This document shows positions 1-64,000 of a DNA stretch of 64,000 nucleotides, in pieces. Each line of letters starts with the position of its first letter. Position 1 is the first letter of the stretch. The DNA lies in assembly GCF_000383955.1 (NCBI RefSeq), contig NZ_KB913013.1, forward strand, positions 5,413,694 to 5,477,693, in the 5' to 3' direction. The translations under genes were made by a program, and so were the position numbers. Under the pieces are notes generated by a model. The model was not told the origin of the DNA and did not search any database. It worked only from the letters and a program-made list of their open reading frames with translations. This DNA is from Rudanella lutea DSM 19387. GTDB lineage: Bacteria > Bacteroidota > Bacteroidia > Cytophagales > Spirosomataceae.

Positions 1-2
1 GT

Positions 3-80
3 CCCGAACACAAGCCCATTACGGAAGGAACGACCGGTGCGAGCCTGCGCGATGAAGAGGATAATCTTAAACCTGATTGA
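3..80 (+). CDS. possible C-terminal end of a gene cut by the window edge
   Basis: One frame is open from base 3 to a TGA at 78-80 and would give a hydrophilic, acidic tail ending EEDNLKPD. Another frame on the same strand stays open to a TAA at 127-129, so the choice is weak. The tail is too short to identify. I favour this frame because its composition looks like an ordinary charged C-terminus, whereas the alternative is rich in Arg, Cys and Lys. Confidence 0.25.
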   Translation, partial: PEHKPITEGTTGASLRDEEDNLKPD

Positions 81-149
81 GTTGGTGTCCTTTCCAAATC
101 TGCGCAGTAAGACTACTTGGATTAAGTAAACCCATTGCCTAATATTTTA

Positions 150-176
150 ACTATTTTCTCGTATGAAGAAAATAGT
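150..176. other. 10-bp perfect stem-loop upstream of the first sensor kinase
   Basis: ACTATTTTCT (150-159) pairs perfectly with AGAAAATAGT (167-176) around a 7-nt loop. It lies between the putative upstream gene end (80 or 129) and the kinase start at 263. No T run follows on the plus strand, so it could be a weak terminator of the upstream gene or an operator; the sequence does not decide. Confidence 0.35.
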
Positions 177-262
177 ATGCTTAATTTGACGCTGTTGCTC
201 GCCAATCGTTTTGTCGCCCAGATTTTACCGGTAGTTTTCGGCGGGTTTGCTGTGCTCGTACC

Positions 263-2236
263 ATGCCTGACTCTATTTTACATCTTGAACCACACGAAAA
301 CGGACCGCATTTGAACCGATTGTTAGCATCGGTATTCATGCAGGCTCCATCAGCCATGGCGGTGGTGAAATGGCCCGATTTGACCTTCGTATTTACCAAT
401 TCACCCTATCAGAAGCTTTTCAGGCGTTCATCCGGGCAGCTGAATGGGCGCTCAATGAGGGAGGTATGGCCCGACAGTGCAGCGTACGCTATTGATGAGG
501 TAGGTGAATCGGGAAAGCCGCTGACCATTGCTGAGTATCCGATTCAAGTACAGACCCCCGACGGAGACGACCGGGTCTTGTATTTTCAATTTGTGTTTCA
601 GCCGGTAGCCATCGAAGGCGAAACCCCAACGCATTTGGTCATTCAAGCAACGGATGTATCAGAGCAGGTGTATGCCCGGCAACAACTTGAGCAGAGTCAG
701 GATCGGTTTGGGGCGGCTATAGCGGCCGTGCAGGGTACGTTGTGGACGAATAATCCACGCGGAGAAATGGAAGGGACGCAACCCGGTTGGGCTGCTCTGA
801 CCGGGCAATCGTACGAAGAATACCAGGGGTACGGATGGTCGAGGGTTGTACACCCCGACGATGCCCTGCCCACAATTCAGGCCTGGAACGAAGCCGTCCG
901 CGAACGGCGTATGTTTGTTTTCGAGCATCGGGTTCGGGCCAAAGGTGGCCGTTGGGGCCAGTTCACGATTCGCGCCATTCCGTTGTTCGATCGGGAGGGG
1001 ACTATACGCGAGTGGGTAGGTGTGCACACGGATGTAACGCAGCAACGACAGGCCGAAGCCGCCCTTCGAGAAAGTGAGGAGCGGTTCCGAATCATGGCCG
1101 ACGCGGCCCCGACGCTCGTATGGACCTGTAACCCCGACGGATCGTTCAAGTACATGAATCCGCAGGTGCTGGCGTATTTGGGCATGTCGGAGGCTCAGTT
1201 TTTACCCTCTAGCTATACCGATCTGTTGCATCCCGATGAGCGCGTATCGGTTGGGCAGGCTTTCCGGCAGGCTATTCAGACACTGAAGCCGTACACGCTC
1301 GAACACCGACTTCGCAAGCAGGACGGCTCGTACCGGTGGTTTTTGGCGCAGGGGGCACCAAGCCAGTACCCCAATGGCGAGTTGTTTGCCTACGTGGGCT
1401 CCTGGATTGATATACACGAGCAAAAACTTTCGGCCGAACGACTGGAGCAGGAAGTAGCCGACCGTACCCGCGAACTGGTGAAGCTCAACCGGGCCCTCGA
1501 ACGATCCAACGAATACCTGCAACAGTTTGCTTACGTAGCCAGCCACGATTTGCAGGAACCCCTGCGCAAGATTCAATATTTCGGCGGGCATGTGCTCGAA
1601 CAGTACGGCCAATTGCTCCCAACGCCCGCGCAGGATTTGCTCCGGCGGATGCAGAACGCGTCGGTACGGATGGCGAATTTGATTCGGGATTTGCTGGCTT
1701 ACTCGAAACTATCCACGCAGTCACTGTCGGCACAGCCGCAGAACTTTGAACCGGTGTCGCTTGGCGAGGTGGTGGCTGAGGTTCTGACCGATCTTGAACT
1801 GACGATTCAGACCCGAAACGCCCAAATCGACGTGGGGGAACTCCCCACCCTGTTGGCCGACCGAACGCAGATGCAGCAACTGCTGAGTAACCTGATGGGC
1901 AATGCGCTCAAATACACTCGTCCCGATACCGACCCTGTGGTGCAGATTGGGAGTCGGCTGGTGGAGGCTCACGCTTCGCAGTTGCCCGCATCCCTTACGC
2001 AGTCAGACAAACCGTACTGGGAAATTTGGGTAGCCGATAATGGCATCGGCTTTGGAGAAAAATACCTCGACAAACTGTTTCAGATGTTTGGGCGGCTACA
2101 CGGCCGTAGTCAGTACGAGGGGTCGGGTATTGGGCTCGCTACCTGCAAACGAGTGGCCGAGAACCATAACGGGGCCATCACCGCCCGTAGCGAACCGGGA
2201 CAGGGGGCCACATTTCTGGTGTATTTGCCAGCATAA
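263..2236 (+). CDS. cytoplasmic multi-PAS sensor histidine kinase
   Basis: A 657-residue kinase with no signal peptide or membrane segment. Three PAS/PAC units follow one another at about residues 20-145, 150-268 and 272-395; the second and third contain the HPDD/HPDE and VGVHTDVT/VGSWIDIH hallmarks of PAS-PAC pairs. A short coiled coil leads into the dimerisation helix with the phosphoacceptor His near residue 428 in VASHDLQEPLRKI, followed by an HATPase_c domain (N box LMGNALKY, G1 DNGIGF, G2 GSGIGLAT). There is no receiver domain and no regulator next door, so its partner is unknown. The kinase core is closely related to that of the stressosome-operon kinase at 49476-51161. It ends 4 bp from the convergent ABC transporter. 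Confidence 0.9.
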   Translation: MPDSILHLEPHENGPHLNRLLASVFMQAPSAMAVVKWPDLTFVFTNSPYQKLFRRSSGQLNGRSMREVWPDSAAYAIDEVGESGKPLTIAEYPIQVQTPDGDDRVLYFQFVFQPVAIEGETPTHLVIQATDVSEQVYARQQLEQSQDRFGAAIAAVQGTLWTNNPRGEMEGTQPGWAALTGQSYEEYQGYGWSRVVHPDDALPTIQAWNEAVRERRMFVFEHRVRAKGGRWGQFTIRAIPLFDREGTIREWVGVHTDVTQQRQAEAALRESEERFRIMADAAPTLVWTCNPDGSFKYMNPQVLAYLGMSEAQFLPSSYTDLLHPDERVSVGQAFRQAIQTLKPYTLEHRLRKQDGSYRWFLAQGAPSQYPNGELFAYVGSWIDIHEQKLSAERLEQEVADRTRELVKLNRALERSNEYLQQFAYVASHDLQEPLRKIQYFGGHVLEQYGQLLPTPAQDLLRRMQNASVRMANLIRDLLAYSKLSTQSLSAQPQNFEPVSLGEVVAEVLTDLELTIQTRNAQIDVGELPTLLADRTQMQQLLSNLMGNALKYTRPDTDPVVQIGSRLVEAHASQLPASLTQSDKPYWEIWVADNGIGFGEKYLDKLFQMFGRLHGRSQYEGSGIGLATCKRVAENHNGAITARSEPGQGATFLVYLPA

Positions 2237-2240
2237 CAAC

Positions 2241-4001
2241 TCAGGCCATTTCCTTGTACTGCATTCGATATAGGTTGGCATAGGCGCCCTCCCGTTGCAG
2301 AAGCTCCTCGTGCGTGCCCTGCTCCACCAGATGCCCCTTATCCACCACAATGATGTTGTCGGCTTTCTGGATAGTCGAAAGCCGGTGGGCAATGACAATG
2401 GCCGTGCGACCTTTCATAAGCTTTTCAATGGCTCGCTGGATGAGTTCTTCCGTCTCGGTATCGACCGACGACGTGGCTTCGTCCAGAACAATGATGCGCG
2501 GGTTTTGAACCATGGCCCGCACAAACGAGATCAACTGACGCTGCCCGACCGAGAGTGTAGCCCCGCGTTCCATCACGTTGTAGCTGTAGCCGCCCGGTAG
2601 CCGCTCGATAAACTCGTGCACACCCACCAGTTTGGCGGCTTCGATCATGCTTTCGCGGCTGATGGTAGGGTCGCCCAGGGTAATGTTGTTCTCGATGGTG
2701 TCGGAAAACAGAAAAACGTCCTGCAAGACCACCCCGATGTTTCGGCGTAGTGCCCCCAGCTCGTAGTCGTGCAGATCACGGCCGTCGATTCGGATGTGCC
2801 CCCGGTTGATGTCGTAGAACCGACTCAGGAGGTTGATAATCGATGATTTTCCTGCGCCAGTAGCCCCTACAAACGCAACCGTTTCGCCTTCAGCCACCCG
2901 GAACGATATGTCGCGGAGCACCCAGTTTTCGTCGTTGTAGGCAAACCAGACGTTTTCAAACTCCACCTCGCCCCGGAGTTTCTCGGGCACGTACGAACCG
3001 TTGTTCTGGGTGTAGTCGTCGCTGTCGAGGAGTTTCAGGATACGGTCGGTGCTCACGATACCCATTTGTAGGGTGTTGAACCGGTCGGCCAGCATTCGGA
3101 TGGGCCGGAAGAACAGGTTAATGAACATCACAAAAGCCGTAACGGTCCCGAAGGTTACCTCGCTGTTCAAAATCTCGCGGGCCCCGTACCAGACCACCAG
3201 ACCTGTGCCTGCCGCCGACAGAATATCGGCTACCGGAAAATAAATGGAGTAGTACCAGATGGAGCGAATATTGGCTTTCCGGTGCTCGTCGTTGATGGCG
3301 CGGAACTTGTCGGCCTCGATTTTCTCACTACCAAATATCTGGACAATGTTCATGCCCGTAATGTGCTCCTGCACAAAGGCGTTGAGGTTAGCCACCGCCG
3401 TCCGGACTTCGTTGAACGAGGCCTTGATCTTTTCCTTAAAAATGTAGGTACTGATCAGCATGAGCGGCACCATCGACAGACTGATGGCCGCCAGCCGCCA
3501 GTCGGTGTAAAACATCACGCCAATGATCAGAATCAGCTGGAGAATATCACCCGCAATGGCGGCCATGCCCTCGCTAAACACATCGGCCAGCGTTTCAACG
3601 TCGGAGATCGTGCGCGTTACCAGTCGACCAATGGGGGTATTATCGAAGAACTTGAGCCGGAGGTGCAGAATTTTGTGGTACAGCTGCACCCGAATGTCGC
3701 GAATAACGTGTTGCCCCAACCAGCCCGAGAGGTAGGTGTTTGAAAACTGCATCACCGCCTGCACCACCAGCACCCCGACCATCGAGGCCAGCATGAGCGA
3801 TAGCCCTTTGTAGTCGCCAGCCGCAATTTCGTTGTCGATGGTGTATCGGATCAGCAAGGGCGTTACGGGCGCCAGAGCGGCCGCCAGCATAATAATCAGC
3901 ACCAGCAGGTAAAACCGGCCCTGATACGGTCGGATAAACGTATAGAGTCGGCGGAGGGTCGCAAGGTCAAAAATTTTGCCCGACTTGGTTTCTTCTTGCA
4001 C
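2241..4001 (-). CDS. ABC exporter, fused membrane and ATPase domains
   Basis: A half-transporter (586 residues from the chosen start) of the MsbA/MDR-like exporter type, which should work as a homodimer moving lipids or drugs across the inner membrane. An ABC_membrane domain with six transmembrane helices covers roughly residues 20-300. The ATPase follows: Walker A GATGAGKSS, Q-loop VLQDVFLF, signature LSVGQRQL, Walker B RIIVLDEATSS and a switch His in IVIAHRLST. The open frame reaches a TTG at 4082, but the extra 27 codons run through a terminator-like hairpin. I therefore place the start at the GTG at 4001, giving VQEETKSGKIFDLATL, a normal N-terminus before the first helix. The substrate cannot be read from sequence. 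Confidence 0.9.
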   Translation of the reverse strand: MQEETKSGKIFDLATLRRLYTFIRPYQGRFYLLVLIIMLAAALAPVTPLLIRYTIDNEIAAGDYKGLSLMLASMVGVLVVQAVMQFSNTYLSGWLGQHVIRDIRVQLYHKILHLRLKFFDNTPIGRLVTRTISDVETLADVFSEGMAAIAGDILQLILIIGVMFYTDWRLAAISLSMVPLMLISTYIFKEKIKASFNEVRTAVANLNAFVQEHITGMNIVQIFGSEKIEADKFRAINDEHRKANIRSIWYYSIYFPVADILSAAGTGLVVWYGAREILNSEVTFGTVTAFVMFINLFFRPIRMLADRFNTLQMGIVSTDRILKLLDSDDYTQNNGSYVPEKLRGEVEFENVWFAYNDENWVLRDISFRVAEGETVAFVGATGAGKSSIINLLSRFYDINRGHIRIDGRDLHDYELGALRRNIGVVLQDVFLFSDTIENNITLGDPTISRESMIEAAKLVGVHEFIERLPGGYSYNVMERGATLSVGQRQLISFVRAMVQNPRIIVLDEATSSVDTETEELIQRAIEKLMKGRTAIVIAHRLSTIQKADNIIVVDKGHLVEQGTHEELLQREGAYANLYRMQYKEMA

Positions 4002-4042
4002 GAGGGAAATCGGTAAAGCGTTCGTCTGGAAGCCTAACAGCC

Positions 4043-4069
4043 AAAACCCGCCGAACGTTTCCGGCGGGT
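4043..4069 (-). terminator. probable intrinsic terminator after the HupE/UreJ gene
   Basis: ACCCGCCG (4046-4053) and CGGCGGGT (4062-4069) form a perfect 8-bp GC-rich stem with an 8-nt loop. Read on the minus strand the stem is followed by TTTT (4046-4043). It lies downstream of the gene at 4152-5486 and upstream of the ABC exporter start, so it could end the first transcript or attenuate read-through. Confidence 0.6.
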
Positions 4070-4151
4070 CGGGGATAATCAATGGAAATACCGATACCGT
4101 ATCAATTAGACCCGGTTAGTTCGTTCGGCCGGAGTCAATCAAAGGTGTTCG

Positions 4152-5486
4152 TCAGTGGCTAATCCGTTGGCGTTGTTGCCAGCTTAGTACCCCCGCGAGT
4201 ATGGCCAGACCGATCAGCAGCAGTGGCGCATACGATGCCAGCGCATCGACCTGCATGGTCAGAGAATTGGTTTGCCCTGTGATGCGTTCGACCATCCAGG
4301 CCAGCGCGGCAATGGCCGCTCCCCCGGCCCCCAACAGCCGTATCGCTGCGTAGGTAGCCGTGCGACTCAAAAGTAGCAGCCACGGAATGGTAAGGGCAAT
4401 GACAACCAACTGCATTAGTTCGATACCCAGGTTGAACCCCAAAATACTCAGGGCCAGCGGGCCTGTATCGAGTTGTAGATTAACCAGCGTACTGGCAAAC
4501 GCCAGTCCGTGAATCAGGCCAAACCCCGTGGCCACCCAGGCTTCCCGATGGGGAAACAGCGGCCGAACGGCGTGCAGGGCTGATACCAGAATGGAAAAGG
4601 CAATGGCTACCTCAATGGGTTGGTCGGGTACCGGAAGCCGGCCTGCATACCCCGTGGCGAGAGTGCCCAGAATCAACGTCAGCGAATGCCCGATGGTGAA
4701 GGCCGTAACAATGCGTAACAAGCGTTTCAGGCTGTAGCCTACACCGCCAAACCGCCCCCAGCGCCGGTGCTCAACCCGTAAGGGGGCGGGTAGCAGCAGC
4801 ACCAGCAGAAAAAGCAAATGATCGGTTCCGTCGGCAATGTGCCGAATACCGAGCCGCACCATCGAACCAAAACCTGCCCAGCTACTGCCGGCTTCGAGCT
4901 GCACCGACAACGGCCGAATCTGATTGTTCACAATGTCCAGCTCGATTACGCCCACCTGTACGGGAGCCTGTTCAGCCAGATGCCCCCGCGCCCAGTCTTG
5001 CCGGATGGAAACCAGAATTTTGTGCGTCACCACCTGATGAAGTACGGCATCATAGTGGAGCACAAACGTCCGAACGTCGGTGCCCGGCGGTGGCAGTAAC
5101 TGAAGCTGGGCTGTCAGTTCGCGGTAAGTGCCGTTGATCGGGTTTTGGGTTTCCTGTACAGATAACTGCCCCACCGACACCGTCCAGGGTTTACCCCCGG
5201 GCGTTTGAAGGCGTGTGTGTGCCTTCAGATATGCCCGGAGTTGAGGCCCCAGCCGCTGGATGAGTCCGGCTGCCGAGTCGTTGACGGCATGCCCAAAAGC
5301 GGCCTGTAGTTCGCTCAGAGGGATTTGCACAGCCGCGTCGATCCGGTTGTCGTGCACGGTGAGCAAAACCAGCGTATTCGGCATGGGGTGTGCCCCGGCT
5401 TTCGGGCCGACCAGCAGACTCAGGCAAAATAGAAGGAAAAAATGGGTTCTCGAAACCCATTTTACGTGTGTAAAAGCAGGGTACAT
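4152..5486 (-). CDS. HupE/UreJ-family membrane protein
   Basis: A 444-residue protein with a signal peptide, a periplasmic domain of about 180 residues after GAHPMPNT, and a C-terminal HupE/UreJ_2 domain of six or seven helices. The family's metal-site-like histidines are visible in GIRHIADGTDHLLFLL (about residues 210-225), TIGHSLTL and GLIHGLAFAS. Characterised HupE/UreJ relatives take part in nickel or cobalt supply, but this extended subfamily has no assigned function and no hydrogenase or urease gene is nearby. The frame extends to 5525; the start at 5486 (MYPAFTHVK) removes 13 residues and a short overlap with the DUF3500 gene. It lies 28 bp after that gene on the same strand, so they probably form one transcript. 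Confidence 0.8.
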   Translation of the reverse strand: MYPAFTHVKWVSRTHFFLLFCLSLLVGPKAGAHPMPNTLVLLTVHDNRIDAAVQIPLSELQAAFGHAVNDSAAGLIQRLGPQLRAYLKAHTRLQTPGGKPWTVSVGQLSVQETQNPINGTYRELTAQLQLLPPPGTDVRTFVLHYDAVLHQVVTHKILVSIRQDWARGHLAEQAPVQVGVIELDIVNNQIRPLSVQLEAGSSWAGFGSMVRLGIRHIADGTDHLLFLLVLLLPAPLRVEHRRWGRFGGVGYSLKRLLRIVTAFTIGHSLTLILGTLATGYAGRLPVPDQPIEVAIAFSILVSALHAVRPLFPHREAWVATGFGLIHGLAFASTLVNLQLDTGPLALSILGFNLGIELMQLVVIALTIPWLLLLSRTATYAAIRLLGAGGAAIAALAWMVERITGQTNSLTMQVDALASYAPLLLIGLAILAGVLSWQQRQRISH

Positions 5487-5514
5487 TCCGATCAGCGCAG
5501 GAGAAAAGGGGTTT

Positions 5515-6912
5515 TTAGTTGCCACCGTAATCGCCCGTGCGGTCGCGCCAAACTGAGTGAGGGTGTGGTGTGTTGCGAATTACAATGCCGCCCTGCATCG
5601 AATATTCGATCCAGACACTCGGTCCATCAATCCGAACGTAGTCGTTTACCGAGCTCATGGTCAGCGTACCGGAGTAGGCCACGTAGGTATTGTCGAGTTC
5701 GGTCGTGTATTTAGCCAGTATGGTAGCGGCTGTCTCGGCGTCGAGGTCGTTGACATAAAGTTTGATCGCATTGAGCACCAGGGCCTTTTTGGCGGCAGTC
5801 AGGTCGCCAACTTTAAGCCCCTGACGGGTTGCCGGAAACTGAGCATCCTTGCCGGGGCCGAGCAGAATGTCGGTAAACGTGGATGACAGCTTAGCGGTTG
5901 TTTGTTCGGTGCTGCTCAGTCCGGCCAACATGTCGGCAAACGCTTTTCGCTCCTGCTCCACGGGTTGGTAGGTGCGACCATTGGTCGTAACCGCAGCCAT
6001 CGGTTCCACTGCCCGGAAAGCCGGGGTGGCCCCGGTCACTTTACCACCGTTGTACGTATTGGCAAAGGTGTAATGGTGACCGCCAAACTGAAGCTCCCAA
6101 AGGCCGGTGGTGCTGGGTGTTCCCAGAAAGGCCAGGTAGTATTGGCCAGCGCCGTAGGTGCTGCCTCCGCCATTAGCCCCGAGGTAATCGTCGGCGGCCA
6201 GGTTGCCTTCCATTTCGTCGTAACCCTCGTCGGTGACGCCCTGGGCCATAATAGCCGCCAGAAGGGCCCTGGCAGCGGCAAGCTGCGTAGCGTTGAGTGC
6301 GCCCAGATTGATACCAACCCGTTTGGCACTGTACAGGGCTTCGGGGAGGTTCGACCAGCGAATGGCGCTTGCCTTGGTATAAGTCAGCTGTACGGTGGTC
6401 AGTTGAGTGGCGGTAAGTGTTGCTTTGAAGGCTTCGGCCAGACACACCACCCGGGCCAGGCCAGTTGCCGATGTGCAGTTGGTGGTTGTCCCGGTTCCTG
6501 AGCCGGGAGCGCCCACGCTGAGCGCAACATTGCACGATTGACCCCCAAAACTAATTGGAAAGCTGGCTGTGCCCGCACCCGATGGGGTGCCGCTAATGGC
6601 AAAGGTCAGATTGCCGCTTCCTGAGGTGAGCGAACCGGCCTGCAAAACCGCATTTAGACCCGTAACACCCGTTGAGGCTACGGTGGTGCCAGCTCCGTAG
6701 GTTGCTCCGTTGCCACCAGTGTACGGAATTGTCAGGGTGCCGGTGTAGGCACTACCGCTAACGGCCGTTGCCGAAAAAACGGGGCTTGCGCAGTTTAGTG
6801 TAGAAATGGTTGCCGAGGTTGGGGTTACGGTCGAGTCGTCCTTCTGACAGGAAAGTATGGTCAGGATGCCCGCCAGAGAGAGAAAAACAAGTAGCGAAAA
6901 AGACTTACGCAT
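5515..6912 (-). CDS. DUF3500-family secreted lipoprotein
   Basis: The start at 6912 gives MRKSFSLLVFLSL followed by ILSCQKDD, a lipoprotein signal with Cys at the lipobox; the longer frame to 7026 would bury this signal. After an Ala/Gly/Ser/Thr-rich linker of about 130 residues comes a DUF3500 domain with the family's conserved blocks: RWSNLPEAL, YGAGQYYLAFLG, FGGHHYTFA, LLGPGKDAQ and a final PHPHSVWRDRTGDYG. DUF3500 proteins have no known reaction. The domain is rich in conserved His and Asp, which would suit metal binding (inference). It precedes the HupE/UreJ gene on the same strand; the pair may act on one metal or substrate. Confidence 0.8.
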   Translation of the reverse strand: MRKSFSLLVFLSLAGILTILSCQKDDSTVTPTSATISTLNCASPVFSATAVSGSAYTGTLTIPYTGGNGATYGAGTTVASTGVTGLNAVLQAGSLTSGSGNLTFAISGTPSGAGTASFPISFGGQSCNVALSVGAPGSGTGTTTNCTSATGLARVVCLAEAFKATLTATQLTTVQLTYTKASAIRWSNLPEALYSAKRVGINLGALNATQLAAARALLAAIMAQGVTDEGYDEMEGNLAADDYLGANGGGSTYGAGQYYLAFLGTPSTTGLWELQFGGHHYTFANTYNGGKVTGATPAFRAVEPMAAVTTNGRTYQPVEQERKAFADMLAGLSSTEQTTAKLSSTFTDILLGPGKDAQFPATRQGLKVGDLTAAKKALVLNAIKLYVNDLDAETAATILAKYTTELDNTYVAYSGTLTMSSVNDYVRIDGPSVWIEYSMQGGIVIRNTPHPHSVWRDRTGDYGGN

Positions 6913-7041
6913 CGGGAGAATTTTAGTTGTATTCCCAGGTACGCATCTTGTTGCGTTAGTGTTGCTACTCATGGGGCGATGAACCAGCTCTCCCTGCTGA
7001 ATAAGCGTAGCAAGGTGATACGCCACGAATACTGGAAGTTA

Positions 7042-7070
7042 GGCCTGAAGGCAGGTTAAGCCCTCAGGCC
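7042..7070 (-). terminator. possible terminator of the XRE/membrane-protein operon
   Basis: GGCCTGA (7042-7048) pairs with TCAGGCC (7064-7070), with a further GGC/GCC pairing inside. It lies a few bases past the stop of the XRE gene on the minus strand. The T-rich tail expected of a strong terminator is missing. Confidence 0.35.
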
Positions 7071-7076
7071 CCAAAA

Positions 7077-7277
7077 TCAATCCCCCTCTTCGAGCTGAAA
7101 AACCTCCTCCACCCGTACCCCGAAAAGGTGCGCCAGTTTCAGGGCCAGAATTGTGGAGGGTACGTACCGGCCGGTTTCGATGGAGTTGATCGTTTGGCGG
7201 CTCACGCCGATGCGCTCGGCAAGGTCGGCCTGAGAAAAATTGTGTTCGGCGCGTTGCACCTTCAGGCGGTTTTTCAT
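7077..7277 (-). CDS. small XRE-family (HTH_3) transcriptional regulator
   Basis: A 66-residue protein that is almost only a helix-turn-helix domain: the recognition-helix region reads FSQADLAERIGVSRQTINS, followed by IETGRYVPS and the LALKLAHLFGVRVEEVF helices typical of YozG-like short Cro/C1 repressors. Its ATG overlaps the end of the membrane-protein gene by 4 bp, so the two are translationally coupled. Regulator and membrane-protein pairs of this design are common in Bacteroidota and are usually autoregulated (family knowledge); candidate operator half-sites are seen in front of the operon. Confidence 0.88.
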   Translation of the reverse strand: MKNRLKVQRAEHNFSQADLAERIGVSRQTINSIETGRYVPSTILALKLAHLFGVRVEEVFQLEEGD

Positions 7278-7753
7278 AGCGTGAGCAGTTGGTGATTATG
7301 GCGGTACATGAGCCACCGCATCCGGGCAACAAATACGATTAGCAGGGTAAACATGTTGTACGAAAGCACCAGAATGAATTCGAGCCCGTGTGCCAGAATG
7401 ATGAGTAAGGCCAGAATGGCGTAATTGACTACCACACTCCATTGCAGGGCTTCCAGCCGCATACGGCTTATGAATTCATCTTCGATACGCTCGCGGGAGA
7501 AGGCGATTAGAAACAGCCCGATAAGGGTACCAATTGCAGCTAACTCATTCGTGAGGTTTATTACCGGTGGTTCCTTTTTTACAGTAAGTCCAGCGAGTGG
7601 ATCGGAAGTGATGAAGAATTCAGGTAACGGAACTGTCAAGAAATCGAGGATAAAATCAAAGTTGAGGGTAGCGATGCCCAGCAAAGCGGCCGGGATAAAG
7701 ATTAACCAGCCCACGTAACGGGCGTTGTACGGGAAAAGCAAGGAGTGTAGCAT
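7274..7753 (-). CDS. small integral membrane protein paired with the XRE regulator
   Basis: A 159-residue protein with four predicted helices: YVGWLIFIPAALLGIATL, LAAIGTLIGLFLIAF, VVNYAILALLIILAHGLEF and LSYNMFTLLIVFVARM, with a soluble loop between helices 1 and 2. No family is recognised. The ATG at 7753 is preferred to the in-frame TTG at 7765. It is the promoter-proximal gene of a two-gene operon with the overlapping XRE repressor. Confidence 0.7.
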   Translation of the reverse strand: MLHSLLFPYNARYVGWLIFIPAALLGIATLNFDFILDFLTVPLPEFFITSDPLAGLTVKKEPPVINLTNELAAIGTLIGLFLIAFSRERIEDEFISRMRLEALQWSVVVNYAILALLIILAHGLEFILVLSYNMFTLLIVFVARMRWLMYRHNHQLLTL

Positions 7754-7758
7754 GGCTA

Positions 7759-7820
7759 TTGACAAGTTTAGTTGTTTAAGTGTAAAACTAACTTGACAAA
7801 TAGAATATTGTACTTGTCAG
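7759..7820 (-). promoter_or_regulatory. candidate operator: three TTGACAA/CTTGTCA half-sites
   Basis: TTGACAAG (7759-7766, just upstream of the chosen ATG), TTGACAAA (7793-7800) and the inverted CTTGTCAG (7813-7820) lie in the leader of the membrane-protein/XRE operon. The inverted pair TGACAA...TTGTCA has a 14-nt spacer. Clustered half-sites in front of an XRE gene suggest autoregulation; this is inference from arrangement alone. Confidence 0.4.
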
Positions 7821-7866
7821 TCCGAATTTTTTGAGTATTCGGAAAGAAATGACGAAAAAGCGGATC

Positions 7867-8946
7867 TCAGGGGCGTTGGGGTGCCGATAAACGGGGCAAT
7901 GCCTGCCTGAAAAGCCCCCAGTCCTTCGCCTGGAGAAACGTCCAGGCAACCTCGGCGGCCGCGGCCAAACGGGGCCGAAGGGCTTCAAATGGGTTATTAG
8001 ACGGGCCGGGATGAATGTACCTGTAATCGACACCCAAAATCAGCGGTTGTAGTTCTTCGGGCATCTGGTCGGGAATGGGATCGAACCGGTACACCCGCTC
8101 GACCGAGAGCGTGCTGAGGGGCTGACTCAGCTCCGTGTCGGCACGGCTGGCGTTAACCAGCCGTTGACCCGTGCGGGCCGCGTCGACTAATCCCTTCGCC
8201 GAACCTTGCCAGAACCGTACCGGGCTGCCGGTGGCGGGTTGGTACACGCGCGATGTCTCGGCTGTTGAGGTCTCCACTCGTTTTACCTGCTCCACTACAG
8301 CCAGAATATGCCGCTCCTGCGCGTACCGAACCAGCTCCTGAAGTTGCGCCGGGCTGTAGGTCCCACCCGTCGGTCCGGCCGGGGAAGTATCGGGGTTTAT
8401 CAGCAGATGAAACCGGTTGAATTTGTACCGGGCCAGTTGATCGAGTAGGGTTTTGAGCGGCTCGGTGCCGGCGCGGTACGTTTGCTCGTCGAGCGTGAAC
8501 GAACGCCAGCCAAAGCGGGGCTTATCGCGCACGAGCAGGGCCGGAATCTGGCGGTTGCCTGTGGCCGGAAGCACCTGCCGGAGTGTTTGCAAACCATAAA
8601 ACACCCCCGCAGAGCTGCCACCTGTGAGCGTGATGCGCCGGGCCGAAATGTGGAGTTCGTAGCCTTCGGGGCCAAGGGCTTCCCGGCGCGCGGTATCAAC
8701 GGTGAGCAGAATATCGGCTTGCCGGGCTTTGGCAGCCGAGGTCAACGCCGGCAGGTCGGCCTGTTGCCAGTAAGTTTGTAGAATGTTACGTTCGGAGGTG
8801 CAGGCCGCTGAACTCCAGATGCGTAAGCCCGGCCGGATGCTAAACTCGCCCCGTTCGGGTTGTACCACAGGAGCCTGCGGAATAAGCCGAATCTGAGCCG
8901 GTGCCGAACTGGTCAGAAAAAAGAGAAAAAGCAGCAGAAATCGCAT
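7867..8946 (-). CDS. degenerate GH20 beta-hexosaminidase-like secreted protein
   Basis: A 359-residue protein with a signal peptide (cut near SAPAQ), a GH20b-type N-terminal domain (about 20-140, with GPEGYELHIS and AGVFYGLQTLRQVLP) and the first strand-helix of a GH20 barrel (RFGWRSFTLD, LDQLARYKFNRFH). Active members continue with HxTDDQGW and the catalytic HGGDE pair; here the first is replaced by HLLINPDTSP and the block holding Asp-Glu is absent. The C-terminal part resumes with VERVYRFDPIPD and PRLAAAAEVAWT, the end of a GH20 barrel. Usual family length is over 500 residues, so an internal block of perhaps 150 is missing. The frame is intact. Hexosaminidase activity is unlikely; it may be a sugar-binding pseudoenzyme or a gene in decay. 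Confidence 0.75.
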   Translation of the reverse strand: MRFLLLFLFFLTSSAPAQIRLIPQAPVVQPERGEFSIRPGLRIWSSAACTSERNILQTYWQQADLPALTSAAKARQADILLTVDTARREALGPEGYELHISARRITLTGGSSAGVFYGLQTLRQVLPATGNRQIPALLVRDKPRFGWRSFTLDEQTYRAGTEPLKTLLDQLARYKFNRFHLLINPDTSPAGPTGGTYSPAQLQELVRYAQERHILAVVEQVKRVETSTAETSRVYQPATGSPVRFWQGSAKGLVDAARTGQRLVNASRADTELSQPLSTLSVERVYRFDPIPDQMPEELQPLILGVDYRYIHPGPSNNPFEALRPRLAAAAEVAWTFLQAKDWGLFRQALPRLSAPQRP

Positions 8947-9018
8947 CGTACAGTGGGGTTGCCAGGCTGTAAGTTAGGCGAAAAGGCTCAAGAGGAAAAG
9001 CCCTCGGTAAGCGGTGCT

Positions 9019-9777
9019 TCAACGCAGGCGAAACGTAGCCAGCACCGGGTAATGATCCGACGTAACGTTTTCTTCCACAATGCGGTAGGCTGTTTGCCCA
9101 AACTCGCCGTTGGGTCGGGTCATGATGTAGTCGAAGCGTGACACCAGATCAGGAAACGTCACCCCGTCATTGTTGACGCCAGCGTAGCGCCAGTAGCGGG
9201 CCATTTGCCGGATAACGGGGTCGTCGGTATGGCCATGAAGGTCGCCGACCCAAACCACCGGCTGAATACTGTCTTTGAGCAAAGCCGTAATGGCGGCCGC
9301 CTGCGCCAGCCGGTTTTGGATAGAATGGGGGTCGAGTTTGGCTGTGCAGAACCGAACGGTTTTGCCCCCCGGTAGCTCCACGTACGCGCACAGCAGCACC
9401 CGGCTGGCTCCGGGTTCGGGCGAGGGGAGGGGCAATGTTTGGCTCGCAATAATGGGGTGGCGCGACAAAATAGCCAGTCCGTGCCCACCCTGAGCTTCGG
9501 CAACGGCCCGCCCAAACACGGCGTTGAGGCCCGTTGCCCTGGCCAGAATCTGTACCTGATTACGCCCCTGACTGCGGGTTGTTGCGCTGTCGATCTCCTG
9601 AATACCAACAATGTCGGCGCGTTGCTCCCGAATCAGTTGGCCTACCCTGACGAGGTTACTTTTATTTTGGGTATTGAGCCCATGCCGGATGTTGTACGAC
9701 ATGAGGGTGAGACTCTGCGATTGGGCAGTTAGGTTAACCAGCAGACAAACAACAAAGGCCAGAGAGCATCGCGTCAT
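9019..9777 (-). CDS. secreted endonuclease/exonuclease/phosphatase (EEP) family protein
   Basis: A 252-residue protein with a signal peptide (MTRCSLAFVVCLLV, cut near AQSQS) and an EEP domain: LMSYNIRHG, the metal-binding Glu in VGIQEID, VWVGDLHGH (usual form GDFN) and the final SDHYPVLATF catalytic Asp-His. Such exported Bacteroidota members hydrolyse phosphodiesters or phosphate monoesters; the substrate is unknown. The ATG at 9777 overlaps the TGA of the mutarotase gene (ATGA), so the two are coupled, although no role in fucose use is evident. A longer frame to 9867 would run into the mutarotase and is rejected. Confidence 0.85.
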   Translation of the reverse strand: MTRCSLAFVVCLLVNLTAQSQSLTLMSYNIRHGLNTQNKSNLVRVGQLIREQRADIVGIQEIDSATTRSQGRNQVQILARATGLNAVFGRAVAEAQGGHGLAILSRHPIIASQTLPLPSPEPGASRVLLCAYVELPGGKTVRFCTAKLDPHSIQNRLAQAAAITALLKDSIQPVVWVGDLHGHTDDPVIRQMARYWRYAGVNNDGVTFPDLVSRFDYIMTRPNGEFGQTAYRIVEENVTSDHYPVLATFRLR

Positions 9778-10100
9778 AGTGCAAAGATACGCTCCATCAG
9801 CATCCATTTCTCGCCCGGTTTGGCAGCGGGGAGGGCTTGCTGATACTGCCACATGAGCCGTTCCCACTCCTGCACTTTGGGGTTTTGAGCGTCGGCTTCG
9901 GCTTTGGCCGCAAACGAAAAGGTCTCGTTTGTTTCCATGATCATGAAGAGCCGGTTGCTCACCCGGTAAATCTGCATATCGGTAATGCCGCTGTCGCGGA
10001 TACTGGCTTCAATTTCGGGCCAGATTTTTTGGTGGTATCGCTCGTATTCCGCAATCAGAGTGGGGTCATCAACGAGGTCGAGGGCAAGACAATAGCGCAT
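9774..10100 (-). CDS. L-rhamnose/L-fucose mutarotase family protein
   Basis: A 108-residue RhaM-type dimeric alpha/beta barrel protein that interconverts alpha and beta anomers of 6-deoxy-L-sugars. Visible family marks are MRYCLALDL, the conserved YHQKIWPEI with its catalytic His, GITDMQIY and the C-terminal EWERLMWQYQQALP and EKWMLMERIF. Placed directly after fucP and within an L-fucose gene set, it most likely acts on L-fucose (inference from context; the family as a whole is named for rhamnose). Its stop overlaps the start of the EEP gene. Confidence 0.9.
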   Translation of the reverse strand: MRYCLALDLVDDPTLIAEYERYHQKIWPEIEASIRDSGITDMQIYRVSNRLFMIMETNETFSFAAKAEADAQNPKVQEWERLMWQYQQALPAAKPGEKWMLMERIFAL

Positions 10101-10186
10101 AACAGTTAACAGTTTTCAATGAACAACGAACCGTGTTTACAATGCTTAGTGACCAACTGTACGCTGTTCATTGCTCACTGTTCACT
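10101..10186. repeat. word palindrome, GAACAGTGAAC family (fucP end)
   Basis: The left arm from 10102 (ACAGTTAACAGTTT...) pairs with the right arm ending at 10186 at about 21 of 26 positions. The right arm is a run of TGTTCACTG/TGCTCACTG words and contains the stop codon of fucP, whose last residues NSEQ are encoded by the arm. It fills the gap between fucP and the mutarotase gene. The same words recur at 14433-14596. Confidence 0.7.
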
Positions 10187-11448
10187 GTATATCCCCGCCA
10201 GCCGAACCAGGCTACGACGCTGAAGCAAAGCAGGGGGATAATGTACGCCAGCTGAATGTTGCTTTGGTCGGAGATCCAGCCCATGAGCAACGGAAACAAG
10301 GCGCCACCCGCGATAGCCATAACGAGCAGCGACGAGCCCAATTCCCGGTCTTCGTCGAGCCGGTCGATGCCGAGGGCAAAGATGGTTGGGAACATGATCG
10401 ACTGGAAAAACGGAACGGCAAAAACGGCCCATACCGCCAACTCCGACTCCACGGTCATGGCAACACCCAGCAAGCCCATGCTGATGAGTGAATACAGAGT
10501 AAGCAAGCGGTTGGCGGGGATAAAGCTGGTCAGAAACGTACCCACAAACCGACCGATCAGGAAACCCAGCATGGCGTAGCCCAGCCAGTCGGCAGCTTGC
10601 TTTTCGGGTACGTTGCTCGTGTATTTGGCAAACCGGATAAAAAAGCTCGTTACGCAGACCTGTGCGCCCACGTAGAAAAACTGCGCCCAGATGCCCGCTA
10701 CCAGGTGTTTGTGCCGCAGGGCCGTGCGCAACGAGGCTGTGTTTCCGGCTTCGCGATTTTGTACGTCGGGCATTCGGGTAATCACAAACAGGCCCAGCAC
10801 GGCCAGCACTACAATGGCAATAATAATGTAGGGCAGCTTCACCGAGTCGGCCTCAAACTGAAGGTACTGATCCAACTGAGCGGGCGTCATGGCGGCCAGT
10901 TCGGCCTCGCTGTGCTCAATGCCGCTCAGGATGAATTTACCCCCGATAAGCGGAGCCAGAAACGCCCCCAGTCCGTTGAACGATTGACTCAGGTTGAGCC
11001 GCGTCGTGGCCGTACTGGCAGGCCCCAGAATGGTCACGTACGGGTTGGCGGCCGTTTCGAGAAAGGCACAGCCCGACGCAATGATGAACAACGCTCCCAG
11101 AAAAAGCAGGTACATACGGGTGTTGGCCGCCGGTACAAAAAGCAGTGCCCCCAGGGCGTAGAGGGCCAAACCGGCCAGAATACCCTGTTTGTAGCCGTAC
11201 TTCTTCATAATAAGCCCCGCTGGTACGGCCATCAGAAAGTAGCCGAGGTACACCGCCGAGTCGATCAGGGCCGATTGGAGGTCGGTGAGCTGGCAGGCTT
11301 TTTTGAGGTGCGGAATCAGAATAGGCTCCAGATTGTGCACAAAAGCCCACAGAAAAAACAGGCTGGTAACCAGCGCAAACGCCACTTTGTGGTTTCCGGC
11401 CTGAGCCGTTGGGCTTGAAGTACTCAGCGAAGGGGTAGGAGAAGGCAT
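10168..11448 (-). CDS. fucP: L-fucose:H+ symporter (FucP-type MFS permease)
   Basis: A 426-residue major facilitator with twelve predicted helices. FucP-family marks include FALVTSLFFLWAFVHNLEPILIPHLKKAC at the first helix, QSALIDSAVYLGYFLMAVPAGLIMKK (acidic residue of helix 2), FLETAANPYVTILG, NLSQSFNGLGAFLAPLIGG and the C-terminal FPTIFALGID. It imports L-fucose with a proton across the inner membrane. It is the transport step of the operon, between the dehydrogenase and the mutarotase. The last four codons lie inside an intergenic word palindrome. Confidence 0.92.
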   Translation of the reverse strand: MPSPTPSLSTSSPTAQAGNHKVAFALVTSLFFLWAFVHNLEPILIPHLKKACQLTDLQSALIDSAVYLGYFLMAVPAGLIMKKYGYKQGILAGLALYALGALLFVPAANTRMYLLFLGALFIIASGCAFLETAANPYVTILGPASTATTRLNLSQSFNGLGAFLAPLIGGKFILSGIEHSEAELAAMTPAQLDQYLQFEADSVKLPYIIIAIVVLAVLGLFVITRMPDVQNREAGNTASLRTALRHKHLVAGIWAQFFYVGAQVCVTSFFIRFAKYTSNVPEKQAADWLGYAMLGFLIGRFVGTFLTSFIPANRLLTLYSLISMGLLGVAMTVESELAVWAVFAVPFFQSIMFPTIFALGIDRLDEDRELGSSLLVMAIAGGALFPLLMGWISDQSNIQLAYIIPLLCFSVVAWFGWRGYTVNSEQ

Positions 11449-11490
11449 AACGGCAAAGGGGAAACAGTGAACGGCAATTATACAAACTAA

Positions 11491-12276
11491 TTAGTTCGTG
11501 ATGGCGCGATCGAGGTGGGTATAGCCCCCGTCGACATGAATAAGCTGACCCGTTGTATGGCTCGACTTGTCCGACAGTAGAAAGGCAACCATGTTGGCAA
11601 TCTCCTCCGGGGTGGTCATCCGTTGCTCCAGCGGAATTTTGCTCACTATTTTTTGGAGGGTTTCCTCGGGGTTGGGCAGTGTCTTGATCCAGTTTTCGTA
11701 CAGGGGCGTCCACGACTCGGCCACAATCACGGCGTTGACCCGAATGCTGTACGGGAGCAGCTCCACGGCCCACTCGCGGGTGAGGGCATTGCGTCCACCG
11801 TTGGCGGCCGCGTAGGCTGAGGTGTTGCCCTGCCCGGTTTCGGCTACTTTGGAGCCAATGTTCACAATACTTCCTTTCGACGCCTTGAGGGCGGGCAGAG
11901 CGTGCTGCGCCATGAGGTAGTAATGCACCACGTTTTTGTGCAGCGATGCCATAAATGCTTCGTAAGAGCCTTTTTCCAGGCCCACGCTGTCGTTCACGCC
12001 TGCATTGTTCACCAGCCCATCAATGCGACCAAACTGCGCCAATACTTGTTCTACCGCCTGTTGGCACTCCTCTGGGCGCGTCAGTTCGGCTACGATACTG
12101 ACGGCTTTCCCACCGGCCTGTACGATGGCCTCGACGGTTTTCTGGTTGTCGGCTTCGTTGCGGCCCACGATGGCCACCAGTGCGCCTTCGCCCGCGAGTA
12201 CCCGGCTTATGCCTTCGCCAATGCCCTTGGCACCGCCGGTAACAATGATTACTTTGTCGGTAAGATTAAGATTCAT
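11491..12276 (-). CDS. SDR-family dehydrogenase of the L-fucose operon (Asn in place of catalytic Lys)
   Basis: A 261-residue classical short-chain dehydrogenase starting at the ATG at 12276; the frame upstream to 12399 is a palindrome region. It has the NAD(P) motif TGGAKGIG, NNAG, the catalytic Ser142 (NIGSK) and Tyr155, but the YxxxK motif reads YAAAN: residue 159 is Asn (codon AAC on the coding strand). From context it would oxidise L-fucose to the lactone or 2-keto-3-deoxy-L-fuconate to the diketo acid; only one dehydrogenase is in the operon, so its exact step is open. The loss of the Lys that lowers the Tyr pKa and binds the nicotinamide ribose is unusual. Confidence 0.85.
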   Translation of the reverse strand: MNLNLTDKVIIVTGGAKGIGEGISRVLAGEGALVAIVGRNEADNQKTVEAIVQAGGKAVSIVAELTRPEECQQAVEQVLAQFGRIDGLVNNAGVNDSVGLEKGSYEAFMASLHKNVVHYYLMAQHALPALKASKGSIVNIGSKVAETGQGNTSAYAAANGGRNALTREWAVELLPYSIRVNAVIVAESWTPLYENWIKTLPNPEETLQKIVSKIPLEQRMTTPEEIANMVAFLLSDKSSHTTGQLIHVDGGYTHLDRAITN

Positions 12277-12305
12277 GGTGTTTGAGACGTTAGATTTTGA
12301 GACGT

Positions 12306-12449
12306 TAGATGTATTGAGTGATAAGGTTATTCTCCGTTTGGCTGTCCCGTACAACCACTGCCAGGGTCTTCGACCACTGGCAGGGAGTGAGCAACCCAAA
12401 CCCTTCCAATGGTTCCTTGCGAGAACAACCTAATCACCCAATACATCTA
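12306..12449. repeat. 29-bp inverted repeat enclosing an 86-bp core
   Basis: Positions 12306-12334 and 12421-12449 are complementary at 26 of 29 positions. The core holds a second stem (CTGCCAG...CTGGCAG). Just outside the left arm GACGTTAGAT occurs twice (12291-12310), a word shared with the dispersed element at 41311 and 61617. It fills the space between the SDR start and the fuconolactonase stop, so read-through transcripts of the operon would carry a long hairpin. It has the architecture of a MITE, but no target duplication is clear. Confidence 0.7.
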
Positions 12450-12453
12450 GGGT

Positions 12454-13278
12454 CTACAGTTTATAAAAACGAACAGCATTGGCCCCAAATACCTTCTGGC
12501 GGACTTCAGCACCCCAAGGCGCTACGTAGTCTTCGACTAAGGTTTTTACCTGGGTGTAATCAGCCGCAACGAGGCAAACCGGCCAGTCGGAGCCGAACAT
12601 CAGCCGGTCGGGGCCAAATTGCTCGAATACCACGTCGAGGTAAGGGAAAAAATCCTTTTTTGACCAGCCGTGCCAATCGGCCTCGGTCACCATACCCGAC
12701 ACTTTGCAGTGTACGTTCGGGTGTTTGGCTAGTTCGCCCATCCAGTTCGACCAGCGTGTAATCTCCTGTTTCTTGATGTACGGCTTGGCCAGGTGGTCGA
12801 TCACGAAGTTTACTTCGGGCACTTCCCGTACCAGATGCAAGGCCGCTTTGAGCTGGCTGGGGTAGATCAGAATATCGTACGTAAAGTCGAAGGCTGCCAA
12901 TTGCCGAATGCCCCGGATTACCTCGGGCCGCATCAGGAAATCGTCGGGCTCAGCCTGGGCTACATGCCGGAAACCTTTCAGTTCTTCGTACTGCGAATAC
13001 ACTTCGAGTTTGTCGTACAACTGATTGCTCCGCAGATCCACCCAACCCACCACGCCTTTGACAAAGTCGTAGGCATTGGCCAGCCCCACCAGCAGGGTGG
13101 TTTCGGCGTCCGATTGGTCGGCCTGTACCGCCACACAGCCGTCGATGCCGTTGGCTTTCAGAACGGGCTCCAGGTCGGCGGGCAAGAAATCTCGCCGGAT
13201 CACCGCCATATCGTCGGTAATCCAGGTGTCGCGTTCGGGCGTGTAAAACCAGAAATGTTGATGCGCGTCAATTGTCAT
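12454..13278 (-). CDS. amidohydrolase_2-family L-fuconolactonase
   Basis: A 274-residue TIM-barrel hydrolase of the amidohydrolase superfamily. It starts with the metal ligands DAHQHFW, then GCVAVQA, GVVGWVDL, LKGFRHV, the His of FVIDHLAKP and the catalytic Asp of LMFGSDWPV. This subgroup (COG3618) opens sugar lactones, including L-fucono-1,5-lactone. Next to fucP and an FAH hydrolase the L-fuconolactonase assignment is well supported by context, though L-rhamnonolactone is an alternative substrate. The neighbouring SDR gene lies on the same strand, 177 bp downstream and separated by the long inverted repeat. Confidence 0.88.
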   Translation of the reverse strand: MTIDAHQHFWFYTPERDTWITDDMAVIRRDFLPADLEPVLKANGIDGCVAVQADQSDAETTLLVGLANAYDFVKGVVGWVDLRSNQLYDKLEVYSQYEELKGFRHVAQAEPDDFLMRPEVIRGIRQLAAFDFTYDILIYPSQLKAALHLVREVPEVNFVIDHLAKPYIKKQEITRWSNWMGELAKHPNVHCKVSGMVTEADWHGWSKKDFFPYLDVVFEQFGPDRLMFGSDWPVCLVAADYTQVKTLVEDYVAPWGAEVRQKVFGANAVRFYKL

Positions 13279-13282
13279 AGAA

Positions 13283-13367
13283 ATGGGGAGGAAAGGGAAG
13301 TAAGGAAAAAAGGGAGAAGGGGGTTAGCTTTCCTTTTTCCTTCCTCCCTTTTCCCTTTCTCCTTCTG
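13283..13367. repeat. word palindrome, purine/pyrimidine family (fuconolactonase-FAH gap)
   Basis: A pure A/G tract (13283-13322, words like GGAAAGGGAAG) is followed by a complementary C/T tract (13329-13367). The right arm ends at the base before the stop codon of the FAH gene, whose stop is 13368-13370. Read as RNA it would form a long purine-pyrimidine hairpin. The same type occurs at 26442 and 30442. Confidence 0.65.
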
Positions 13368-14222
13368 TTAAGAATACGATACCGCCGTTTGCTGTTGTTC
13401 GCCGAGGCCTTCGATACCGAGCCGGACCACGTCGCCGGGTTGCAGGAACCGGGGCGGCTTGAGACCCATACCCACACCGGCGGGCGTGCCCGTTGAGATG
13501 ACGTCGCCGGGGAGCAGGCTCATAAACTGGCTGATGTAGCTCACGAGCGTCGGCACGTTGAAAATCATGTCGTTGGTGTTCGAGTCCTGCAACCGTTCGC
13601 CGTTCAGGTCGAGCCAGAGGTGCAGGTTGTTGGGATCGGCGATTTCGTCTTTAGTGACCAGAACCGGCCCAATGGGGGCAAACGTATCGGCACTTTTGCC
13701 TTTTACCCATTGCCCACCGCGTTCCAGCTGAAAGGCCCGCTCCGAATAGTCGTTGTGGAGGGCGTACCCGGCGATGTAGTCAACCGCATCTTCGGTAGAA
13801 ACGTAGGTCGCTTTTTTGCCAATCACAATGGCAAGCTCCACTTCCCAGTCGGTTTTCTCCGAGCGTTTCGGGATCACCACATTATCGTTAGGGCCGCAGA
13901 GAGCCGAGGTCGATTTGAAAAACAAAATAGGTTCGGCCGGGCTGGGCGAGTTGGTCTCAGCTGCGTGTTTGGCGTAGTTAAGCCCTACACAGACAATTTT
14001 AGAAGGCCGTTTGATGCACGATGCCAGTCGTTCCGACGCGTCGACTTCGGGGCAGGAGTCGGCATTGGATTCGAGCCACTGGGCCAGCCCGTCGAGGCCG
14101 CCCGATGCAAAGAAGGCCTCGTCGTAATCGTGACCAAAAGCGGCTACACTGATGCGTTTGCCAGAAGGGAGTTCAACACCGGGTTGTTCGTTGTCGGCGG
14201 GGCCAAAGCGGAAAAGTCGCAT
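13368..14222 (-). CDS. fumarylacetoacetate hydrolase family protein, probable 2,4-diketo-3-deoxy-L-fuconate hydrolase
   Basis: A 284-residue FAH-fold metal-dependent hydrolase. An N-terminal domain (1-75) precedes the catalytic domain with CVGLNYAKHA, the metal site ILFFKSTSAL...WEVELAIVIGK (Glu, Glu, Asp), YSERAFQLERGGQWVKGKS, and the C-terminal GDVISTGTPAGVGMG. In the oxidative fucose route it would cleave 2,4-diketo-3-deoxy-L-fuconate to pyruvate and L-lactate. It is the first gene of the minus-strand operon. Close relatives are often annotated as ureidoglycolate lyase, but the fucose setting argues against that. Confidence 0.87.
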   Translation of the reverse strand: MRLFRFGPADNEQPGVELPSGKRISVAAFGHDYDEAFFASGGLDGLAQWLESNADSCPEVDASERLASCIKRPSKIVCVGLNYAKHAAETNSPSPAEPILFFKSTSALCGPNDNVVIPKRSEKTDWEVELAIVIGKKATYVSTEDAVDYIAGYALHNDYSERAFQLERGGQWVKGKSADTFAPIGPVLVTKDEIADPNNLHLWLDLNGERLQDSNTNDMIFNVPTLVSYISQFMSLLPGDVISTGTPAGVGMGLKPPRFLQPGDVVRLGIEGLGEQQQTAVSYS

Positions 14223-14230
14223 AAAAAGGA

Positions 14231-14336
14231 GTGAAAAAGTGAAATAGCGAAAGAGAGAACAGGCGGAAGCAGTGGGCGATGTTGGCGAGACGATTCCTTT
14301 CTCCCAACGCCTTTTCGCTCATTCGCTCTTTCACAC
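14231..14336. repeat. word palindrome, GAGCGAAAGAGTGAAA family (upstream of FAH)
   Basis: Left arm 14231-14256 (GTGAAAAAGTGAAATAGCGA...) is complementary at most positions to right arm 14311-14336 (CTTTTCGCTCATTCGCTCTT...). It lies in the probable 5' leader of the fucose operon. The GAGCGAAAGAGTGAAAGAG words reappear as an unpaired run at 53478-53504. Confidence 0.55.
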
Positions 14337-14379
14337 AGTAAAGGTCTGTAGATGCCCTTCTTTAATCATGCAGGGCGCG

Positions 14380-14387
14380 TAAAGATA
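14380..14387 (-). promoter_or_regulatory. possible -7 box of the fucose operon
   Basis: On the minus strand this reads TATCTTTA, one base off the Bacteroidota -7 consensus TAnnTTTG. It would place the fucose-operon transcript start near 14373 and give a leader of about 150 nt containing the 14231-14336 palindrome. No convincing -33 box is seen. Confidence 0.3.
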
Positions 14388-14418
14388 ATTCCTTTGTGTA
14401 TTTCCGGGCAGAATGCCA

Positions 14419-14426
14419 GATATTTG
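14419..14426 (+). promoter_or_regulatory. possible -7 box of argG
   Basis: GATATTTG matches TAnnTTTG at seven of eight positions. If used, the argG leader would be nearly all repeat 14433-14596. Divergent from the fucose-operon promoter candidate 30 bp away. Confidence 0.3.
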
Positions 14427-14432
14427 CACCGC

Positions 14433-14596
14433 GAACAACGAATAGGGAACAGTGAACAACTAACAACCAACAACGAACAATAGCGTAGTACCTAAGGAGT
14501 CACTATTCATTGTTCACTGTTCACTGCTGGTTGTTCACTGTTACCTGTTCACTGTTACCTGTTCGTTGTTGACTGTTCGCTGCTCGTTGTTCACTG
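14433..14596. repeat. word palindrome, GAACAGTGAACAAC family (argG leader)
   Basis: The left arm (14433-14482) iterates GAACAACGAA, GAACAGTGAACAAC and CAACAACGAACAAT; the right arm (about 14501-14596) iterates the complement, TTGTTCACTG, CTGGTTGTTCACTG, CTGTTCGTTGTTG, and is almost twice as long. The two arms can pair in several registers. It ends 6 bp before the argG ATG and so could affect argG translation. The words match those at 10101-10186. Confidence 0.7.
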
Positions 14597-14602
14597 ATTA
14601 TT

Positions 14603-15790
14603 ATGTCTCAGAAAGTTGTTCTCGCGTTTAGTGGAGGTCTCGATACCTCGTTTTGCGTTAAATATCTGACCGAAGATCGGGGGTTGGAAGTCCACTCGGT
14701 GCTGGTCGACACAGGCGGATTTTCGGATGCCGAACTGAAAGCGATTGAAGAGCGGGCCTACTCCCTCGGGGTGAAAAGCCACGCGACCGTTTCAAAAACC
14801 GACGAATACTACCAGCAATGCCTGAAGTTTCTGGTGTTTGGTAACGTGCTGAAAAACAATACGTACCCGCTCTCAGTGAGTGCCGAGCGATTTTTTCAGG
14901 CTATTGCCGCTGGCGAATATGCCCGCGAGATAGGCGCGTCGGCCATTGCCCACGGTAGTACCGGTGCGGGCAATGATCAGGTGCGGTTCGACATGGCGTT
15001 TCGGATTCTGGCACCCGATGCCGAAATCATCACGCCAATTCGTGACCTGCGCCTGTCGCGCGAGGCCGAAATCGAATACCTCAAGAGCAAAGGTGTGGAT
15101 CAGGAGTGGCACAAAGCGGCCTACTCGATCAACAAAGGCCTCTGGGGAACGTCGGTAGGGGGAAAAGAAACCCTTACCTCGGATCAGTACCTGCCTGAGT
15201 CGGCCTGGCCCACGCAGGTGACCGAGACCACCCCCAAAACCATTACCCTGCATTTTGAGCATGGCGAACTGAAAGGCATTGATGCTGAGCGGTTCGATAA
15301 CCCCGTAGGAGCTATTCAGAAGCTGACGGAGTTGGCCGGACCGTATGGCATTGGTCGTGATATTCACGTGGGTGATACCATTATCGGTATCAAAGGCCGG
15401 GTTGGTTTCGAAGCCCCCGCTCCGCTTATTATCATCAAGGCGCACCATACCCTCGAAAAGCACGTCCTGACCAAGCATCAGCTGACCTGGAAAGATCAAC
15501 TGGGTAATTTCTACGGTACTATGCTCCATGAGGGGCAGTTCCTGGACCCGGTCATGCGCAATATCGAAACATTCCTGGCCGATACGCAGGCCCACGTGAC
15601 CGGCAAAGTTCACGTTCAGCTCGACCCTTACCGGTTTACAGTGCTGGGTATCGAGTCGGCCTACGACCTGATGTCGTCTAAGTTTGGTTCGTACGGCGAA
15701 ATGAACAACGCCTGGACCGGCGAAGACGTGCGGGGCTTCTCGAAAGTGGCCTCCAACCAGGTAATGATTTACGAACGCATAAAGGGGTAG
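14603..15790 (+). CDS. argG: argininosuccinate synthase
   Basis: A 395-residue enzyme that joins citrulline and aspartate with ATP to give argininosuccinate, the penultimate step of arginine synthesis. The PP-loop AFSGGLDTS lies at residues 8-16, followed by AHGSTGAGNDQVRFD (citrulline/aspartate site), INKGLWGTSVGG and the C-terminal VQLDPYRFTVLGIESAYDL. Length is normal for the family. It is followed by a glycosyltransferase and argC on the same strand, so arginine genes are clustered here with one foreign gene between them. Confidence 0.97.
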   Translation: MSQKVVLAFSGGLDTSFCVKYLTEDRGLEVHSVLVDTGGFSDAELKAIEERAYSLGVKSHATVSKTDEYYQQCLKFLVFGNVLKNNTYPLSVSAERFFQAIAAGEYAREIGASAIAHGSTGAGNDQVRFDMAFRILAPDAEIITPIRDLRLSREAEIEYLKSKGVDQEWHKAAYSINKGLWGTSVGGKETLTSDQYLPESAWPTQVTETTPKTITLHFEHGELKGIDAERFDNPVGAIQKLTELAGPYGIGRDIHVGDTIIGIKGRVGFEAPAPLIIIKAHHTLEKHVLTKHQLTWKDQLGNFYGTMLHEGQFLDPVMRNIETFLADTQAHVTGKVHVQLDPYRFTVLGIESAYDLMSSKFGSYGEMNNAWTGEDVRGFSKVASNQVMIYERIKG

Positions 15791-15876
15791 CAGTAAGCAG
15801 TGGCAGTAGGCAGTAACTCCGAAACAGGCTGCCTACTGCCACTGCCTACTGCAACTGCCTACTGCAACTGCCTACT
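15790..15876. repeat. word palindrome, GGCAGTAGGCAGT family (argG stop)
   Basis: Left arm 15790-15813 pairs with 15829-15852 at 23 of 24 positions around a 15-nt loop, and two more copies of the right-arm word (CTGCCTACTGCAA) follow to 15876. The left arm starts on the last base of the argG stop codon. The right end lies 3 bp before the TTG start of the glycosyltransferase. It could be a terminator/processing hairpin or a translational barrier. Confidence 0.75.
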
Positions 15877-15879
15877 ATT

Positions 15880-17142
15880 TTGAACGTATTCATCGACGCC
15901 AGCCCGTTGGGCATTGGATTTTACCACCCCGAAGCGAAAACTGGCGTGAGCCGGGTCGTGGAGGAGTTGGTGCGCGGACTGTGGCAGTCGAAAGAGATAC
16001 ACTTGTCACTGGCGGCTCCCTCGTACGTATCCGAAACACAGCGGTACGCGCATTACACCTTTGGGCGGAGCGGCCCCCGGCTGGTCAACGACTCGGCCGA
16101 CCGGCGTTGGGCGGCCCTGGAAAACAGCTTACTCCGCTCTTTGCCGCCGGGGAGCAAACCCTCAAAAGCCATTCGGGCGGGGCTGGGTCAGTTTCGGCAA
16201 ACGTTGCGCATCAAACCCGGTCCGCTACCGGTGGGTAAGTGGGCGCCCGGTACCATTTATCACTCGCCTTTTTTTCCGATCCCGCAGGAGGTCGCACAGG
16301 CGCGGCATATCCGCAAAGTGGTGACCATTCACGACCTGATCCCGATTCAACGGCCCGAGTGGTTCCGTGACGGTGAGCAAACGGTTCGGCAGGTGATTGC
16401 GTCGCTCACGCCCGATACGCACGTGGTGTGTGTGTCGGAGGCTACCCGAACGGATTTTCTGAACCATACCGGTTTTGATCCCCGGCAGGTCAGTACAATT
16501 CCGTTGGCGGCTTCGCGCGAGTTGTTTTACCCCGTTACCGACCCCGACCGTATTTTGGCGGTGCAGGAGCGGTTTGGGATTGGCGGAGGCAGCTATATTC
16601 TGAGCCTGGCTACGTTTGAGCCCCGCAAAAACATTGACCACCTGATTCGGAGTTTTGCCCGGCTGGTAGAAACCCGTAGCATTCCCGACGATTTTAACCT
16701 GGTTCTGGTAGGCACCAAAGGCTGGAAGTTCGATCAGATTATGGCCGAAATCAATCGGACCGATCACCTCCAATCGCGCATTATTCTGACGGGTTTCGTC
16801 CCTGACGAAGACCTGGCTCCGCTCTACTCGGGCGCGTTGGCGTTTGTGTACCCGTCGCTATACGAAGGCTTTGGGCTGCCTCCGCTCGAAGCCATGCAGT
16901 GCGGCCTGCCCGTGATTACGTCCGATCAGTCGTCGTTGCCTGAGGTGGTTGGCGATGCGGCCTTGCTGGTGCCCCCCACCAACTCCGACGCTCTTTGTCA
17001 GGCCTTACAAACGCTGATTAATTCGTCGGTGGTCCGGGCCGAGCTGGCGCAGAAGGCGCTGGAGCGGGCTGCCCTGTTTTCGTGGGACCGCTTTATCCGC
17101 GAGCATATCGAACTTTATCGAACGATAAGTGATAACCGATGA
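15880..17142 (+). CDS. GT4-family glycosyltransferase
   Basis: A 420-residue retaining GT-B transferase, probably acting on cell-surface glycan precursors at the cytoplasmic face. The N-terminal half has NVFIDASPLGIGFY and VVTIHDLIPI; the C-terminal half carries the family pattern EPRKNIDHLIRSF, TGFVPDEDLAPLYSGALAFVYPSLYEGFGLPPLEAMQCG (the EX7E motif) and SSLPEVVGDAA. The reading frame begins with a TTG at 15880; the family's N-terminal strand starts right there, so a non-ATG start is likely. Its last residues SDNR and stop lie in the next word palindrome. No link with arginine synthesis is apparent. Confidence 0.88.
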   Translation: MNVFIDASPLGIGFYHPEAKTGVSRVVEELVRGLWQSKEIHLSLAAPSYVSETQRYAHYTFGRSGPRLVNDSADRRWAALENSLLRSLPPGSKPSKAIRAGLGQFRQTLRIKPGPLPVGKWAPGTIYHSPFFPIPQEVAQARHIRKVVTIHDLIPIQRPEWFRDGEQTVRQVIASLTPDTHVVCVSEATRTDFLNHTGFDPRQVSTIPLAASRELFYPVTDPDRILAVQERFGIGGGSYILSLATFEPRKNIDHLIRSFARLVETRSIPDDFNLVLVGTKGWKFDQIMAEINRTDHLQSRIILTGFVPDEDLAPLYSGALAFVYPSLYEGFGLPPLEAMQCGLPVITSDQSSLPEVVGDAALLVPPTNSDALCQALQTLINSSVVRAELAQKALERAALFSWDRFIREHIELYRTISDNR

Positions 17143-17190
17143 GTGATTTACATCAGCAAACTCATCGTTCATCACTCCTTACTCCTTATT
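17122..17190. repeat. word palindrome, GATGAGTGAT family (glycosyltransferase stop)
   Basis: ATAAGTGATAACCGATGAGT (from about 17125) pairs at about 15 of 20 positions with CTCATCGTTCATCACTCCTT (17161-17180). The left arm contains the last codons and the TGA stop of the glycosyltransferase. The same words form the palindrome at 58987-59052. Confidence 0.6.
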
Positions 17191-17194
17191 TGAC

Positions 17195-18175
17195 ATGACC
17201 ATAAACGTAGGCATTATCGGCGCGGCCGGCTATACCGGGGGCGAATTGCTCCGGATTTTGATTCATCATCCGTTTGCAGCCATTGCGTTTGCGCATAGCC
17301 AAAGTCAGGCAGGAAAACCCGTTTGGTCGACACACACCGATCTGATCGGCGATACCGATTTGACCTTTGCCGGGGGGGATATGGCTCCGTTGTTGCAACA
17401 GGAAGGGTTGGATGTAATTTTCCTGTGTTCGGGGCACGGAGCATCCAAAACGTTTCTGGCCGAGAACGAAGTGCCTGACCATGTCTCGATCATCGACCTG
17501 AGCGCCGACTTCCGCGACGAATCCGAGGACTTTGTGTACGGTTTGCCGGAGCTTCAGCGCGACCGCATTGGGCAGTCGGAGCGGATTGCCAACCCCGGTT
17601 GTTTTGCCACGGCGATTCAGGTGGCCCTGTTGCCCCTGGCCGACGCCGGTCTGATTCAGGATGCGGTGCATGTGAGCGCCATTACGGGCAGTACTGGCGC
17701 GGGGCAGGCCCTTGTGCCCACCACCGGCTTTACGTGGCGTAACAACAATGTCTCGATTTATAAAGCCTTCGAACACCAGCACCTGGCCGAAATTGGGCAG
17801 AGCCTGACGATGCTGCAGCCTGAGTTGAGCCATCCGGTGCATTTTATTCCGTACCGGGGCAACTTCACGCGGGGTATCATGGCTAATGTGTATACAACCT
17901 ACAGCGGTACGCTCGACGAAGCAAAAGACTTGTACAGGGCGTATTATGCCTCGCATCCGTTCACGCACCTGAGCGAGGCCCCCATTGATGTGAAGCAGGT
18001 GGTAAATACCAACAAGGCGCTGGTGCATCTGGAAAAGCACGGCGATCAGCTGCTCATTACGAGTGTAATCGATAACCTGACCAAAGGAGCGTCGGGGCAG
18101 GCCGTACAAAATATGAATCTGGTCTTTGGTTTACCCGAAGATGCGGGTCTGCGACTGAAGTCGGTTGGTTTTTGA
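17195..18175 (+). CDS. argC: N-acetyl-gamma-glutamyl-phosphate reductase
   Basis: A 326-residue NADPH-dependent reductase making N-acetylglutamate semialdehyde (or the N-succinyl analogue used by some Bacteroidota) in arginine synthesis. Marks are the Rossmann start VGIIGAAGYTGGELLR, CSGHGASK, LSADFR, the catalytic Cys in IANPGCFATAIQ, and GSTGAG. The C-terminal part has HPVHFIPYRGNFTRGIMA. Length is at the short, Bacteroidota-type end of the family. The only other arginine-pathway gene seen is argG, 1.4 kb upstream. Confidence 0.95.
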   Translation: MTINVGIIGAAGYTGGELLRILIHHPFAAIAFAHSQSQAGKPVWSTHTDLIGDTDLTFAGGDMAPLLQQEGLDVIFLCSGHGASKTFLAENEVPDHVSIIDLSADFRDESEDFVYGLPELQRDRIGQSERIANPGCFATAIQVALLPLADAGLIQDAVHVSAITGSTGAGQALVPTTGFTWRNNNVSIYKAFEHQHLAEIGQSLTMLQPELSHPVHFIPYRGNFTRGIMANVYTTYSGTLDEAKDLYRAYYASHPFTHLSEAPIDVKQVVNTNKALVHLEKHGDQLLITSVIDNLTKGASGQAVQNMNLVFGLPEDAGLRLKSVGF

Positions 18176-18189
18176 TAGGGTACTGCATG

Positions 18190-18275
18190 TAACGTGAGTT
18201 ACGAATAATGCCTGCTGTAAGGTGCTGTTGAACAAGAAGTTGTTTGCGGAAAGACGTTGTTCGTAATTCACGTTA
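18190..18275. repeat. inverted repeat between convergent argC and thioredoxin-fold gene
   Basis: TAACGTGAGTTACGAAT (18190-18206) pairs at 15 of 17 positions with 18259-18275. The right arm ends on the stop codon (18273-18275) of the minus-strand gene. It sits between convergent genes, so a shared terminator is possible. Confidence 0.6.
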
Positions 18276-19016
18276 GTTTAGTTTGGACAATATTTCTTTT
18301 AGCTGTTCCCCTTCACCCGGCTCGATGACAGCAGCAACCTTCCCTGTGCGATCAATAACGATGTACGATGGAAAGCCCATAATGGAAAATTTCTGATGAA
18401 ATCCCACCGCATCAGGAATGGGTATGAAAGGTAGGGGGGCTGTTTTTAGTACCTCCCTAACTTTTGCCTTCGACGTATTGACCACTCCCAGTACAAGTGG
18501 GTTAACCGATGCGCGGGATGGGTTTATCAAATTATCAATGGATTTTGCCTGATTTGCATTCCAGAATGGTTCGTTTAGGTCAAGGAGGAACGTCAGAACA
18601 ACAACTTGCCCGTGTAAGTCGGTTGAACGATAGCTCTTATTGTTCACATCTTTCATGACGAACAAAGGGATTATATCGCCCACCTTCGGCCTTCTGGACG
18701 GATCTCGGGTGTTTACAGCTCCAGTTTGTTTTTCTTCTACTGTCAGCGGCCGTAGTTTGTAGCTGCTGGCCTGCCCATACTCATCAAAAACGGGTTCCAG
18801 ATGGTGGCTTCTGGGCTGTGCATCGACCACACGCATGGCGTCGCGCAGAGAAACTCGCTTACCGGTTTCCTGATCAATAATTCGGGTAGACTCGTCAAGC
18901 ATTCGACGGGTTGAAAAGGAAAACGGTTCGCCCGGCTGTTGCGCCTGCGCAACAGCCTGTGTCAGAGCCCAAAGGATACCAATACTCCAAACGGTTCTGA
19001 AAATAGAGCTTTTCAT
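18273..19016 (-). CDS. secreted thioredoxin-fold (TlpA/AhpC-like) protein without redox cysteines
   Basis: A 247-residue protein starting at 19016 with a signal peptide (MKSSIFRTVWSIGILWALTQ, cut near AQAQ). A thioredoxin-like domain covers about 115-247: GDIIPLFVMKDVNNKSYRST, GQVVVLTFLLDLNEPFWN, and the cis-Pro loop GFPSYIVIDRTGKV. In TlpA/ResA proteins the segment after the strand LTF carries WxxxCxxC; here it reads LLDLNEPFWN and there is no Cys anywhere in the mature protein. It therefore cannot do thiol redox chemistry and may be a binding or chaperone-like variant. Confidence 0.8.
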   Translation of the reverse strand: MKSSIFRTVWSIGILWALTQAVAQAQQPGEPFSFSTRRMLDESTRIIDQETGKRVSLRDAMRVVDAQPRSHHLEPVFDEYGQASSYKLRPLTVEEKQTGAVNTRDPSRRPKVGDIIPLFVMKDVNNKSYRSTDLHGQVVVLTFLLDLNEPFWNANQAKSIDNLINPSRASVNPLVLGVVNTSKAKVREVLKTAPLPFIPIPDAVGFHQKFSIMGFPSYIVIDRTGKVAAVIEPGEGEQLKEILSKLN

Positions 19017-19101
19017 GTTCGGTAAAGTGGTGTGTTTGTAATAAGAAAATACGGGCCTATCGTTGTGTTTATACGTCCCCAATCTACAAAAAAATCGGCT
19101 C

Positions 19102-20373
19102 CTAATACCCGTACCAGTCGCCCCACCATTTCTGTAAACTGCGCCGGATTTCGGCCTCGCGGGCGTTGTGGCCGGGCTCGTAAATCCGGTGGCCCTTTAG
19201 CTCGTCGGGGAGGTAATTTTGCTGGCTGAAATTGCCTTCGTAATTGTGTGCATACTGGTAATCCTGCCCGTAGCCAATCTGCTTCATGAGCTTGGTAGGG
19301 GCGTTGCGGAGGTGCAGCGGTACGGGCAGATGCGCCGTTTTTTCGGCGAGGGCAATGGCATCGTCGATGGCCACATAACTTGCATTGCTTTTGGGCGACG
19401 TAGCCAGATACACCGCAACCTGCCCCAGAATAATCCGGCCTTCGGGCATACCGATGGCCCGAATCGCTTGCACCGCTTCCGACGCCATAATCATGGCCGT
19501 GGGGTTGGCATTGCCGATGTCTTCGGAGGCCAGAATTAACATCCGGCGGGCAATAAATACGGGGTCTTCGCCCGCCACCAGCATACGCGCCATCCAGTAC
19601 AGAGCCGCGTTGGGGTCGGAGCCGCGCAACGACTTGATAAACGCCGAAATAATGTCGTAATGCTGCTCGCCCGATTTGTCGTAACGGGCAATATTCTGTT
19701 GGGCCACCGTCGTTACGCCCTCGTCGGTAATCACCAGTGGGTCGGCCGATACGTGTGCCGAAGCCACCAGTTCGAGCAGGTTGAGCAGCTTGCGCCCATC
19801 GCCCCCCGAAAGCCGCAGCAGGGCATCGTACGAGCCAACCGTGATCTGCTTGCTCTGCAAAAATGCGTCGGTAGCAATGGCCCGGTCGACAACGGCTACC
19901 AGCTCATCGCGCGTGAGCGATTCGAGCACATAGACCTGACAGCGCGACAACAGGGCCGAATTGACTTCAAACGAGGGGTTTTCGGTGGTGGCCCCGATGA
20001 GCGTAATCTGCCCTCGTTCGACGGCCCCGAGCAGGGCGTCCTGCTGGCTTTTGTTGAACCGGTGGATCTCGTCGATAAACACCACCGGGGCCATGAGGGG
20101 CGTAGCCCGGCTCAGTACCTCCCGCACTTCTTTCACGCCTGAATTGATGGCACTCAGCGCCACAAAGGGCCGCCGGACAGCCTCGGCTAACAGCAGAGCC
20201 AGGGTGGTTTTACCCACACCCGGCGGCCCCCACAAAATCATAGACGGCAGACGTCCCGACTCGACCGCCCGGCGCAGGGCTCCGTTTGGGCCAATCAGTT
20301 TTTGCTGACCGATTACCTCGTTGAGGGTTCGGGGGCGTACGCGTTCGGGTAAGGGTGTCGAGTCGGTGTTCAT
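19102..20373 (-). CDS. rarA: replication-associated recombination protein A (AAA+ ATPase)
   Basis: A 423-residue AAA+ protein of the RarA/MgsA/WRNIP1 family acting at stalled replication forks with SSB and the clamp loader. It begins LPERVRPRTLNEVIGQQKLIG, then Walker A WGPPGVGKTT, Walker B VVFIDEIHRFNKSQQDALL, sensor-1 LIGATTENPSFEVN and Arg-finger region LLSRCQVY, followed by the lid and the MgsA C-terminal tetramerisation domain (SLRGSDPNAALYWMARML, ASEDIGNANP, GYQDYQYAHN-type end). Length is normal. Confidence 0.95.
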   Translation of the reverse strand: MNTDSTPLPERVRPRTLNEVIGQQKLIGPNGALRRAVESGRLPSMILWGPPGVGKTTLALLLAEAVRRPFVALSAINSGVKEVREVLSRATPLMAPVVFIDEIHRFNKSQQDALLGAVERGQITLIGATTENPSFEVNSALLSRCQVYVLESLTRDELVAVVDRAIATDAFLQSKQITVGSYDALLRLSGGDGRKLLNLLELVASAHVSADPLVITDEGVTTVAQQNIARYDKSGEQHYDIISAFIKSLRGSDPNAALYWMARMLVAGEDPVFIARRMLILASEDIGNANPTAMIMASEAVQAIRAIGMPEGRIILGQVAVYLATSPKSNASYVAIDDAIALAEKTAHLPVPLHLRNAPTKLMKQIGYGQDYQYAHNYEGNFSQQNYLPDELKGHRIYEPGHNAREAEIRRSLQKWWGDWYGY

Positions 20374-20402
20374 GCGTCGTTGAATTGGTTGGAAAGAAAG
20401 CC

Positions 20403-22007
20403 TTACCGGTTTGCTTCGAGCAGGGCCACGCTGTATGGCCCCACGGTGAGGCCCCCGTCGGTGTAGTGGGTTGCCGGGTGGCTGTGCCAGGTCAGTTGGT
20501 TAAAGGCAACCTCTTCGGGGGGCAGTACCGTACGGATGGGTTGGCCTGTCAGGTTATGCACGAGCAGGACCCGCTCGCCAGTTTGACTCCGCCGAACAAA
20601 TGCCACCAGGCCGGCTTGCCGGATGCCACTCAGTTCAATTCGGCTCAGGTTGTCGTTCAGTACCGGGTGACTGTTACGAAACCCAATCAGGCGTTTGTAG
20701 TGGTTAAACAACGACTCAGGGTCGGTTTGCTGCTGGGCCAACGGGCGCACCGTGCGGCTGGTTGAGTACCGTGCCGACCGCGAGCCGGTTTTGTTCCAGC
20801 GGGCGCGGTCGGGGTCGTGCTTGCCTACGTTCCAGACAAAGGGCTCCCGGATGTGTTCGTCGGGTTTTTGGCCCAGCATCCCAATTTCCTCGCCGTAATA
20901 CAGGTACGGATTGCCGGGGAGGGTAAGCAGCAGGTTCGCAGCCACTTTGAGCCGGTCGGTATGGCCTTTCAGGACACTCCCAATGCGGTCCTGATCGTGG
21001 TTGGAGAGAATCAGGGCGTCGATAAAATTTGGTTCTACCTGTTCGTAAGCGCTCTGAATAAAGGCCAGCAACTCAATCAGGTCTTCGGTATCGTCCTCTT
21101 GCTGAACTACCTCGGCGAGCGAGAGGGCAAAATCGAAGTTGAAGTTGGCGTGCAACCCCCGGAAATAGGGGGCTACGTGGGCCGGGCGGGTCCAGACCTC
21201 TCCCACCAGATGCACGCCCTCCCGGCGCAGGCCGGGGTGGTCGCCGGTGCGGACAACGGTCTCTACTTCGCGCCGAAACTCTTCCCAAAACTGGTGGTTT
21301 TTGGGCTCTTCAAACTCGCGATAGAGGTGCCGGGCCGCATCGAGCCGGAACCCATCGACCCCGATTTCGGCCAGCCAGAACCGGGCAATCTGAAAAAACT
21401 CCTGCCGTACCGCCGGATGATCGAAGTTGAGGTCGGGCATCTGGTTCCAGAACATGCCGTAGTAACGTTCGGGGTACGAGGCCCCGGCCACCCGGTGCCA
21501 GGGGTTTCGCTCCGACGAGTCGGCCGTAATATCGCGGGTGGCCAGGTTTCGGGCCTTGATTTCGTCGGGGTGCAGCCATTTGTAATACGACCAGTACGGA
21601 TTTTCGGGGCCTTTGCAGGCTTCGATAAACCAGGGATGCCGACTGCTCGTGTGGTGCAGCACCAGGTCCATCAGCACGGCAATGCCCCGCCGGTGTGCTT
21701 CCTGCACGAGCCGCCGAAAATCGTCGAGAGTGCCGTACTCCGGGTCGATCCCGTAGTAATCCGTCACGTCGTATTTGTGGTACGAAGGCGACGGGTTGAT
21801 GGGCATGAGCCAAATGGCGCTGATGCCCAACTCCTGCAAGTAATCGAGCTTGGACGTGACGCCGTTGAGGTCGCCGATACCGTCGCCGTTGGAGTCGCAA
21901 AAAGCCCGGACAAAAATCTCGTAGTGGACGCCCGTATGGGCGAGGGGTGACGCTTGTTTCAAGAGGTTGTACTGCATGAGGTTATGTTCTGCACCTGTGC
22001 CCTGCAT
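20403..22007 (-). CDS. GH13 alpha-amylase family glycosidase, intracellular
   Basis: A 534-residue GH13 enzyme with no signal peptide. The catalytic barrel shows region I DLVLHHTS, nucleophile Asp223 in DGFRLDAA, acid/base Glu270 in LVGEVWTRP and Asp338 in LSNHDQDR; the beginning HYEIFVRAFCDSNGDGIGDLNG is typical of oligo-1,6-glucosidase/trehalose-synthase-like subfamilies, and a C-terminal beta domain follows. It should cut or transfer alpha-glucosidic bonds of maltodextrin-like oligosaccharides in the cytoplasm or periplasm. The ATG at 21977 (MQYNLLKQ) is an equally possible start. It lies 18 bp after the secreted GH13 gene, so the two are probably cotranscribed. Confidence 0.88.
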   Translation of the reverse strand: MQGTGAEHNLMQYNLLKQASPLAHTGVHYEIFVRAFCDSNGDGIGDLNGVTSKLDYLQELGISAIWLMPINPSPSYHKYDVTDYYGIDPEYGTLDDFRRLVQEAHRRGIAVLMDLVLHHTSSRHPWFIEACKGPENPYWSYYKWLHPDEIKARNLATRDITADSSERNPWHRVAGASYPERYYGMFWNQMPDLNFDHPAVRQEFFQIARFWLAEIGVDGFRLDAARHLYREFEEPKNHQFWEEFRREVETVVRTGDHPGLRREGVHLVGEVWTRPAHVAPYFRGLHANFNFDFALSLAEVVQQEDDTEDLIELLAFIQSAYEQVEPNFIDALILSNHDQDRIGSVLKGHTDRLKVAANLLLTLPGNPYLYYGEEIGMLGQKPDEHIREPFVWNVGKHDPDRARWNKTGSRSARYSTSRTVRPLAQQQTDPESLFNHYKRLIGFRNSHPVLNDNLSRIELSGIRQAGLVAFVRRSQTGERVLLVHNLTGQPIRTVLPPEEVAFNQLTWHSHPATHYTDGGLTVGPYSVALLEANR

Positions 22008-22025
22008 AGGCGTAGAAAACCTGAT

Positions 22026-24842
22026 TTACTGCTTCATTACTTTCCGAACCACGCGCTGCTCACCCAGTTGCAACCGGATGATATACAGTCCGTTGGGTAG
22101 GTTGCGTAGATCAATGGTCTGAATGAGCGTGTCGGCTGTTTTCACCGCCCGACTGCTGCGGAGCTCGCGACCCGAGGCATCGGTCAGATACAGATTTACC
22201 AAACCCCGGTACGGGTTACTCAGTTCCAGCCGGGCTTCGTCGGCGCTGGGGTTGGGCGAAAGTGTCAATCCATCGACGGGTTGCTCGGTCACGGCTGTAA
22301 CCACGGCCATCGACGGGCCGAACGGTACAAGCCCGGCCTCGGGTTTGGGCAGAGGTTGGCTGGAATACAGGTGAAACTCGCCCGGCTGCATCATCACGGT
22401 ACTATTTGCGTCGGTGATATTGATCGACTCGCCGGTGAAGAAGTCGTACCAGCGGCCCACACCCGGAAAACCGCCTGGTACGGTACGGACTTCGGCGTCG
22501 GAGTTACCGATGAGGAAAATTGTGTTGGCCGGGTCGCGGAGGGTGATGCGCTTCACCAGGTCGTTGGTGGCCATTGTCACATCGGTCGACCGGAACGCCG
22601 GCACCGTTTTTTTGAGGTTTATCAGTTCGCGGTACACGCCGTACAGTTTTCGGCGGTTGGGGTCGCTGTAGTACTCCCACCGAATGGGCTTGGCTCCGGT
22701 GCGGCCGTTTTCGTCGATGCTCACATCGTAGCCCAGTTCGCCAAACTGCCAGATGAGCTTTGGGCCCGGCGTGGTGATGAGAAACGCGGCCGCCAGTTTG
22801 GCCCGCTCAAGGGCAGTGGGTAGCTGGGTGGTGTTGTAGTTATTTTCAACCCGGCCGTTTTTCAGTACATCCACCAGTAGTCGTTCTTCATCGTGGCTCT
22901 CGGCATACCCGATCAGATTGGGCCGCTGCCAGCCTCGTTCTTTAGCCGACAGGCCGTTCAGACTGGCAGCCCGGCCTTTGGCGGTGTTTCGAAAATCGCC
23001 GTTGTGATTGCCCCAGAACATCATCCCGTAATCGGCCAGTTCTTTTTCTTCGGTGTTATCGGCAAAGTGTTCCAGAATCACGTAAGCCGTGGGGTCTACG
23101 GCCCGAATCTGGTCGTAAATACGTTTCCAGATGCGCACCCGGCTCAGGTCGTAGCTGCTCCACGACCCAACATCGTTCCCCGATTGTTTCTGGGTAAACC
23201 CTTTCGACAGGTCGAACCGGAATCCATCGAACCGAAACTCCTGCAACCAGTACGTATTGACTCGCTCGACAAGTGCCTGCGTAGCGGGGCTCTCGTGGTT
23301 AAAATCGAAAAAGACGCTGAACGGGTGGGTTGCCTGCGGATTGAAAAAGGGGTTGTCGGGGCTTGGACGGTTGCCGTCCCAGTACATTTTTACGTACGGG
23401 TACTCGTAATCGGCCTGATTCAATACCATATCGAGAACAACGGCAATGCCCTGCTGATGGGCCGCTTCGATAAAGCGTTTCAGGTCGTCGGCGGTACCGT
23501 AGGCCTTGTCGGGCGCGAAGTAGAAAATCGGGTTGTAGCCCCAAGAGTCGTTTCCGGCAAACTCCATGATGGGCATGATCTCGATACAGTTGATACCCAG
23601 ACGCTTGAGGTAGGGTAGGCTGTCGGTCACGGTTTTGTAGTTGCGGTTGGCCGAAAAGTCGCGGACGAGCAGCTCATACACGATCAGGTTGGCCGGGTCG
23701 GGACGCTCAAAGTTGATTTTACGCCAGGGGTAGGCGGTTTGGTCGGTTTGCAGAATCGACACGATGCCCGTGGCCCCGGTGGGGTAGGGTTTCAGATTGG
23801 GGTAGGTAGTGGCCGGGATAAACCGATCGTTGTTGGGGTCGAGAATTTTGGTGGCGTAGGGGTCGGCTACGGCCAATGTGCCGTCTACCAGATACTGATA
23901 CGCTATTTCGGTTTTTGGGGTCAGGTTTTTGAGTTCAATCCAGTAGCGGTTGCCGTCGGGTGTCCGCTTCATGAGATACTCGGGTGAGGGCCGCCAGTTA
24001 TTGAACTCACCGATGGCGTACACGAAGCTTTTACGCGGGGCAAACAGAACCAGCGTGGCTGTGCTGGGGCTGGTGTAGTTGACGCCGTCCCGCATACCGG
24101 CGGGCAACTCGGCTACCGTGGGCTCAGGCCGAACAGTGAAATAGAAGGTGTCGGCCGCGGCCTGCCCCGTGGGCGATGTCATAGTCATGGCCCGAAACAC
24201 AACCATCCGACGGGTACCCAGTTGTGTGCCGGTATTGAGCTGCGCCCGCAGAGAGTCGCGATCCAGAACGTTTGTGATGGGTTGCCCATCAACGGTCAGT
24301 GACAGGGCGGCCCGCTGCGAGGTTCGGTAGCGTACGGGTAAAGTAGTGTTGGGAGAGACAAAAAAGTCTTTTTCGGTTGGTTCAACGCGGTTGATGCTGA
24401 GTCTGTTGTCGTAAATTCGGACGTATAGGTCTTCGGTTTGTGCCCGGCCGTCACTGCTTTTGAGCAAAACACCCAACCGCCGAATAGGCTGGTTGGCGGG
24501 TACGTTGAAATAGGTGCGGGGTACGAGCCGGATTTGCCATTTGTTGTTGCCGAGGGCTGTCATAGTGCCCGGTACAAACGGGGCATTGAAGTTGGTTTGT
24601 CCCGTTGGCTGGAATTGAAACGCGTCGCCGGTTTCGGTGGTACCGGCCCCTGACCAGAGATAAACATCGCCTGTTTTGCCGAGCAACCCGGCGGCCCGGC
24701 TGTCTTTGGCCTGCGCAAGGTCGAAGATAAGCGTCACCTCGCTGTCGGCCGTCGGAAAAGCGGGGACGGTGGTAACAACCTGACTTAGGCTACGTTGGAC
24801 GGAAAAGAAAAGACAAACGAAGAGAAGGAGACGAACGGACAT
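22026..24842 (-). CDS. secreted GH13 alpha-amylase-like protein with CBM48-like and T9SS sorting domains
   Basis: A 938-residue multidomain protein. A signal peptide is cut near RSLSQ; an N-terminal beta domain (about 25-240) is followed by a CBM48/early-set domain (about 258-345, IGEFNNWRPSPEYLMKR). The GH13 barrel (about 385-790) has nucleophile Asp544 in DGFRFDLSKGF, Glu591 in VILEHFAD and the His-Asp of YAESHDEER. The end (about 860-938) is a Por secretion tail: LSPNPSADEA, LYLTDASGREL, LPNGLYIIRLQ and a basic final strand. It should be exported by the type IX system to the surface and start starch or glycogen breakdown, handing products to the downstream GH13 enzyme. Confidence 0.9.
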   Translation of the reverse strand: MSVRLLLFVCLFFSVQRSLSQVVTTVPAFPTADSEVTLIFDLAQAKDSRAAGLLGKTGDVYLWSGAGTTETGDAFQFQPTGQTNFNAPFVPGTMTALGNNKWQIRLVPRTYFNVPANQPIRRLGVLLKSSDGRAQTEDLYVRIYDNRLSINRVEPTEKDFFVSPNTTLPVRYRTSQRAALSLTVDGQPITNVLDRDSLRAQLNTGTQLGTRRMVVFRAMTMTSPTGQAAADTFYFTVRPEPTVAELPAGMRDGVNYTSPSTATLVLFAPRKSFVYAIGEFNNWRPSPEYLMKRTPDGNRYWIELKNLTPKTEIAYQYLVDGTLAVADPYATKILDPNNDRFIPATTYPNLKPYPTGATGIVSILQTDQTAYPWRKINFERPDPANLIVYELLVRDFSANRNYKTVTDSLPYLKRLGINCIEIMPIMEFAGNDSWGYNPIFYFAPDKAYGTADDLKRFIEAAHQQGIAVVLDMVLNQADYEYPYVKMYWDGNRPSPDNPFFNPQATHPFSVFFDFNHESPATQALVERVNTYWLQEFRFDGFRFDLSKGFTQKQSGNDVGSWSSYDLSRVRIWKRIYDQIRAVDPTAYVILEHFADNTEEKELADYGMMFWGNHNGDFRNTAKGRAASLNGLSAKERGWQRPNLIGYAESHDEERLLVDVLKNGRVENNYNTTQLPTALERAKLAAAFLITTPGPKLIWQFGELGYDVSIDENGRTGAKPIRWEYYSDPNRRKLYGVYRELINLKKTVPAFRSTDVTMATNDLVKRITLRDPANTIFLIGNSDAEVRTVPGGFPGVGRWYDFFTGESINITDANSTVMMQPGEFHLYSSQPLPKPEAGLVPFGPSMAVVTAVTEQPVDGLTLSPNPSADEARLELSNPYRGLVNLYLTDASGRELRSSRAVKTADTLIQTIDLRNLPNGLYIIRLQLGEQRVVRKVMKQ

Positions 24843-24889
24843 AGAATCTTGTGAGAGTGTAAAACCAAAAATACGGATAAAATGGCCTC

Positions 24890-25020
24890 TTTCCGAGGGG
24901 TAGTTATCCGAGGGGCTACCCGGCGGGGGAGGGCTACCCGGAGGAGGGCTGGCGTCTCGCTGGGGACTGACGTCCCTGTCCGAGGACTGACGTCCCTGCC
25001 TGAGGACTGACGTCCCTGGT
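24890..25020. repeat. left array of ~20-nt repeats beside the IS200-like element
   Basis: The array is clearest as three 20-nt units with GGACTGACGTCCCTG (from about 24964, 24984 and 25004), preceded by more divergent units with GAGGGCTACCCGG and CCGAGGGGCTACCC. GGAC-TGAC-GTCC within a unit can form a 4-bp stem. The last unit is part of the 47-nt inverted repeat of the insertion. The divergent units correspond to the reverse complement of the right array. Confidence 0.65.
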
Positions 25021-25612
25021 TAATCATGAGTCAACCCCGTTGGGGTTGGGGAGGGGTGTTGATTTTGGGGAGTAGGGTTTGTAGTTTGCGGGTGTGAGCT
25101 ACCAACAGGTTGTATGAGCTACCGACAGATATTGTATCATATCGTTTTTGGGACGAAGCATCGTAAGCCGACGATTCCGGATGAACATTGTACGGAGCTG
25201 TACCGGTATATCTGGGGTGTTGTGAAGAACCAAAACTGCCGGTTGTACAGGGTAAACGGGGTGGAGGATCATATTCATATCCTCAGCGATCTGCATCCAA
25301 GCGTGTCGCTCGCCGATTTTGTGAAAACCATCAAGGTGGGTAGCTCACTCTGGATGAAAGCCAACGAGAACTTCCCGGCCTTCGAGGGTTGGGCCGTGGG
25401 ATATGGAGCCTTTACATACTCCATAAAAGAGCGCGACCGGATTATCAATTACATCAAGAAACAAAAGGAGCATCACCGCAAAATAACCTACGAAACCGAG
25501 TATAAGTCACTTCTCGACGAGCATGGTGTCGCTTACGACGAGCGCCATCTTTTCACCTAATCCATCAACCCCAACGGGGTTGACTCATGATTAACCGGGG
25601 ACGCCAGTCCTC
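25002..25612 (+). mobile_element. IS200-like insertion with 47-nt inverted ends
   Basis: A 611-bp element. Its ends, 25002-25048 and 25566-25612, are inverted copies matching at 45 of 47 positions and each ends inward with a perfect hairpin CAACCCC-3 nt-GGGGTTG (25032-25048 and 25566-25582). Inside is one tnpA gene and no tnpB. Classical IS200/IS605 elements have subterminal hairpins rather than long inverted repeats; inverted palindromes on both sides of a Y1 transposase resemble REP-associated (RAYT) loci. The element sits between arrays of about 20-nt repeats in opposite orientation. Confidence 0.75.
25114..25560 (+). CDS. tnpA: IS200/IS605-type Y1 (HUH) transposase
   Basis: A 148-residue single-strand transposase. 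It shows the N-terminal strand ILYHIVFGTKHRKP, the metal-binding HUH motif HIH at residues 53-55 (VEDHIHILSDL), and the catalytic Tyr113 with Gln117 in INYIKKQKEHH. Length and motifs fit an intact TnpA; the C-terminal tail (EYKSLLDEHGVAYDERHLF) is common to a Bacteroidota clade of these proteins. The stop is 5 bp before the right hairpin. The frame is open, so the protein may be active. Confidence 0.92.
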   Translation: MSYRQILYHIVFGTKHRKPTIPDEHCTELYRYIWGVVKNQNCRLYRVNGVEDHIHILSDLHPSVSLADFVKTIKVGSSLWMKANENFPAFEGWAVGYGAFTYSIKERDRIINYIKKQKEHHRKITYETEYKSLLDEHGVAYDERHLFT

Positions 25613-25824
25613 GGATGGTGGGCGTAGTCCTCGGATGGTGGGCATAGGCCTCGGATGGTGGGCGTAGCCCTCAGATGGTAGGCGCCAGTCCTCGGATGGT
25701 GGGCGTAGTCCTCGGATAGTGGGCGTAGCCCTCAGATGGTAGGCGCTAGTCCTCGGATGGTGGGCGTAGTCCTCGGATAGTGTACGCCAGTCCTCGGATA
25801 GTAGGGGCATAGTCATCAGATAGA
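25601..25824. repeat. right array of eleven 20-21-nt repeats
   Basis: About eleven head-to-tail units of the type GTCCTCGGATGGTGGGCGTA run without spacers from the end of the insertion to 1 bp before the ATG of the MOSC gene. Three variants rotate (AGTCCTCGGATGGTG, AGTCCTCGGATAGTG, GCCCTCAGATGGTAG), which suggests unit-level duplication. The array is the inverted counterpart of the left array and occupies the whole leader of the MOSC gene. Unit length is not a multiple of three throughout, so it is not a coding repeat. Confidence 0.75.
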
Positions 25825-25825
25825 A

Positions 25826-26443
25826 ATGTACATCCAAACTGTCAATGTAGGTCTGGCACAGACCCATACGTGGAAAGGCCGCTCCGTACGCACGGCCATT
25901 TTTAAGCATCCTGTCGAAGGGCCCGTTCGGCTGGAGCTGACCTCTATTGAGGGCGATGAGCAAGCCAATAAGCGAGTGCATGGCGGCCCTAACAAAGCCG
26001 TTTATGCCTACGATATGGCTTTTTATCGGTTCTGGGAAGAGACCGGCAAAGCGCTCGAACCGGGCCATTTTGGCGAAAACCTGACTACGGTGGGCTTACC
26101 CGACCATGAGGCCGGTCTGGGCGATACGTTTCGGGTCGGGACGGCCGTGCTGATGGTGGTGCAGCCCCGTTTCCCGTGCAACAATCTCAACGTACGCTTC
26201 AACGACTCGACCATGGTGAAGCAATTTCAGCAGGCCCGGCGGCACGGTATCTATTTTCGGGTGGTTGAGCCCGGCGAAGTGAAAGCAGGGGACATTATTG
26301 AGCGGCTCGAAACGGCTCCGTATGGCGTGACCATTCAGCACGTGGTCGATGAATTCTATTCGAAGACACCCGACCCCCATTTTCTAAGCAAACTCGCCCA
26401 GTTTCCTTACCTGACCAACTACCTCCGGGAGCATTTTTATTAG
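25826..26443 (+). CDS. MOSC-domain protein (YiiM-like)
   Basis: A 205-residue MOSC (molybdenum cofactor sulfurase C-terminal) protein. Family marks are VHGGPNKAVYAYD, EPGHFGENLTT, the conserved Cys of QPRFPCNNLNVRF, and a C-terminal helical extension typical of YiiM. YiiM-type proteins bind the molybdenum cofactor and reduce N-hydroxylated compounds with electrons from a reductase. The start lies right at the end of the 20-nt repeat array, so its leader has probably been remodelled. No molybdenum gene is nearby. Confidence 0.9.
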   Translation: MYIQTVNVGLAQTHTWKGRSVRTAIFKHPVEGPVRLELTSIEGDEQANKRVHGGPNKAVYAYDMAFYRFWEETGKALEPGHFGENLTTVGLPDHEAGLGDTFRVGTAVLMVVQPRFPCNNLNVRFNDSTMVKQFQQARRHGIYFRVVEPGEVKAGDIIERLETAPYGVTIQHVVDEFYSKTPDPHFLSKLAQFPYLTNYLREHFY

Positions 26444-26567
26444 GAGAAGGGCGACAGGGAGGAAGGAGAAGGGAGAAAGGGGAGTTTCTCCTCTTTCCGC
26501 TCCTTTCCCTTTTTTTCCTGCCGCCCTCACTTCCCTTTCCTCCTTCCTCCCTTTCCTCCTTTTTCTA
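26442..26567. repeat. word palindrome, purine/pyrimidine family (MOSC-Ldh gap)
   Basis: A purine tract beginning on the MOSC stop (26442-26484, words AGGAGAAGG, GGGAGGAAGG) is followed by a long C/T tract (26485-26567). The genes converge here. The arms can pair in several registers. Confidence 0.6.
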
Positions 26568-27632
26568 CAACTCCACCCCGAAACGTTCGCCCAGTTCGTT
26601 GAGGCTGTTGATAACCGGCTCAACCACCGGTATGCCGTTGGCGGTGCGCTCGGCTTCCATCATTCGCTCAGGATCGCCGGGAATAAGCACCTGTTGGCCC
26701 GGCACTGCCCGCGCCGACCGAAACCGGTTGATCCAGGTGTCCATATGAGCTTTGAACTCGTCGGCGGGCCGGAACGCGTCGATGCGCATGGCACCGAAGA
26801 AATGCCCGGTCCCAATGCCCACGCCTTCCTGCGCGCTCATAAAGCCCGCCGTAGCAAAGGGTGGCACCCACGGACCATAGTTCGCTCCCGACAGTACGCC
26901 GGAGAAAATGTCGACTACCGAGCCTAGGCCGTACCCTTTGTGCGAACCATGTTCGCGGTCGGAGCCGAGTGGTAGCAGTGCTCCGCCGTTCCGAACCGCG
27001 TTGGCGTCGGTAGTGGGTTGGCCGTCGGCGTTTTGAGCCCAGCCTGTCGGAATATCCTGCCCTTTACGTTGCAGAATTTCGAGTTTACCGTAGGCCACGG
27101 CCGTACTGGCAAAATCGGCCAGAAACGTCGGTTCGGTTGCGGCCGGAATCGCTACGGCAATTGGGTTGGTACCGAGCATTTTTTCGAGCGAAAACGTCGG
27201 GGCTACCAGCGGAGCCGCGTGGGTCATAGCCTGCCCAATCATGTCGTGCTCGGCCGCCAGTAGGGCGTGGTAACCCGCAATGCCGAAGTGGTTGGAGTTG
27301 CGCACAGCCACCCAGCCAGTACCTGCCGTGCGGGCTTTCTCGATGGCCACCTGCATAGCCCACGGCCCCACCACAAGGCCAAGGCCCCGGTCGCCGTCGA
27401 CAACGGCTGTGGAGGGGCTCTCGTGTACAATCCGCATTTGCGGTTGCGGGTTCAGGCGGCCCAGATCATACAGACGCACATAACCCGGCAGGCGGGCCAC
27501 CCCGTGCGAGTCAACCCCGCGCAGGTCGGCCGAGATCAGGACATCGGCTGCCAGTCGGGCGTCATTGTCGGAGCAGCCAATGGCCAAAAATATACGTTCG
27601 GTAAAAAGTCGAAGTCGGTTTGCGTGAATCAT
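26565..27632 (-). CDS. Ldh-family (malate/L-lactate/ureidoglycolate type) NAD(P) dehydrogenase
   Basis: A 355-residue member of the Ldh_2/MDH2 fold family, distinct from classical lactate dehydrogenase. It has ISADLRGVDSHGVARLP, VVDGDRGLGL, AVRNSNHFGIAGYHALLA, MTHAAPLVAPTF, LGTNPIAVAIP and DREHGSHKGYGLGSVVDIFSGVLSGA. Members oxidise 2-hydroxyacids such as L-lactate, L-malate, 2,3-diketogulonate or ureidoglycolate; sequence alone does not tell which. An L-lactate role could in principle use the product of the fucose pathway 12 kb away, but there is no operon link. Confidence 0.88.
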   Translation of the reverse strand: MIHANRLRLFTERIFLAIGCSDNDARLAADVLISADLRGVDSHGVARLPGYVRLYDLGRLNPQPQMRIVHESPSTAVVDGDRGLGLVVGPWAMQVAIEKARTAGTGWVAVRNSNHFGIAGYHALLAAEHDMIGQAMTHAAPLVAPTFSLEKMLGTNPIAVAIPAATEPTFLADFASTAVAYGKLEILQRKGQDIPTGWAQNADGQPTTDANAVRNGGALLPLGSDREHGSHKGYGLGSVVDIFSGVLSGANYGPWVPPFATAGFMSAQEGVGIGTGHFFGAMRIDAFRPADEFKAHMDTWINRFRSARAVPGQQVLIPGDPERMMEAERTANGIPVVEPVINSLNELGERFGVEL

Positions 27633-27749
27633 ACCGCAAAGTTGAACAAAAATGAATTTTGGTACGATGTTCGCGGTTGAAGAGATGAAGCGAGCCGCCT
27701 AAATAGACAGGTCGAATACTGCATGGGCCGCCCGGCGAGCAAAACCACC

Positions 27750-28352
27750 ATGATCCGTAAATTACTCAATCGTACCATTACCTATTTTGGCCGTGGATTG
27801 CTGGCGGTAGCCCCCATTGGGCTGACCATCTGGATTATCTACGGTATCTTCGAATGGGTCGACGGGCTGAACCCTATCGACATCCCCGGCATTGGCGTGC
27901 TGATTATGGTGGGCATCATTTTTGGCGTGGGCGTGCTGGTTTCGACCATCATTCCGCAGTCGTTTGCCACCTTGCTCGAAGGCTCTATCAAACATCTGCC
28001 GCTGGTGAGCCTGATGTATTTTTCGCTCAAAGACCTGATTTCGGCCTTTGTCGGCGACCGCAAGAAATTTAACCAGCCCGTTTTGGTTCTTATAAACCGG
28101 CAATCGGATTTACGAAAGCTGGGCTTCATCACCCAAACCGACCTCAGTCATCTTCAGCTAAACAATATGGTGGCGGTGTACATGCCGCATTCGTATGCCT
28201 TTTCGGGTGAGTTGTTTATTGTGCCCGCCGAAAACGTGACGCTGCTCAACGTACCGAGCGCCGATGTTATGAAACTGATTGTGTCGGGGGGGGTGTCGGC
28301 CAATACCCCCGAACCCCTGGAGGCTCCCAAACGGGTTGAGAAGGTGCTTTAG
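27750..28352 (+). CDS. DUF502-family membrane protein
   Basis: A 200-residue protein with two hydrophobic helices, GRGLLAVAPIGLTIWIIYGIF and IPGIGVLIMVGIIFGVGVLV, and a C-terminal soluble domain with PLVSLMYFSLKDLISAFVGDRKKF, TQTDLS and VYMPHSYAFSGELFIVPAENV, all diagnostic of DUF502. The family is widespread and linked to membrane targeting, without a proven function. An ATG at 27723 would add nine residues; the ATG at 27750 (MIRKLLNRT) fits the family better. The end overlaps by 4 bp with the convergent small secreted protein. Confidence 0.88.
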   Translation: MIRKLLNRTITYFGRGLLAVAPIGLTIWIIYGIFEWVDGLNPIDIPGIGVLIMVGIIFGVGVLVSTIIPQSFATLLEGSIKHLPLVSLMYFSLKDLISAFVGDRKKFNQPVLVLINRQSDLRKLGFITQTDLSHLQLNNMVAVYMPHSYAFSGELFIVPAENVTLLNVPSADVMKLIVSGGVSANTPEPLEAPKRVEKVL

Positions 28353-28720
28353 CGATACGTAATTTCGATCAGGCGTTTACCGTTGGCGTCGGGTTTCCCG
28401 ATTGTGTACCGCTCAATCTGCCGCCCCTTTTGCAGAAAGGCTTTCCTCGCCTGCTCGGTGCTTTCGTAGATTTGGCCATTCAGTTTGTACGTGACCGTGC
28501 CCTCCGGGTACGAAAACAGGTTGAGAACCACTTTGGCCTGACGAGTGATAGGCCCATCGTGATTTACGTGATCATAAATCTCGTTTGGGCTGGGCTTAAT
28601 GTGGTCGTACGTCGGAAACCGGTCTTGGTTGGGCTGCGACTGGCCGAAACTGTAGCTGCTGCATAGGGCTGTTGCCAGGAGGCTCAGAAAAAGAACGTGT
28701 GTCAGGGTGGGTGTTTGCAT
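28349..28720 (-). CDS. small secreted protein of unknown function
   Basis: A 123-residue protein with a signal peptide (VLFLSLLATALCSSYSFGQ) and a short basic mature part containing TVTYKLNGQIYESTEQARKA and a conserved-looking end GKRLIEITYR. No family recognised. The layout, an exported domain with one short alpha/beta unit, suits a periplasmic binding or inhibitor protein, but nothing proves this. Confidence 0.7.
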   Translation of the reverse strand: MQTPTLTHVLFLSLLATALCSSYSFGQSQPNQDRFPTYDHIKPSPNEIYDHVNHDGPITRQAKVVLNLFSYPEGTVTYKLNGQIYESTEQARKAFLQKGRQIERYTIGKPDANGKRLIEITYR

Positions 28721-28752
28721 GGTTATGCTGTGTAGTATGGCGGGAAAAGTAA

Positions 28753-29106
28753 CTAATTGTATTCCAGAAACTCAATGCGGTTGCCAAATGGATCACGGAT
28801 AAAAAAACGTTGCCGCCCGTCAATCTCCGACGAATACGTGATCTGAACAGCCTTCTGCTCCAGTTCCTGCCGGGCCGCTTCGAGGTTGATGACTTCAAAC
28901 GCCGGGTGCCGGGACGAGAAGTTACCGCCTTCTTCTTCGCGCAGGTGCAACTGAATATCCGCCATGTCGAACCAGATGGCCCCGTGCGGGTGCCCGCCTG
29001 GAATTTCGGTCAGGCCGAGGGTTAGGGCGTAAAACGTTCGGGCCTGTTGCGTGGTACCGGGCGGTATAGTGACAAGGATATGGTCGAGTCGTTTAAATTG
29101 GATCAT
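28753..29106 (-). CDS. VOC (glyoxalase/bleomycin-resistance) family protein
   Basis: A 117-residue protein forming one pair of beta-alpha-beta-beta-beta units: FKRLDHILVTIP, ARTFYALTLGL, GAIWFDMADIQLHLREE, HPAFEVINLEAARQELEQKA and QRFFIRDPFGNRIEFLEYN. Members bind a metal and act on varied small molecules. The final DPFGNRIEF block carries the typical Glu ligand; the His ligand is in LDHI. Substrate unknown. Confidence 0.88.
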   Translation of the reverse strand: MIQFKRLDHILVTIPPGTTQQARTFYALTLGLTEIPGGHPHGAIWFDMADIQLHLREEEGGNFSSRHPAFEVINLEAARQELEQKAVQITYSSEIDGRQRFFIRDPFGNRIEFLEYN

Positions 29107-29220
29107 AGAGAAAAAGCGTAAATCACTTGAAAGTAAAGGTAGAAATTTGATTTTGAGTACGATACATGATCGCTGTAACCTTTTCGCTGTTTCCGCGTTC
29201 TAGACTAAAACCCCGCTGCC

Positions 29221-29772
29221 ATGAATCCTGTCTATTCCCTTCTGCTCGGCTGTCTGCTCGCTGCCATGCCCCTGGCAGGGTTGGCCCAGCGTTCGGCAGC
29301 GTTGCCCAACACCAATGCGCGTTATATGGCGCTCGACGTCCGGGGCCTGACGGGGTTTGCGCGTTACCGCTATCAGGTGGGCGATGAAATCCGACTGCGC
29401 GCTAAAGGCGACCAATGGGAGGGACCCGTATCGGCCGTTACCGACAGTACGTTCGATATTCTGGTGCTCAACGAAATTATGGATCGGACCGAAAACCTGA
29501 CCATTCGGTTTCGGGATGTCGACCGGATTTACCGACGCAAACAGATTCCGTTCATTACACAGTTGGGAGTGATTTTGCCCGTTGCCGGAGTAATTTACGC
29601 GGCCGCTGATTTTGTCAATCCCAAATCGCTGGATGGCCGAACAGGCCGGTTTCTGTTCGACAAACAGGTGCTGATTCCGTCGGGGGCTATGATTGTGGCC
29701 GGGGGCATTTTCTACAAAATCAGCCGACCGGTTTACCGCGTGGGCAAACGCAATCGGCTGCGTGCATTCTGA
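29221..29772 (+). CDS. secreted/membrane protein of unknown function
   Basis: A 183-residue protein with a signal peptide (LLLGCLLAAMPLAGLAQ), a beta-rich segment with YRYQVGDEIRLRAKG and VTDSTFDILVLNE, and two hydrophobic stretches near the end (FITQLGVILPVAGVIYAAADF and QVLIPSGAMIVAGGIFYKI) flanked by basic residues. The middle segment looks like a small Sm-like/PilZ-like barrel found in many Bacteroidota periplasmic proteins, but I do not recognise a named family. Confidence 0.7.
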   Translation: MNPVYSLLLGCLLAAMPLAGLAQRSAALPNTNARYMALDVRGLTGFARYRYQVGDEIRLRAKGDQWEGPVSAVTDSTFDILVLNEIMDRTENLTIRFRDVDRIYRRKQIPFITQLGVILPVAGVIYAAADFVNPKSLDGRTGRFLFDKQVLIPSGAMIVAGGIFYKISRPVYRVGKRNRLRAF

Positions 29773-29787
29773 TACGACGTTGATCGA

Positions 29788-30441
29788 CTACAAAGCCGCC
29801 ATCAATCCTTCGGGGGTTAGCCCGGTGAAATCCCGGATCACATAGTCCGACACAGTCCGTAACTCGTCGGTCGTATGCGTGGTGGCCACCCCCACGACCC
29901 GCGCCCCCGATGCCCGTGCGGCCCGGATACCCGTCATTGAATCTTCAAAGATCAGGCTGTCGGCGGGCGAAACACCGAGCATTTCCATCGCTTTACTGTA
30001 AATCTCAGGGTCGGGTTTAGGGCGCTGCACCAGCTTTTCGTGCAGAAGGACATCGAAATAGTCGCGCAGCCCGAGTTTTTCGAGTACAAAATCGAGATTC
30101 TCAACCGGGGCCGAGGTGCCTACGGCGGTTTTAATACCCGCCTTTTTGAGGGCTTTCAAAAAATCGGGTAAACCCGGTACCGGTACAATATGCGGGGCAT
30201 ACAATTCCCGAAACAAAGCCTCTTTCTCATCGCCGAGCCGGTAGGCTTCTTCATCGGTCAGCGTTTGTCCATCAAACAAATGGGCTACAATAGCTTTGTT
30301 GTGATTGCCCGAAACATACTTTACAAAGTCGGCATCGCTCAGGGGTTTGCCGTTGCGCCGGTAGTATTCACGCCAGGCAATAGTGTGGTAGGGGTTGGTA
30401 TCGGCAATAACGCCGTCCATGTCGAAGATGGCTGCAAGCAT
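29788..30441 (-). CDS. HAD-family sugar phosphatase / beta-phosphoglucomutase-like
   Basis: A 217-residue HAD hydrolase with a C1 helical cap. Motif I is FDMDGVIADT with the nucleophile Asp8, motif II GTSAP, motif III Lys in VQRPKPDPEIY, and motif IV LIFEDSMTGIRAA. This set is shared by beta-phosphoglucomutase and sugar-phosphate phosphatases. It lies downstream of an MFS transporter gene on the same strand, so transport and phosphate handling of one sugar is possible. Confidence 0.88.
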   Translation of the reverse strand: MLAAIFDMDGVIADTNPYHTIAWREYYRRNGKPLSDADFVKYVSGNHNKAIVAHLFDGQTLTDEEAYRLGDEKEALFRELYAPHIVPVPGLPDFLKALKKAGIKTAVGTSAPVENLDFVLEKLGLRDYFDVLLHEKLVQRPKPDPEIYSKAMEMLGVSPADSLIFEDSMTGIRAARASGARVVGVATTHTTDELRTVSDYVIRDFTGLTPEGLMAAL

Positions 30442-30527
30442 AGGAATGGGAAAAAAGGGAAAAGGGAGGAAAAGGAAGAAAGGGAGAGTATCTTTCTCCT
30501 TTCCTGCTTTGTCCTTTCCTTCTTCAT
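30442..30527. repeat. word palindrome, purine/pyrimidine family (MFS-HAD gap)
   Basis: A purine tract (30442-30487, GGGAAAAGGGAGGAAAAGG-type words) is followed by a pyrimidine tract (30492-30527). It starts one base from the HAD start codon and ends next to the MFS stop, filling the gap completely. Confidence 0.6.
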
Positions 30528-30529
30528 TT

Positions 30530-31732
30530 TTACAATTTCACAATTTTTGAGAGGGCTGCCGACACGAGCATCATGAAGCCTACGAAAGCAATGCCCCAGG
30601 GTAAACCAAAGGCTTCGGCAACGAAACCGATGACAGGAGGCCCCGCCAGAAACCCGATAAAACTGAAGGTTGCAAACGTAGCCAGACCAGCCGCGGGCGG
30701 AATTCCCGGCACCCGTAAAGCGGCTGCGTACAGAATCGGTGCGCCCAGCGAACAGCCCGCGCCGAGCAGGGCAAATCCAAGCAGAGCTACACCCGGTACC
30801 GGTACCAGAACGGCCAAAAACAAGCCCGCGGCCGCAATAAGTCCACCCAGAAACAGAAACCGCTGTGCGCCCAGCCGGGGAATGAGGGCATCGCCCATAA
30901 ACCGGCCCAGGGTCATGGTCAGCGAGAACGCACCAAACCCAAGAGCCGCTATCTGACTGCTGGCTCCGAGGGTCTCGCGGAGGTACACCGCACTCCAGTC
31001 AAAGGCGGTACCCTCGCCCATAGCCAGGGCCAAACCGATCAGAATCATCAGCAGCAGGTTGAGGTTGGGCATGACAAACGAGGCCTGTTCGGTAGTGGGT
31101 TGCACCGGAATCCGGGCCAGTACAGGGCGTACCCCTACCGTGATCAGAAGTACCAGCAAGCCCATCAACGGCAGGTGAATTTCGGGTGCAACGTGCAAGG
31201 CAATCACAGCCCCGGCCACGGCCGACCCAATCATGCCGCCCACGCTCCACATACCATGGCACGACGACATGATGGCCAAGCCCGTTGATTTTTCCACGTC
31301 GGTCGCCAGCGTGTTCATGGCTACGTTGATGAGCGCCCCCGCCAGCCCGACCATGTAAAGCCCTAAGACCAGTACCCACACGTTGGGCGCATTGACCGGA
31401 ATGCACATGACCAGTGCCAGGCCAACAGCCGCCCAGAAACAAGCCCGTGCCTGGCCCAATTTAGCAATCAGGTACCCCGTGAGCGGGTTCATGGTGAGAA
31501 GCCCGGCGGGCATGGCGAACAAAACCAGACCCAGTTCGCCTTCAGATAGTTGCAGACGCTGTTTGATGTGCGGAATGTGCGCCACCCAACTGCCAAACAG
31601 CAGGCTGTCGGAGGCAAAAACCAACCCGACCGCCCGGGCCTGTGCATGGCTAAAATAAGCCAGCACATTCCGAACGAGCGGGTTGCCTGTCATGGATATG
31701 GACGCTACAGTCGATTGATCCGTTGTATTCAT
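30530..31732 (-). CDS. MFS transporter (YbjJ-like sugar/drug permease)
   Basis: A 400-residue protein with twelve predicted helices. The MFS hairpin between helices 2 and 3 is visible as PLTGYLIAKLGQARA, and the second-half counterpart as RFMGDALIPRLGAQR. The sequence GSWVAHIPHIKQRLQLSEGELGLVLF at the first helix is typical of the YbjJ group, whose substrates are unclear. It is divergent from an AraC regulator 183 bp away, which is a plausible controller. Confidence 0.85.
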   Translation of the reverse strand: MNTTDQSTVASISMTGNPLVRNVLAYFSHAQARAVGLVFASDSLLFGSWVAHIPHIKQRLQLSEGELGLVLFAMPAGLLTMNPLTGYLIAKLGQARACFWAAVGLALVMCIPVNAPNVWVLVLGLYMVGLAGALINVAMNTLATDVEKSTGLAIMSSCHGMWSVGGMIGSAVAGAVIALHVAPEIHLPLMGLLVLLITVGVRPVLARIPVQPTTEQASFVMPNLNLLLMILIGLALAMGEGTAFDWSAVYLRETLGASSQIAALGFGAFSLTMTLGRFMGDALIPRLGAQRFLFLGGLIAAAGLFLAVLVPVPGVALLGFALLGAGCSLGAPILYAAALRVPGIPPAAGLATFATFSFIGFLAGPPVIGFVAEAFGLPWGIAFVGFMMLVSAALSKIVKL

Positions 31733-31892
31733 GCTACAAAACTAAGGCCCGAATGGCACTTGCACGACGCTATGATTTGCCAAAACCAATGCTCTGTTGA
31801 TTTTTCGGGCACACAATGTGTTATTATTCGGTTAATTGAGCACGAGGTTTGGTAATGAAATCCAATGTGTGCCGACCAAAACAATAAACTCT

Positions 31893-31910
31893 GAACCCAA
31901 AACAATAAAC
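31893..31910 (+). repeat. 18-nt word shared with the 53.5-kb spacer
   Basis: GAACCCAAAACAATAAAC occurs here, 5 bp before the AraC start codon, and identically at 53532-53549. A related copy (ACCAAAACAATAAACT) lies just upstream at 31875-31890. It looks like a single-arm version of the intergenic words. Confidence 0.5.
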
Positions 31911-31915
31911 ACCCT

Positions 31916-32767
31916 ATGCGTCTGCAATTCGAAAAAATAGAGCCCGGCCCCGGCAACTCCTTCAAGGTGGTGCATCTGACCGAGGCCGAGACCTGCCGGG
32001 TGTACTGGCATTATCATCCCGAGTACGAGATTGTGTACATTCCTGAGGGTAGCGGTAAGCGTCATGTTGGTACCAATATTTCGCAGTACGAAGCGGGCGA
32101 GCTGGTGTTTATTGGCCCTAATCTGCCGCATCTTAATTTCAGTTACGGCAAGCAGGGGCAATATGAGGAAGTAGTGGTGCAGATGCGCGACGATTTTCTG
32201 GGAAAAGGCTTTCTGCAAACGCCCGAAATGACCGATGTCCGGCGCTTGTTCGAACGGAGTCGGCTGGGGTTGGTGTTTGGTCCGGCTACCAAACGGGCTG
32301 TTGGCGAAATCCTTCTCCAATTACCTCATCTGCCATCCTTTGCCCGAATGATGACCCTGTTGCAAGTGCTACACCAGCTGGCAATAGCCCCTGATGTAGA
32401 ACCCCTGCATGCCGATGGTATCCGATTCGACCTGAACCCGAAGGAGCAGGAGCGTATCAACCGGGTTTATCAATACGTGGCCGATCACTACGGCGGTGAG
32501 CTATCAGTGCAGCAGGTTGCAGATACGGCGGGCCTGACGGTGCCGGCTTTCTGCCGTTATTTCAAACGCATGACGAGCATGACCTTCACCGATTTCGTCA
32601 ATGAATACCGGGTTAACCAGGCCAGGCGGTTGCTTCACTCCGCCCGAACGGTGGCCGACATTGGGTTTGCTGTTGGATTCAGTAACCTGTCGCATTTCAA
32701 CAAGACGTTTAAAATGGTGACGGGTCAGACTCCCAGCGCGTACCGGCGCGAGTTAGTGCCCGTTTAA
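31916..32767 (+). CDS. AraC-family transcriptional regulator with N-terminal cupin
   Basis: A 283-residue regulator. The cupin domain (about 1-130) includes YWHYHPEYEIVYIPEGSG, YEAGELVFIGPNLPH; the AraC DNA-binding domain is at about 185-280 with VQQVADTAGLTVPAFCRYFKR and VADIGFAVGFSNLSHFNKTFK, ending GQTPSAYRRE. Such regulators bind a sugar or small ligand in the cupin and usually activate neighbours. It is divergent from the MFS-HAD pair, its probable target. It is followed by a strong convergent terminator. Confidence 0.9.
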   Translation: MRLQFEKIEPGPGNSFKVVHLTEAETCRVYWHYHPEYEIVYIPEGSGKRHVGTNISQYEAGELVFIGPNLPHLNFSYGKQGQYEEVVVQMRDDFLGKGFLQTPEMTDVRRLFERSRLGLVFGPATKRAVGEILLQLPHLPSFARMMTLLQVLHQLAIAPDVEPLHADGIRFDLNPKEQERINRVYQYVADHYGGELSVQQVADTAGLTVPAFCRYFKRMTSMTFTDFVNEYRVNQARRLLHSARTVADIGFAVGFSNLSHFNKTFKMVTGQTPSAYRRELVPV

Positions 32768-32815
32768 ACCGGTGCATTCCAAAAGCCTGTGTGTTTGGGG
32801 GCTCATCAATAAAAA

Positions 32816-32857
32816 AACGCCGGACGATGGAAGTCGAAACCTCCTTCGTCCGGCGTT
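32816..32857 (-). terminator. strong intrinsic terminator of the giant T9SS gene
   Basis: AACGCCGGACGA (32816-32827) and TCGTCCGGCGTT (32846-32857) form a perfect 12-bp stem. On the minus strand it is followed by a run of seven T (32817-32811). It ends the 6.2-kb gene and may also stop the convergent AraC transcript. Confidence 0.85.
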
Positions 32858-32896
32858 GCTGTGCGGAGTACTTCAGGTCTGGAAATCCAAACCTGA

Positions 32897-35800
32897 TTAC
32901 TGCCGTACTACTTTCACCGTTTGCACCTGGTTGGGGGTGCTTACCTGCAACAGATACAAACCACCTGACTTGCCGAGTGGCATTACGAAGCGGTTAGCAG
33001 CCCCTGCCTTCTCGATGCGCTGCTCACCCATTGGTTTGCCCTGCGCATCGCTGAGCCGGAGCATCAGCGGCTTACCTTCGGCACCAGTTACCTCAAACTC
33101 AACAGCGTCGGCTGAGGTGGGGTTACCAAACACCGTTACGTTCAGGTTGCCCATCGGCTCCAGTACGCTCATCCGAGCCGAACCTGGATTGCCAGCACCA
33201 CCGGGACGGCAGTACGCGCGGGCATCCCAAGAGTACGAAACCGTTGTGCCGTTCTGACGAGCCAAAATGGTGAAGGGCTCCACATTGGGCTTATCATTCC
33301 GAACGTCCTGCGCTACCTCGGTATCCATCGTCTCGAAGCAGTTTTGCTGGAACGGTGTAATACCGATAGCCGCAAACTCGATGACCGTACCATTGCCACC
33401 TCGTACGTTGAACTTGATCGTACCGGTCTGACAGTTGTAGGTAGGCTCAAGCAGTTGCAGCGGCTGGCCAATGGTTGTTGGGTCGCTACCACACTGATCG
33501 CTCGGGTTTACAGTCAGGGTAAAGGTGGTGCTGGCCGTATTGCCATCTGGGTCGCGGGCCGTTACCGTGATCTGGAAGATACCCTGCTGAGTCGGTACTC
33601 CGCTGAATACCCCGTTGTTGAACAACAGACCCCGTGGCATACCCGATGCAGTCAGCGTCAGCGACTGACCCTGCGGATCGGTAAAGGTATTGGCCGGAAT
33701 TGTGTAGCCAAACGGAATACCTACCGTAGCCGTCTGATTCGGAATCGTACCGTTAACAATCGGGGCACCACTGCCACCACCTGCTGGGTTGATCAGAATC
33801 TGGAAGCTGCCGGTAGCCGTTGCACCTTGCGGATCGCGGGCGGTAATCACTACACCAAACGTACCCGACTGCGACGGCGTACCGCTGATTGTTGTACCGT
33901 TGATGCTTAGACCGGCGGGCAAACCGGCTGCGGAGTACGTGAGCGTCTGACCTTCGGGGTCAGAGAACGTGTTGGCCGGGAAGGTGTACGTAAACGGTAC
34001 GCCCACGGTGCCTACCTGATTGGTCAGGCCGCCGTTGTTCACCGGTGACTGGTTGGTAGGTTGACCACCTGAGCAGAACGCGCGGAAGTTGAACACAAAC
34101 ACCACCTGCGAAGCGGGGTCGCCTACGTAGCGGGCCATAACGGTGATCGACGTGTTGTTGGCATCGGCCCGGACAGCGGCTTCAATGATACCGCTCGGAT
34201 CGGTCGAGTAGCCTTTCACGCCAATGGCCATGTATTCAACCTGACGGTTCGGATCACCGCCAACGCGTCCGAAGACGATCGCACCGGTTGTACAGTTGTA
34301 CGATAGTACTGTAGCGGCCAACGGACCCGTAACCCCCGTTCCGCTGTTGGCCGGGCTGATCTGGATCTGGAAGTTACCGGTTGCAGTAGCTCCCTGTGGG
34401 TCTTGTGCCGTGATTACTACCCCAAACGTACCTGATACCGACGGCGTACCGCTGATCGTTGTCCCGTTGATGCTCAGACCGGCGGGCAAACCGGCCGCGG
34501 AGTACGTGAGCGTCTGACCTTCGGGGTCCATGAACGCATTCGACGGGAAGGTGTACGTGAACGGTACACCGACAGTGCCTACCTGATTGGCCAGACCACC
34601 GTTATAAACAGGAGACTGGTTGGTTGGCTGACCGGTTGAGCAGAATGCGCGGAAGTTGAACACGAAGATTACCTGCGAAGCGGGGTCGCCTACGTAACGA
34701 GCCATAACCGTGATCGACGTGTTGTTTGGGTCGTTCCGAACAGCGGCTTCAATGATACCGCTTGGATCGGTCGAGTAACCTTTCACGCCAATAGCCATGT
34801 ATTCGACCTGACGGTTCGGATCACCACCCAGTCGGCCGAAGACGATCGCGCCGGTTACGCAGTTGTACGACAACACGGTTACGGCCAGCGGTGTTGTGCT
34901 TACCGGAGCGGCTGGCGAAACGTTGAGCGTAAATCCAGCACTCACGCTGGCACCCTGCGGGTCGGTTGCGATCACCGTAACCCCAAACGTACCAGACATC
35001 GACGGGTTACCTGAGATCACCCCTGTGCTTGGGTTGATATTGATGCCCATTGGCAAGCCGGTTACCGAGTAGGTCAGCGGCTGCATTTCGGGTTCAACAA
35101 ACGCCTGTGCGGTATTGGTAGAGAAGCCTACACCCACCGTTGCGCTTTGGGGCGAAGCCAGTGGTGTACCCGACAGCATTGGTGGCATGTTGGGCGTTAC
35201 GGGCTGGTTCACCGTCACGTTGAAGCTAACGCTGCTGGTAGTTCCTACCGGATCCGTAACGACCACCGTAACCGGGAATACGCCCGTTTGTGATGGAGTA
35301 CCCGAAACCACACCTGTGTTTGGGTTGATGCTCAACCCGGCTGGCAGGCCTGAGGCCGCGTACGTAAGTGCACCACCTTCGGGGTCTGTTGCCACAATGG
35401 TGAAGCTGGCTGGCGTATTTAACGTAAGTGACTGGTCACCGGGTGAGGTCACTACTGGAGCCCCGCTGGGGGCTATATTCAGCACGAAGTCATCGCTCAC
35501 GGTTCCACCCTGGCCATCGTTGGCCGTTACGGTCACGTTGAACGAGCCCGATACGGTTGGCGTGCCTGAGATCACTCCGCTTGGGCTGATCGATAAACCA
35601 GCGGGCAGGCCCATTGCTGTAAACGTAAGCGGGTTGCCGTTAGGATCCGAGAAGGCACCCGATACGGTGCTGGTAAACGGAATGCCGACGGTTCCACTCT
35701 GGGGCGAAGCAATACCCAGTCCAACAAGGGTTGGTGGTTGGTTGCCTGCAGCCGGTGACACGTTCAGCACAAAGTCATCGCTCACAGTACCGCCCTGGCC

Positions 35801-38800
35801 ATCGTTGGCCGTTACGGTCACGTTGAATGAGCCTGACACGGTCGGCGTGCCTGAGATCACACCGCCTGAGCTGATTGATAAACCAGCAGGCAGTCCCATT
35901 GCTGTAAAGGTAAGTGTACCACCATCGGGATCCGAGAATGCGCCCGATACGGTGCTGGTAAACGGTATACCCACAGTGCCACTTTGGGGCGAAGCAATGC
36001 CGAGTCCAACAAGGGTTGGTGGTTGGTTGCCTGCAGCCGGTGACACGTTCAGCACAAAGTCATCGCTCACGGTTCCGCCCTGGCCATCATTGGCCGTTAC
36101 GGTTACGTTGAACGAGCCTGACACAGTCGGCGTACCAGAGATCACACCGCCTGAGCTGATGGCCAAACCAGCAGGCAGCCCCATTGCGGTAAACGTCAGC
36201 GGGTTGCCGTTCGGATCTGAGAAGGCACCCGATACGGTGCTCGTAAACGGTACACCTACAGTACCACTCTGGGGTGAGGCAATACCTAAACCTACCAATA
36301 CCGGTGGCTGATTTGGCGTCACCTGCGGGTTGACCGTTACGTTAAAGCTAACGGTGCCGGTTGTTCCCTGTGGATCGGTCACCGTCACTGAGACGGGGAA
36401 GACACCGGTTTGCGAAGGCGTACCAGTCACTACACCCGTGGTGGGGTTGATGTTCAAACCACCGGGCAGGCCTGTAGCCGCGTAGGTAAGCGTACCTCCT
36501 TCGGGGTCAGTTGCCACAATAGTGAAGCTGGCTGGTGTGTTCAACGTCAGTGACTGGTCACCGGGTGAGGTTACCGACGGCGCTCCGTTGGGCGCTACGT
36601 TAAGCTGGAAGGGGCTGCTCACCGATCCACCCTGTCCGTCGTTGGCCGTTACGGTCACGTTAAAGGTACCCGATACGGTTGGTGTACCTGAGATCACGCC
36701 CGTAGTTGGGTTGATGCTTAAGCCATTTGGCAGGCCTGCGGCTGTGTAGGTCAGCGTACCCCCATCCGGGTCGGAGAACGCACCGGCCGTAGTGGTCGAG
36801 AAACCAATGCCAACGGTAGCTGACTGGGGGGAAGGAATACCTCCACCTACCAATACCGGCGGCTGGTTGGCGGGCGCTACGTTCAGCTGGAAGGGGCTGC
36901 TCACCGATCCGCCCTGGCCATCGTTAGCCGTCACAGTCACATTGAAGGTGCCCGACACGGTCGGTGTACCTGAGATGACACCCGTGGTTGGGTTGATGCT
37001 CAGGCCATTTGGCAGGCCCGCAGCTGCGTAGGTCAGCGTGCCGCCATCCGGGTCAGAGAAGGCACCGGCCGTGGTGGTCGAGAAACCAATGCCAACGGTA
37101 GCTGACTGGGGGGAAGGAATACCTCCACCTACCAATACCGGCGGCTGGTTAGCGGGCGCTACATTAAGCTGGAAGGGGCTGCTCACCGATCCGCCCTGTC
37201 CATCGTTAGCCGTCACAGTCACGTTAAAGGTGCCCGACACGGTTGGTGTACCTGAGATGACACCCGTAGTGGGGTTGATGCTCAAGCCATTTGGCAGGCC
37301 CGCGGCTGCGTAGGTCAACGTGCCGCCATCCGGGTCAGAAAACGCACCGGCTGTGGTGGTTGAGAAACCAATGCCAACAGTAGCCGACTGGGGTGAAGGA
37401 ATACCTCCACCTACCAATACCGGCGGCTGGTTGGCGGGCGCTACGTTCAGCTGGAAGGGGCTGCTCACCGATCCACCCTGTCCGTCGTTGGCCGTTACGG
37501 TCACGTTAAAGGTACCCGATACGGTTGGCGAGCCTGAGATGACGCCCGTGGTGGGGTTGATGCTCAGGCCATTTGGCAGGCCCGCAGCTGTGTAGGTCAA
37601 CGTACCGCCATCCGGATCGGAGAAGGCACCGGCCGTGGTGGTTGAGAAACCGATACCAACAGTGGCCGACTGGGGTGAAGGAATACCTCCACCTACCAAT
37701 ACCGGCGGCTGGTTGGCGGGCGCTACGTTAAGCTGGAAGGGGCTGTTTACTGATCCACCCTGACCATCGTTAGCCGTCACGGTCACGTTGAAAGTGCCCG
37801 ATACGGTTGGCGTACCTGAGATGACGCCCGTGGTTGGGTTGATGCTCAGGCCATTTGGCAGGCCCGCGGCTGAGTAAGTCAGCGTGCCGCCATCCGGGTC
37901 AGAAAACGCACCAGCTGTGGTGGTTGAAAAACCGATACCAACAGTGGCCGACTGGGGTGAAGGAATACCTCCACCTACCAATACCGGCGGCTGGTTGGGC
38001 GGGTTAACCACATTGAGGGTGAATCCAACTGATGCAGAGCCCCCAAATGGGTCCGTCGCAATAACACTAACGCTGAATGGACTGCCTACCGTGGTGGCGG
38101 CTGTCCCGGTAATAAGCCCTGTAGTAGGGTTGATTGAAAATGATGCTGGTAATCCTGTGGCTGAGTATGTAAGAGTTTGGTTGTCTGGGTCCGAAAAGGC
38201 CCCTGCTGTGGTCGTGCTGAAAGCTACCCCAACGGTAGCCGTTTGTGGATTCGTAATAGCGCCCTGATTGGCAACCGGGTTGTTGTTCACTATGTTGGCT
38301 ACCACACGAAGGTCGTCGATAGCGAGGCTGTGATCGGTATCTATGACGTTGACCAATAAATTTTCCCCGTCGTTAAGATCTGTCCAGCGGAGCAAGACGT
38401 ATTCGCCGGGTGCCAGGGGTGTGCCAAACGTAATCGTTGACGTAAGTGTGGTTCGGTTAGCGGCCGCATTCCCGTCAAGTTCTCCGATTGTTGATCCGTT
38501 CTGTAGACTCGTAAACGTCAGGCCGGGAACCTGCGTGTAAGGAATCGTGCTCACAATGGGTAAATCGTTCAACAGGTTTAATACCCCTGTCAATAAACCT
38601 CCAATTGTAGAGAACGTACCTTCGTCAAACCGGGCGTAGGCAGCCGTTAGCGACTGCGCAGCGCCATCACCATCCTGGTACCATTGTTCGCCGGTGTAAG
38701 TTACCTGCAAAGACGAAACGGGGGCTCCTGTGCTGTTCTGGAACAGAATGCCATACCGGATCGGTACCAGACCAACGGCTGAGTTGAGCAGGTTGGCATT

Positions 38801-39133
38801 GGAGCCGAGTGCTCGATCGCTGTTGGTTCCGAAGCTGTACGCACCCCCTGTAGGAACCGCACCAACCAGGCTCGGTGCGCCTGTAGAGGCTAAAACCAAT
38901 GTACGGTTAGTATAGGTACCCTGCACGTTGCCAAGCAGACCAGCCGCTGAAACTGTAATGCCATTGTCCAGTGCATCGAAGTTCTGGGTGACAGTACTTG
39001 ACGTAGTTCCAATGGGAACACCAATGCCGAGAACCTCCACGCCCCCGGTAATCTGCGCCTTTGCCATCGTTGTCGATAGCAATAGTACCAGCCAGCATAT
39101 GAGCTGAGTAGTACGTCGTAAAGTTTTGGTCAT
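32897..39133 (-). CDS. giant T9SS-exported adhesin-like protein with putative Ig repeats
   Basis: A 2078-residue surface protein. After a signal peptide (cut near AKAQ) comes a unique domain (about 27-285) resembling lectin/jelly-roll modules (SLAIDDLRVVAN). Then at least fourteen He_PIG/cadherin-like Ig domains follow, each with SDPDGGTLTY, GLPxGLSINPxTG, GTPTVSGTF and DGQGG. Five are nearly identical 94-residue copies. Towards the C-terminus are three copies of an unnamed Cys-bounded module (LSYNCxTGAIVFG ... VFNFRAFC), alternating with Ig domains. The end (VFGNPTSADAVEFEVTG ... GGLYLLQVSTPN ... VKVVRQ) is a Por-type sorting domain. It should be secreted by the type IX system and anchored at the surface; adhesion or biofilm is inferred. 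It has its own terminator and a 360-bp AT-rich leader region. Confidence 0.9.
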   Translation of the reverse strand: MTKTLRRTTQLICWLVLLLSTTMAKAQITGGVEVLGIGVPIGTTSSTVTQNFDALDNGITVSAAGLLGNVQGTYTNRTLVLASTGAPSLVGAVPTGGAYSFGTNSDRALGSNANLLNSAVGLVPIRYGILFQNSTGAPVSSLQVTYTGEQWYQDGDGAAQSLTAAYARFDEGTFSTIGGLLTGVLNLLNDLPIVSTIPYTQVPGLTFTSLQNGSTIGELDGNAAANRTTLTSTITFGTPLAPGEYVLLRWTDLNDGENLLVNVIDTDHSLAIDDLRVVANIVNNNPVANQGAITNPQTATVGVAFSTTTAGAFSDPDNQTLTYSATGLPASFSINPTTGLITGTAATTVGSPFSVSVIATDPFGGSASVGFTLNVVNPPNQPPVLVGGGIPSPQSATVGIGFSTTTAGAFSDPDGGTLTYSAAGLPNGLSINPTTGVISGTPTVSGTFNVTVTANDGQGGSVNSPFQLNVAPANQPPVLVGGGIPSPQSATVGIGFSTTTAGAFSDPDGGTLTYTAAGLPNGLSINPTTGVISGSPTVSGTFNVTVTANDGQGGSVSSPFQLNVAPANQPPVLVGGGIPSPQSATVGIGFSTTTAGAFSDPDGGTLTYAAAGLPNGLSINPTTGVISGTPTVSGTFNVTVTANDGQGGSVSSPFQLNVAPANQPPVLVGGGIPSPQSATVGIGFSTTTAGAFSDPDGGTLTYAAAGLPNGLSINPTTGVISGTPTVSGTFNVTVTANDGQGGSVSSPFQLNVAPANQPPVLVGGGIPSPQSATVGIGFSTTTAGAFSDPDGGTLTYTAAGLPNGLSINPTTGVISGTPTVSGTFNVTVTANDGQGGSVSSPFQLNVAPNGAPSVTSPGDQSLTLNTPASFTIVATDPEGGTLTYAATGLPGGLNINPTTGVVTGTPSQTGVFPVSVTVTDPQGTTGTVSFNVTVNPQVTPNQPPVLVGLGIASPQSGTVGVPFTSTVSGAFSDPNGNPLTFTAMGLPAGLAISSGGVISGTPTVSGSFNVTVTANDGQGGTVSDDFVLNVSPAAGNQPPTLVGLGIASPQSGTVGIPFTSTVSGAFSDPDGGTLTFTAMGLPAGLSISSGGVISGTPTVSGSFNVTVTANDGQGGTVSDDFVLNVSPAAGNQPPTLVGLGIASPQSGTVGIPFTSTVSGAFSDPNGNPLTFTAMGLPAGLSISPSGVISGTPTVSGSFNVTVTANDGQGGTVSDDFVLNIAPSGAPVVTSPGDQSLTLNTPASFTIVATDPEGGALTYAASGLPAGLSINPNTGVVSGTPSQTGVFPVTVVVTDPVGTTSSVSFNVTVNQPVTPNMPPMLSGTPLASPQSATVGVGFSTNTAQAFVEPEMQPLTYSVTGLPMGININPSTGVISGNPSMSGTFGVTVIATDPQGASVSAGFTLNVSPAAPVSTTPLAVTVLSYNCVTGAIVFGRLGGDPNRQVEYMAIGVKGYSTDPSGIIEAAVRNDPNNTSITVMARYVGDPASQVIFVFNFRAFCSTGQPTNQSPVYNGGLANQVGTVGVPFTYTFPSNAFMDPEGQTLTYSAAGLPAGLSINGTTISGTPSVSGTFGVVITAQDPQGATATGNFQIQISPANSGTGVTGPLAATVLSYNCTTGAIVFGRVGGDPNRQVEYMAIGVKGYSTDPSGIIEAAVRADANNTSITVMARYVGDPASQVVFVFNFRAFCSGGQPTNQSPVNNGGLTNQVGTVGVPFTYTFPANTFSDPEGQTLTYSAAGLPAGLSINGTTISGTPSQSGTFGVVITARDPQGATATGSFQILINPAGGGSGAPIVNGTIPNQTATVGIPFGYTIPANTFTDPQGQSLTLTASGMPRGLLFNNGVFSGVPTQQGIFQITVTARDPDGNTASTTFTLTVNPSDQCGSDPTTIGQPLQLLEPTYNCQTGTIKFNVRGGNGTVIEFAAIGITPFQQNCFETMDTEVAQDVRNDKPNVEPFTILARQNGTTVSYSWDARAYCRPGGAGNPGSARMSVLEPMGNLNVTVFGNPTSADAVEFEVTGAEGKPLMLRLSDAQGKPMGEQRIEKAGAANRFVMPLGKSGGLYLLQVSTPNQVQTVKVVRQ
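36580..37989 (-). repeat. five tandem 282-bp coding repeats
   Basis: The phrase CTCCACCTACCAATACCGGC recurs every 282 bp (near 36841, 37123, 37405, 37687 and 37969). Each unit encodes one 94-residue Ig-like domain of the giant protein. The copies differ mainly at synonymous positions, which indicates recent expansion or ongoing gene conversion. Confidence 0.9.
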
Positions 39134-39494
39134 AAACGAGAAAAAATGAAAAATGAAAAAAGGGATAATTACGAATCGGCTGATTCGGGGCCCCTAATTC
39201 ATCTTGCTCCCGTTTTGTTCCCTACTTGTCTAATTTTTCTTGCCGTTCAATCATACGGCACGCATATGATGTATTAAGTATGTGGTTTTGTTGATTTGGT
39301 GATATGACATTTCTGCAAATTGATGTTAATACACTGAAAATAAAATACTTAAGTAGAAGTAAATAATGCAATATCATACTTGATGTGTAAATTTATAAGT
39401 GGCATTTGCCTATGAAAGCCATAAAAGAATGGCTAATGTATTAATAGCGAACTTATTGCCTGTAGGAGTAGTAGATATTGGTTGTGCGCAAATG
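39134..39494. other. AT-rich intergenic region upstream of the giant gene
   Basis: About 360 bp without a gene and clearly richer in A+T than the surroundings. It should contain the promoter and leader of the minus-strand giant gene. I see no perfect -7 box on that strand and no convincing small ORF. Confidence 0.5.
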
Positions 39495-39552
39495 AAAACG
39501 CCAGCGGTCAGATATGCCTGGCGGAGTAGCCGTGTCTGACTGCTGGCGTTTT
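39495..39552 (-). terminator. terminator of the ROK kinase gene
   Basis: AAAACGCCAGC (39495-39505) pairs with GCTGGCGTTTT (39542-39552), and GTCAGA inside pairs with TCTGAC after one bulge. The arms supply T tracts on either strand. It lies just past the stop of the gene at 39584-40498. Confidence 0.75.
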
Positions 39553-39583
39553 GTATTCAGCAGGTTTGCTTTATCAGATTGCG

Positions 39584-40498
39584 TTAATCAAAGCAAAGAG
39601 ATGCTGCGCCGAGCAGGCCCGCATCATTGCCGAGCGTAGCCCGCTTCACTTCAAGCCCATCTTTGTAATAGGGGGTAAGCCAGTATTCGAGCTGACGGGT
39701 CACACCGGGCATGATGTAGTCGAACGAAGCCGATAAACCACCCCCGATCAGGATCTTGCGAATATCCAGAATCCGAATCAGCGAAACCAACCCCTCTCCG
39801 AGCATTTCGCCTACTTCATCCAGAATTTGCATGGCCAACTCGTCGTTTTCGGCCGCAGCAGCTACCAAACCCGTCGTGGAAATGCTCCCGTCGGCAGGTA
39901 AACGGGTTGGGCGATTAAATTGGGACCGGCGTTCGTTGGCCAGATCGAGTAGTTCTTTCTTGCCAATATTCCGTTCGAGCACCCGGCCGTTGCGCGAGGG
40001 CAGGTGACCCGGTTCCATCGCGTTGCCATCTCCGCCTTTGAATACTTTTTTATCAATGATGGCTGCACCACCCACGCCCGTACCGAGCGTGATAAAGATG
40101 TAGTTCTCATCGTTCATGTCGTCTACAAAGTAAAACTCACCGAGTGCAGCGGCATTGGCATCGTTTTCAAGGAAAAACTGAACGCCCGGAAAACGCTTGC
40201 TCAGGATCTCCACCATCGGAACCCCATTGAGCAGCGGAATGGCTGTAATTTCGAGCGGAATGGTACGTTCGCGGTTGATCATTCCGGGCAACCCGATACC
40301 AACCCGGGTGATGTGCTTGTTGTCGTGGAGCTGCAGGGCAATGGCATCGCCGAAGCGATCCATGAAATGACCCGATTCGCGCCAGGAGTTGGTGTCGTGG
40401 CTGTAGAAATTAGAAATGGTGCCCGACTGGGCGTCAACAATGCCCATTTTGACGTTGGTGCCGCCCACGTCGATACCTAAATACTGCTCTGAAGCCAT
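39584..40498 (-). CDS. ROK-family sugar kinase (glucokinase-like)
   Basis: A 304-residue ROK protein. Phosphate 1 motif LGIDVGGTNVKMG, hinge VGIGLPGM, catalytic Asp in FLENDANAAALGE, and LGTGVGGAAIIDKKVFKG are present, so it should phosphorylate glucose or a related hexose with ATP. The usual zinc cluster after ExGH (CxCGxxGC) is missing: EPGHLPSRNGRVLERNIG has no Cys. It lacks the N-terminal HTH of NagC/XylR regulators, so it is an enzyme rather than a repressor. The start at 40498 (MASEQYLGI) is chosen over one 36 bp upstream. Confidence 0.87.
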   Translation of the reverse strand: MASEQYLGIDVGGTNVKMGIVDAQSGTISNFYSHDTNSWRESGHFMDRFGDAIALQLHDNKHITRVGIGLPGMINRERTIPLEITAIPLLNGVPMVEILSKRFPGVQFFLENDANAAALGEFYFVDDMNDENYIFITLGTGVGGAAIIDKKVFKGGDGNAMEPGHLPSRNGRVLERNIGKKELLDLANERRSQFNRPTRLPADGSISTTGLVAAAAENDELAMQILDEVGEMLGEGLVSLIRILDIRKILIGGGLSASFDYIMPGVTRQLEYWLTPYYKDGLEVKRATLGNDAGLLGAASLCFD

Positions 40499-40571
40499 TC
40501 TAAAAAAAGACGATTGATTAAATGGAGGTTGCAAGATAGGGAAAAGGCAGGAGAGGCTGTAAGTTTACCCC

Positions 40572-41246
40572 ATGAATCCATTACTTGTTGTCACGGGCGG
40601 GACCAAAGGAATTGGTCGCGCCATCGTCGATTTGTTTGTCGAACAGGGCTTCGACGTGGTCGTCTGTTCGCGGAATGTCGACGGCGTAACCGGCCCCAAC
40701 CGGCTGCCATTCGCGGCCGATTTAGCAACCCGTGCCGGGGTCGATGCGCTGGTAGGCTATGTACAGTCGCTGGGGCGCCCGGTAGAGGTGCTGGTGAACA
40801 ATACGGGCATTTTTCTGCCGGGCATGATCCATACCGAAGCCGAGGGGACGTTTGAAACGCTCATGAATACCAACGTTGCGAGTGCTTACCACCTCACGCG
40901 GGGGCTGGTAGGCGACATGATGGCCGCCCGGTCGGGACATATATTTATGATGTGCTCTACGGCCAGTATCACGGCGTACACCAATGGCGGGTCGTATTGC
41001 ATCTCGAAATTTGCCCTGTTGGGAATGAGCCGGGTGCTGCGCGAGGAGCTAAAGCCGCACGGGGTAAAAGTAACTGCCGTATTGCCCGGTGCCACCCTCA
41101 CGGCCAGCTGGGAAGGCACCGACTTGCCCGAAGACCGGTTTATGAAACCACAGGACGTGGCCGATAGTGTTTGGGGAGCGTACAAACTATCGAAGAGTGC
41201 GGTGGTCGAAGAAATCCTGATTCGGCCGCAATTGGGCGACCTGTAG
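40572..41246 (+). CDS. SDR-family oxidoreductase
   Basis: A 224-residue classical short-chain dehydrogenase with VVTGGTKGIGRAI (cofactor), NNTG, catalytic Ser (MCSTAS) and the intact YCISK motif. The C-terminal SAVVEEILIRPQLGDL resembles the sepiapterin-reductase/3-ketoacyl-reductase-like Bacteroidota group. Substrate unknown. Divergent from the ROK kinase. Confidence 0.85.
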   Translation: MNPLLVVTGGTKGIGRAIVDLFVEQGFDVVVCSRNVDGVTGPNRLPFAADLATRAGVDALVGYVQSLGRPVEVLVNNTGIFLPGMIHTEAEGTFETLMNTNVASAYHLTRGLVGDMMAARSGHIFMMCSTASITAYTNGGSYCISKFALLGMSRVLREELKPHGVKVTAVLPGATLTASWEGTDLPEDRFMKPQDVADSVWGAYKLSKSAVVEEILIRPQLGDL

Positions 41247-41262
41247 AAGCCGTAAACCATTC

Positions 41263-41270
41263 TATCTTTG
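41263..41270 (+). promoter_or_regulatory. -7 box TATCTTTG, likely promoter for mlaE
   Basis: A perfect TAnnTTTG match 17 bp after the SDR stop. The next plus-strand gene is the MlaE permease, so the leader would be about 260 nt and would contain the dispersed palindrome 41311-41411. Confidence 0.5.
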
Positions 41271-41310
41271 TGGGCGTTAGGTAGTCTACGGTATGACGTT
41301 TTTTGCCTCT

Positions 41311-41411
41311 GGTTCTCAGTGCTGAACATTAGATGTTGGACGTTAGATTTCACTACAGAATGGTAGTAGGTCTAACGTCTAGTGTCTGAAGCCCGAATAT
41401 CCAGTACTGAA
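41311..41411 (-). repeat. dispersed ~105-bp palindromic element, copy 1
   Basis: Read on the minus strand it matches 61617-61724 at 89 of 101 aligned positions, with one 7-nt gap. It is internally palindromic: CAGTGCTGAACATT at one end and AGTACTGGATATT at the other, with GACGTTAGA-type words in both arms. It lies in the probable mlaE leader. There is no ORF inside. Confidence 0.85.
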
Positions 41412-41536
41412 TTTCTGGTTAAAACAACGGTGGTAATTATTTGATTGTAAATACGTTAACTGTTTTGGCTCTTGATCAGAACCGGGTATAGCCAAGCCCC
41501 GCGAATACAACCTCCTCACAACACTTTCCCCAAAAC

Positions 41537-42265
41537 ATGGCAGCAATTGGCCGTTATTTTATTTTTCTGGGTGCCCTCTTTACCAATCGTGAAAAGTTAA
41601 GCGTGTACTACCGATTGATTATGGACGAATGTATGTCGATCGGGATCAATTCGGTATTTATCGTGTCGATTGTGTCGACGTTCATCGGGGCCGTAACCTG
41701 TGTGCAGACGGCCTATAACCTCGTAAGCCCGCTGGTACCCCTGTCGATTATCTCGGTTATTGTGCGCGACAGTACCATTCTCGAACTGGCACCTACCATT
41801 ACGAGCATTGTACTGGCCGGTAAGGTTGGGTCGAGCATAGCCGGCCAACTCGGTACCATGCGGATCACGGAGCAGATTGATGCGCTCGAAGTAATCGGGA
41901 TCAACTCAGGGTCGTATCTGGTGTTACCCAAAATTATTGCGGGAATGCTCATGTTTCCGCTGCTGGTAACCATGGCGGCTTTCCTGTCGATTCTGGGCGG
42001 TTATATTGCCGGAACGTTTGCCAACATCATTACGCCCAACGATTATATCGAAGGGCTCCGGTCCGACTTTAAATCGTTTAGCCTCATTTTCGCCCTGATC
42101 AAATCGGTGGTGTTTGCGTTTCTGATCACGACTATTTCGGCCTTTCAGGGGTATAACGTACATGGCGGGGCGCTCGAAGTGGGTACAGCCTCGACCTCGG
42201 CCGTGACCAACAGCTGTATTGCTATTCTGGCCGCTGATTTTCTGCTGGCGCAACTGCTGCTGTAA
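41537..42265 (+). CDS. mlaE: MlaE/YrbE-family ABC permease
   Basis: A 242-residue permease of the MlaE family for phospholipid traffic between membranes. The diagnostic block SIVLAGKVGSSIAGQLGTMRITEQIDALEVIGI is at about residues 92-124 and five helices are visible. Normally the ATPase MlaF and an MCE-domain protein follow; here the next genes are convergent PPK2 kinases, so the partners must be encoded elsewhere. A stem-loop follows the stop. Confidence 0.92.
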   Translation: MAAIGRYFIFLGALFTNREKLSVYYRLIMDECMSIGINSVFIVSIVSTFIGAVTCVQTAYNLVSPLVPLSIISVIVRDSTILELAPTITSIVLAGKVGSSIAGQLGTMRITEQIDALEVIGINSGSYLVLPKIIAGMLMFPLLVTMAAFLSILGGYIAGTFANIITPNDYIEGLRSDFKSFSLIFALIKSVVFAFLITTISAFQGYNVHGGALEVGTASTSAVTNSCIAILAADFLLAQLLL

Positions 42266-42272
42266 TCGGCCC

Positions 42273-42312
42273 GTGCAGCTGGCGGGTCTCCCGATTGGGT
42301 ACCTGCCAGCAC
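42273..42312 (+). terminator. stem-loop after mlaE
   Basis: GCTGGC (42278-42283) pairs with GCCAGC (42305-42310), with GGT/ACC inside and GT/AC outside. It lies 8 bp after the mlaE stop and before the convergent ppk2 stop. There is no clear T run. Confidence 0.45.
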
Positions 42313-42330
42313 GCGGAAGCCAAAGGAGCC

Positions 42331-43212
42331 TTACGTCCGTTTGTCCTGTTTCTCAATTTGCTTGATTAACTTCTGGGCCTCTTTCTCGTTGCGTTCGGGA
42401 AAGTGGACGGGGAGTGATTCGAGAAGTTCGGCCATGATCTGCGCAATGATGAGTTGCTGATTGTTCATGTCGTCGCTTGGGATCACGTACCACGGGCAGT
42501 TTCGGGTAGCTGTTGCATTGATGGCATCCTCGTAAGCCTGCATATAAGCATCCCATTCCTGCCGTTCTTCGAGGTCGTTTTCGCTTAGTTTCCACTGCTT
42601 TTCGGTGTCTTTGAGCCGGTTAATCAGCCGCTGACCCTGTTCTTCTTTCGACACGTGCAGGTAAAACTTCACCACCCGAAACCCATTGCGGTGGAGGTAA
42701 TCTTCGAAATGGGTAATGTCGGCATAGCGTTCTTTCCAGAGTTTACCGGAGTTCGCCAAAAACTCCTCGGGTATGCTATTATCGGCGAGCCGGTCGGGGT
42801 GCACTTTCAGGGCAAGAACCTCTTCGTAATACGTTCGGTTGAAAATGCCGATGTAACCCCGCTCGGGTAGTTTTTTCCAGAATCGCCACATAAAATCGTG
42901 GGCCAAGTCTTCCTTCCCGGGTTTTTTGAAGGCCGCCACCTGAAACCGTGATGGGTTCACACCTTTGAAAACATGCCGGATGCTGCTATCCTTGCCGCCC
43001 GCGTCCATGGCCTGAAATAGCACTACAAAGCCGTATTTTTCGTGAGCGTGCATCTGATTCTGTGCCTGATCCATCCGGTCGCTGAGCGCATCGAGCTGAC
43101 GAGCGCGGTCGTCTTCGTCCCGATAGAGCGGCTCGATCCGGGTTGGGGTATGTTTGGCCGAGTACGGCGTCCGGCCATCGATCCGAAACGGTTTACTACT
43201 GAATTTTTTCAT
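42331..43212 (-). CDS. ppk2: PPK2-family polyphosphate:nucleotide phosphotransferase (copy 2)
   Basis: A 293-residue single-domain PPK2. Walker A is QAMDAGGKDSS, followed by RHVFKGVNPSRF, the lid/Walker B region IGIFNRTYYEEVL and the conserved YLHVSKEEQGQRL. Proteins of this length and motif set, such as that of Cytophaga hutchinsonii, fall in class III and use polyphosphate to phosphorylate both AMP and ADP. It lies 43 bp after its paralogue of identical length, so the two form an operon of duplicated genes. Confidence 0.92.
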   Translation of the reverse strand: MKKFSSKPFRIDGRTPYSAKHTPTRIEPLYRDEDDRARQLDALSDRMDQAQNQMHAHEKYGFVVLFQAMDAGGKDSSIRHVFKGVNPSRFQVAAFKKPGKEDLAHDFMWRFWKKLPERGYIGIFNRTYYEEVLALKVHPDRLADNSIPEEFLANSGKLWKERYADITHFEDYLHRNGFRVVKFYLHVSKEEQGQRLINRLKDTEKQWKLSENDLEERQEWDAYMQAYEDAINATATRNCPWYVIPSDDMNNQQLIIAQIMAELLESLPVHFPERNEKEAQKLIKQIEKQDKRT

Positions 43213-43255
43213 GACGTTGAGAATTGAGTGCCCGGCTTTCGGAGCCGGGGTTATT

Positions 43256-44137
43256 TTACTGTTCCTTAATCACCTTGATGAGCTTTTTGAGGGCTGCAGA
43301 CCGCTCTTCGTTTACTTCAGGTTTATGAATGGGTAGCTTCTTCAGCTCGTTTAGTACAATCCGGCTTACCATCAGGCGCATATTTTTTTTGTCGTCGGCA
43401 GGGATTACATACCAAGGGGCGTTGGCGGTGGCCGTCTCGTTGATAGCCTCTTCAAACGCGGCCATGTATTCGTTCCAGAAGCCCCGTTCTTTCACGTCAC
43501 CCTCATCAAATTTCCAGTGTTTTTCTGGGTTTTCGATGCGTTTTATCAGCCGGTCAGCCTGTTCTTCCTTCGAAATGTGCAGGAAAAACTTGATCACCGG
43601 GAAGCCATTGCGGTAGAGGTGTTTTTCGAAGTCACGGATGGCCTCAAACCGATGTTTCCAGACTTTGTCGAGATCGTCGGTGCGTTCGGCAGGTAGCCGT
43701 TGCGACTGGGTCAGAATTTCGGGGTGTACGCGCACCACCAGTACCTCCTCATAATACGACCGGTTAAAAACGCCAATGGTGCCCCGCTCGGGGAGCTCGC
43801 GCCAGCTGCGCCAGAGCCAGTCGTGCTCCAGTTCCCCATCGGTGGGTCGCTTGAAGGAGGTGATGCGTAAACCCAGCGGGTTAGTCCCGGTAAACACGTG
43901 CTGAATGGTGCCATCCTTGCCGGCGGCATCCATCGCCTGAAAAATAGCCAGCAACCCGTATCGATTATCGGCATACAGGTCGGTCTGGAGGTCGGCGATT
44001 TCGGCGGCCTGGTGGCGGAGTTGAATCTCGTAGTCCACATCGTCCGTATATAAATCGTCAATTTTGGTGGTGGCATCCTCCATGCGGAAGGTCTTTTTTC
44101 CGTCGAAACGGAGCGATTCAATGTCGAAAGGGCTCAT
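43256..44137 (-). CDS. ppk2: PPK2-family polyphosphate:nucleotide phosphotransferase (copy 1)
   Basis: A 293-residue PPK2 with Walker A QAMDAAGKDGT, QHVFTGTNPLGLRI, IGVFNRSYYEEVLVVRVHPE and FLHISKEEQADRL. It differs from the downstream copy throughout (TNPLGL for VNPSRF, NRSYYE for NRTYYE), so the duplication is old and the two may prefer different nucleotides. It is divergent from msrA, separated by only 42 bp. Confidence 0.92.
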   Translation of the reverse strand: MSPFDIESLRFDGKKTFRMEDATTKIDDLYTDDVDYEIQLRHQAAEIADLQTDLYADNRYGLLAIFQAMDAAGKDGTIQHVFTGTNPLGLRITSFKRPTDGELEHDWLWRSWRELPERGTIGVFNRSYYEEVLVVRVHPEILTQSQRLPAERTDDLDKVWKHRFEAIRDFEKHLYRNGFPVIKFFLHISKEEQADRLIKRIENPEKHWKFDEGDVKERGFWNEYMAAFEEAINETATANAPWYVIPADDKKNMRLMVSRIVLNELKKLPIHKPEVNEERSAALKKLIKVIKEQ

Positions 44138-44179
44138 GTAGGGCTTGTAAACTTATCAGAAGCAAGATACGTTACTCTT

Positions 44180-44923
44180 ATGCAAACAAACCGGATTCGA
44201 ACCAGTATGGTTACGAGCAATTTCTGGCAACAAGCCCTCACTGCACTGATCGCCTTATGGATCACCCCGGCCGTTTTTGGCCAAACACAACTGGCCCATC
44301 GACCGGTTGGTGCCGCAACGAAATCCCAACAAACAGGAACTATGACAGGAAATGAATCAACGGCTGCGCCCGCAGGCCTAGCCAAAGCTACGTTCGGAAC
44401 GGGCTGCTTCTGGTGCACCGAGGCCATGTTTGAAACCCTCGACGGGGTGAAATCGGCTGTATCGGGGTACGAAGGGGGCGCTAAACCTAACCCAACGTAT
44501 AAGGAAGTATGCACCGGGACAACCGGCCATGCCGAGTGTGTGGAGGTAACCTACGACCCCACCAAAATTACCTATGCCGAACTGCTACAGGCGTTTTTCC
44601 GGAGCCACGACCCCACCAGCCTGAACCGGCAGGGGGCCGATGTAGGTACGCAGTACCGGTCGGTGATTTTTTATCACAACGACGAGCAGAAGCAACTGGC
44701 CGAAACCATTAAGGCCGAGTTGGATAAGTCGGGGGCTTACGACAAAAAGATTGTTACCGAAATTAGTCCGGCCACGACGTTTTATGTGGCCGAAGAGTAC
44801 CACCAGAATTATTTTGCCCAGAACCCTGAGCAAGGCTATTGCGCGTTTGTAATCGCCCCCAAGCTCGACAAGTTCAGAAAGGTATTCAAAGATAAATTGA
44901 AGCCCACCGAAACGGCTCATTGA
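44180..44923 (+). CDS. msrA: exported peptide-methionine (S)-S-oxide reductase
   Basis: A 247-residue MsrA. An N-terminal hydrophobic signal (ALTALIALWITPAVFGQ) is followed by a linker and the catalytic domain with GTGCFWCTEAMFETLDGV (nucleophilic Cys), GYEGG, GHAECVEVTYDP, FFRSHDPTSLNRQGADVGTQYRS and EYHQNYF. It repairs oxidised methionine in periplasmic or outer-membrane proteins. An internal ATG at 44207 is an alternative start and also leaves the signal intact. A clear terminator follows. Confidence 0.93.
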   Translation: MQTNRIRTSMVTSNFWQQALTALIALWITPAVFGQTQLAHRPVGAATKSQQTGTMTGNESTAAPAGLAKATFGTGCFWCTEAMFETLDGVKSAVSGYEGGAKPNPTYKEVCTGTTGHAECVEVTYDPTKITYAELLQAFFRSHDPTSLNRQGADVGTQYRSVIFYHNDEQKQLAETIKAELDKSGAYDKKIVTEISPATTFYVAEEYHQNYFAQNPEQGYCAFVIAPKLDKFRKVFKDKLKPTETAH

Positions 44924-44945
44924 TTACTCCCCAATTACTTAGCAG

Positions 44946-44967
44946 AAGCCCCATTATGGGGCTTTTT
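44946..44967 (+). terminator. intrinsic terminator of msrA
   Basis: AAGCCCCA (44946-44953) and TGGGGCTT (44957-44964) form a perfect 8-bp stem with a 3-nt loop, followed by TTT. It lies 23 bp after the msrA stop. Confidence 0.9.
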
Positions 44968-45315
44968 GCGTTTTGAGGGACTGGCATATCCATAAATTAT
45001 GTATGTTTTATAGTATATAATATAAGTAGTTTTAGTAGATTATTGTGTGCTACTTAAAATTCTCTAAGAAAATCTATCCAATGGGAAATCTATTCTAAGA
45101 CTACTTACGTAGGTGACAGAATAGGGCGCTGGATCAGTACGATAAGAATATGTCTCAGGCGACAATCTCGGGGTCCATGTCTTACATAAATATTATGGGT
45201 TAGGTAGTGGAAGAGTCCAGCATCGCTGGTGCTGGACTCTCTGGAGTTTTGTAAGTTGAGTCTCAACACCCAGAGAGGCATATTGAATATATCCACTTTT
45301 CTTAACGTATAATGT
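44968..45315. other. AT-rich gene-free region with a perfect 11-bp hairpin
   Basis: About 350 bp without a credible gene. Its first 130 bp are strongly AT-rich. AGAGTCCAGCA (45213-45223) and TGCTGGACTCT (45231-45241) form a perfect 11-bp stem with a 7-nt loop, followed by GGAGTTTT; GTTGAG-T-CTCAAC at 45256-45268 is a second dyad. It could hold a small RNA with a terminator, but no start signal is evident. Confidence 0.4.
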
Positions 45316-45579
45316 ATGCAGAGCTCTACTGTCCAGAATGTCAGTACTGTAACAAAAACAGAGTCTGGCCCAAAACGGGTTTACCTTTCTACGCTTGCAA
45401 CGGGCGATTATTTTTACTTTGCCCTGTTGCCGCACTTGATCTACAAAGTGGTGCGAAAGTATCCGAATGTGTTTGTTATTAAACTGGCCGACGACCCCAA
45501 GGCCAAACGGATTTCGTATTATCCCCGCCCCGCCGATATTGACCAGAACAAGGTGTGCCGGATCAGGCGGTCGGCATAA
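45316..45579 (+). CDS. small hypothetical protein
   Basis: An 87-residue frame starting with ATG. After a Ser/Thr-rich start it reads VYLSTLATGDYFYFALLPHLIYKVVRKYPNVFVIKLADDP, which looks like a compact beta domain (a short barrel with GDYFYF) of the kind seen in many small Bacteroidota proteins. Codon use is like that of the neighbours. No family name can be given; there is no operon partner. Confidence 0.55.
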   Translation: MQSSTVQNVSTVTKTESGPKRVYLSTLATGDYFYFALLPHLIYKVVRKYPNVFVIKLADDPKAKRISYYPRPADIDQNKVCRIRRSA

Positions 45580-45983
45580 GAGCAACAAAGACTGTTTTCA
45601 AAGTAAAGTAATGCAAAACTGGGAGTTGACCTGGCACTATGTCAGGGCAGGTGTTCATATACGGTTCACCCAATAAAATAGGCGTTTGATACCCCTTTCG
45701 AAGCAATCCAGCCTAAGTTGCTGGTGGAATACGCTGGGGTCGTTGTACTATTGTACACTAAACGGCCGGAAATCGGATAAATGACTCGCTTCTACGGTAT
45801 GGGTTCAGATAGGAAAACGCTTCAGTTAGGTTGTTTCTATCTGTAGAATTCTCACATTCTGACTTTTTACCTGTAAAGTCTGTAAAGTATTTACCGATAG
45901 ATAAGTGGTGTAATTTTTTCTTGGTCTACCAGCCGAAATACACATTACTTTGCCACAGTTAAACACGTAAATTGATTTCTCAC
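45580..45983. other. gene-free region upstream of the glycine-rich exported protein
   Basis: About 400 bp in which I find no supported gene. Just before the next gene TTACTTTG (about 45946-45953) is one base off the -7 consensus and may be its promoter. Confidence 0.4.
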
Positions 45984-46496
45984 ATGAAAAAGATCTCACT
46001 CGCTTTTTTCTTTGTCGCAGCTCTCCTTCTTGGTAATACCGCTTTTGCTCAACTTGAAGTGGGTAAAGGATCAAAGTTTCTCAATGCTGGTATAGGTTTA
46101 GGAGGATGGGGTGGTATTGGTTATGCCGGTGGTATAGGCCTGGGGGCTTCCTTTGAGGTAGGCGTTGCCGATAATATTACGGTGGGTGCCATTGGCGCGT
46201 ACAGAGGCTACAGTGGCTACGGTGCTTACTACAGCATTGGAGGTCGGGGTTCTTATCACTTCAATGAAATTCTGAAGATTTCGGAAGACAAGCTCGATGT
46301 ATATGCAGGCTTAGGACTGATTTACAGTGGTTGGTCATGGAATGAAAGTTTTGTTGGTCTCCGTGGTTCATACGGTGGAGTTGATTTGGGAGGCCATGTA
46401 GGTGCTCGTTACTTCTTCAAACCAAACCTGGGTGGATTTGCCGAAGCAGGGTTTGGAGTGGCTCCACTTCAAGTAGGTCTGTCGCTCAAATTCTAA
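45984..46496 (+). CDS. exported outer-membrane beta-barrel-like protein
   Basis: A 170-residue protein with a clear signal peptide (MKKISLAFFFVAALLLGNTAFAQ) and a glycine/aromatic-rich mature part with alternating strands: FLNAGIGLGG, GASFEVGVADNITVGAIGAYRG, GRGSYHFNEI, LDVYAGLGLIYSG, LGGHVGARYFFKPNLGGFAEAGFG, and a final LQVGLSLKF ending in Phe, the usual C-terminal signal of outer-membrane barrels. Eight strands are likely. The ATG at 45984 is used. It is followed by a very strong terminator. Confidence 0.8.
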   Translation: MKKISLAFFFVAALLLGNTAFAQLEVGKGSKFLNAGIGLGGWGGIGYAGGIGLGASFEVGVADNITVGAIGAYRGYSGYGAYYSIGGRGSYHFNEILKISEDKLDVYAGLGLIYSGWSWNESFVGLRGSYGGVDLGGHVGARYFFKPNLGGFAEAGFGVAPLQVGLSLKF

Positions 46497-46517
46497 TATA
46501 GACTGACTCTTTCAGGA

Positions 46518-46557
46518 ATACAAAAGCCCTACTTACAAACAAGTAGGGCTTTTGTAT
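46518..46557 (+). terminator. strong intrinsic terminator
   Basis: A perfect 17-bp stem, ATACAAAAGCCCTACTT (46518-46534) with AAGTAGGGCTTTTGTAT (46541-46557), around ACAAAC. The right arm supplies the T run. It works in either direction, but the gene on the left is its obvious user. Confidence 0.92.
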
Positions 46558-46767
46558 TTAAATACTTGTATAACTAAATACTAATCCGGGCATGAGTTGC
46601 ACTTAGTAATTTGACGAGCTATACTAGTAAGTAATTTTACGCACAAAGTCGTCATTGTTTTGAGTGCATGCCGGTAAATAGTAACCAGTCGGTTATGAAA
46701 ATAGGGGTCAAAGCGAGCAATAAAATCAGATTAGGTAACATTTCGGTGCGCAGCTGTCAAAAATCAC

Positions 46768-46775
46768 TACTTTTG
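46768..46775 (+). promoter_or_regulatory. -7 box TACTTTTG of the stressosome operon
   Basis: A perfect match to TAnnTTTG, 26 bp before the rsbR-like ATG. Upstream, 46558-46767 holds no gene. Confidence 0.6.
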
Positions 46776-46800
46776 GCAATCCTCCTACAACTACCAGGAA

Positions 46801-47667
46801 ATGATTCATAAAATAGCCCAACTCCTTAAAGCCAACAAAGCACGATTGCTGGATGGCTGGTTTCAGAAGCAGTTAGCCAGTGAAACTCTCCGCGATGATT
46901 TAATGACCAACGATGAACTGCGGGCGCAGTCGGAAGAATTGGTCAATGCATTGACTAAAACGATTAACGAGGAAAATATCAGTCAGCCCGATTCATCGGA
47001 CTTTGACGAAGTATTTGAGATTCTGGCAGATATTACCTCGTCAAGGGCCCGGCAGGGATTCTCGCCCCGCGAAACGGGCCTGTTTATTTTCAGCCTCAAA
47101 GAAACCATTCTTGATTTGCTGGCCGACCTGGCAGCGGACGATGCTGCGGCCGTTTTGCGGGAAAGCCGGAAGATAAGTCGGTTGCTCGATAGCTTTGCCA
47201 TCATCACGTTCGAGACCTTCATTAAAAGCCGTGAGGAAGTGATTTTGCGCCAAACCGATGAGATCAGCGATATTTCAACGCCGGTCATTCAGCTTTGGGA
47301 TGGCATACTGGCACTGCCCATTATTGGCACGCTTGATAGCGCCCGTACGCAGGTGGTGATGGAAAGTCTGCTTCAGAAAATTGTCGATACCGGCAGTAGC
47401 ATCGCCATTCTGGACATTTCGGGAGTTCCCGCTGTTGATTCGCTCGTGGCTCAGCACCTGATCAAAACCGTGAGTGCTACCCGCCTGATGGGAGCCGACT
47501 GCATCATCAGTGGTATCCGGCCCGAAATTGCCCAAACCATTGTGCACCTGGGTATCGACCTGACCAACATCGTAACCAAAGCCTCGCTTGCCAGTGCTCT
47601 CCGGTACGCCTTTGGGTTGCAACGATTGACCGTAAAACGATTGGAGACGGATAAAAAAGCCTTTTGA
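46801..47667 (+). CDS. rsbR: RsbR-type stressosome sensor (helical N-domain + STAS)
   Basis: A 288-residue protein with an alpha-helical N-terminal sensor domain of the RsbRD type (about 1-150, LLDGWFQKQL, RQGFSPRETGLFIFSLKE) and a C-terminal STAS domain (about 158-275). The STAS carries the two phosphorylation positions known for Bacillus RsbR: Ser214 in PAVDSLVA (Thr in Bacillus) and Thr246 in RPEIAQTIVHLG. It should build the stressosome core with RsbS and hold RsbT until a signal arrives. First gene of a five-gene operon. Confidence 0.92.
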   Translation: MIHKIAQLLKANKARLLDGWFQKQLASETLRDDLMTNDELRAQSEELVNALTKTINEENISQPDSSDFDEVFEILADITSSRARQGFSPRETGLFIFSLKETILDLLADLAADDAAAVLRESRKISRLLDSFAIITFETFIKSREEVILRQTDEISDISTPVIQLWDGILALPIIGTLDSARTQVVMESLLQKIVDTGSSIAILDISGVPAVDSLVAQHLIKTVSATRLMGADCIISGIRPEIAQTIVHLGIDLTNIVTKASLASALRYAFGLQRLTVKRLETDKKAF

Positions 47668-47678
47668 GATAAGCCGGT

Positions 47679-48077
47679 ATGGACAGAATTCCAATCCTGC
47701 GGATGGGGGCGTTTTTACTCGTCACCATTCAGGTTGATTTATATGACCGGCTGGCCCTGAGCCTCGAAGCCGATCTGGTCGAGATGGTGCATAAGACGGG
47801 TGCCCGTGGGGTGCTGATCGATATTTCGTCGGTTTCGATTGTCGATTCGTTTATGGGCCGTATTCTCGGCAATATCGCCAGTATGACCCGCGTACTCGAT
47901 GCCGAGACCGTGGTTGTCGGGATGCAACCCGCTGTAGCCATCACCCTGATCGAACTGGGTCTTTCTCTGAAAGGGGTTCATACCGCTCTCAATGTGGAGC
48001 GGGGAATGGCCCTACTGAATGATAAGTTTGGCCAGGATGACGAACTAGCTGGCGACGATGCTGACGACGCTGAGTAA
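47679..48077 (+). CDS. rsbS: RsbS stressosome scaffold (STAS domain)
   Basis: A 132-residue single STAS protein: RIPILRMGAFLLVTIQVDL at the start, GVLIDISSVSIVDSFMG with Ser57 at the position phosphorylated by RsbT, and VVVGMQPAVAITLIELGL. The tail is acidic (DDELAGDDADD), which is unusual for RsbS. It lies 11 bp after rsbR and overlaps rsbT by 20 bp. Confidence 0.93.
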   Translation: MDRIPILRMGAFLLVTIQVDLYDRLALSLEADLVEMVHKTGARGVLIDISSVSIVDSFMGRILGNIASMTRVLDAETVVVGMQPAVAITLIELGLSLKGVHTALNVERGMALLNDKFGQDDELAGDDADDAE

Positions 48078-48471
48078 AGATACGATGGCAATCATGCGTG
48101 AGCAGGACGTGGTGCCGCTGCGAAACCGGGTCAAAGAGGTGGCCGTCAAGATCGGTATGGGGCTGGTAAACCAGACCAAACTGATTACGGCCGCCAGCGA
48201 GCTGGTGCGTAATATGCTCCGCTACGGCAATGGGGGCGACGTACTGATCGAGGTCGTAAGCAAGGGCCGCGAGGTGGGGGTCCGGCTCACATTCTCCGAC
48301 CGGGGGCCGGGTATTCCTGATATTAACCTGGCCATGCAGGATGGTTACTCAACCGGGCGTAGCCTCGGGCTCGGCCTGCCGGGTACCAAACGTTTAATGA
48401 ATGAATTTTCGATCCAGAGCACCGTGGGGCAGGGGACGGTTGTGTCAATTGTGAAGTGGAAGAATGGATAA
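48058..48471 (+). CDS. rsbT: RsbT switch kinase
   Basis: A 137-residue GHKL serine/threonine kinase that phosphorylates RsbS and RsbR and, once freed, activates a phosphatase or other partner. N box ASELVRNMLRYG, G1 FSDRGPGIPD and G2 GRSLGLGLPGTKRLMNEF are intact. The ATG at 48058 overlaps rsbS; an internal ATG at 48085 (MAIMREQDV) is an alternative close to the Bacillus N-terminus. The end overlaps the next gene by 8 bp, indicating translational coupling. Confidence 0.92.
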   Translation: MLTTLSKDTMAIMREQDVVPLRNRVKEVAVKIGMGLVNQTKLITAASELVRNMLRYGNGGDVLIEVVSKGREVGVRLTFSDRGPGIPDINLAMQDGYSTGRSLGLGLPGTKRLMNEFSIQSTVGQGTVVSIVKWKNG

Positions 48472-49492
48472 CTCCCCACACGAGCGTTTACCGGTAGCGG
48501 ATCGGAGTTATGTAGCTTCGGTAAAAAAACGGATTAGTCAGATTGCCGCCGGGGTAGGCTTTTCGGCACAGCGCCTGGCCGAAGTTGATCTGGTGGTGGC
48601 CGAAATGGCTTCTAATCTAATCAAACATGCCGGTGGAGGTGAAATGCTCATCCGCCATTTCCGAACGCCCGGTCAGGCGGGACTCGAACTCCTGAGTATC
48701 GACAAAGGGCCGGGCATTGCCGATCCGAACCGTATGTTTCAGGATGGCGTTTCGACCGCCGGAACCCTGGGCCATGGGCTCGGGGCAATTAAGCGATTGT
48801 CGGATCTGGCACAACTGTATTCGATAAAAGGCTGGGGGACGATTCTGCTGGTTCGGATTTTCCAGAAACCACCGGTCAACACGCCCTCGGGGTTTGAGTT
48901 TCGGTCGCTGCTGGTACCCAAACCGGGCGAGGAAGTGTGTGGGGATGGCTGCTATGTGAAGCAGACGCCGGGGCATATCAAACTATTGCTGGGCGACGGC
49001 CTGGGCCACGGCCCCGAGGCTAACAAAGCCGTTCAGGCGGCTATTCAGGCGTTTCGGCTTTGTCCCGACCATCAGCCGGCCGCCATTATTCGGCATATGC
49101 ACCAGTCGGTCAACAAAACCCGGGGGCTGGTAGGGTCGGTGGTTGTGTACGACTGCCAGACTAACCAATGGAACTGGTGCGGGGTGGGTAACATTGTAAC
49201 CCGGCTAAGCGGCCCCATGACCGCTAAAAACTTCTTACCATACAATGGCATCATTGGCATGAACGTGCCAACGATACTCAATAACCATGTGCTCCCTTTT
49301 GAACGGGGGCAGTTGCTTGTCATGTGCTCCGATGGACTCCATACCCGTTGGGATCACACCCGCTATCCGCTTATCCATCGATACGACTTAACCATTCTGG
49401 CGGCCGCCTTATACAAAGATTATGCGCGGCAGACGGATGATACTTCTTTATTTGTGGGACGAATTCAGCGAGACTATGGAGGAATTAGCTAA
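48464..49492 (+). CDS. fused GHKL ATPase / SpoIIE-type PP2C phosphatase (RsbX-like)
   Basis: A 342-residue fusion. The N-terminal half (about 1-135) is an RsbT/RsbW-like ATPase with VAEMASNLIKHA, DKGPGI and GHGLGAIKRL. The C-terminal half (about 145-340) is a PP2C phosphatase with GEEVCGDG, LLGDGLGHGPEANKA, VMCSDGLHTRW and DDTSLFVGR as metal-binding blocks. In Bacillus the phosphatase RsbX resets the stressosome; here one polypeptide could both phosphorylate and dephosphorylate the STAS proteins. This gene order (rsbRST followed by an RsbT-RsbX-like fusion) is known from several Gram-negative stressosome operons. Confidence 0.9.
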   Translation: MDNSPHERLPVADRSYVASVKKRISQIAAGVGFSAQRLAEVDLVVAEMASNLIKHAGGGEMLIRHFRTPGQAGLELLSIDKGPGIADPNRMFQDGVSTAGTLGHGLGAIKRLSDLAQLYSIKGWGTILLVRIFQKPPVNTPSGFEFRSLLVPKPGEEVCGDGCYVKQTPGHIKLLLGDGLGHGPEANKAVQAAIQAFRLCPDHQPAAIIRHMHQSVNKTRGLVGSVVVYDCQTNQWNWCGVGNIVTRLSGPMTAKNFLPYNGIIGMNVPTILNNHVLPFERGQLLVMCSDGLHTRWDHTRYPLIHRYDLTILAAALYKDYARQTDDTSLFVGRIQRDYGGIS

Positions 49493-51161
49493 AGTGGCGC
49501 TCGATAATGAGATGGACCTGATTCTGGCCCATAAACGAACCATGAAACTGGCCGAACTGGCGGGGCTGTCGCTGGCGGCCCAAACGTCGTTTGCCACAGC
49601 GGTGTCGGAGGTGGGGCGCTATGCTCTCGAAGCAGGGTCAACCCCCCAGATAACCTTGTGCGCGACTGTTTCCCGTAAAGGGCAGTATCTGGTAGCCCGC
49701 ATTGAAGATAGTCAGCTGGAGGTGCCCAACCCGCTCAGTCAGGGAATGCTCAACGCCCGGCGGCTTGTCGAAAAACTGGAAATTACCAGCTCCGGCACCG
49801 GAAGCCTCATTTGTCTGTACTGCCTCTTGCCCGCAACGCGGACAATTATGCCCGAGCATTTTGACCGATGGCGGGCTCAGTTTTATACCGACCGGCCTCT
49901 GTCGGCATACGACGAGATCAAGAAAAAGAATGAGCAGTTGCAGAACCTCGCCGACCGGCTTCAGGATAGCGAGCAACATTACAAACGGGTCACCGACTCG
50001 CTGCCGCTGGTCATTTTTACGGCCAACCAGCTGGGGCAGTTACTGTACGCCAACGCCTGGCTGAAAGAGCTGACGGGGTACTCGCTGCAAACGCTCAACC
50101 AAACCAAATGGGCGAAGGTGATTCATCCCGATGACTACGTCGACTTCTGGAAACAGTGGAACCTACAAACCGCCGAGCGGCTCTCGTTTCAATACGAATG
50201 CCGGATTCGGGAGGCCGTTACGGGTGGTTACCAATGGCACTTGTTCACGGCCAAGCCCATTCCCGGCGATTTCGGTAGTGTAGCGGCCTGGACGGGCTTT
50301 GTGGTGAATATTCATGCCCAGAAAATAGTGGGACAAACCCTGCGCGAAAATGAAGAACTGGCGCAGGCTAAGGCAAGCCTCGAAAAATCGCAGATAGAAC
50401 TGGAAAAAACCGTTCGGGAGCTGAACCGGAGCAACGAATATCTCCAACAGTTTGCCTACGTAGCCAGCCACGATTTACAGGAACCTCTGCGCAAAATTGT
50501 GTCGTTCGGAACTATGTTGAACGATCAGTTTTCGTCTGATCTAAACCCCACCGGCCGTGATTTTCTGGAGCGGATGCTCGGGGCATCGCGCCGTATGTCG
50601 CTGCTGATTAAGGAGCTGCTGACGTACTCCCGACTGACTACCCAACGGGCACCGTTCCGGGCGGTACCGTTGTCGGAACTGACGGCCGAGGTGCTCGATG
50701 ACCTGGCTCTGTTGGTCGAAGAAAGCAGTGCGCAGGTGCTGGTGGGTGAGTTGCCCGTGGTTCCCGGCGACCCTACGCAGCTTCGGCAACTGTTTCAGAA
50801 CCTGTTGAGTAATGCCCTGAAATTCCGCCGACTCGATGCCACCGAACCACCTGTGCAGCCGGTCGTTCGGGTCGAAACCCACCAAGTAAACCCCGACGAG
50901 TTACCGGCGCAGCTCGTCAATCGGGCCGACCGTCGCTTCTGCCGGATCGACGTGATCGACAATGGAATCGGGTTCGATGCTCAGTATAGTGATCAGATTT
51001 TTCAGATGTTTCAGCGCCTGAACCCAAAAAATCACTACAGTGGGTCGGGGGTAGGGTTGGCCATAGCCCGGAAGGTGGCCGAAAACCACGAAGGACTCAT
51101 TCTGACATCGAGTCAGGCAGGTATAGGGAGCACCTTTAGCGTGTACCTGCCTATGGAGTAA
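49476..51161 (+). CDS. hybrid of RsbT-like domain, PAS and histidine kinase
   Basis: With the start at 49476 (MEELAKVALDNEMD) the protein has 561 residues; ATGs at 49422 and 49437 in the same frame would overlap the upstream gene more deeply. The N-terminal part (about 1-125) resembles a GHKL/RsbT module (TSFATAVSEVGRYALEAG), but the later ATP-binding glycine motifs look degraded. A coiled coil, a PAS/PAC domain (about 155-280, LPLVIFTANQLGQLLYANA) and a histidine kinase follow: His near 332 in VASHDLQEPLRKI, N box LLSNALKF, DNGIGF and GSGVGLAIA. It is the likely output of the stressosome, passing the signal to an unseen response regulator instead of a sigma-B system (inference). The kinase core matches that of the first gene of this window. 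Confidence 0.88.
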   Translation: MEELAKVALDNEMDLILAHKRTMKLAELAGLSLAAQTSFATAVSEVGRYALEAGSTPQITLCATVSRKGQYLVARIEDSQLEVPNPLSQGMLNARRLVEKLEITSSGTGSLICLYCLLPATRTIMPEHFDRWRAQFYTDRPLSAYDEIKKKNEQLQNLADRLQDSEQHYKRVTDSLPLVIFTANQLGQLLYANAWLKELTGYSLQTLNQTKWAKVIHPDDYVDFWKQWNLQTAERLSFQYECRIREAVTGGYQWHLFTAKPIPGDFGSVAAWTGFVVNIHAQKIVGQTLRENEELAQAKASLEKSQIELEKTVRELNRSNEYLQQFAYVASHDLQEPLRKIVSFGTMLNDQFSSDLNPTGRDFLERMLGASRRMSLLIKELLTYSRLTTQRAPFRAVPLSELTAEVLDDLALLVEESSAQVLVGELPVVPGDPTQLRQLFQNLLSNALKFRRLDATEPPVQPVVRVETHQVNPDELPAQLVNRADRRFCRIDVIDNGIGFDAQYSDQIFQMFQRLNPKNHYSGSGVGLAIARKVAENHEGLILTSSQAGIGSTFSVYLPME

Positions 51162-51191
51162 AGCCTGCTGAAAGGTAGCCGGAAAGAATAA

Positions 51192-51226
51192 AAAAGCCAG
51201 TCGGCCCCAAGGGCTGACTGGCTTTT
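51192..51226. terminator. bidirectional terminator between convergent genes
   Basis: AAAAGCCAGTC (51192-51202) and GACTGGCTTTT (51216-51226) form a perfect 11-bp stem with A/T tracts on both sides. It separates the stressosome operon from the convergent prolyl oligopeptidase gene. Confidence 0.88.
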
Positions 51227-51269
51227 CGCCTGAAAGTACAGGCGTTTTTGGTGTCTACTATCGGACTCG

Positions 51270-53399
51270 TTATTTCTGCGCAATCTCGCGGAGGCTTTTT
51301 ACGCCCATGTTCCAGAGAATAAATGCGTAGGTGTCGGCGGTAGACTCAATCGCTTTTTTGGTGTTGCTGGCACCGTGCCCGGAGTTCGTGTCAATGCGGA
51401 TGAGCATCGGGTTAGGACCTTTGTAAGCGGCTTGCAGTGCAGCTGCATACTTAAACGAGTGCGCTGGTACCACCCGGTCGTCGTGGTCGGCGGTGGTGAC
51501 CATGGTGGCGGGGTAGTTTACGCCCGGCTTAATATTGTGCAGGGGCGAGTAGCTGTACAAGGTCTTGAACTCCTGGGCGTTGTCGCTGCTGCCGTAATCG
51601 GCAATCCAGTTCCAGCCAATCGTAAACTTGTGGAACCGGAGCATATCCATCACACCCACCTGCGGAATGGCTACCTTGAACAGCTCAGGGCGCTGATTCA
51701 TTACGGCCCCTACCAGTAAACCGCCGTTTGAGCCACCGTTGATAGCGAGCTTCTCGGGGGAGGTGTATTTCTGCCCGATGAGGTACTCAGCAGCGGCAAT
51801 GAAATCATCGAACACGTTCTGTTTTTTCAGCTTCATGCCCTGCTCATGCCATTTCTCGCCGTACTCACCACCCCCGCGTAAGTTGGCCTGCGCATATACG
51901 CCCCCCTGTTCGAGAAAACCGATGCGGAGCGGGCTGAACGAAGGGGGCAGGCTGATGTTAAAACCACCGTACCCGTACAACAGGGTCGGGTTGGTACCAT
52001 CGAGTTTGATGCCTTTTTTGTACGTGATAAACATAGGCACGCGGGTGCCGTCTTTGCTGGTGTAGAAAACCTGCTTGGTTTCGTAGTCAGTTGGCGTAAA
52101 ATCAACCTCGGGCTGCCGGAATACCGTACTGGCTTTAGTCGCCAGGTCATAGCGGTAAATAGTCGGCGGAAACGTAAACGACGTAAAGGTGAAGAACACA
52201 AATTTATCGTCGTTTTCACCGCCGAAACCGCTTACCGTACCCACACCGGGCAACTGAATCTCATTTTCGAGCTTGCCTTTGCGGTCGTACACGTAGACCC
52301 GTGAGGTGACGTCTTTGGAGTAATTGGCAAACAGTTTGCCTCCGGCTACGCCTATGCTTGAGAGCGGCTCCGGTTTTTCGGCCAGCAGTACGGTTGTCGT
52401 TTTGGTTTTGGGTTCAAACCGAATCAGCTTGCCGTTGGGGGCATCGGCATTGGTTTCGATCAGAAACGCATCGCCATCGTTATCAATGAAGTTGTAGCGT
52501 GCATCGGTAATTTCGGTAATGGCAGGCACAAAGGTTTTGTGTCCGGCCTTAGCATCCATATAATACAGGGCGTTGCCATCTTTGCCTTTACCCCGGTCGC
52601 TCACCGACATCACCGCAAAGCGCTCGTCTTCGGAGGTTTCCACCGTGTGGAACCGCTGTGGGTTTTTGGGATCTTCATACACAAGCCGGTCGGCCGACTG
52701 GGGCGTGTTGAGGGCGTGGTAGAAAACCTGATGATTTTCGTTTTTAGCCGCCAATGCACTGCCATCGGGCTTTGGGTACCGGCTGTAGAAAAAGCCGTTG
52801 CCCTGCCAGGCTACGCCGGATACCTTCACCCATTCAATTTTGTCGGGGAGGTACTGCTTGGTGCGGAGGTCCATAATCTGATACTCGTTCCAGTCGGAGC
52901 CACCTTTCGAGGTGCCAACTACGGCATAGTTACCATCTTTGGAGAGGCTAAATGCCGACAGCCGGGTGGTACCATCGGCCGAGAGTTTGTTGGGGTCGAG
53001 CACCACTTCGGGCGTACCGTTCAACCCTTTCTGGCGGTACAGCACCGATTGATTTTGCAGGCCGTCGTTTTTCGAGAAATAAAACCAATCGCCTTTGCGC
53101 GAGGGGGCCGAGTACTTAGGGTAATTGTAAATTTTCTCGAGTCGGCTTTGCAACTGAGCCCGGTAGGGAATCTGCTCAAGGTAGCCGAAGGTCACTTTGT
53201 TTTGGGCCTTCACCCACTCGCCGGTTTCGGCCGAGCGGTCGTCTTCGAGCCAACGGTAGGGGTCTTTTACCACCGTACCGTGGTAGGTATCCGTTTGGTC
53301 CGTTTGGCGGGTGGTTGGGTACGCGAGGGGCTGAGCAAGAGCGGCTGTAGTTCCGGCCATCATGCAGAATAAGGTAGTTGATTGAATAATACTCGCCAT
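51270..53399 (-). CDS. prolyl oligopeptidase (peptidase S9A), exported
   Basis: A 709-residue serine peptidase cutting after proline in short peptides. The start at 53399 gives a signal peptide (LFCMMAGTTAALAQ); the longer frame to 53531 lacks one. The N-terminal part begins TDTYHGTVVKDPYRWLEDDRS, then comes a seven-bladed propeller (about 80-430), and the alpha/beta-hydrolase domain has the catalytic Ser in INGGSNGGLLVGA, Asp in TADHDDRVVPAHSFK and His in NSGHGASN. All three are present and the length is normal. Confidence 0.95.
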   Translation of the reverse strand: MASIIQSTTLFCMMAGTTAALAQPLAYPTTRQTDQTDTYHGTVVKDPYRWLEDDRSAETGEWVKAQNKVTFGYLEQIPYRAQLQSRLEKIYNYPKYSAPSRKGDWFYFSKNDGLQNQSVLYRQKGLNGTPEVVLDPNKLSADGTTRLSAFSLSKDGNYAVVGTSKGGSDWNEYQIMDLRTKQYLPDKIEWVKVSGVAWQGNGFFYSRYPKPDGSALAAKNENHQVFYHALNTPQSADRLVYEDPKNPQRFHTVETSEDERFAVMSVSDRGKGKDGNALYYMDAKAGHKTFVPAITEITDARYNFIDNDGDAFLIETNADAPNGKLIRFEPKTKTTTVLLAEKPEPLSSIGVAGGKLFANYSKDVTSRVYVYDRKGKLENEIQLPGVGTVSGFGGENDDKFVFFTFTSFTFPPTIYRYDLATKASTVFRQPEVDFTPTDYETKQVFYTSKDGTRVPMFITYKKGIKLDGTNPTLLYGYGGFNISLPPSFSPLRIGFLEQGGVYAQANLRGGGEYGEKWHEQGMKLKKQNVFDDFIAAAEYLIGQKYTSPEKLAINGGSNGGLLVGAVMNQRPELFKVAIPQVGVMDMLRFHKFTIGWNWIADYGSSDNAQEFKTLYSYSPLHNIKPGVNYPATMVTTADHDDRVVPAHSFKYAAALQAAYKGPNPMLIRIDTNSGHGASNTKKAIESTADTYAFILWNMGVKSLREIAQK

Positions 53400-53448
53400 T
53401 GTCGATGAGGGTTGGACGTTTTGCCAAAGTTCGTGAAAATAGACGAAT

Positions 53449-53579
53449 GGCAAAGAGCGCGGGCCGCGAACGGCAAAGAGCGAAAGAGCGAAAGAGTGAA
53501 AGAGTGGATGCCGGGTTGGGATCACAGCCAAGAACCCAAAACAATAAACTACAAACTACAAACTACAAACCACAAACCC
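53449..53579. repeat. unpaired word runs upstream of the propeller kinase
   Basis: Two direct-repeat runs without a complementary arm: GGCAAAGAGCG/GAGCGAAAGAGTGAAAG words (53449-53504), related to 14231-14336, and an AAACTACAAACTACAAACT run (53545-53579), preceded by the 18-nt word also found at 31893-31910. They lie between divergent prolyl oligopeptidase and kinase genes and look like half-built versions of the palindromes. Confidence 0.55.
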
Positions 53580-53674
53580 CATTGCAGAAATACCTTACAT
53601 AGTAATACGTTCCCTTGTTTTTTGGGGGTTACGGTCTAAAAACATAACTTGAGGCTTGTTCAACGCACCCCGAC

Positions 53675-56600
53675 ATGTTCAGCCTGTTCTACTCTTTTGG
53701 GCGCACCTTGCTGGTAGCCAGTATGTTGCTCTGCCTTATGGGGAGTGCGTATGGGCAGGGTTTTCGGGTCGATCATATCGGGGTCGCGCAGGGACTTACC
53801 CAAGGGTCTGTGTATTACATGCACAAAGACAGCCGCGGATTTATGTGGTTTGGCACCCAGGACGGCCTGAACCGGTATGATGGCCATACGTTCCGCACCT
53901 TTCGGCCCGACCCTGTGGCGGGCAGTAACCGACGCACCCGACCCGCTCTCAACCGGCCAACGCCCAGCTCTATTCACGGAATCAACATCATGGGCATTGT
54001 CGAAACGCCCAATGGCGACCTGTGGGTAGGTACCGAAGAGGGCCTGAACCGGTACGACCGCCTGCACGATCGGTTTACCTGCCTGAAAGCCCAACACCCA
54101 CAAACGGGACGACCAATAAACAGCCGAACACTTCCTTTTTTTGCCGATAAACACGAACTTCTGTATCTCAGCGATACCGAGGGGCTGGTATCGCTCAAGT
54201 GGCAGACGCTCCAGAAACAGGTACTTGACCCGACGCTTAAACCGGCCCAGGAGTACGACCTGCAAAGTTCGACCGTTCGGACCCCAGCGGGCGATGTGTG
54301 GCTACATGCGGCTAAAGGTGTGATTCGGTACAACCTGAAAGAACGGCGGGTGCACACGTACTTTAGCGATGGCCCCGACAATGAAGCCGGTACCCCGTTG
54401 GCCATTTTTTCGTTTTACATTGACAAAAATGGGGTGGCCTGGCTCGGAACGGCTACCAACCTGATTCGGTTCGACTACCGCACCTGTGTGTACAAGACCT
54501 ATCAGCTTGGGCCTAAGCGGCCGATCAGCCCGGTCTACAGTTTGGCCGAAGACCAGACAAACCTGCTCTGGATGGGTACCCAGGCCAACGGCTTGTTGTA
54601 TTTCGATAAACGGACCGAGCGCTTCGGGGCCATTACGCATTTCACTAGCAGTAACCAACGGCTTCGGACCTACGAGATTAGCAAAGTGTACGTAGACGAT
54701 CAGGGCATTGTGTGGGCCAACGTCGACCCCGACGGACTGGCGCGGGTGGTACCCAACTCGTTTCTGTTTGAGGGGATGCTCAAAAGTAAACACTCGGGCG
54801 ACCCGGCCATTGACCCGCCCCATCAGTTGAGCAACTACTCGATTCGGGCGTTTCTGGAAGAGTCGCCCCGGCGGATCTGGGTAGCTACCGAAAAGGGGAT
54901 CAACGTATTCGACCCGGTTACGAAACAGATTGTTGAGCGGTACCTGACCGACAGCGAGCGTAGTGCGTTGCCCATGCACAACTTCATTAAGTCGATTTAC
55001 CGCGATTGGCGCGGCAAAATCTGGATTGGCTCCATTGGCGGAGCTATGTGCTTTGACCCGGTCCGTAAATCGGTTGAGCTGGCCCCGTTTCCGTCGCGGT
55101 TCAACAGCCTCGTGGCCGCCAACTACGTCCGAAATCTGGTGTCTATCGACAGCAGTACGTTGGCGGCCGCTACCGAAGATGGCCTGTACACCCTGCATCT
55201 GCCGGACAAAACCTGGGTGCGCGAGCCCACCTTGCTCCACAAAAACCTGTTTAGCTTCTGGTTCGATGCAGCACGACGGCAGCTCTGGATTGGTACGTAC
55301 CTGCACGGATTTGCGGTGTATCAGCTGCCGCCGGTTGGCAAGCCGGGGCCCTGGCGTCAAATCCGGCTCGGGCTCGAAGGGGCCACGGTGCTGCACATGC
55401 AGGAAGACCCTAACCGGCCGGTTGTCTGGATCTCGACCAACCGGGGGCTGGCGTGCTTTGACCAGAAAACCGGAAAAATTCAGTTGTATGGCGAGCGGCA
55501 GGGATTGGCTAACTCATTTGTGTACGGGGCCCTGTGCGATACGCTCGGAAATGTGTGGGTGAGTACCAACCGGGGTATCTCAAGGCTGAATCCCGAAAAG
55601 GCGGTATTCACGAATTTCAAACTGACCGATGGCCTACAGGGCTATGAGTTTAACGGAAATGCCCTGATGCGGTCGTCGGACGGTCGGCTGTATTTTGGTG
55701 GCGTGAATGGGTTCAACTACTGTCGTCCCGAAGCATACCACAGTAGTCGTTTTAACCCGAGGGTGCACATCTACAACCTGAAGGTCAACGAAGAGCCCTT
55801 TGCGCCCGGCAACCGGTATGTGGGTGAGGTAAATGAGATAGACCTGAGCCATGAGCAAAATACCATTTCGCTCGAATTCAGCGCGCTCGATAACACGAGC
55901 ACCGGATACAACACCTACCAGTACCAGATGACAGGCTACGAGGATCGGTGGGTGCAGGTGGGTGAAAATAACTACGTTCGGTACGCCAATCTGCCGCCCG
56001 GCGATTACACCTTTCAGGTCAAAGCGGCCAATAAAGACAACCATTGGAGCCATCATGTGCGGCAGCTGCACATCCGAATCCGGCCGCCGTTCTGGAGCAC
56101 CTGGCCTTTTATCCTGCTGGCGCTGGGCTCGCTAAGTGGCCTGATTCTCTGGTACGTGCGGCATCGCGAAGCACTGATTCGGCAAAAAGAAGCCGAACGG
56201 GTGCGATTGGCGTACGATGTGCAGGAACAAACCAAGAAAAGCATCGCCCGCGATTTGCACGACGAGATCGGGACCCGGCTGGCAACGCTCAAGCTGTACA
56301 CGAGCCAACTGGTGCAGCATACCCCCGAATCGAACGCTATTCGCACGATTAAGGCAAACATGTTTGGTCTGATCAATGACACCATCACCGACGTGCGCAA
56401 CCTGCTTCGGAAACTCGATCCTCAAACGCTGGAGCGCCATGGCTATGTGGCGGCCGTGGAGGAATTGTTTGACCGGGTCAATGCCACCGAAACCGTCAAA
56501 ATGAACCTCAACGTGGTGCAGGCTCCCGCCCGACTGTCGAAAGATACGAGCCTGATGCTGTACCGAATTACGCAGGAATTGCTCAACAACTCGCTCAAAC

Positions 56601-56878
56601 ACGCGGGTGCCGAACACATTGGCCTGGTGGTGAGAGCACAGGAGGGTAGCTTGCAGCTTGAGTATAGCGACGACGGCAAGGGATTCGATTACGACCGGAG
56701 TGTCCGCGGACTGGGTATCGGTAACATTGAGTCGCGGGTGGCGATGCTACATGGTAAAATCAACTGGCAAACCCAGCCCGGAAAAGGTACCAAAGCCATT
56801 ATCGACGTACCGATTCGCGGTACCGAAAACACAGCCGAACCTCAGACCTCAATCACCACCCCGTCGGTGTCGGGGTAA
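53675..56878 (+). CDS. propeller-type sensor histidine kinase (Reg_prop / Y_Y_Y / HisKA_3)
   Basis: A 1067-residue one-piece sensor. A signal peptide (cut near AYGQG) leads to a large periplasmic part with two-component-regulator propeller repeats (FMWFGTQDGLNRYDG, LWVGTEEGLNRYD, AWLGTATNLIRFD, VWVSTNRGISRL), a Y_Y_Y domain at about 720-800 (YRYQMTGYEDRW-like block, YANLPPGDYTFQVKAAN), and a single helix at about 806-826. Inside, a HisKA_3 domain has the phospho-His in SIARDLHDEIGTRLATLK and an HATPase with ELLNNSLKHA, DDGKGFD, GLGIGNIESR. It should sense an extracellular, often glycan-related, signal. Its LuxR-type regulator is not next door. The last 37 bp overlap the convergent reductase gene. 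Confidence 0.92.
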   Translation: MFSLFYSFGRTLLVASMLLCLMGSAYGQGFRVDHIGVAQGLTQGSVYYMHKDSRGFMWFGTQDGLNRYDGHTFRTFRPDPVAGSNRRTRPALNRPTPSSIHGINIMGIVETPNGDLWVGTEEGLNRYDRLHDRFTCLKAQHPQTGRPINSRTLPFFADKHELLYLSDTEGLVSLKWQTLQKQVLDPTLKPAQEYDLQSSTVRTPAGDVWLHAAKGVIRYNLKERRVHTYFSDGPDNEAGTPLAIFSFYIDKNGVAWLGTATNLIRFDYRTCVYKTYQLGPKRPISPVYSLAEDQTNLLWMGTQANGLLYFDKRTERFGAITHFTSSNQRLRTYEISKVYVDDQGIVWANVDPDGLARVVPNSFLFEGMLKSKHSGDPAIDPPHQLSNYSIRAFLEESPRRIWVATEKGINVFDPVTKQIVERYLTDSERSALPMHNFIKSIYRDWRGKIWIGSIGGAMCFDPVRKSVELAPFPSRFNSLVAANYVRNLVSIDSSTLAAATEDGLYTLHLPDKTWVREPTLLHKNLFSFWFDAARRQLWIGTYLHGFAVYQLPPVGKPGPWRQIRLGLEGATVLHMQEDPNRPVVWISTNRGLACFDQKTGKIQLYGERQGLANSFVYGALCDTLGNVWVSTNRGISRLNPEKAVFTNFKLTDGLQGYEFNGNALMRSSDGRLYFGGVNGFNYCRPEAYHSSRFNPRVHIYNLKVNEEPFAPGNRYVGEVNEIDLSHEQNTISLEFSALDNTSTGYNTYQYQMTGYEDRWVQVGENNYVRYANLPPGDYTFQVKAANKDNHWSHHVRQLHIRIRPPFWSTWPFILLALGSLSGLILWYVRHREALIRQKEAERVRLAYDVQEQTKKSIARDLHDEIGTRLATLKLYTSQLVQHTPESNAIRTIKANMFGLINDTITDVRNLLRKLDPQTLERHGYVAAVEELFDRVNATETVKMNLNVVQAPARLSKDTSLMLYRITQELLNNSLKHAGAEHIGLVVRAQEGSLQLEYSDDGKGFDYDRSVRGLGIGNIESRVAMLHGKINWQTQPGKGTKAIIDVPIRGTENTAEPQTSITTPSVSG

Positions 56879-57903
56879 CCCGTACAGGTGAGCACCCAGC
56901 CTTCGGCGAGGTCGCGCTCGGTCAGCACATCGTTGATGGTCATCTGCACCCGCCCCGCCGTGCAACGGGCCGCGCACGACGAGCACCGCCCACCCCGGCA
57001 GCTGTAGGGTAGTCGAATGCCCGCATCGAGCGCGGCCTGCAAAATGGAGACGTACGCTGGCACCTCAATATCGACCTCCCGATCGGGCAGTCGGAGCCGC
57101 ACCGTTCGATCCTGCGCGCGTACCGGGGCCGGTGTTTTGGGTAGGGGCTCAACTACGAAGTTTTCACGCCGGAGCTGCCCGGCCTGCATGCCCGACACCA
57201 GCAGAGTAAACTGAACCATCCGCATGTAATCGGCCGGGCCGCAGATAAACACCCGGGCGTGCGCACGGTCGTGGTGCAGCAGGGTAGGGAGCATTGTTTC
57301 GAGCCGGGTATTGCTCATCCGGCCGGGGAGGACGGTACCCTTGGGCAGGGCCTCGTCGGGCTCAGACCGGCTGAGTACGTAAAGCAGCCGGAACTGATCG
57401 GGGTAGGCCTGATGTAGCTGGTTCAGTTCGTCCCGAAAAATGATGCCCGATGCGCGCGGATTGCTGTACAACAGGGTTACGCGGCTTTGCGGCTCGTCGG
57501 TGAGGGCCTGCCGAATGAGGGGTAGTAAGGGCGTAATGCCGCTCCCGGCCCCAAACAGCAGAATATCACGGGCGGGGCCAGCCGGTTGCGTATCGAGTAC
57601 AAACCGACCTGCGGGCGGGAGGCTGCTGACTAGGTCACCCTCGGTCAGGGTGTCGAGCAGGTAGCGCGAAATATCACCGTTTGCCACTCGCTTGATGGTG
57701 ATTCGCAGGCCCTCGGCAGGCAGGGAGCTGATTGAGTACGAGCGCCGGGCTTCGTGCCCATGAAAGGGTACAAGCAGAGTCAGAAATTGCCCCGGCCGGA
57801 ACGGCACCGGCTGTTGGTCGGTTGGTTCGAGCCAGTAGCTGCGGGTGTCGGCGGTTTCCTGAACCCAGCGGGTCACGCGGAAGGTACGTTGCAGGTCGGT
57901 CAT
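56842..57903 (-). CDS. FAD/2Fe-2S oxidoreductase (ferredoxin reductase / PaaE-like)
   Basis: A 353-residue electron-transfer protein with an FAD-binding barrel (RSYSISSLPAEGLRITIKR, GDLVSSLPPAGRF), an NAD-binding domain (LLFGAGSGITPLLPLI, FICGPADYMRMV) and a C-terminal plant-type 2Fe-2S domain (YSCRGGRCSSCAARC...LTCTG, four ligand Cys). It takes electrons from NAD(P)H and passes them to an oxygenase or desaturase. No oxygenase is nearby. It is followed 3 bp upstream-of-start by the Nudix gene, so they share a transcript, and the 3' end overlaps the kinase gene on the other strand. Confidence 0.9.
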   Translation of the reverse strand: MTDLQRTFRVTRWVQETADTRSYWLEPTDQQPVPFRPGQFLTLLVPFHGHEARRSYSISSLPAEGLRITIKRVANGDISRYLLDTLTEGDLVSSLPPAGRFVLDTQPAGPARDILLFGAGSGITPLLPLIRQALTDEPQSRVTLLYSNPRASGIIFRDELNQLHQAYPDQFRLLYVLSRSEPDEALPKGTVLPGRMSNTRLETMLPTLLHHDRAHARVFICGPADYMRMVQFTLLVSGMQAGQLRRENFVVEPLPKTPAPVRAQDRTVRLRLPDREVDIEVPAYVSILQAALDAGIRLPYSCRGGRCSSCAARCTAGRVQMTINDVLTERDLAEGWVLTCTGYPDTDGVVIEV

Positions 57904-57906
57904 AGG

Positions 57907-58407
57907 TCAGGCGTTGATCCCCCGTTTGGCGAGCCACTCTTTTACGGCCGGGCCAGTACCAAACGGCCACGGTTTCAGCTCCGAAACCGGAACGAGTTTC
58001 ACGGCCTGCAACTCCGTTTCGTCCATTCGGATAGTGCCCGTGGCCCGTACGTGGTAAGTGAAAATAATCTCGTTGCGCTGGTAGAACGTGTATATTCCCA
58101 GAAACTCGACGATTTCGGCTTGGGTTAACCCCAGCTCCTCTTCGATTTCGCGCAGAATGGCCTGAGCGGGCTCTTCGCCCTGTTCAAGAAACCCGGTCAC
58201 AATACCGAACCAGTGGGCGGGCCAGCCAATGTTCTGGGTAAGTACCACGGTGTCGTTATCGTACTCGACTATAGCGCCAACTACCGGCAGCGGATTATTG
58301 TAAAAAATATAACCGCAGGGTTTCGAGCAAATCAGTCGCGACCGGCCGCTTGCTTCTCCTTCCACCAATGGGCTGGCGCACTGCGGGCAAAAGTTCATCT
58401 TGGGCAT
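57907..58407 (-). CDS. Nudix hydrolase with N-terminal zinc ribbon
   Basis: A 166-residue protein. A zinc ribbon (MNFCPQCASPL ... LICSKPCGYIFYNNP, two CxxC-like pairs) precedes a Nudix domain with a perfect Nudix box, GFLEQGEEPAQAILREIEEELGL split at about residues 84-106. The arrangement resembles NudC-type NADH/NAD-RNA pyrophosphatases, but the protein is shorter, so another nucleoside diphosphate substrate is possible. The start at 58407 (MPKMNFCPQC) is chosen; the frame continues to 58440. Confidence 0.88.
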   Translation of the reverse strand: MPKMNFCPQCASPLVEGEASGRSRLICSKPCGYIFYNNPLPVVGAIVEYDNDTVVLTQNIGWPAHWFGIVTGFLEQGEEPAQAILREIEEELGLTQAEIVEFLGIYTFYQRNEIIFTYHVRATGTIRMDETELQAVKLVPVSELKPWPFGTGPAVKEWLAKRGINA

Positions 58408-58556
58408 GAGAGGTTGAGTTTGGGGCTTTCTTCGTAACAACCGAACCGGTGAAGTTGGGCCGCAAAGTAGGGAGATTTATGGGGAGAAGTAGCAACCGAA
58501 CGGGTGAAAATAGGCGCCATTTGTCACAAGTAGGTGCCATACCACGTAAACCGCCG

Positions 58557-58564
58557 TATCTTTG
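58557..58564 (+). promoter_or_regulatory. -7 box TATCTTTG of ruvX
   Basis: A perfect TAnnTTTG match ending 7 bp before the ruvX ATG, which would give a nearly leaderless mRNA. It also marks the true ruvX start, since the longer frame to 58449 would begin upstream of the promoter. Confidence 0.6.
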
Positions 58565-58571
58565 TGTCGCT

Positions 58572-58991
58572 ATGCCACGACTCGTTGCCATTGATTTTGG
58601 AGCCAAACGCACGGGAATTGCCGTGACCGACCCCCTGCAACTCATTGCATCGGCGCTGGAAACCATTCCGTCGCATACGGTGGTGGCTTACCTGAAAAAG
58701 TACGCGCAGACCGAGCCGATTGAGGCCTTTGTGGTGGGTATGCCGAAGCGGCTCGATGGAACCGATACCGACAATACACCCCGGGTAAAGTCGTTTGTGC
58801 GGGCCTTGCAGAACGCTTTTCCCGAAACCCCCGTTCATCTACACGACGAGCGATTTACGAGCAAAATGGCCTTGCAAGCCATGATTGCGAGCGGGTCGAC
58901 AAAGAAAGACCGACGCGAAAAATCGGGTAACATCGATAAAGTAAGCGCGGCAATCATTTTGCAATCATTTATGGAACAACATCAGCGATGA
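58572..58991 (+). CDS. ruvX: Holliday-junction-resolvase-like protein YqgF/RuvX
   Basis: A 139-residue RNase H-fold nuclease, needed for pre-16S rRNA 5'-end processing and proposed to resolve junctions. It has AIDFGAKRTGIAVTDP (catalytic Asp), VGMPKRLDGTDTDNTPR (Glu/Asp region), HLHDERFTSKMA and DRREKSGNIDKVSAAIIL. The start at 58572 is fixed by the family's first strand. Its TGA lies within the following palindrome. Confidence 0.93.
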   Translation: MPRLVAIDFGAKRTGIAVTDPLQLIASALETIPSHTVVAYLKKYAQTEPIEAFVVGMPKRLDGTDTDNTPRVKSFVRALQNAFPETPVHLHDERFTSKMALQAMIASGSTKKDRREKSGNIDKVSAAIILQSFMEQHQR

Positions 58992-59052
58992 GCTATAAGT
59001 GATGAGTGATGAACTATTGTTGTCGCTCATCGCTCATCACTTATAGCTCATC
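58987..59052. repeat. word palindrome, GATGAGTGAT family (ruvX stop / def leader)
   Basis: Left arm 58987-59014 pairs with 59025-59052 at 26 of 28 positions around a 10-nt loop. Words are GATGAGCTATAAGTGATGAG and GTGATGAAC. The left arm contains the ruvX stop; the right arm ends 10 bp before the def ATG. Shares words with 17122-17190. Confidence 0.8.
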
Positions 59053-59062
59053 ACTCTCAATT

Positions 59063-59635
59063 ATGATCCTTCCTATTGTAGCCTACGGAGACCCGGTTCT
59101 TCGTAAACGGGCTAAAGACATTGAACCGGGCACCCTCGATGTAAAAAAATTGAGCGACGACATGTTTGAAACCATGTACGCGTCGTCGGGTATTGGTTTG
59201 GCAGCCCCCCAGATCGGGCAGGGCGTTCGGATGTTTGTGGTTGATGGAACGGGCATCAATGAAGACGAAGAAGAAGCCGATAAAGACCCCAGCCTCGAAG
59301 GGTTCAAGAAAACCTTTATCAACCCCGAAATTGTCGATGAAACCGGTGAAGAATGGGGTTTTGAAGAGGGCTGTCTGAGTATTCCGGGAATCCGGGCGGA
59401 GGTGTACCGGCCCGAAGTGGTCGTGATTCGGTACTTCGATACCGACTGGAACGAACACGAAGAGGAGTACGACGGTATGGCGGCCCGCATTATCCAGCAC
59501 GAGTACGACCACCTCGAAGGTAAACTCTTTACGGATTACCTGTCGCCCCTGAAACGGCAGTTGCTGAAGAAAAAACTGGCCGACATCACCAAAGGAAAGG
59601 TGGATGTCGATTACCGGATGCGCTTTCCACGATGA
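59063..59635 (+). CDS. def: peptide deformylase
   Basis: A 190-residue metallo-hydrolase removing the N-formyl group of nascent proteins. The three motifs are intact: GIGLAAPQIGQ, EEGCLSIPG (metal Cys) and QHEYDHLEGKL (two His, catalytic Glu). An acidic insertion NEDEEEADKDPSLEGFKK between motifs 1 and 2 is characteristic of Bacteroidota. The start at 59063 (MILPIVAYG) is set by the family. Its end overlaps the next start by 4 bp. Confidence 0.97.
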   Translation: MILPIVAYGDPVLRKRAKDIEPGTLDVKKLSDDMFETMYASSGIGLAAPQIGQGVRMFVVDGTGINEDEEEADKDPSLEGFKKTFINPEIVDETGEEWGFEEGCLSIPGIRAEVYRPEVVVIRYFDTDWNEHEEEYDGMAARIIQHEYDHLEGKLFTDYLSPLKRQLLKKKLADITKGKVDVDYRMRFPR

Positions 59636-60405
59636 ACGTAACCCTCCTCCAAACCTCCCTGCACTGGCACGACCCGGTGGCGAATCGGGCCGCGCTGGAG
59701 GAGACTATTTTTGCACTGCCTCAGCCCACCGACCTCATTGTGCTGCCCGAGATGTTTACAACGGGATTCACGATGGAGGCCCCTGCTGTGGCCGAGGCTC
59801 CGCGTCTGACTACCCACCGCTGGATGCAGCAAATGGCCGCGCAAACCAATGCCGCCGTCACGGGCAGCTATGTAGTGCGCGACAACGGGCAGTACGTGAA
59901 TCGGTTGCTTTGGATGGAGCCCGACGGGCAGTTTGCTACCTACGACAAGCGGCACTTGTTCAGGATGGCGGGAGAAGACAAACTGTACAAGGCGGGGGAG
60001 TCGCGCCTGATTCGGACGTGGCGCGGCTGGCGTATCTGCCCGCTTATTTGCTACGACCTGCGGTTTCCGGTCTGGAGCCGCAACACGCCACAAGCGTATG
60101 ACCTGCTGTTGTACGTAGCCAATTGGCCCGCGGTACGGCAACAACCCTGGGACACCCTCCTGCAAGCCCGCGCCATCGAAAACTTGAGTTATGTGGTGGG
60201 TGTCAACCGGGTTGGCGACGATGTCAACGGGCACCATTATGCCGGTGGCTCGGCCATCATCAGCCCAAAAGGCGAGGTGCTGTTCAGACAGTACGAAGCC
60301 CCTGCCGCGCATCAGCAAACCCTCTCGCTCGACGAGCTAAACGAGTTTCGGGCCAAATTCCCCGCCCACCTCGACGCAGATGAGTTTGTAATAAATAATA
60401 GATAA
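59632..60405 (+). CDS. nitrilase-family omega-amidase (YafV-like)
   Basis: A 257-residue C-N hydrolase. The Glu-Lys-Cys triad is visible in LPEMFTTGF, TYDKRHLFRM and PLICYDLRFPVWSRN. This subgroup hydrolyses alpha-ketoglutaramate and similar omega-amides made by transaminases, a repair function. It is coupled to def through an ATGA overlap. The last residues INNR and the stop are encoded by the left arm of the next palindrome. Confidence 0.9.
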   Translation: MNVTLLQTSLHWHDPVANRAALEETIFALPQPTDLIVLPEMFTTGFTMEAPAVAEAPRLTTHRWMQQMAAQTNAAVTGSYVVRDNGQYVNRLLWMEPDGQFATYDKRHLFRMAGEDKLYKAGESRLIRTWRGWRICPLICYDLRFPVWSRNTPQAYDLLLYVANWPAVRQQPWDTLLQARAIENLSYVVGVNRVGDDVNGHHYAGGSAIISPKGEVLFRQYEAPAAHQQTLSLDELNEFRAKFPAHLDADEFVINNR

Positions 60406-60499
60406 TGTACAGTGAGTAATGGATAATGAGGTATGGGCTTGTGCTCAACCAAACCACATTATCCCTTACGCATTATCCATTATTTACTACCCATTATTC
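60391..60499. repeat. word palindrome, TAATGGATAATG family (omega-amidase/gatC)
   Basis: Left arm 60391-60431 (ATAAATAATAGATAATG, GTGAGTAATGGATAATGAG) pairs with right arm about 60456-60499 (CATTATCCCTTACGCATTAT, CCATTATTTACT); the best block is 16 of 18. The left arm encodes the end of the plus-strand omega-amidase and the right arm covers the stop of the minus-strand gatC. Related words occur at 63261-63362. Confidence 0.7.
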
Positions 60500-60781
60500 C
60501 ATCACCTTCGGCACCTGGAAAAAGGTCTCGTCATGCTGAGGGGCATTGACGAGGGCCTGCTCGCGGGGGAGATGATTGGCCACCGCATCGTTACGCAGTA
60601 CATTAAGGTCGGGTGAAATATGCATCAGCGGCTCTACACCCGTGGTGTCGACTTCGTTCAGTTGCTCCATCCAGGTCAGTACGCCATTGAGGCTGTTGAG
60701 CAGTTCGGCTTCTTCCTCCGGCCGAACCTCCAAACGAGCAAGGTGGGCAATTTTTTGTAAGGTCTCTTTATCGACTTTCAT
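60494..60781 (-). CDS. gatC: Asp-tRNA(Asn)/Glu-tRNA(Gln) amidotransferase subunit C
   Basis: A 95-residue GatC that stabilises GatA-GatB in making Gln-tRNA or Asn-tRNA by transamidation. It begins MKVDKETLQKIAHLARLEV and contains LNGVLTWMEQLNEVDTTGVEPL and a C-terminal VPKVME, all typical. gatA and gatB are elsewhere. The start at 60781 overlaps the end of the acyltransferase gene by 14 bp. Confidence 0.93.
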   Translation of the reverse strand: MKVDKETLQKIAHLARLEVRPEEEAELLNSLNGVLTWMEQLNEVDTTGVEPLMHISPDLNVLRNDAVANHLPREQALVNAPQHDETFFQVPKVME

Positions 60782-61517
60782 AAGGTATCGTTTTAGCCCA
60801 CTGGCTGTGTAGTTCGTTATCAATAATACGGAACGTCTGTTCCTTCAGACGTTCGAGGTCGTCGGGCGTAAGGCCGGCGGTGGGTATGGGTTCGTGAAAA
60901 ACAACCTTGACCGGGGCCCATCGCATCCGAATGGGCGACTCGTCGGGCAAGATGTAGTGGTTGTTCACCAGCGTCATGGGCACAATCGGTACCTGTTGCT
61001 GAATGGCCATGATAAACGCGCCATCTTTAAACGGATAGGCCATTTTGGGCGGTTCTTTGGTCAGGATACCCCCCTCTGGAAAAATAATGATGCTCCGCCC
61101 TTCTTTGAGTACCCGAATCGATTTGGCCAGCGAATAGGCGCGACTGCGGGCGGCTTCCCGGTCGACCATGATGTGTAACCGGGCAAACATGTACCCGAAC
61201 AGCGGAATTTTCTTAACGCCTTTTTTGCCAATAAACGCGTAAAAACCCGGCACCACCACGCCCGTCACGGCAATGTCGAAGTACGAAAAATGGTTGGCGC
61301 AGTACACGTACGCCTGCTTTGCGTCGGGCCGAAACCGCCAATCGACCCGAATCGGCATGCCAATCAGGAAGAAAAAGCATTTGCCCATAACCCGCACGGC
61401 CTCCTGCGCGTACCGTCGGCCGCTATCCCATTGAATACACAGAAAAATAAACGGGAAAAACAGCGTGAACAGGATAGCAAACAGCAGGGCGCACCAGATC
61501 GTGTAAAGCAGTCGCAT
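60768..61517 (-). CDS. plsC: 1-acyl-sn-glycerol-3-phosphate acyltransferase
   Basis: A 249-residue membrane acyltransferase making phosphatidic acid. An N-terminal helix (LLYTIWCALLFAILFTLFFPF) precedes the motifs NHFSYFD (HX4D), VDREAARSRA (substrate block) and FPEGG, followed by VPIVPMTLVNNH. The start at 61517 (MRLLYTIW) is preferred to the frame start at 61568. It is cotranscribed with gatC. Confidence 0.93.
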   Translation of the reverse strand: MRLLYTIWCALLFAILFTLFFPFIFLCIQWDSGRRYAQEAVRVMGKCFFFLIGMPIRVDWRFRPDAKQAYVYCANHFSYFDIAVTGVVVPGFYAFIGKKGVKKIPLFGYMFARLHIMVDREAARSRAYSLAKSIRVLKEGRSIIIFPEGGILTKEPPKMAYPFKDGAFIMAIQQQVPIVPMTLVNNHYILPDESPIRMRWAPVKVVFHEPIPTAGLTPDDLERLKEQTFRIIDNELHSQWAKTIPYESR

Positions 61518-61616
61518 AGGGTTGAGAAAGACAAACGACAAACCTGCAAGGTGTTTAAGAACGGTCAAGTTCCCGCTTACAGGCTTGTCGTCAATCGGTT
61601 AGCCGTTAGCCAATTT

Positions 61617-61724
61617 TTCAGTGCTGGACATTCGGACTTCAGACACCAGACGTTAGACCTGTTACCATTCTGTAGAGAGGTCTAACGTCCAGTGTCCAAC
61701 ATCTAATGTCCAGTACTGAGAGCC
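61617..61724 (+). repeat. dispersed ~105-bp palindromic element, copy 2
   Basis: A 108-bp element matching the reverse complement of 41311-41411 at 89 of 101 aligned positions plus a 7-nt insertion (AGTGTCC, a repeat of the adjacent word). It starts TTCAGTGCTGGACATT and ends CCAGTACTGAGAGCC, so its tips are inverted repeats, and GACGTTAGACC/GGTCTAACGTCC form an inner 12-bp-class stem. It lies between the purH stop and the plsC start. Confidence 0.85.
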
Positions 61725-61758
61725 AATTTTATAAATTACCGAAGCGAAATGTATAAAA

Positions 61759-63261
61759 TTAATGCTTAAAATGCCGCACACCCGTGGTCACCATGGCCAA
61801 CCCGTTGGCGTTGCAGTAGTCGACCGAGTCTTTGTCGCGGATGGAGCCGCCCGGCTGCACCACGGCCGTGACACCTGCCTGATGCGCAATTTCGACGCAG
61901 TCGGGGAAGGGGAAGAACGCATCCGATGCCATCACTGACCCGTTCAGGTCGAAGCCAAACGCGTGGGCTTTCTCAATGGCTTGCTTCAGCGCATCGACCC
62001 GCGACGTTTGACCTACGCCACTGGCCAGCAGTTGACCTTCTTTTGCCAGCACAATCGTGTTCGACTTGGTGTGCTTACAGACCTTCAGGGCAAACTCCAG
62101 TGCCTTTACTTCGCTGTCGGTGGGGGCTTTTTCGGTAACGACCGTGAAGTCGGCTCCGGTTTCGGTGCGGTTGTCCTTATCCTGTTCCAGAACGCCGTTC
62201 AGGATCGTTTTGACCAGCTTAGTGGGCAGTTCAACGGGTTTCCGGCGCAGCAAAATCCGGTTCTTCTTCGATTGCAGCAACGTGAGGGCTTCGGGAGCAA
62301 ACTCGGGCGCAATCAGAATTTCCATAAAGAGCTTGTTCAACTCCTCGGCCGTTTCGAGGTCGACCGGGCGGTTGGTGACCACCACACCCCCGAAAGCCGA
62401 AACCGGGTCGCAGGCCAGCGCGTTGAGGTAAGCTTCTTTGGCAGTGGGAGCCGTAGCCACCCCGCAGGCGTTGGTATGCTTGATGATGGCAAACGCAGCT
62501 GACTCGTCGGTGAACTCGTCAATGAGTTGAATGCACGCGTCCACATCGACCAGATTGTTAAACGAAAGTTCTTTTCCGTGCAGCTTATCGAACATGGCAT
62601 CCAGATCGCCGTAGAACGTAGCTGACTGATGCGGGTTTTCGCCGTAGCGGAGGGGCGTGGCCGACCCACCCGCTGTCTGCCCCAGGAAGTACTGGTTAAT
62701 AGCCGTATCGTAGTGTGACGTAGTAGCAAAAGCCTCCTGCGCGTACCGACGGCGGTCGTCCAGATCGGTGGCTCCGTTCTTCGCGGTCAGAATACTCAGT
62801 ACATCGGCGTACTGGTTGCGCGACGAAACGATGAGCGTGTCGGCAAAGTTTTTGGCCCCCGCCCGGATGAGCGAAATCCCGCCAATGTCGATTTTCTCGA
62901 TAATATCTTCCGCCGATGCGCCGGAGGCTACCGTCTCCTCAAAAGGGTACAGATCGACCACCACCATGTCGATAGCCGGAATCTGATGCCGCTCGGCCTG
63001 AGCTACGTCTTCGGACAGGTCGCGCCGGTACAAAATACCCCCAAATACCGCTGGGTGCAGGGTTTTGACCCGGCCACCGAAAATAGACGGGTAGCCGGTC
63101 AGGTCTTCAACCGGGATAACGGGAATGCCCAGTTGTTCGATGAAGGTCTGCGTACCACCCGTTGAATAGAGCGTAACACCCTGCTCGTGCAATAGGCGGA
63201 CAATGGGTTCGAGACCATCCTTGTAGTAAACTGACAGCAGAGCGGAAGCTATTTTTTTCAT
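61759..63261 (-). CDS. purH: bifunctional AICAR transformylase / IMP cyclohydrolase
   Basis: A 500-residue enzyme catalysing the last two steps of IMP synthesis. The N-terminal MGS-like IMPCHase domain shows LLSVYYKDGLEPIVRLL, STGGTQTF and GRVKTLHPAVFGGIL; the AICARFT domain shows LRYGENPHQSA, DVDACIQLIDEF, IIKHTNACGVA, VSAFGGVV and the C-terminal SDAFFPFPDCVEIA and QPGGSIRDKDSV. The start at 63261 (MKKIASALL) matches the family. The leader holds a word palindrome whose left arm reaches the start codon. Confidence 0.97.
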   Translation of the reverse strand: MKKIASALLSVYYKDGLEPIVRLLHEQGVTLYSTGGTQTFIEQLGIPVIPVEDLTGYPSIFGGRVKTLHPAVFGGILYRRDLSEDVAQAERHQIPAIDMVVVDLYPFEETVASGASAEDIIEKIDIGGISLIRAGAKNFADTLIVSSRNQYADVLSILTAKNGATDLDDRRRYAQEAFATTSHYDTAINQYFLGQTAGGSATPLRYGENPHQSATFYGDLDAMFDKLHGKELSFNNLVDVDACIQLIDEFTDESAAFAIIKHTNACGVATAPTAKEAYLNALACDPVSAFGGVVVTNRPVDLETAEELNKLFMEILIAPEFAPEALTLLQSKKNRILLRRKPVELPTKLVKTILNGVLEQDKDNRTETGADFTVVTEKAPTDSEVKALEFALKVCKHTKSNTIVLAKEGQLLASGVGQTSRVDALKQAIEKAHAFGFDLNGSVMASDAFFPFPDCVEIAHQAGVTAVVQPGGSIRDKDSVDYCNANGLAMVTTGVRHFKH

Positions 63262-63362
63262 ATAATGGAGAATGAGTAATGGACGATGTATAACGGCCGG
63301 CAAAGCATAACCCATGGCGGGAGTATCCGCTATGCGTTATTCTTTACACATTTTCCAGTATA
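63261..63362. repeat. word palindrome, TAATGGATAATG family (purH leader)
   Basis: Left arm 63261-63296 (TATAATGGAGAATGAGTAAT...) pairs with 63327-63362 at about 26 of 36 positions. It starts at the purH start codon and lies between that codon and the promoter, so the purH mRNA would begin with this hairpin. Shares words with 60391-60499. Confidence 0.6.
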
Positions 63363-63378
63363 CATGGACACGGAGCCG

Positions 63379-63386
63379 CAAAGATA
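63379..63386 (-). promoter_or_regulatory. -7 box TATCTTTG of purH
   Basis: A perfect TAnnTTTG match on the minus strand, about 118 bp before the purH ATG, with the palindrome 63261-63362 in between. Confidence 0.6.
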
Positions 63387-63418
63387 CGCCCCCGGCACCG
63401 ACAACCCAACCGAGGCTG

Positions 63419-63426
63419 TATCTTTG
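63419..63426 (+). promoter_or_regulatory. -7 box TATCTTTG of the flippase gene
   Basis: A perfect TAnnTTTG match 21 bp before the ATG at 63448. It is divergent from the purH box, 33 bp apart. Confidence 0.6.
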
Positions 63427-63447
63427 CCCGCCTAATCGTATCCGTAC

Positions 63448-64000
63448 ATGAGTACCTTTAAGAAACTAGCCAGCGATACGGCCCTGTACGGCGTCAGCAC
63501 CATTCTGGCCCGGTCTATCAATTTCGCCCTGGCACCCATCCAGACTTACGCGTTTCTGAAACCCGCTGAACTGGCCTCAAACGTGTCTATTTATGCCTGG
63601 ATTGGGGTCTTGCTGGCTATTTACACCCTCGGTCTCGAAACGGCCTACTTTCGGTTTGCCGCTCGTGCCAAGGGCGACGAGCGGGCCGACGAACGCCAAC
63701 TGGTGTTTAACCGAAGCACGAGTCTGCTGGTGCTGTCGGGCCTGATTCCTGCCTTCTTTACAACCCTGTTTGCCGATCAGATCGCCGGGTTGATGGGATA
63801 CCCCGGCGAGGGAATTGCAGTAATGTGGGGCGGGTTTATCCTGGCCATCGACACCATTATGGCGGTGCCGTTTGCGCGGTTGCGGGTCGAGAACAAAGCA
63901 AAACAGTTTGTGCTAGCCAAGGTGCTCAACATCCTGATCAACGTGGCGCTCAATGTTTTCTTTATCATCCTGTGCAAAGACATTGCCGAGGGCGACTACC
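63448..64000 (+). CDS. polysaccharide flippase / MATE-like exporter, 5' part
   Basis: A frame open to the window end, giving 184 residues starting MSTFKKLASDTALYGVSTIL. At least four hydrophobic helices follow (ASNVSIYAWIGVLLAIYTLG, LLVLSGLIPAFFTTLFA, GFILAIDTIMAVPFA, ILINVALNVFFIIL) with AYFRF and PFARLRVENKAKQFVLAKV, the pattern of Wzx-type oligosaccharide flippases (MurJ/MATE superfamily). It would move lipid-linked glycans across the inner membrane. The C-terminal part lies outside the window. Confidence 0.85.
   Translation, partial: MSTFKKLASDTALYGVSTILARSINFALAPIQTYAFLKPAELASNVSIYAWIGVLLAIYTLGLETAYFRFAARAKGDERADERQLVFNRSTSLLVLSGLIPAFFTTLFADQIAGLMGYPGEGIAVMWGGFILAIDTIMAVPFARLRVENKAKQFVLAKVLNILINVALNVFFIILCKDIAEGDY

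What the first reader, a model, noticed from the sequence alone, without database searches (positions are those of the whole stretch)
10101..63362. A family of intergenic 'word palindromes': arms made of iterated short words, different at each place but recurring
At least fifteen spacers (10101, 12306, 13283, 14231, 14433, 15790, 17122, 18190, 26442, 30442, 41311, 58987, 60391, 61617, 63261) hold imperfect inverted repeats of 60-165 bp. The arms are runs of 7-14-nt words, such as GAACAGTGAAC, GGCAGTAGGCAGT, GATGAGTGAT, TAATGGATAATG or purine-only words. Complementarity is far above chance in the best cases: 23/24 at 15790, 26/28 at 58987, 26/29 at 12306. The words differ between loci, yet six of them occur at two or more distant loci. 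I know no described repeat class with this design. Possible roles are mRNA 3'-end protection, bidirectional termination or insulation between genes; a templated, error-prone copying process could create the arms.
Basis: partly seen in the sequence, partly recalled or inferred. Interest (0 to 1): 0.75.

Follow-up and report, generated by a model that had tools for sequence, protein, structure and literature searches.

The report
Swappable heptamer-word hairpins at gene ends
This bacterium and its sister species fill many gaps between genes with DNA hairpins built from repeated seven-letter words, and the same gap can hold a hairpin of a different word in a different species, which hints at an unrecognised, fast-changing way of writing DNA between genes.

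Summary
Thirteen of the 15 quoted spacers beat all 200 dinucleotide shuffles (17122: 3/200 reach it; 41311: 32/200, not significant). In 864 kb of this genome, probably a Rudanella, 208 spacer inverted repeats score at least 13 against 31 in four sets of shuffles; in 60 of the 208 the dominant arm period is 7 or 14, in none of the 31. The words are mainly heptamers. Recurrent words keep one polarity, on the 5' arm (1392 to 22). In co-directional gaps the hairpins mostly start at the stop codon and often fill the gap, even inside an ATP synthase operon. In sister species at about 90% identity the same gap may hold a hairpin of another word, or none. U-tracts are few and there is no G-U excess on the transcribed strand, unlike other palindromes here, which disfavours ordinary terminators and RNA-selected stems. 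Loop inversions (14 of 131 pairs, 5 expected) suggest template switching. I read them as a DNA-level, replaceable class of extragenic palindrome: a new variant of known kinds. How words arise and spread is unsolved.

The parts
10099..10192 (.). GAACAGT/GAACAAC-word palindrome (arms 10099-10134 and 10156-10192); in G001 the same gap holds a purine-word palindrome
   Evidence: (0/200 shuffles)
12300..12455 (.). Long palindrome (arms 12300-12334, 12421-12455); not heptamer-periodic, contains GACGTTAGAT sequence; perhaps a composite dispersed element
   Evidence: f7 0.32
13279..13360 (.). Purine-word palindrome between an FAA-hydrolase and an amidohydrolase gene
   Evidence: (f7 0.49)
14239..14334 (.). 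GAAAGAGC/GAATGAGC octamer-word palindrome (period 8)
   Evidence: f8 0.68
14434..14570 (.). GAACAAC/GAACAGT-word palindrome directly upstream of the argininosuccinate synthase gene, in a divergent gap
   Evidence: RNA fold -54.3 kcal/mol, z -7.2
15787..15876 (.). GGCAGTA-word palindrome (arms 15787-15813, 15829-15855, word run to 15876) between argininosuccinate synthase and a glycosyltransferase gene; fills the gap from stop codon to next start; GATGAGT words in G001, GGCAGTA in G002, GAACAGT/GAGCAGT in G003
   Evidence: (z -10.0)
17128..17176 (.). Short GATGAGT-word palindrome before a semialdehyde-dehydrogenase-family (argC-like) gene; the G001 copy is longer and keeps the word
   Evidence: 3/200 shuffles
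18190..18275 (.). Palindrome TAACGTGA..TCACGTTA; not heptamer-periodic; by eye resembles another dispersed element (AACGTGAATTA)
26441..26567 (.). Purine-word palindrome in a convergent gap
30417..30555 (.). Purine-word palindrome (weaker, gapped); the G001 orthologue is a longer purine palindrome
41309..41404 (.). By eye a member of the GACATTAG/GTTAGAC family; inverted repeat not significant on its own
   Evidence: 32/200 shuffles
58984..59055 (.). GATGAGT-word palindrome between a RuvX-family and a peptide-deformylase gene
   Evidence: -45 kcal/mol, z -11.1
60389..60496 (.). TAATGGA-word palindrome in a convergent gap
   Evidence: z -6.1
61618..61719 (.). GACATTAG/GTTAGAC family palindrome (dispersed, with shared loop)
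63261..63362 (.). TAATGGA-word palindrome
   Evidence: 0/200 shuffles, best shuffle 15.5 against 16.0

Best explanation
These are a high-copy, replaceable class of extragenic palindrome. Each is a hairpin whose 5' arm is a run of a 7-nt word (8-nt in one family) and whose 3' arm is its reverse complement. Words come from a small lexicon whose make-up differs between Rudanella species. The hairpins arise and change at the DNA level: slippage alters the number and spelling of words within an arm, and replication template switching copies an arm to the other side, restores complementarity and inverts loops. They accumulate where DNA is neither coding nor promoter, chiefly between the stop codon of one gene and the start codon of the next, and are from time to time lost and replaced by hairpins of other words. 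Most are probably tolerated rather than selected; a few may be co-opted as 3'-end hairpins. SHOWN: abundance, period, polarity, position, between-species replacement, empty sites, an excess of inverted loops. INFERRED: template switching and slippage as the makers, near-neutrality, and how words spread between loci (unknown).
For: Abundance and period: 60 of 208 (own) and 54 of 206 (G001) spacer inverted repeats have dominant period 7 or 14, against 0 of 31 and 1 of 18 in shuffles; E. coli K-12, 150 kb, 73 spacers: 0 of 8 inverted repeats pass the word rule. Polarity of 7-mers found at 4 or more loci: 1392:22 and 1179:27 locus counts (overlapping 7-mers, so not independent). Position in 51 co-directional cases: median 1 nt after the stop codon (82% within 20 nt; uniform placement 66%), 17 nt before the next start. 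Replacement: 12 of 63 position-matched orthologous pairs have arm similarity <0.4; on reading them I accept six as whole-word swaps at one site (561, 556, 118, 159, 202, 260), plus 68 at 0.46; the other six are different elements in longer gaps or unclear. Four-species reads: the ATP synthase alpha/beta-to-gamma gap has GTTTATGG words in G000 and G001 but GAACAGT-type words in G002 and G003; gap 260 has three words in four species; gaps 68 and 503 are empty in G002. Inverted loops at 14 of 131 matched pairs, 5 of them word hairpins, against 5.0 expected when own loops are shuffled. DNA level: mismatches on the transcribed strand are 131 G-U to 141 A-C for word hairpins, 180 to 133 for the others. 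Word use is species-specific: matches to a GATGAG hairpin 28/31/1/6 and to a GGCAGTA hairpin 29/55/107/0 in G000-G003 (several matches per hairpin).
Against: Across 63 orthologous pairs, arms within one hairpin are no more alike than orthologous arms between species (within above between in 33 of 63, Wilcoxon p 0.36), so arm homogenisation is not a constant force; some hairpins are 96-100% identical between species although their arms pair imperfectly (own 167518, 295886, 374817), which looks like constraint. Strict word polarity and recurrence at unlinked loci are not predicted by local slippage plus template switching; something must copy words between loci. Neighbouring hairpins do not share words more than chance (7 against 7.0 expected). 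Nine of the 14 inverted loops belong to non-word palindromes, so inversion is not special to this class, and two of the five word cases are weak. Word palindromes are kept between the two species almost as often (83 of 125) as compact ones (96 of 126) and more often than the other palindromes (51 of 95), so turnover is not special either. Nearness to the stop codon is shared by other palindromes, and nearness to the next start (59%) is not above uniform placement (66%). The G-U test treats orthologous hairpins of two genomes as separate.
Confidence: 0.48

Rival explanations
1. Functional RNA hairpins: mRNA 3'-end protectors, intercistronic processing or insulation elements, kept by selection for pairing while sequence drifts; any word will do.
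For: Gene-end position and scarcity in divergent gaps; stable RNA folds, z -3.2 to -11.1 in 6 of 6 tested stretches, the last one only part of a hairpin; all four species keep some word hairpin in the ATP synthase gap although the word changed; gap 503 has a canonical terminator in G000 where G001, and by eye G003, have a purine-word hairpin; in co-directional gaps word hairpins and canonical terminators hardly co-occur (1 of 51 against 33 of 266; 0 of 37 against 28 of 261).
Against: No G-U over A-C excess (131:141) while other palindromes show it; gaps 68 and 503 are empty in G002; fixed heptamer words and fixed polarity are not needed for an RNA stem; the avoidance of divergent gaps also fits removal from promoters.
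Confidence: 0.28
2. Mobile palindromes: MITE- or REP-like elements moved as whole hairpins by a transposase; word swaps are independent insertions and losses.
For: The GTTAGAC and TAATGTA families share loops between loci, as dispersed elements do; presence/absence between species; species-specific abundance of single words; four Y1 (IS200-like) transposase matches in the genome, one in the window.
Against: Most other word families (GAACAAC, TTTACAG, GGCAGTA, GATGAGT) have mostly unrelated loops and variable numbers of words (by eye); no constant end motif or target duplication seen by eye; the Y1 gene in the window has different flanking repeats whose units match exactly only beside it in 864 kb of own sequence and nowhere in 800 kb of G001.
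Confidence: 0.15
3. Ordinary intrinsic transcription terminators that look odd.
For: Enriched in convergent gaps and 3' of genes. T-runs at either side (33 of 286 sides) are somewhat above the 7% background.
Against: Compact palindromes have T-runs at 71 of 316 sides; word hairpins sit inside an ATP synthase operon; a separate set of compact palindromes with T-runs exists in the same genome; no association with canonical terminators in convergent gaps.
Confidence: 0.05

Closest known systems
REP / REPIN / BIME extragenic palindromes (GTAG- and CGTC-tagged; PMC3733652 abstract and passages, PMC3116915 search listing only)
   Same: Short palindromes, many copies, between co-directional and convergent genes, downstream of coding regions
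   Different: REPs are described there as 20-40 bp with family sequences and an end tag; here arms are runs of variable heptamers, loops mostly unrelated, and the word at one site can change between species
Intergenic TAACTGA heptamer direct repeats of Beggiatoaceae, some Cyanobacteria and five Bacteroidetes (PMC4679880; abstract, introduction and two results sections read)
   Same: Heptamer period, intergenic, near gene ends, patchy across phyla; other heptamers noted in Microcystis
   Different: Direct repeats of one word (169 sets and one indirect repeat in the type genome); here inverted arms, about ten words per genome, fixed polarity, replacement at the same site
GGGNATC-type G-rich heptamers of Xanthomonas and Nostoc (PMC4692102, abstract only)
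   Same: Heptamers between aligned genes, near stop codons, under-represented between divergent genes
   Different: Direct G-quadruplex-forming repeats, not hairpins
Template-switch mutation at hairpins (PMC8794818; abstract, one results section and passages)
   Same: Creates and repairs stems, inverts loops
   Different: A mechanism, not an element family; does not explain the word lexicon or its polarity

Membership tests
REP/REPIN | short palindrome repeated with a conserved sequence | tested here: not met
   Words differ between loci and can differ at orthologous sites; most loops unrelated by eye. Two sub-families (GTTAGAC, TAATGTA) do share loops.
REP/REPIN | GTAG or CGTC tag at one end | tested here: inconclusive
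   Not scanned systematically; GCTGACGC/GCGTCAGC-like sequence lies near the apex, not the end, of some word hairpins (14 palindrome rows of all types hold it or GCTGGCGC).
REP/REPIN | associated RAYT transposase moves the element | not testable with these tools
   Four PF01797 matches in the genome; the one in the window has its own, different flanking repeats.
REP/REPIN | located downstream of genes, depleted between divergent genes | tested here: met
   51 in 317 co-directional, 19 in 83 convergent, 8 in 103 divergent gaps.
Intrinsic terminator | GC-rich stem followed by a U-tract | tested here: not met
   T-run after the 3' arm in 15 of 143 word hairpins against 40 of 158 compact palindromes and about 7% of random places. 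G+C of stems was not tested.
Intrinsic terminator | ends transcription at that place | not testable with these tools
   No RNA data.
Heptamer simple repeats (STRR/LSSR, TAACTGA) | tandem 7-nt period in intergenic DNA | tested here: met
Heptamer simple repeats (STRR/LSSR, TAACTGA) | direct repeats of one word, no inverted partner | tested here: not met
   Arms are inverted; recurrent words almost always on the 5' arm.
Template-switch products | loop inversion between orthologous hairpins | tested here: met
   14 of 131 matched pairs against 5.0 expected with shuffled loops; some weak.
Template-switch products | arms homogenised within each genome | tested here: inconclusive
   33 of 63 pairs, p 0.36.
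MITE | constant terminal repeats and target-site duplication | tested here: inconclusive
   Only looked at by eye at gain/loss sites; none seen.

The most novel reading that the evidence does not exclude
A dedicated, enzyme-driven process writes these hairpins. A short heptamer template is copied repeatedly onto both 3' ends of a break or nick in a gene gap (as a telomerase-like enzyme would), and the ends are joined. This would give at once the 7-nt period, the same word on both arms, the fixed polarity (word, then loop, then its complement; more word palindromes have G over C than C over G in the 5' arm, 62:14 and 56:7; 51:10 in 80 loci of relatives), unrelated loops, one word per event, and clean replacement of one word by another at the same gap. 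Lexicons would change as templates change, which fits species- and genus-specific words.
Probability: 0.1. Interest if true: 0.95.

Novelty: new variant of a known kind. Interest (0 to 1): 0.67.

Why it matters
If the reading holds, many gene gaps in these bacteria are filled by hairpins of which a part is rewritten within the time of about 10% sequence divergence, keeping the architecture but not the sequence. That makes three questions testable: how new stems arise, whether RNA hairpins at gene ends need selection at all, and whether a finite, polar heptamer lexicon points to an unknown copying machine. It also warns that a stem kept without its sequence, the usual sign of a functional RNA, can come from DNA-level copying. 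Hairpins of the same style with other words appear in other genera: 61 of 240 inverted repeats in 817 spacers, in 39 of 80 loci of relatives, pass the rule, some of them spurious by eye.

Tried and rejected
Ordinary terminators: rejected as the main account. Constant concerted evolution of arms: not supported. Word spread from neighbours: no clustering, 7 observed against 7.0 expected in G000, 6 against 6.0 in G001. Loop retained while arms swap: I suspected it by eye at gaps 202 and 260, but rank tests gave no support (ranks 0.18 and 0.41; none of 10 usable swapped pairs below 0.08; gap 68, in the intermediate class, ranks 0.02, but its loops contain words). Loops copied from elsewhere: 16 of 54 loops have an exact match of 14 nt or more (shuffles 13%), but the longest matches are mostly words or family members. 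Rfam: no match at the gathering score in the window. Same words in plasmids: the 14430-14605 hairpin had no match in the plasmid collection at E 1e-5 (low-complexity filter on). Cyanobacterial comparison: two plasmid accessions recalled from memory were not held, so sharing of words with Cyanobacteria is untested. Density elsewhere: 20 arbitrarily placed 20-kb stretches of 15 other genera gave 5 period-7 and 2 period-8 candidates in 211 spacers, some spurious by eye, below Rudanella (78 in 503 spacers) and below the loci around argininosuccinate synthase in relatives (61 in 817). The first multi-repeat script was wrong, because masked bases paired with each other, and was replaced; its gene calls were kept. 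Thresholds for 'word' (period fraction 0.5, or 0.55 for 8; arm of 17 or more) were set after seeing the data and then checked on E. coli; the shuffle check used the dominant-period rule. Genes were called by my own simple codon-usage finder, not by a standard annotator. One paper search had a bad term and did not run.
Full report
WHERE. The window is G000:C1:5413694-5477693 of a 6.55-Mb genome in 4 contigs. Same-genus genomes G001-G003 were found; the G003 contig equals in length a contig of a named MAG 'Rudanella sp. CAN_BIN22', so the window is probably Rudanella (inferred; the family name Spirosomataceae is recalled). I read 864 kb of G000 including the window, and 800 kb of the collinear contig 26 of G001; the 30 longest alignments of the first 464 and 400 kb are 83-94% identical.

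OBSERVATION. Of the 15 quoted spacers, 13 beat all 200 dinucleotide shuffles; 17122 is marginal (3/200) and 41311 fails (32/200). Spacers with a strong ungapped inverted repeat: 63 of 286 own, 60 of 227 in G001; shuffled spacers 0 of 1430 and 0 of 1135; coding stretches 0 of 858 and 1 of 681. With gaps and up to four repeats per spacer, in 503 and 468 spacers: 208 and 206, against 31 and 18 in four shuffles of every spacer; of these, period 7 or 14 is dominant in 60 and 54 against 0 and 1. Using the wider rule (period 7, 14 or 8), 78 word palindromes lie in the 864 kb and 65 in the 800 kb, which extrapolates to roughly 600 in the genome (inference).

ANATOMY. Arms repeat every 7 nt: self-identity is 0.44 at lags 7, 14 and 28 and 0.42 at lag 21, against 0.23-0.32 at other lags and 0.27-0.31 in shuffled arms (all strong palindromes together). 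Assigned families in G000 are GAAAGAG (octamer) 11, TTTACAG 10, GTTAGAC 9, TAATGTA 9, GAACAAC 8, TTTATGG 5, purine 5, GATGAGT 4, GGAGTGA 3, GGCAGTA 2, with 12 unassigned, of 78. 7-mers found at four or more loci lie on the 5' arm 1392 times and as reverse complement 22 times; in G001 1179 and 27 (overlapping 7-mers, so not independent counts). Test words of 10-12 nt are about 13 to 180 times commoner than expected and rarely in genes. GTTAGAC and TAATGTA palindromes share loops between loci, as dispersed elements do; the other families have mostly unrelated loops by eye.

POSITION. There are 51 word palindromes in 317 co-directional gaps, 19 in 83 convergent and 8 in 103 divergent. In co-directional gaps they begin a median 1 nt after the stop codon (82% within 20 nt; uniform placement 66%) and end a median 17 nt before the next start (59% within 20 nt; uniform 66%); 51% meet both limits. 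Compact palindromes begin at a median 25 nt (44% within 20 nt; uniform 22%) and end 132 nt before the start. So closeness to the stop is a real but general preference, and closeness to the start reflects short gaps. In several of the 45 printed genes the word run reaches through the stop codon (by eye). Pfam places one hairpin between an ATP synthase alpha/beta-family gene (atpA by inference) and the gamma-type gene (PF00231), one between argininosuccinate synthase and a glycosyltransferase, and one between a RuvX-type and a peptide-deformylase gene.

TURNOVER. Of 593 gaps, 471 have an orthologue in G001; 83 hold a word palindrome in at least one genome, 42 in both, 23 in G000 only, 18 in G001 only by the threshold. 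Of 63 position-matched pairs, arm similarity is at least 0.7 in 30, 0.4-0.7 in 21 and below 0.4 in 12. Reading those 12 I accept six as replacement of one word or palindrome by another at the same site (561 = window 15790, 556 = window 10101, 118, 159, 202, 260) and set six aside as different elements in longer gaps or unclear (60, 83, 117, 184, 287, 438); gap 68 (0.46) is a further swap. In 159 the G001 hairpin is a GTAGAGACGC palindrome, in 118 the G000 one has ACACAGAG words. Four-species reads of five gaps chosen by me (scores), order G000, G001, G002, G003: ATP synthase gap GTTTATGG / GTTTATGG / GAACAGT / GAACAGCC; gap 260 GAACAAC / GGCAGTA / GGCAGTA / a TTGGATA-type word; gap 202 octamer GAAAGAG / GATGAGC / octamer GAAAGAG / a tRNA-Leu gene; gap 503 canonical terminator / purine word / nothing / purine word; gap 68 GAACAAC / GGCAGTA / nothing / GAACAGCC. 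The argininosuccinate synthase gap reads GGCAGTA / GATGAGT / GGCAGTA / GAACAGT. The G003 hairpin at 503 was read by eye (no scored repeat), and the G002 match for that gap is weak (66% identity). Matches to single words are species-specific (several matches per hairpin; for G002 only 40 of 61 candidates were scored).

RNA OR DNA? The hairpins would fold well as RNA (6 of 6 tested stretches, z -3.2 to -11.1). But selection for RNA pairing should favour G-U over A-C mismatches on the transcribed strand. In co-directional gaps, other palindromes show this (180 to 133, p 0.009) and word palindromes do not (131 to 141, p 0.59); the two classes differ at p 0.025 (both genomes pooled, so orthologues count twice). 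T-runs follow the 3' arm of 15 of 143 word palindromes and precede the 5' arm as A-runs in 18; compact palindromes 40 and 31 of 158; random places about 7%. In co-directional gaps canonical terminators accompany 1 of 51 and 0 of 37 word palindromes, against 33 of 266 and 28 of 261 other gaps; in convergent gaps there is no association. This fits sites inside operons, or replacement of terminators; gap 503 shows one such exchange.

MECHANISM. Among 131 position-matched palindrome pairs the loop fits better inverted in 14 and better direct in 60; with own loops shuffled 5.0 inverted are expected. Five of the 14 are word hairpins (381 and 404 convincing, 122 and 139 weak), nine are others. Inversion is a sign of template switching (PMC8794818, abstract, section 8 and passages read; the arm homogenisation and spacer inversion of PMC8604942 were seen in the search listing only). 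Against a constant homogenising force, arms within a hairpin are not closer to each other than to their orthologues (33 of 63, p 0.36). Kept fractions between the species are 83 of 125 for word, 96 of 126 for compact and 51 of 95 for other palindromes, so replacement is common to spacer palindromes here. What local template switching does not explain is why few words, in one polarity, recur at unlinked loci.

SPREAD. In the best 80 of 592 named loci of relatives (817 spacers, 240 inverted repeats; two of the loci are Rudanella or its sister) 61 pass the word rule in 39 loci, with 5' arms G over C in 51 and C over G in 10 (other palindromes 92 and 68); arms of all inverted repeats in the 78 further loci peak at lags 7, 14 and 21 (0.361, 0.352, 0.342 against about 0.295). 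Some of the 61 are spurious by eye (AT-rich runs), and 20 other stretches gave only 7 candidates in 211 spacers. The 15-mer AGTGAACAGTGAACA occurs in all four Rudanella genomes and in 1 of the 55 others searched; its reversed control occurs in none. E. coli: 0 of 8 inverted repeats in 73 spacers.

LITERATURE. Intergenic heptamer direct repeats and REP palindromes are known (PMC4679880, PMC4692102, PMC3733652; parts read as named under Closest known systems). I found no account of heptamer-word hairpins; the library holds only open-licence papers. The cyanobacterial STRR are known to me from recall and Mrazek's LSSR work from the introduction of PMC4679880.

Noticed in passing
window 25114-25560 (+): IS200-like Y1 transposase gene (PF01797) with, by eye, long inverted flanks (TGGTTAATCATGAGTCAACCCC...) and two different 20-nt tandem arrays at 24964-25018 and 25606-25799; the array units match exactly only there in 864 kb of own sequence and not in 800 kb of G001.
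   Followed up: partly
G000:C1 gaps near 5303654 and 5317853 (own 289960 and 304159): A separate dispersed palindrome, GCTGACGC..CTTCGACAGGCTCAG..CTGAGCCTGTCGAAG; at own 122256 its loop is inverted in G001. GCTGACGC also lies near the tip of word hairpins of several families, and GGCTGACGC ends two Spirosoma arms.
   Followed up: partly
G001 orthologue of own2 gap 225882: GTAGAGACGC..GCGTCTCTAC palindrome in place of a TTTACAG word hairpin; I recall similar palindromes from cyanobacteria (recall, not tested).
   Followed up: no
own gaps 167518, 295886, 374817: Three word hairpins 96-100% identical between species although their arms pair imperfectly: possible functional exceptions.
   Followed up: no
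window 35478-38003: Large tandem repeats of about 282-285 nt inside a 2078-aa reading frame: a repeat-rich, perhaps surface protein.
   Followed up: no
L246, L254 (G002): In G002 the GGCAGTA word forms long direct arrays (ten or more copies by eye) as well as hairpins.
   Followed up: no
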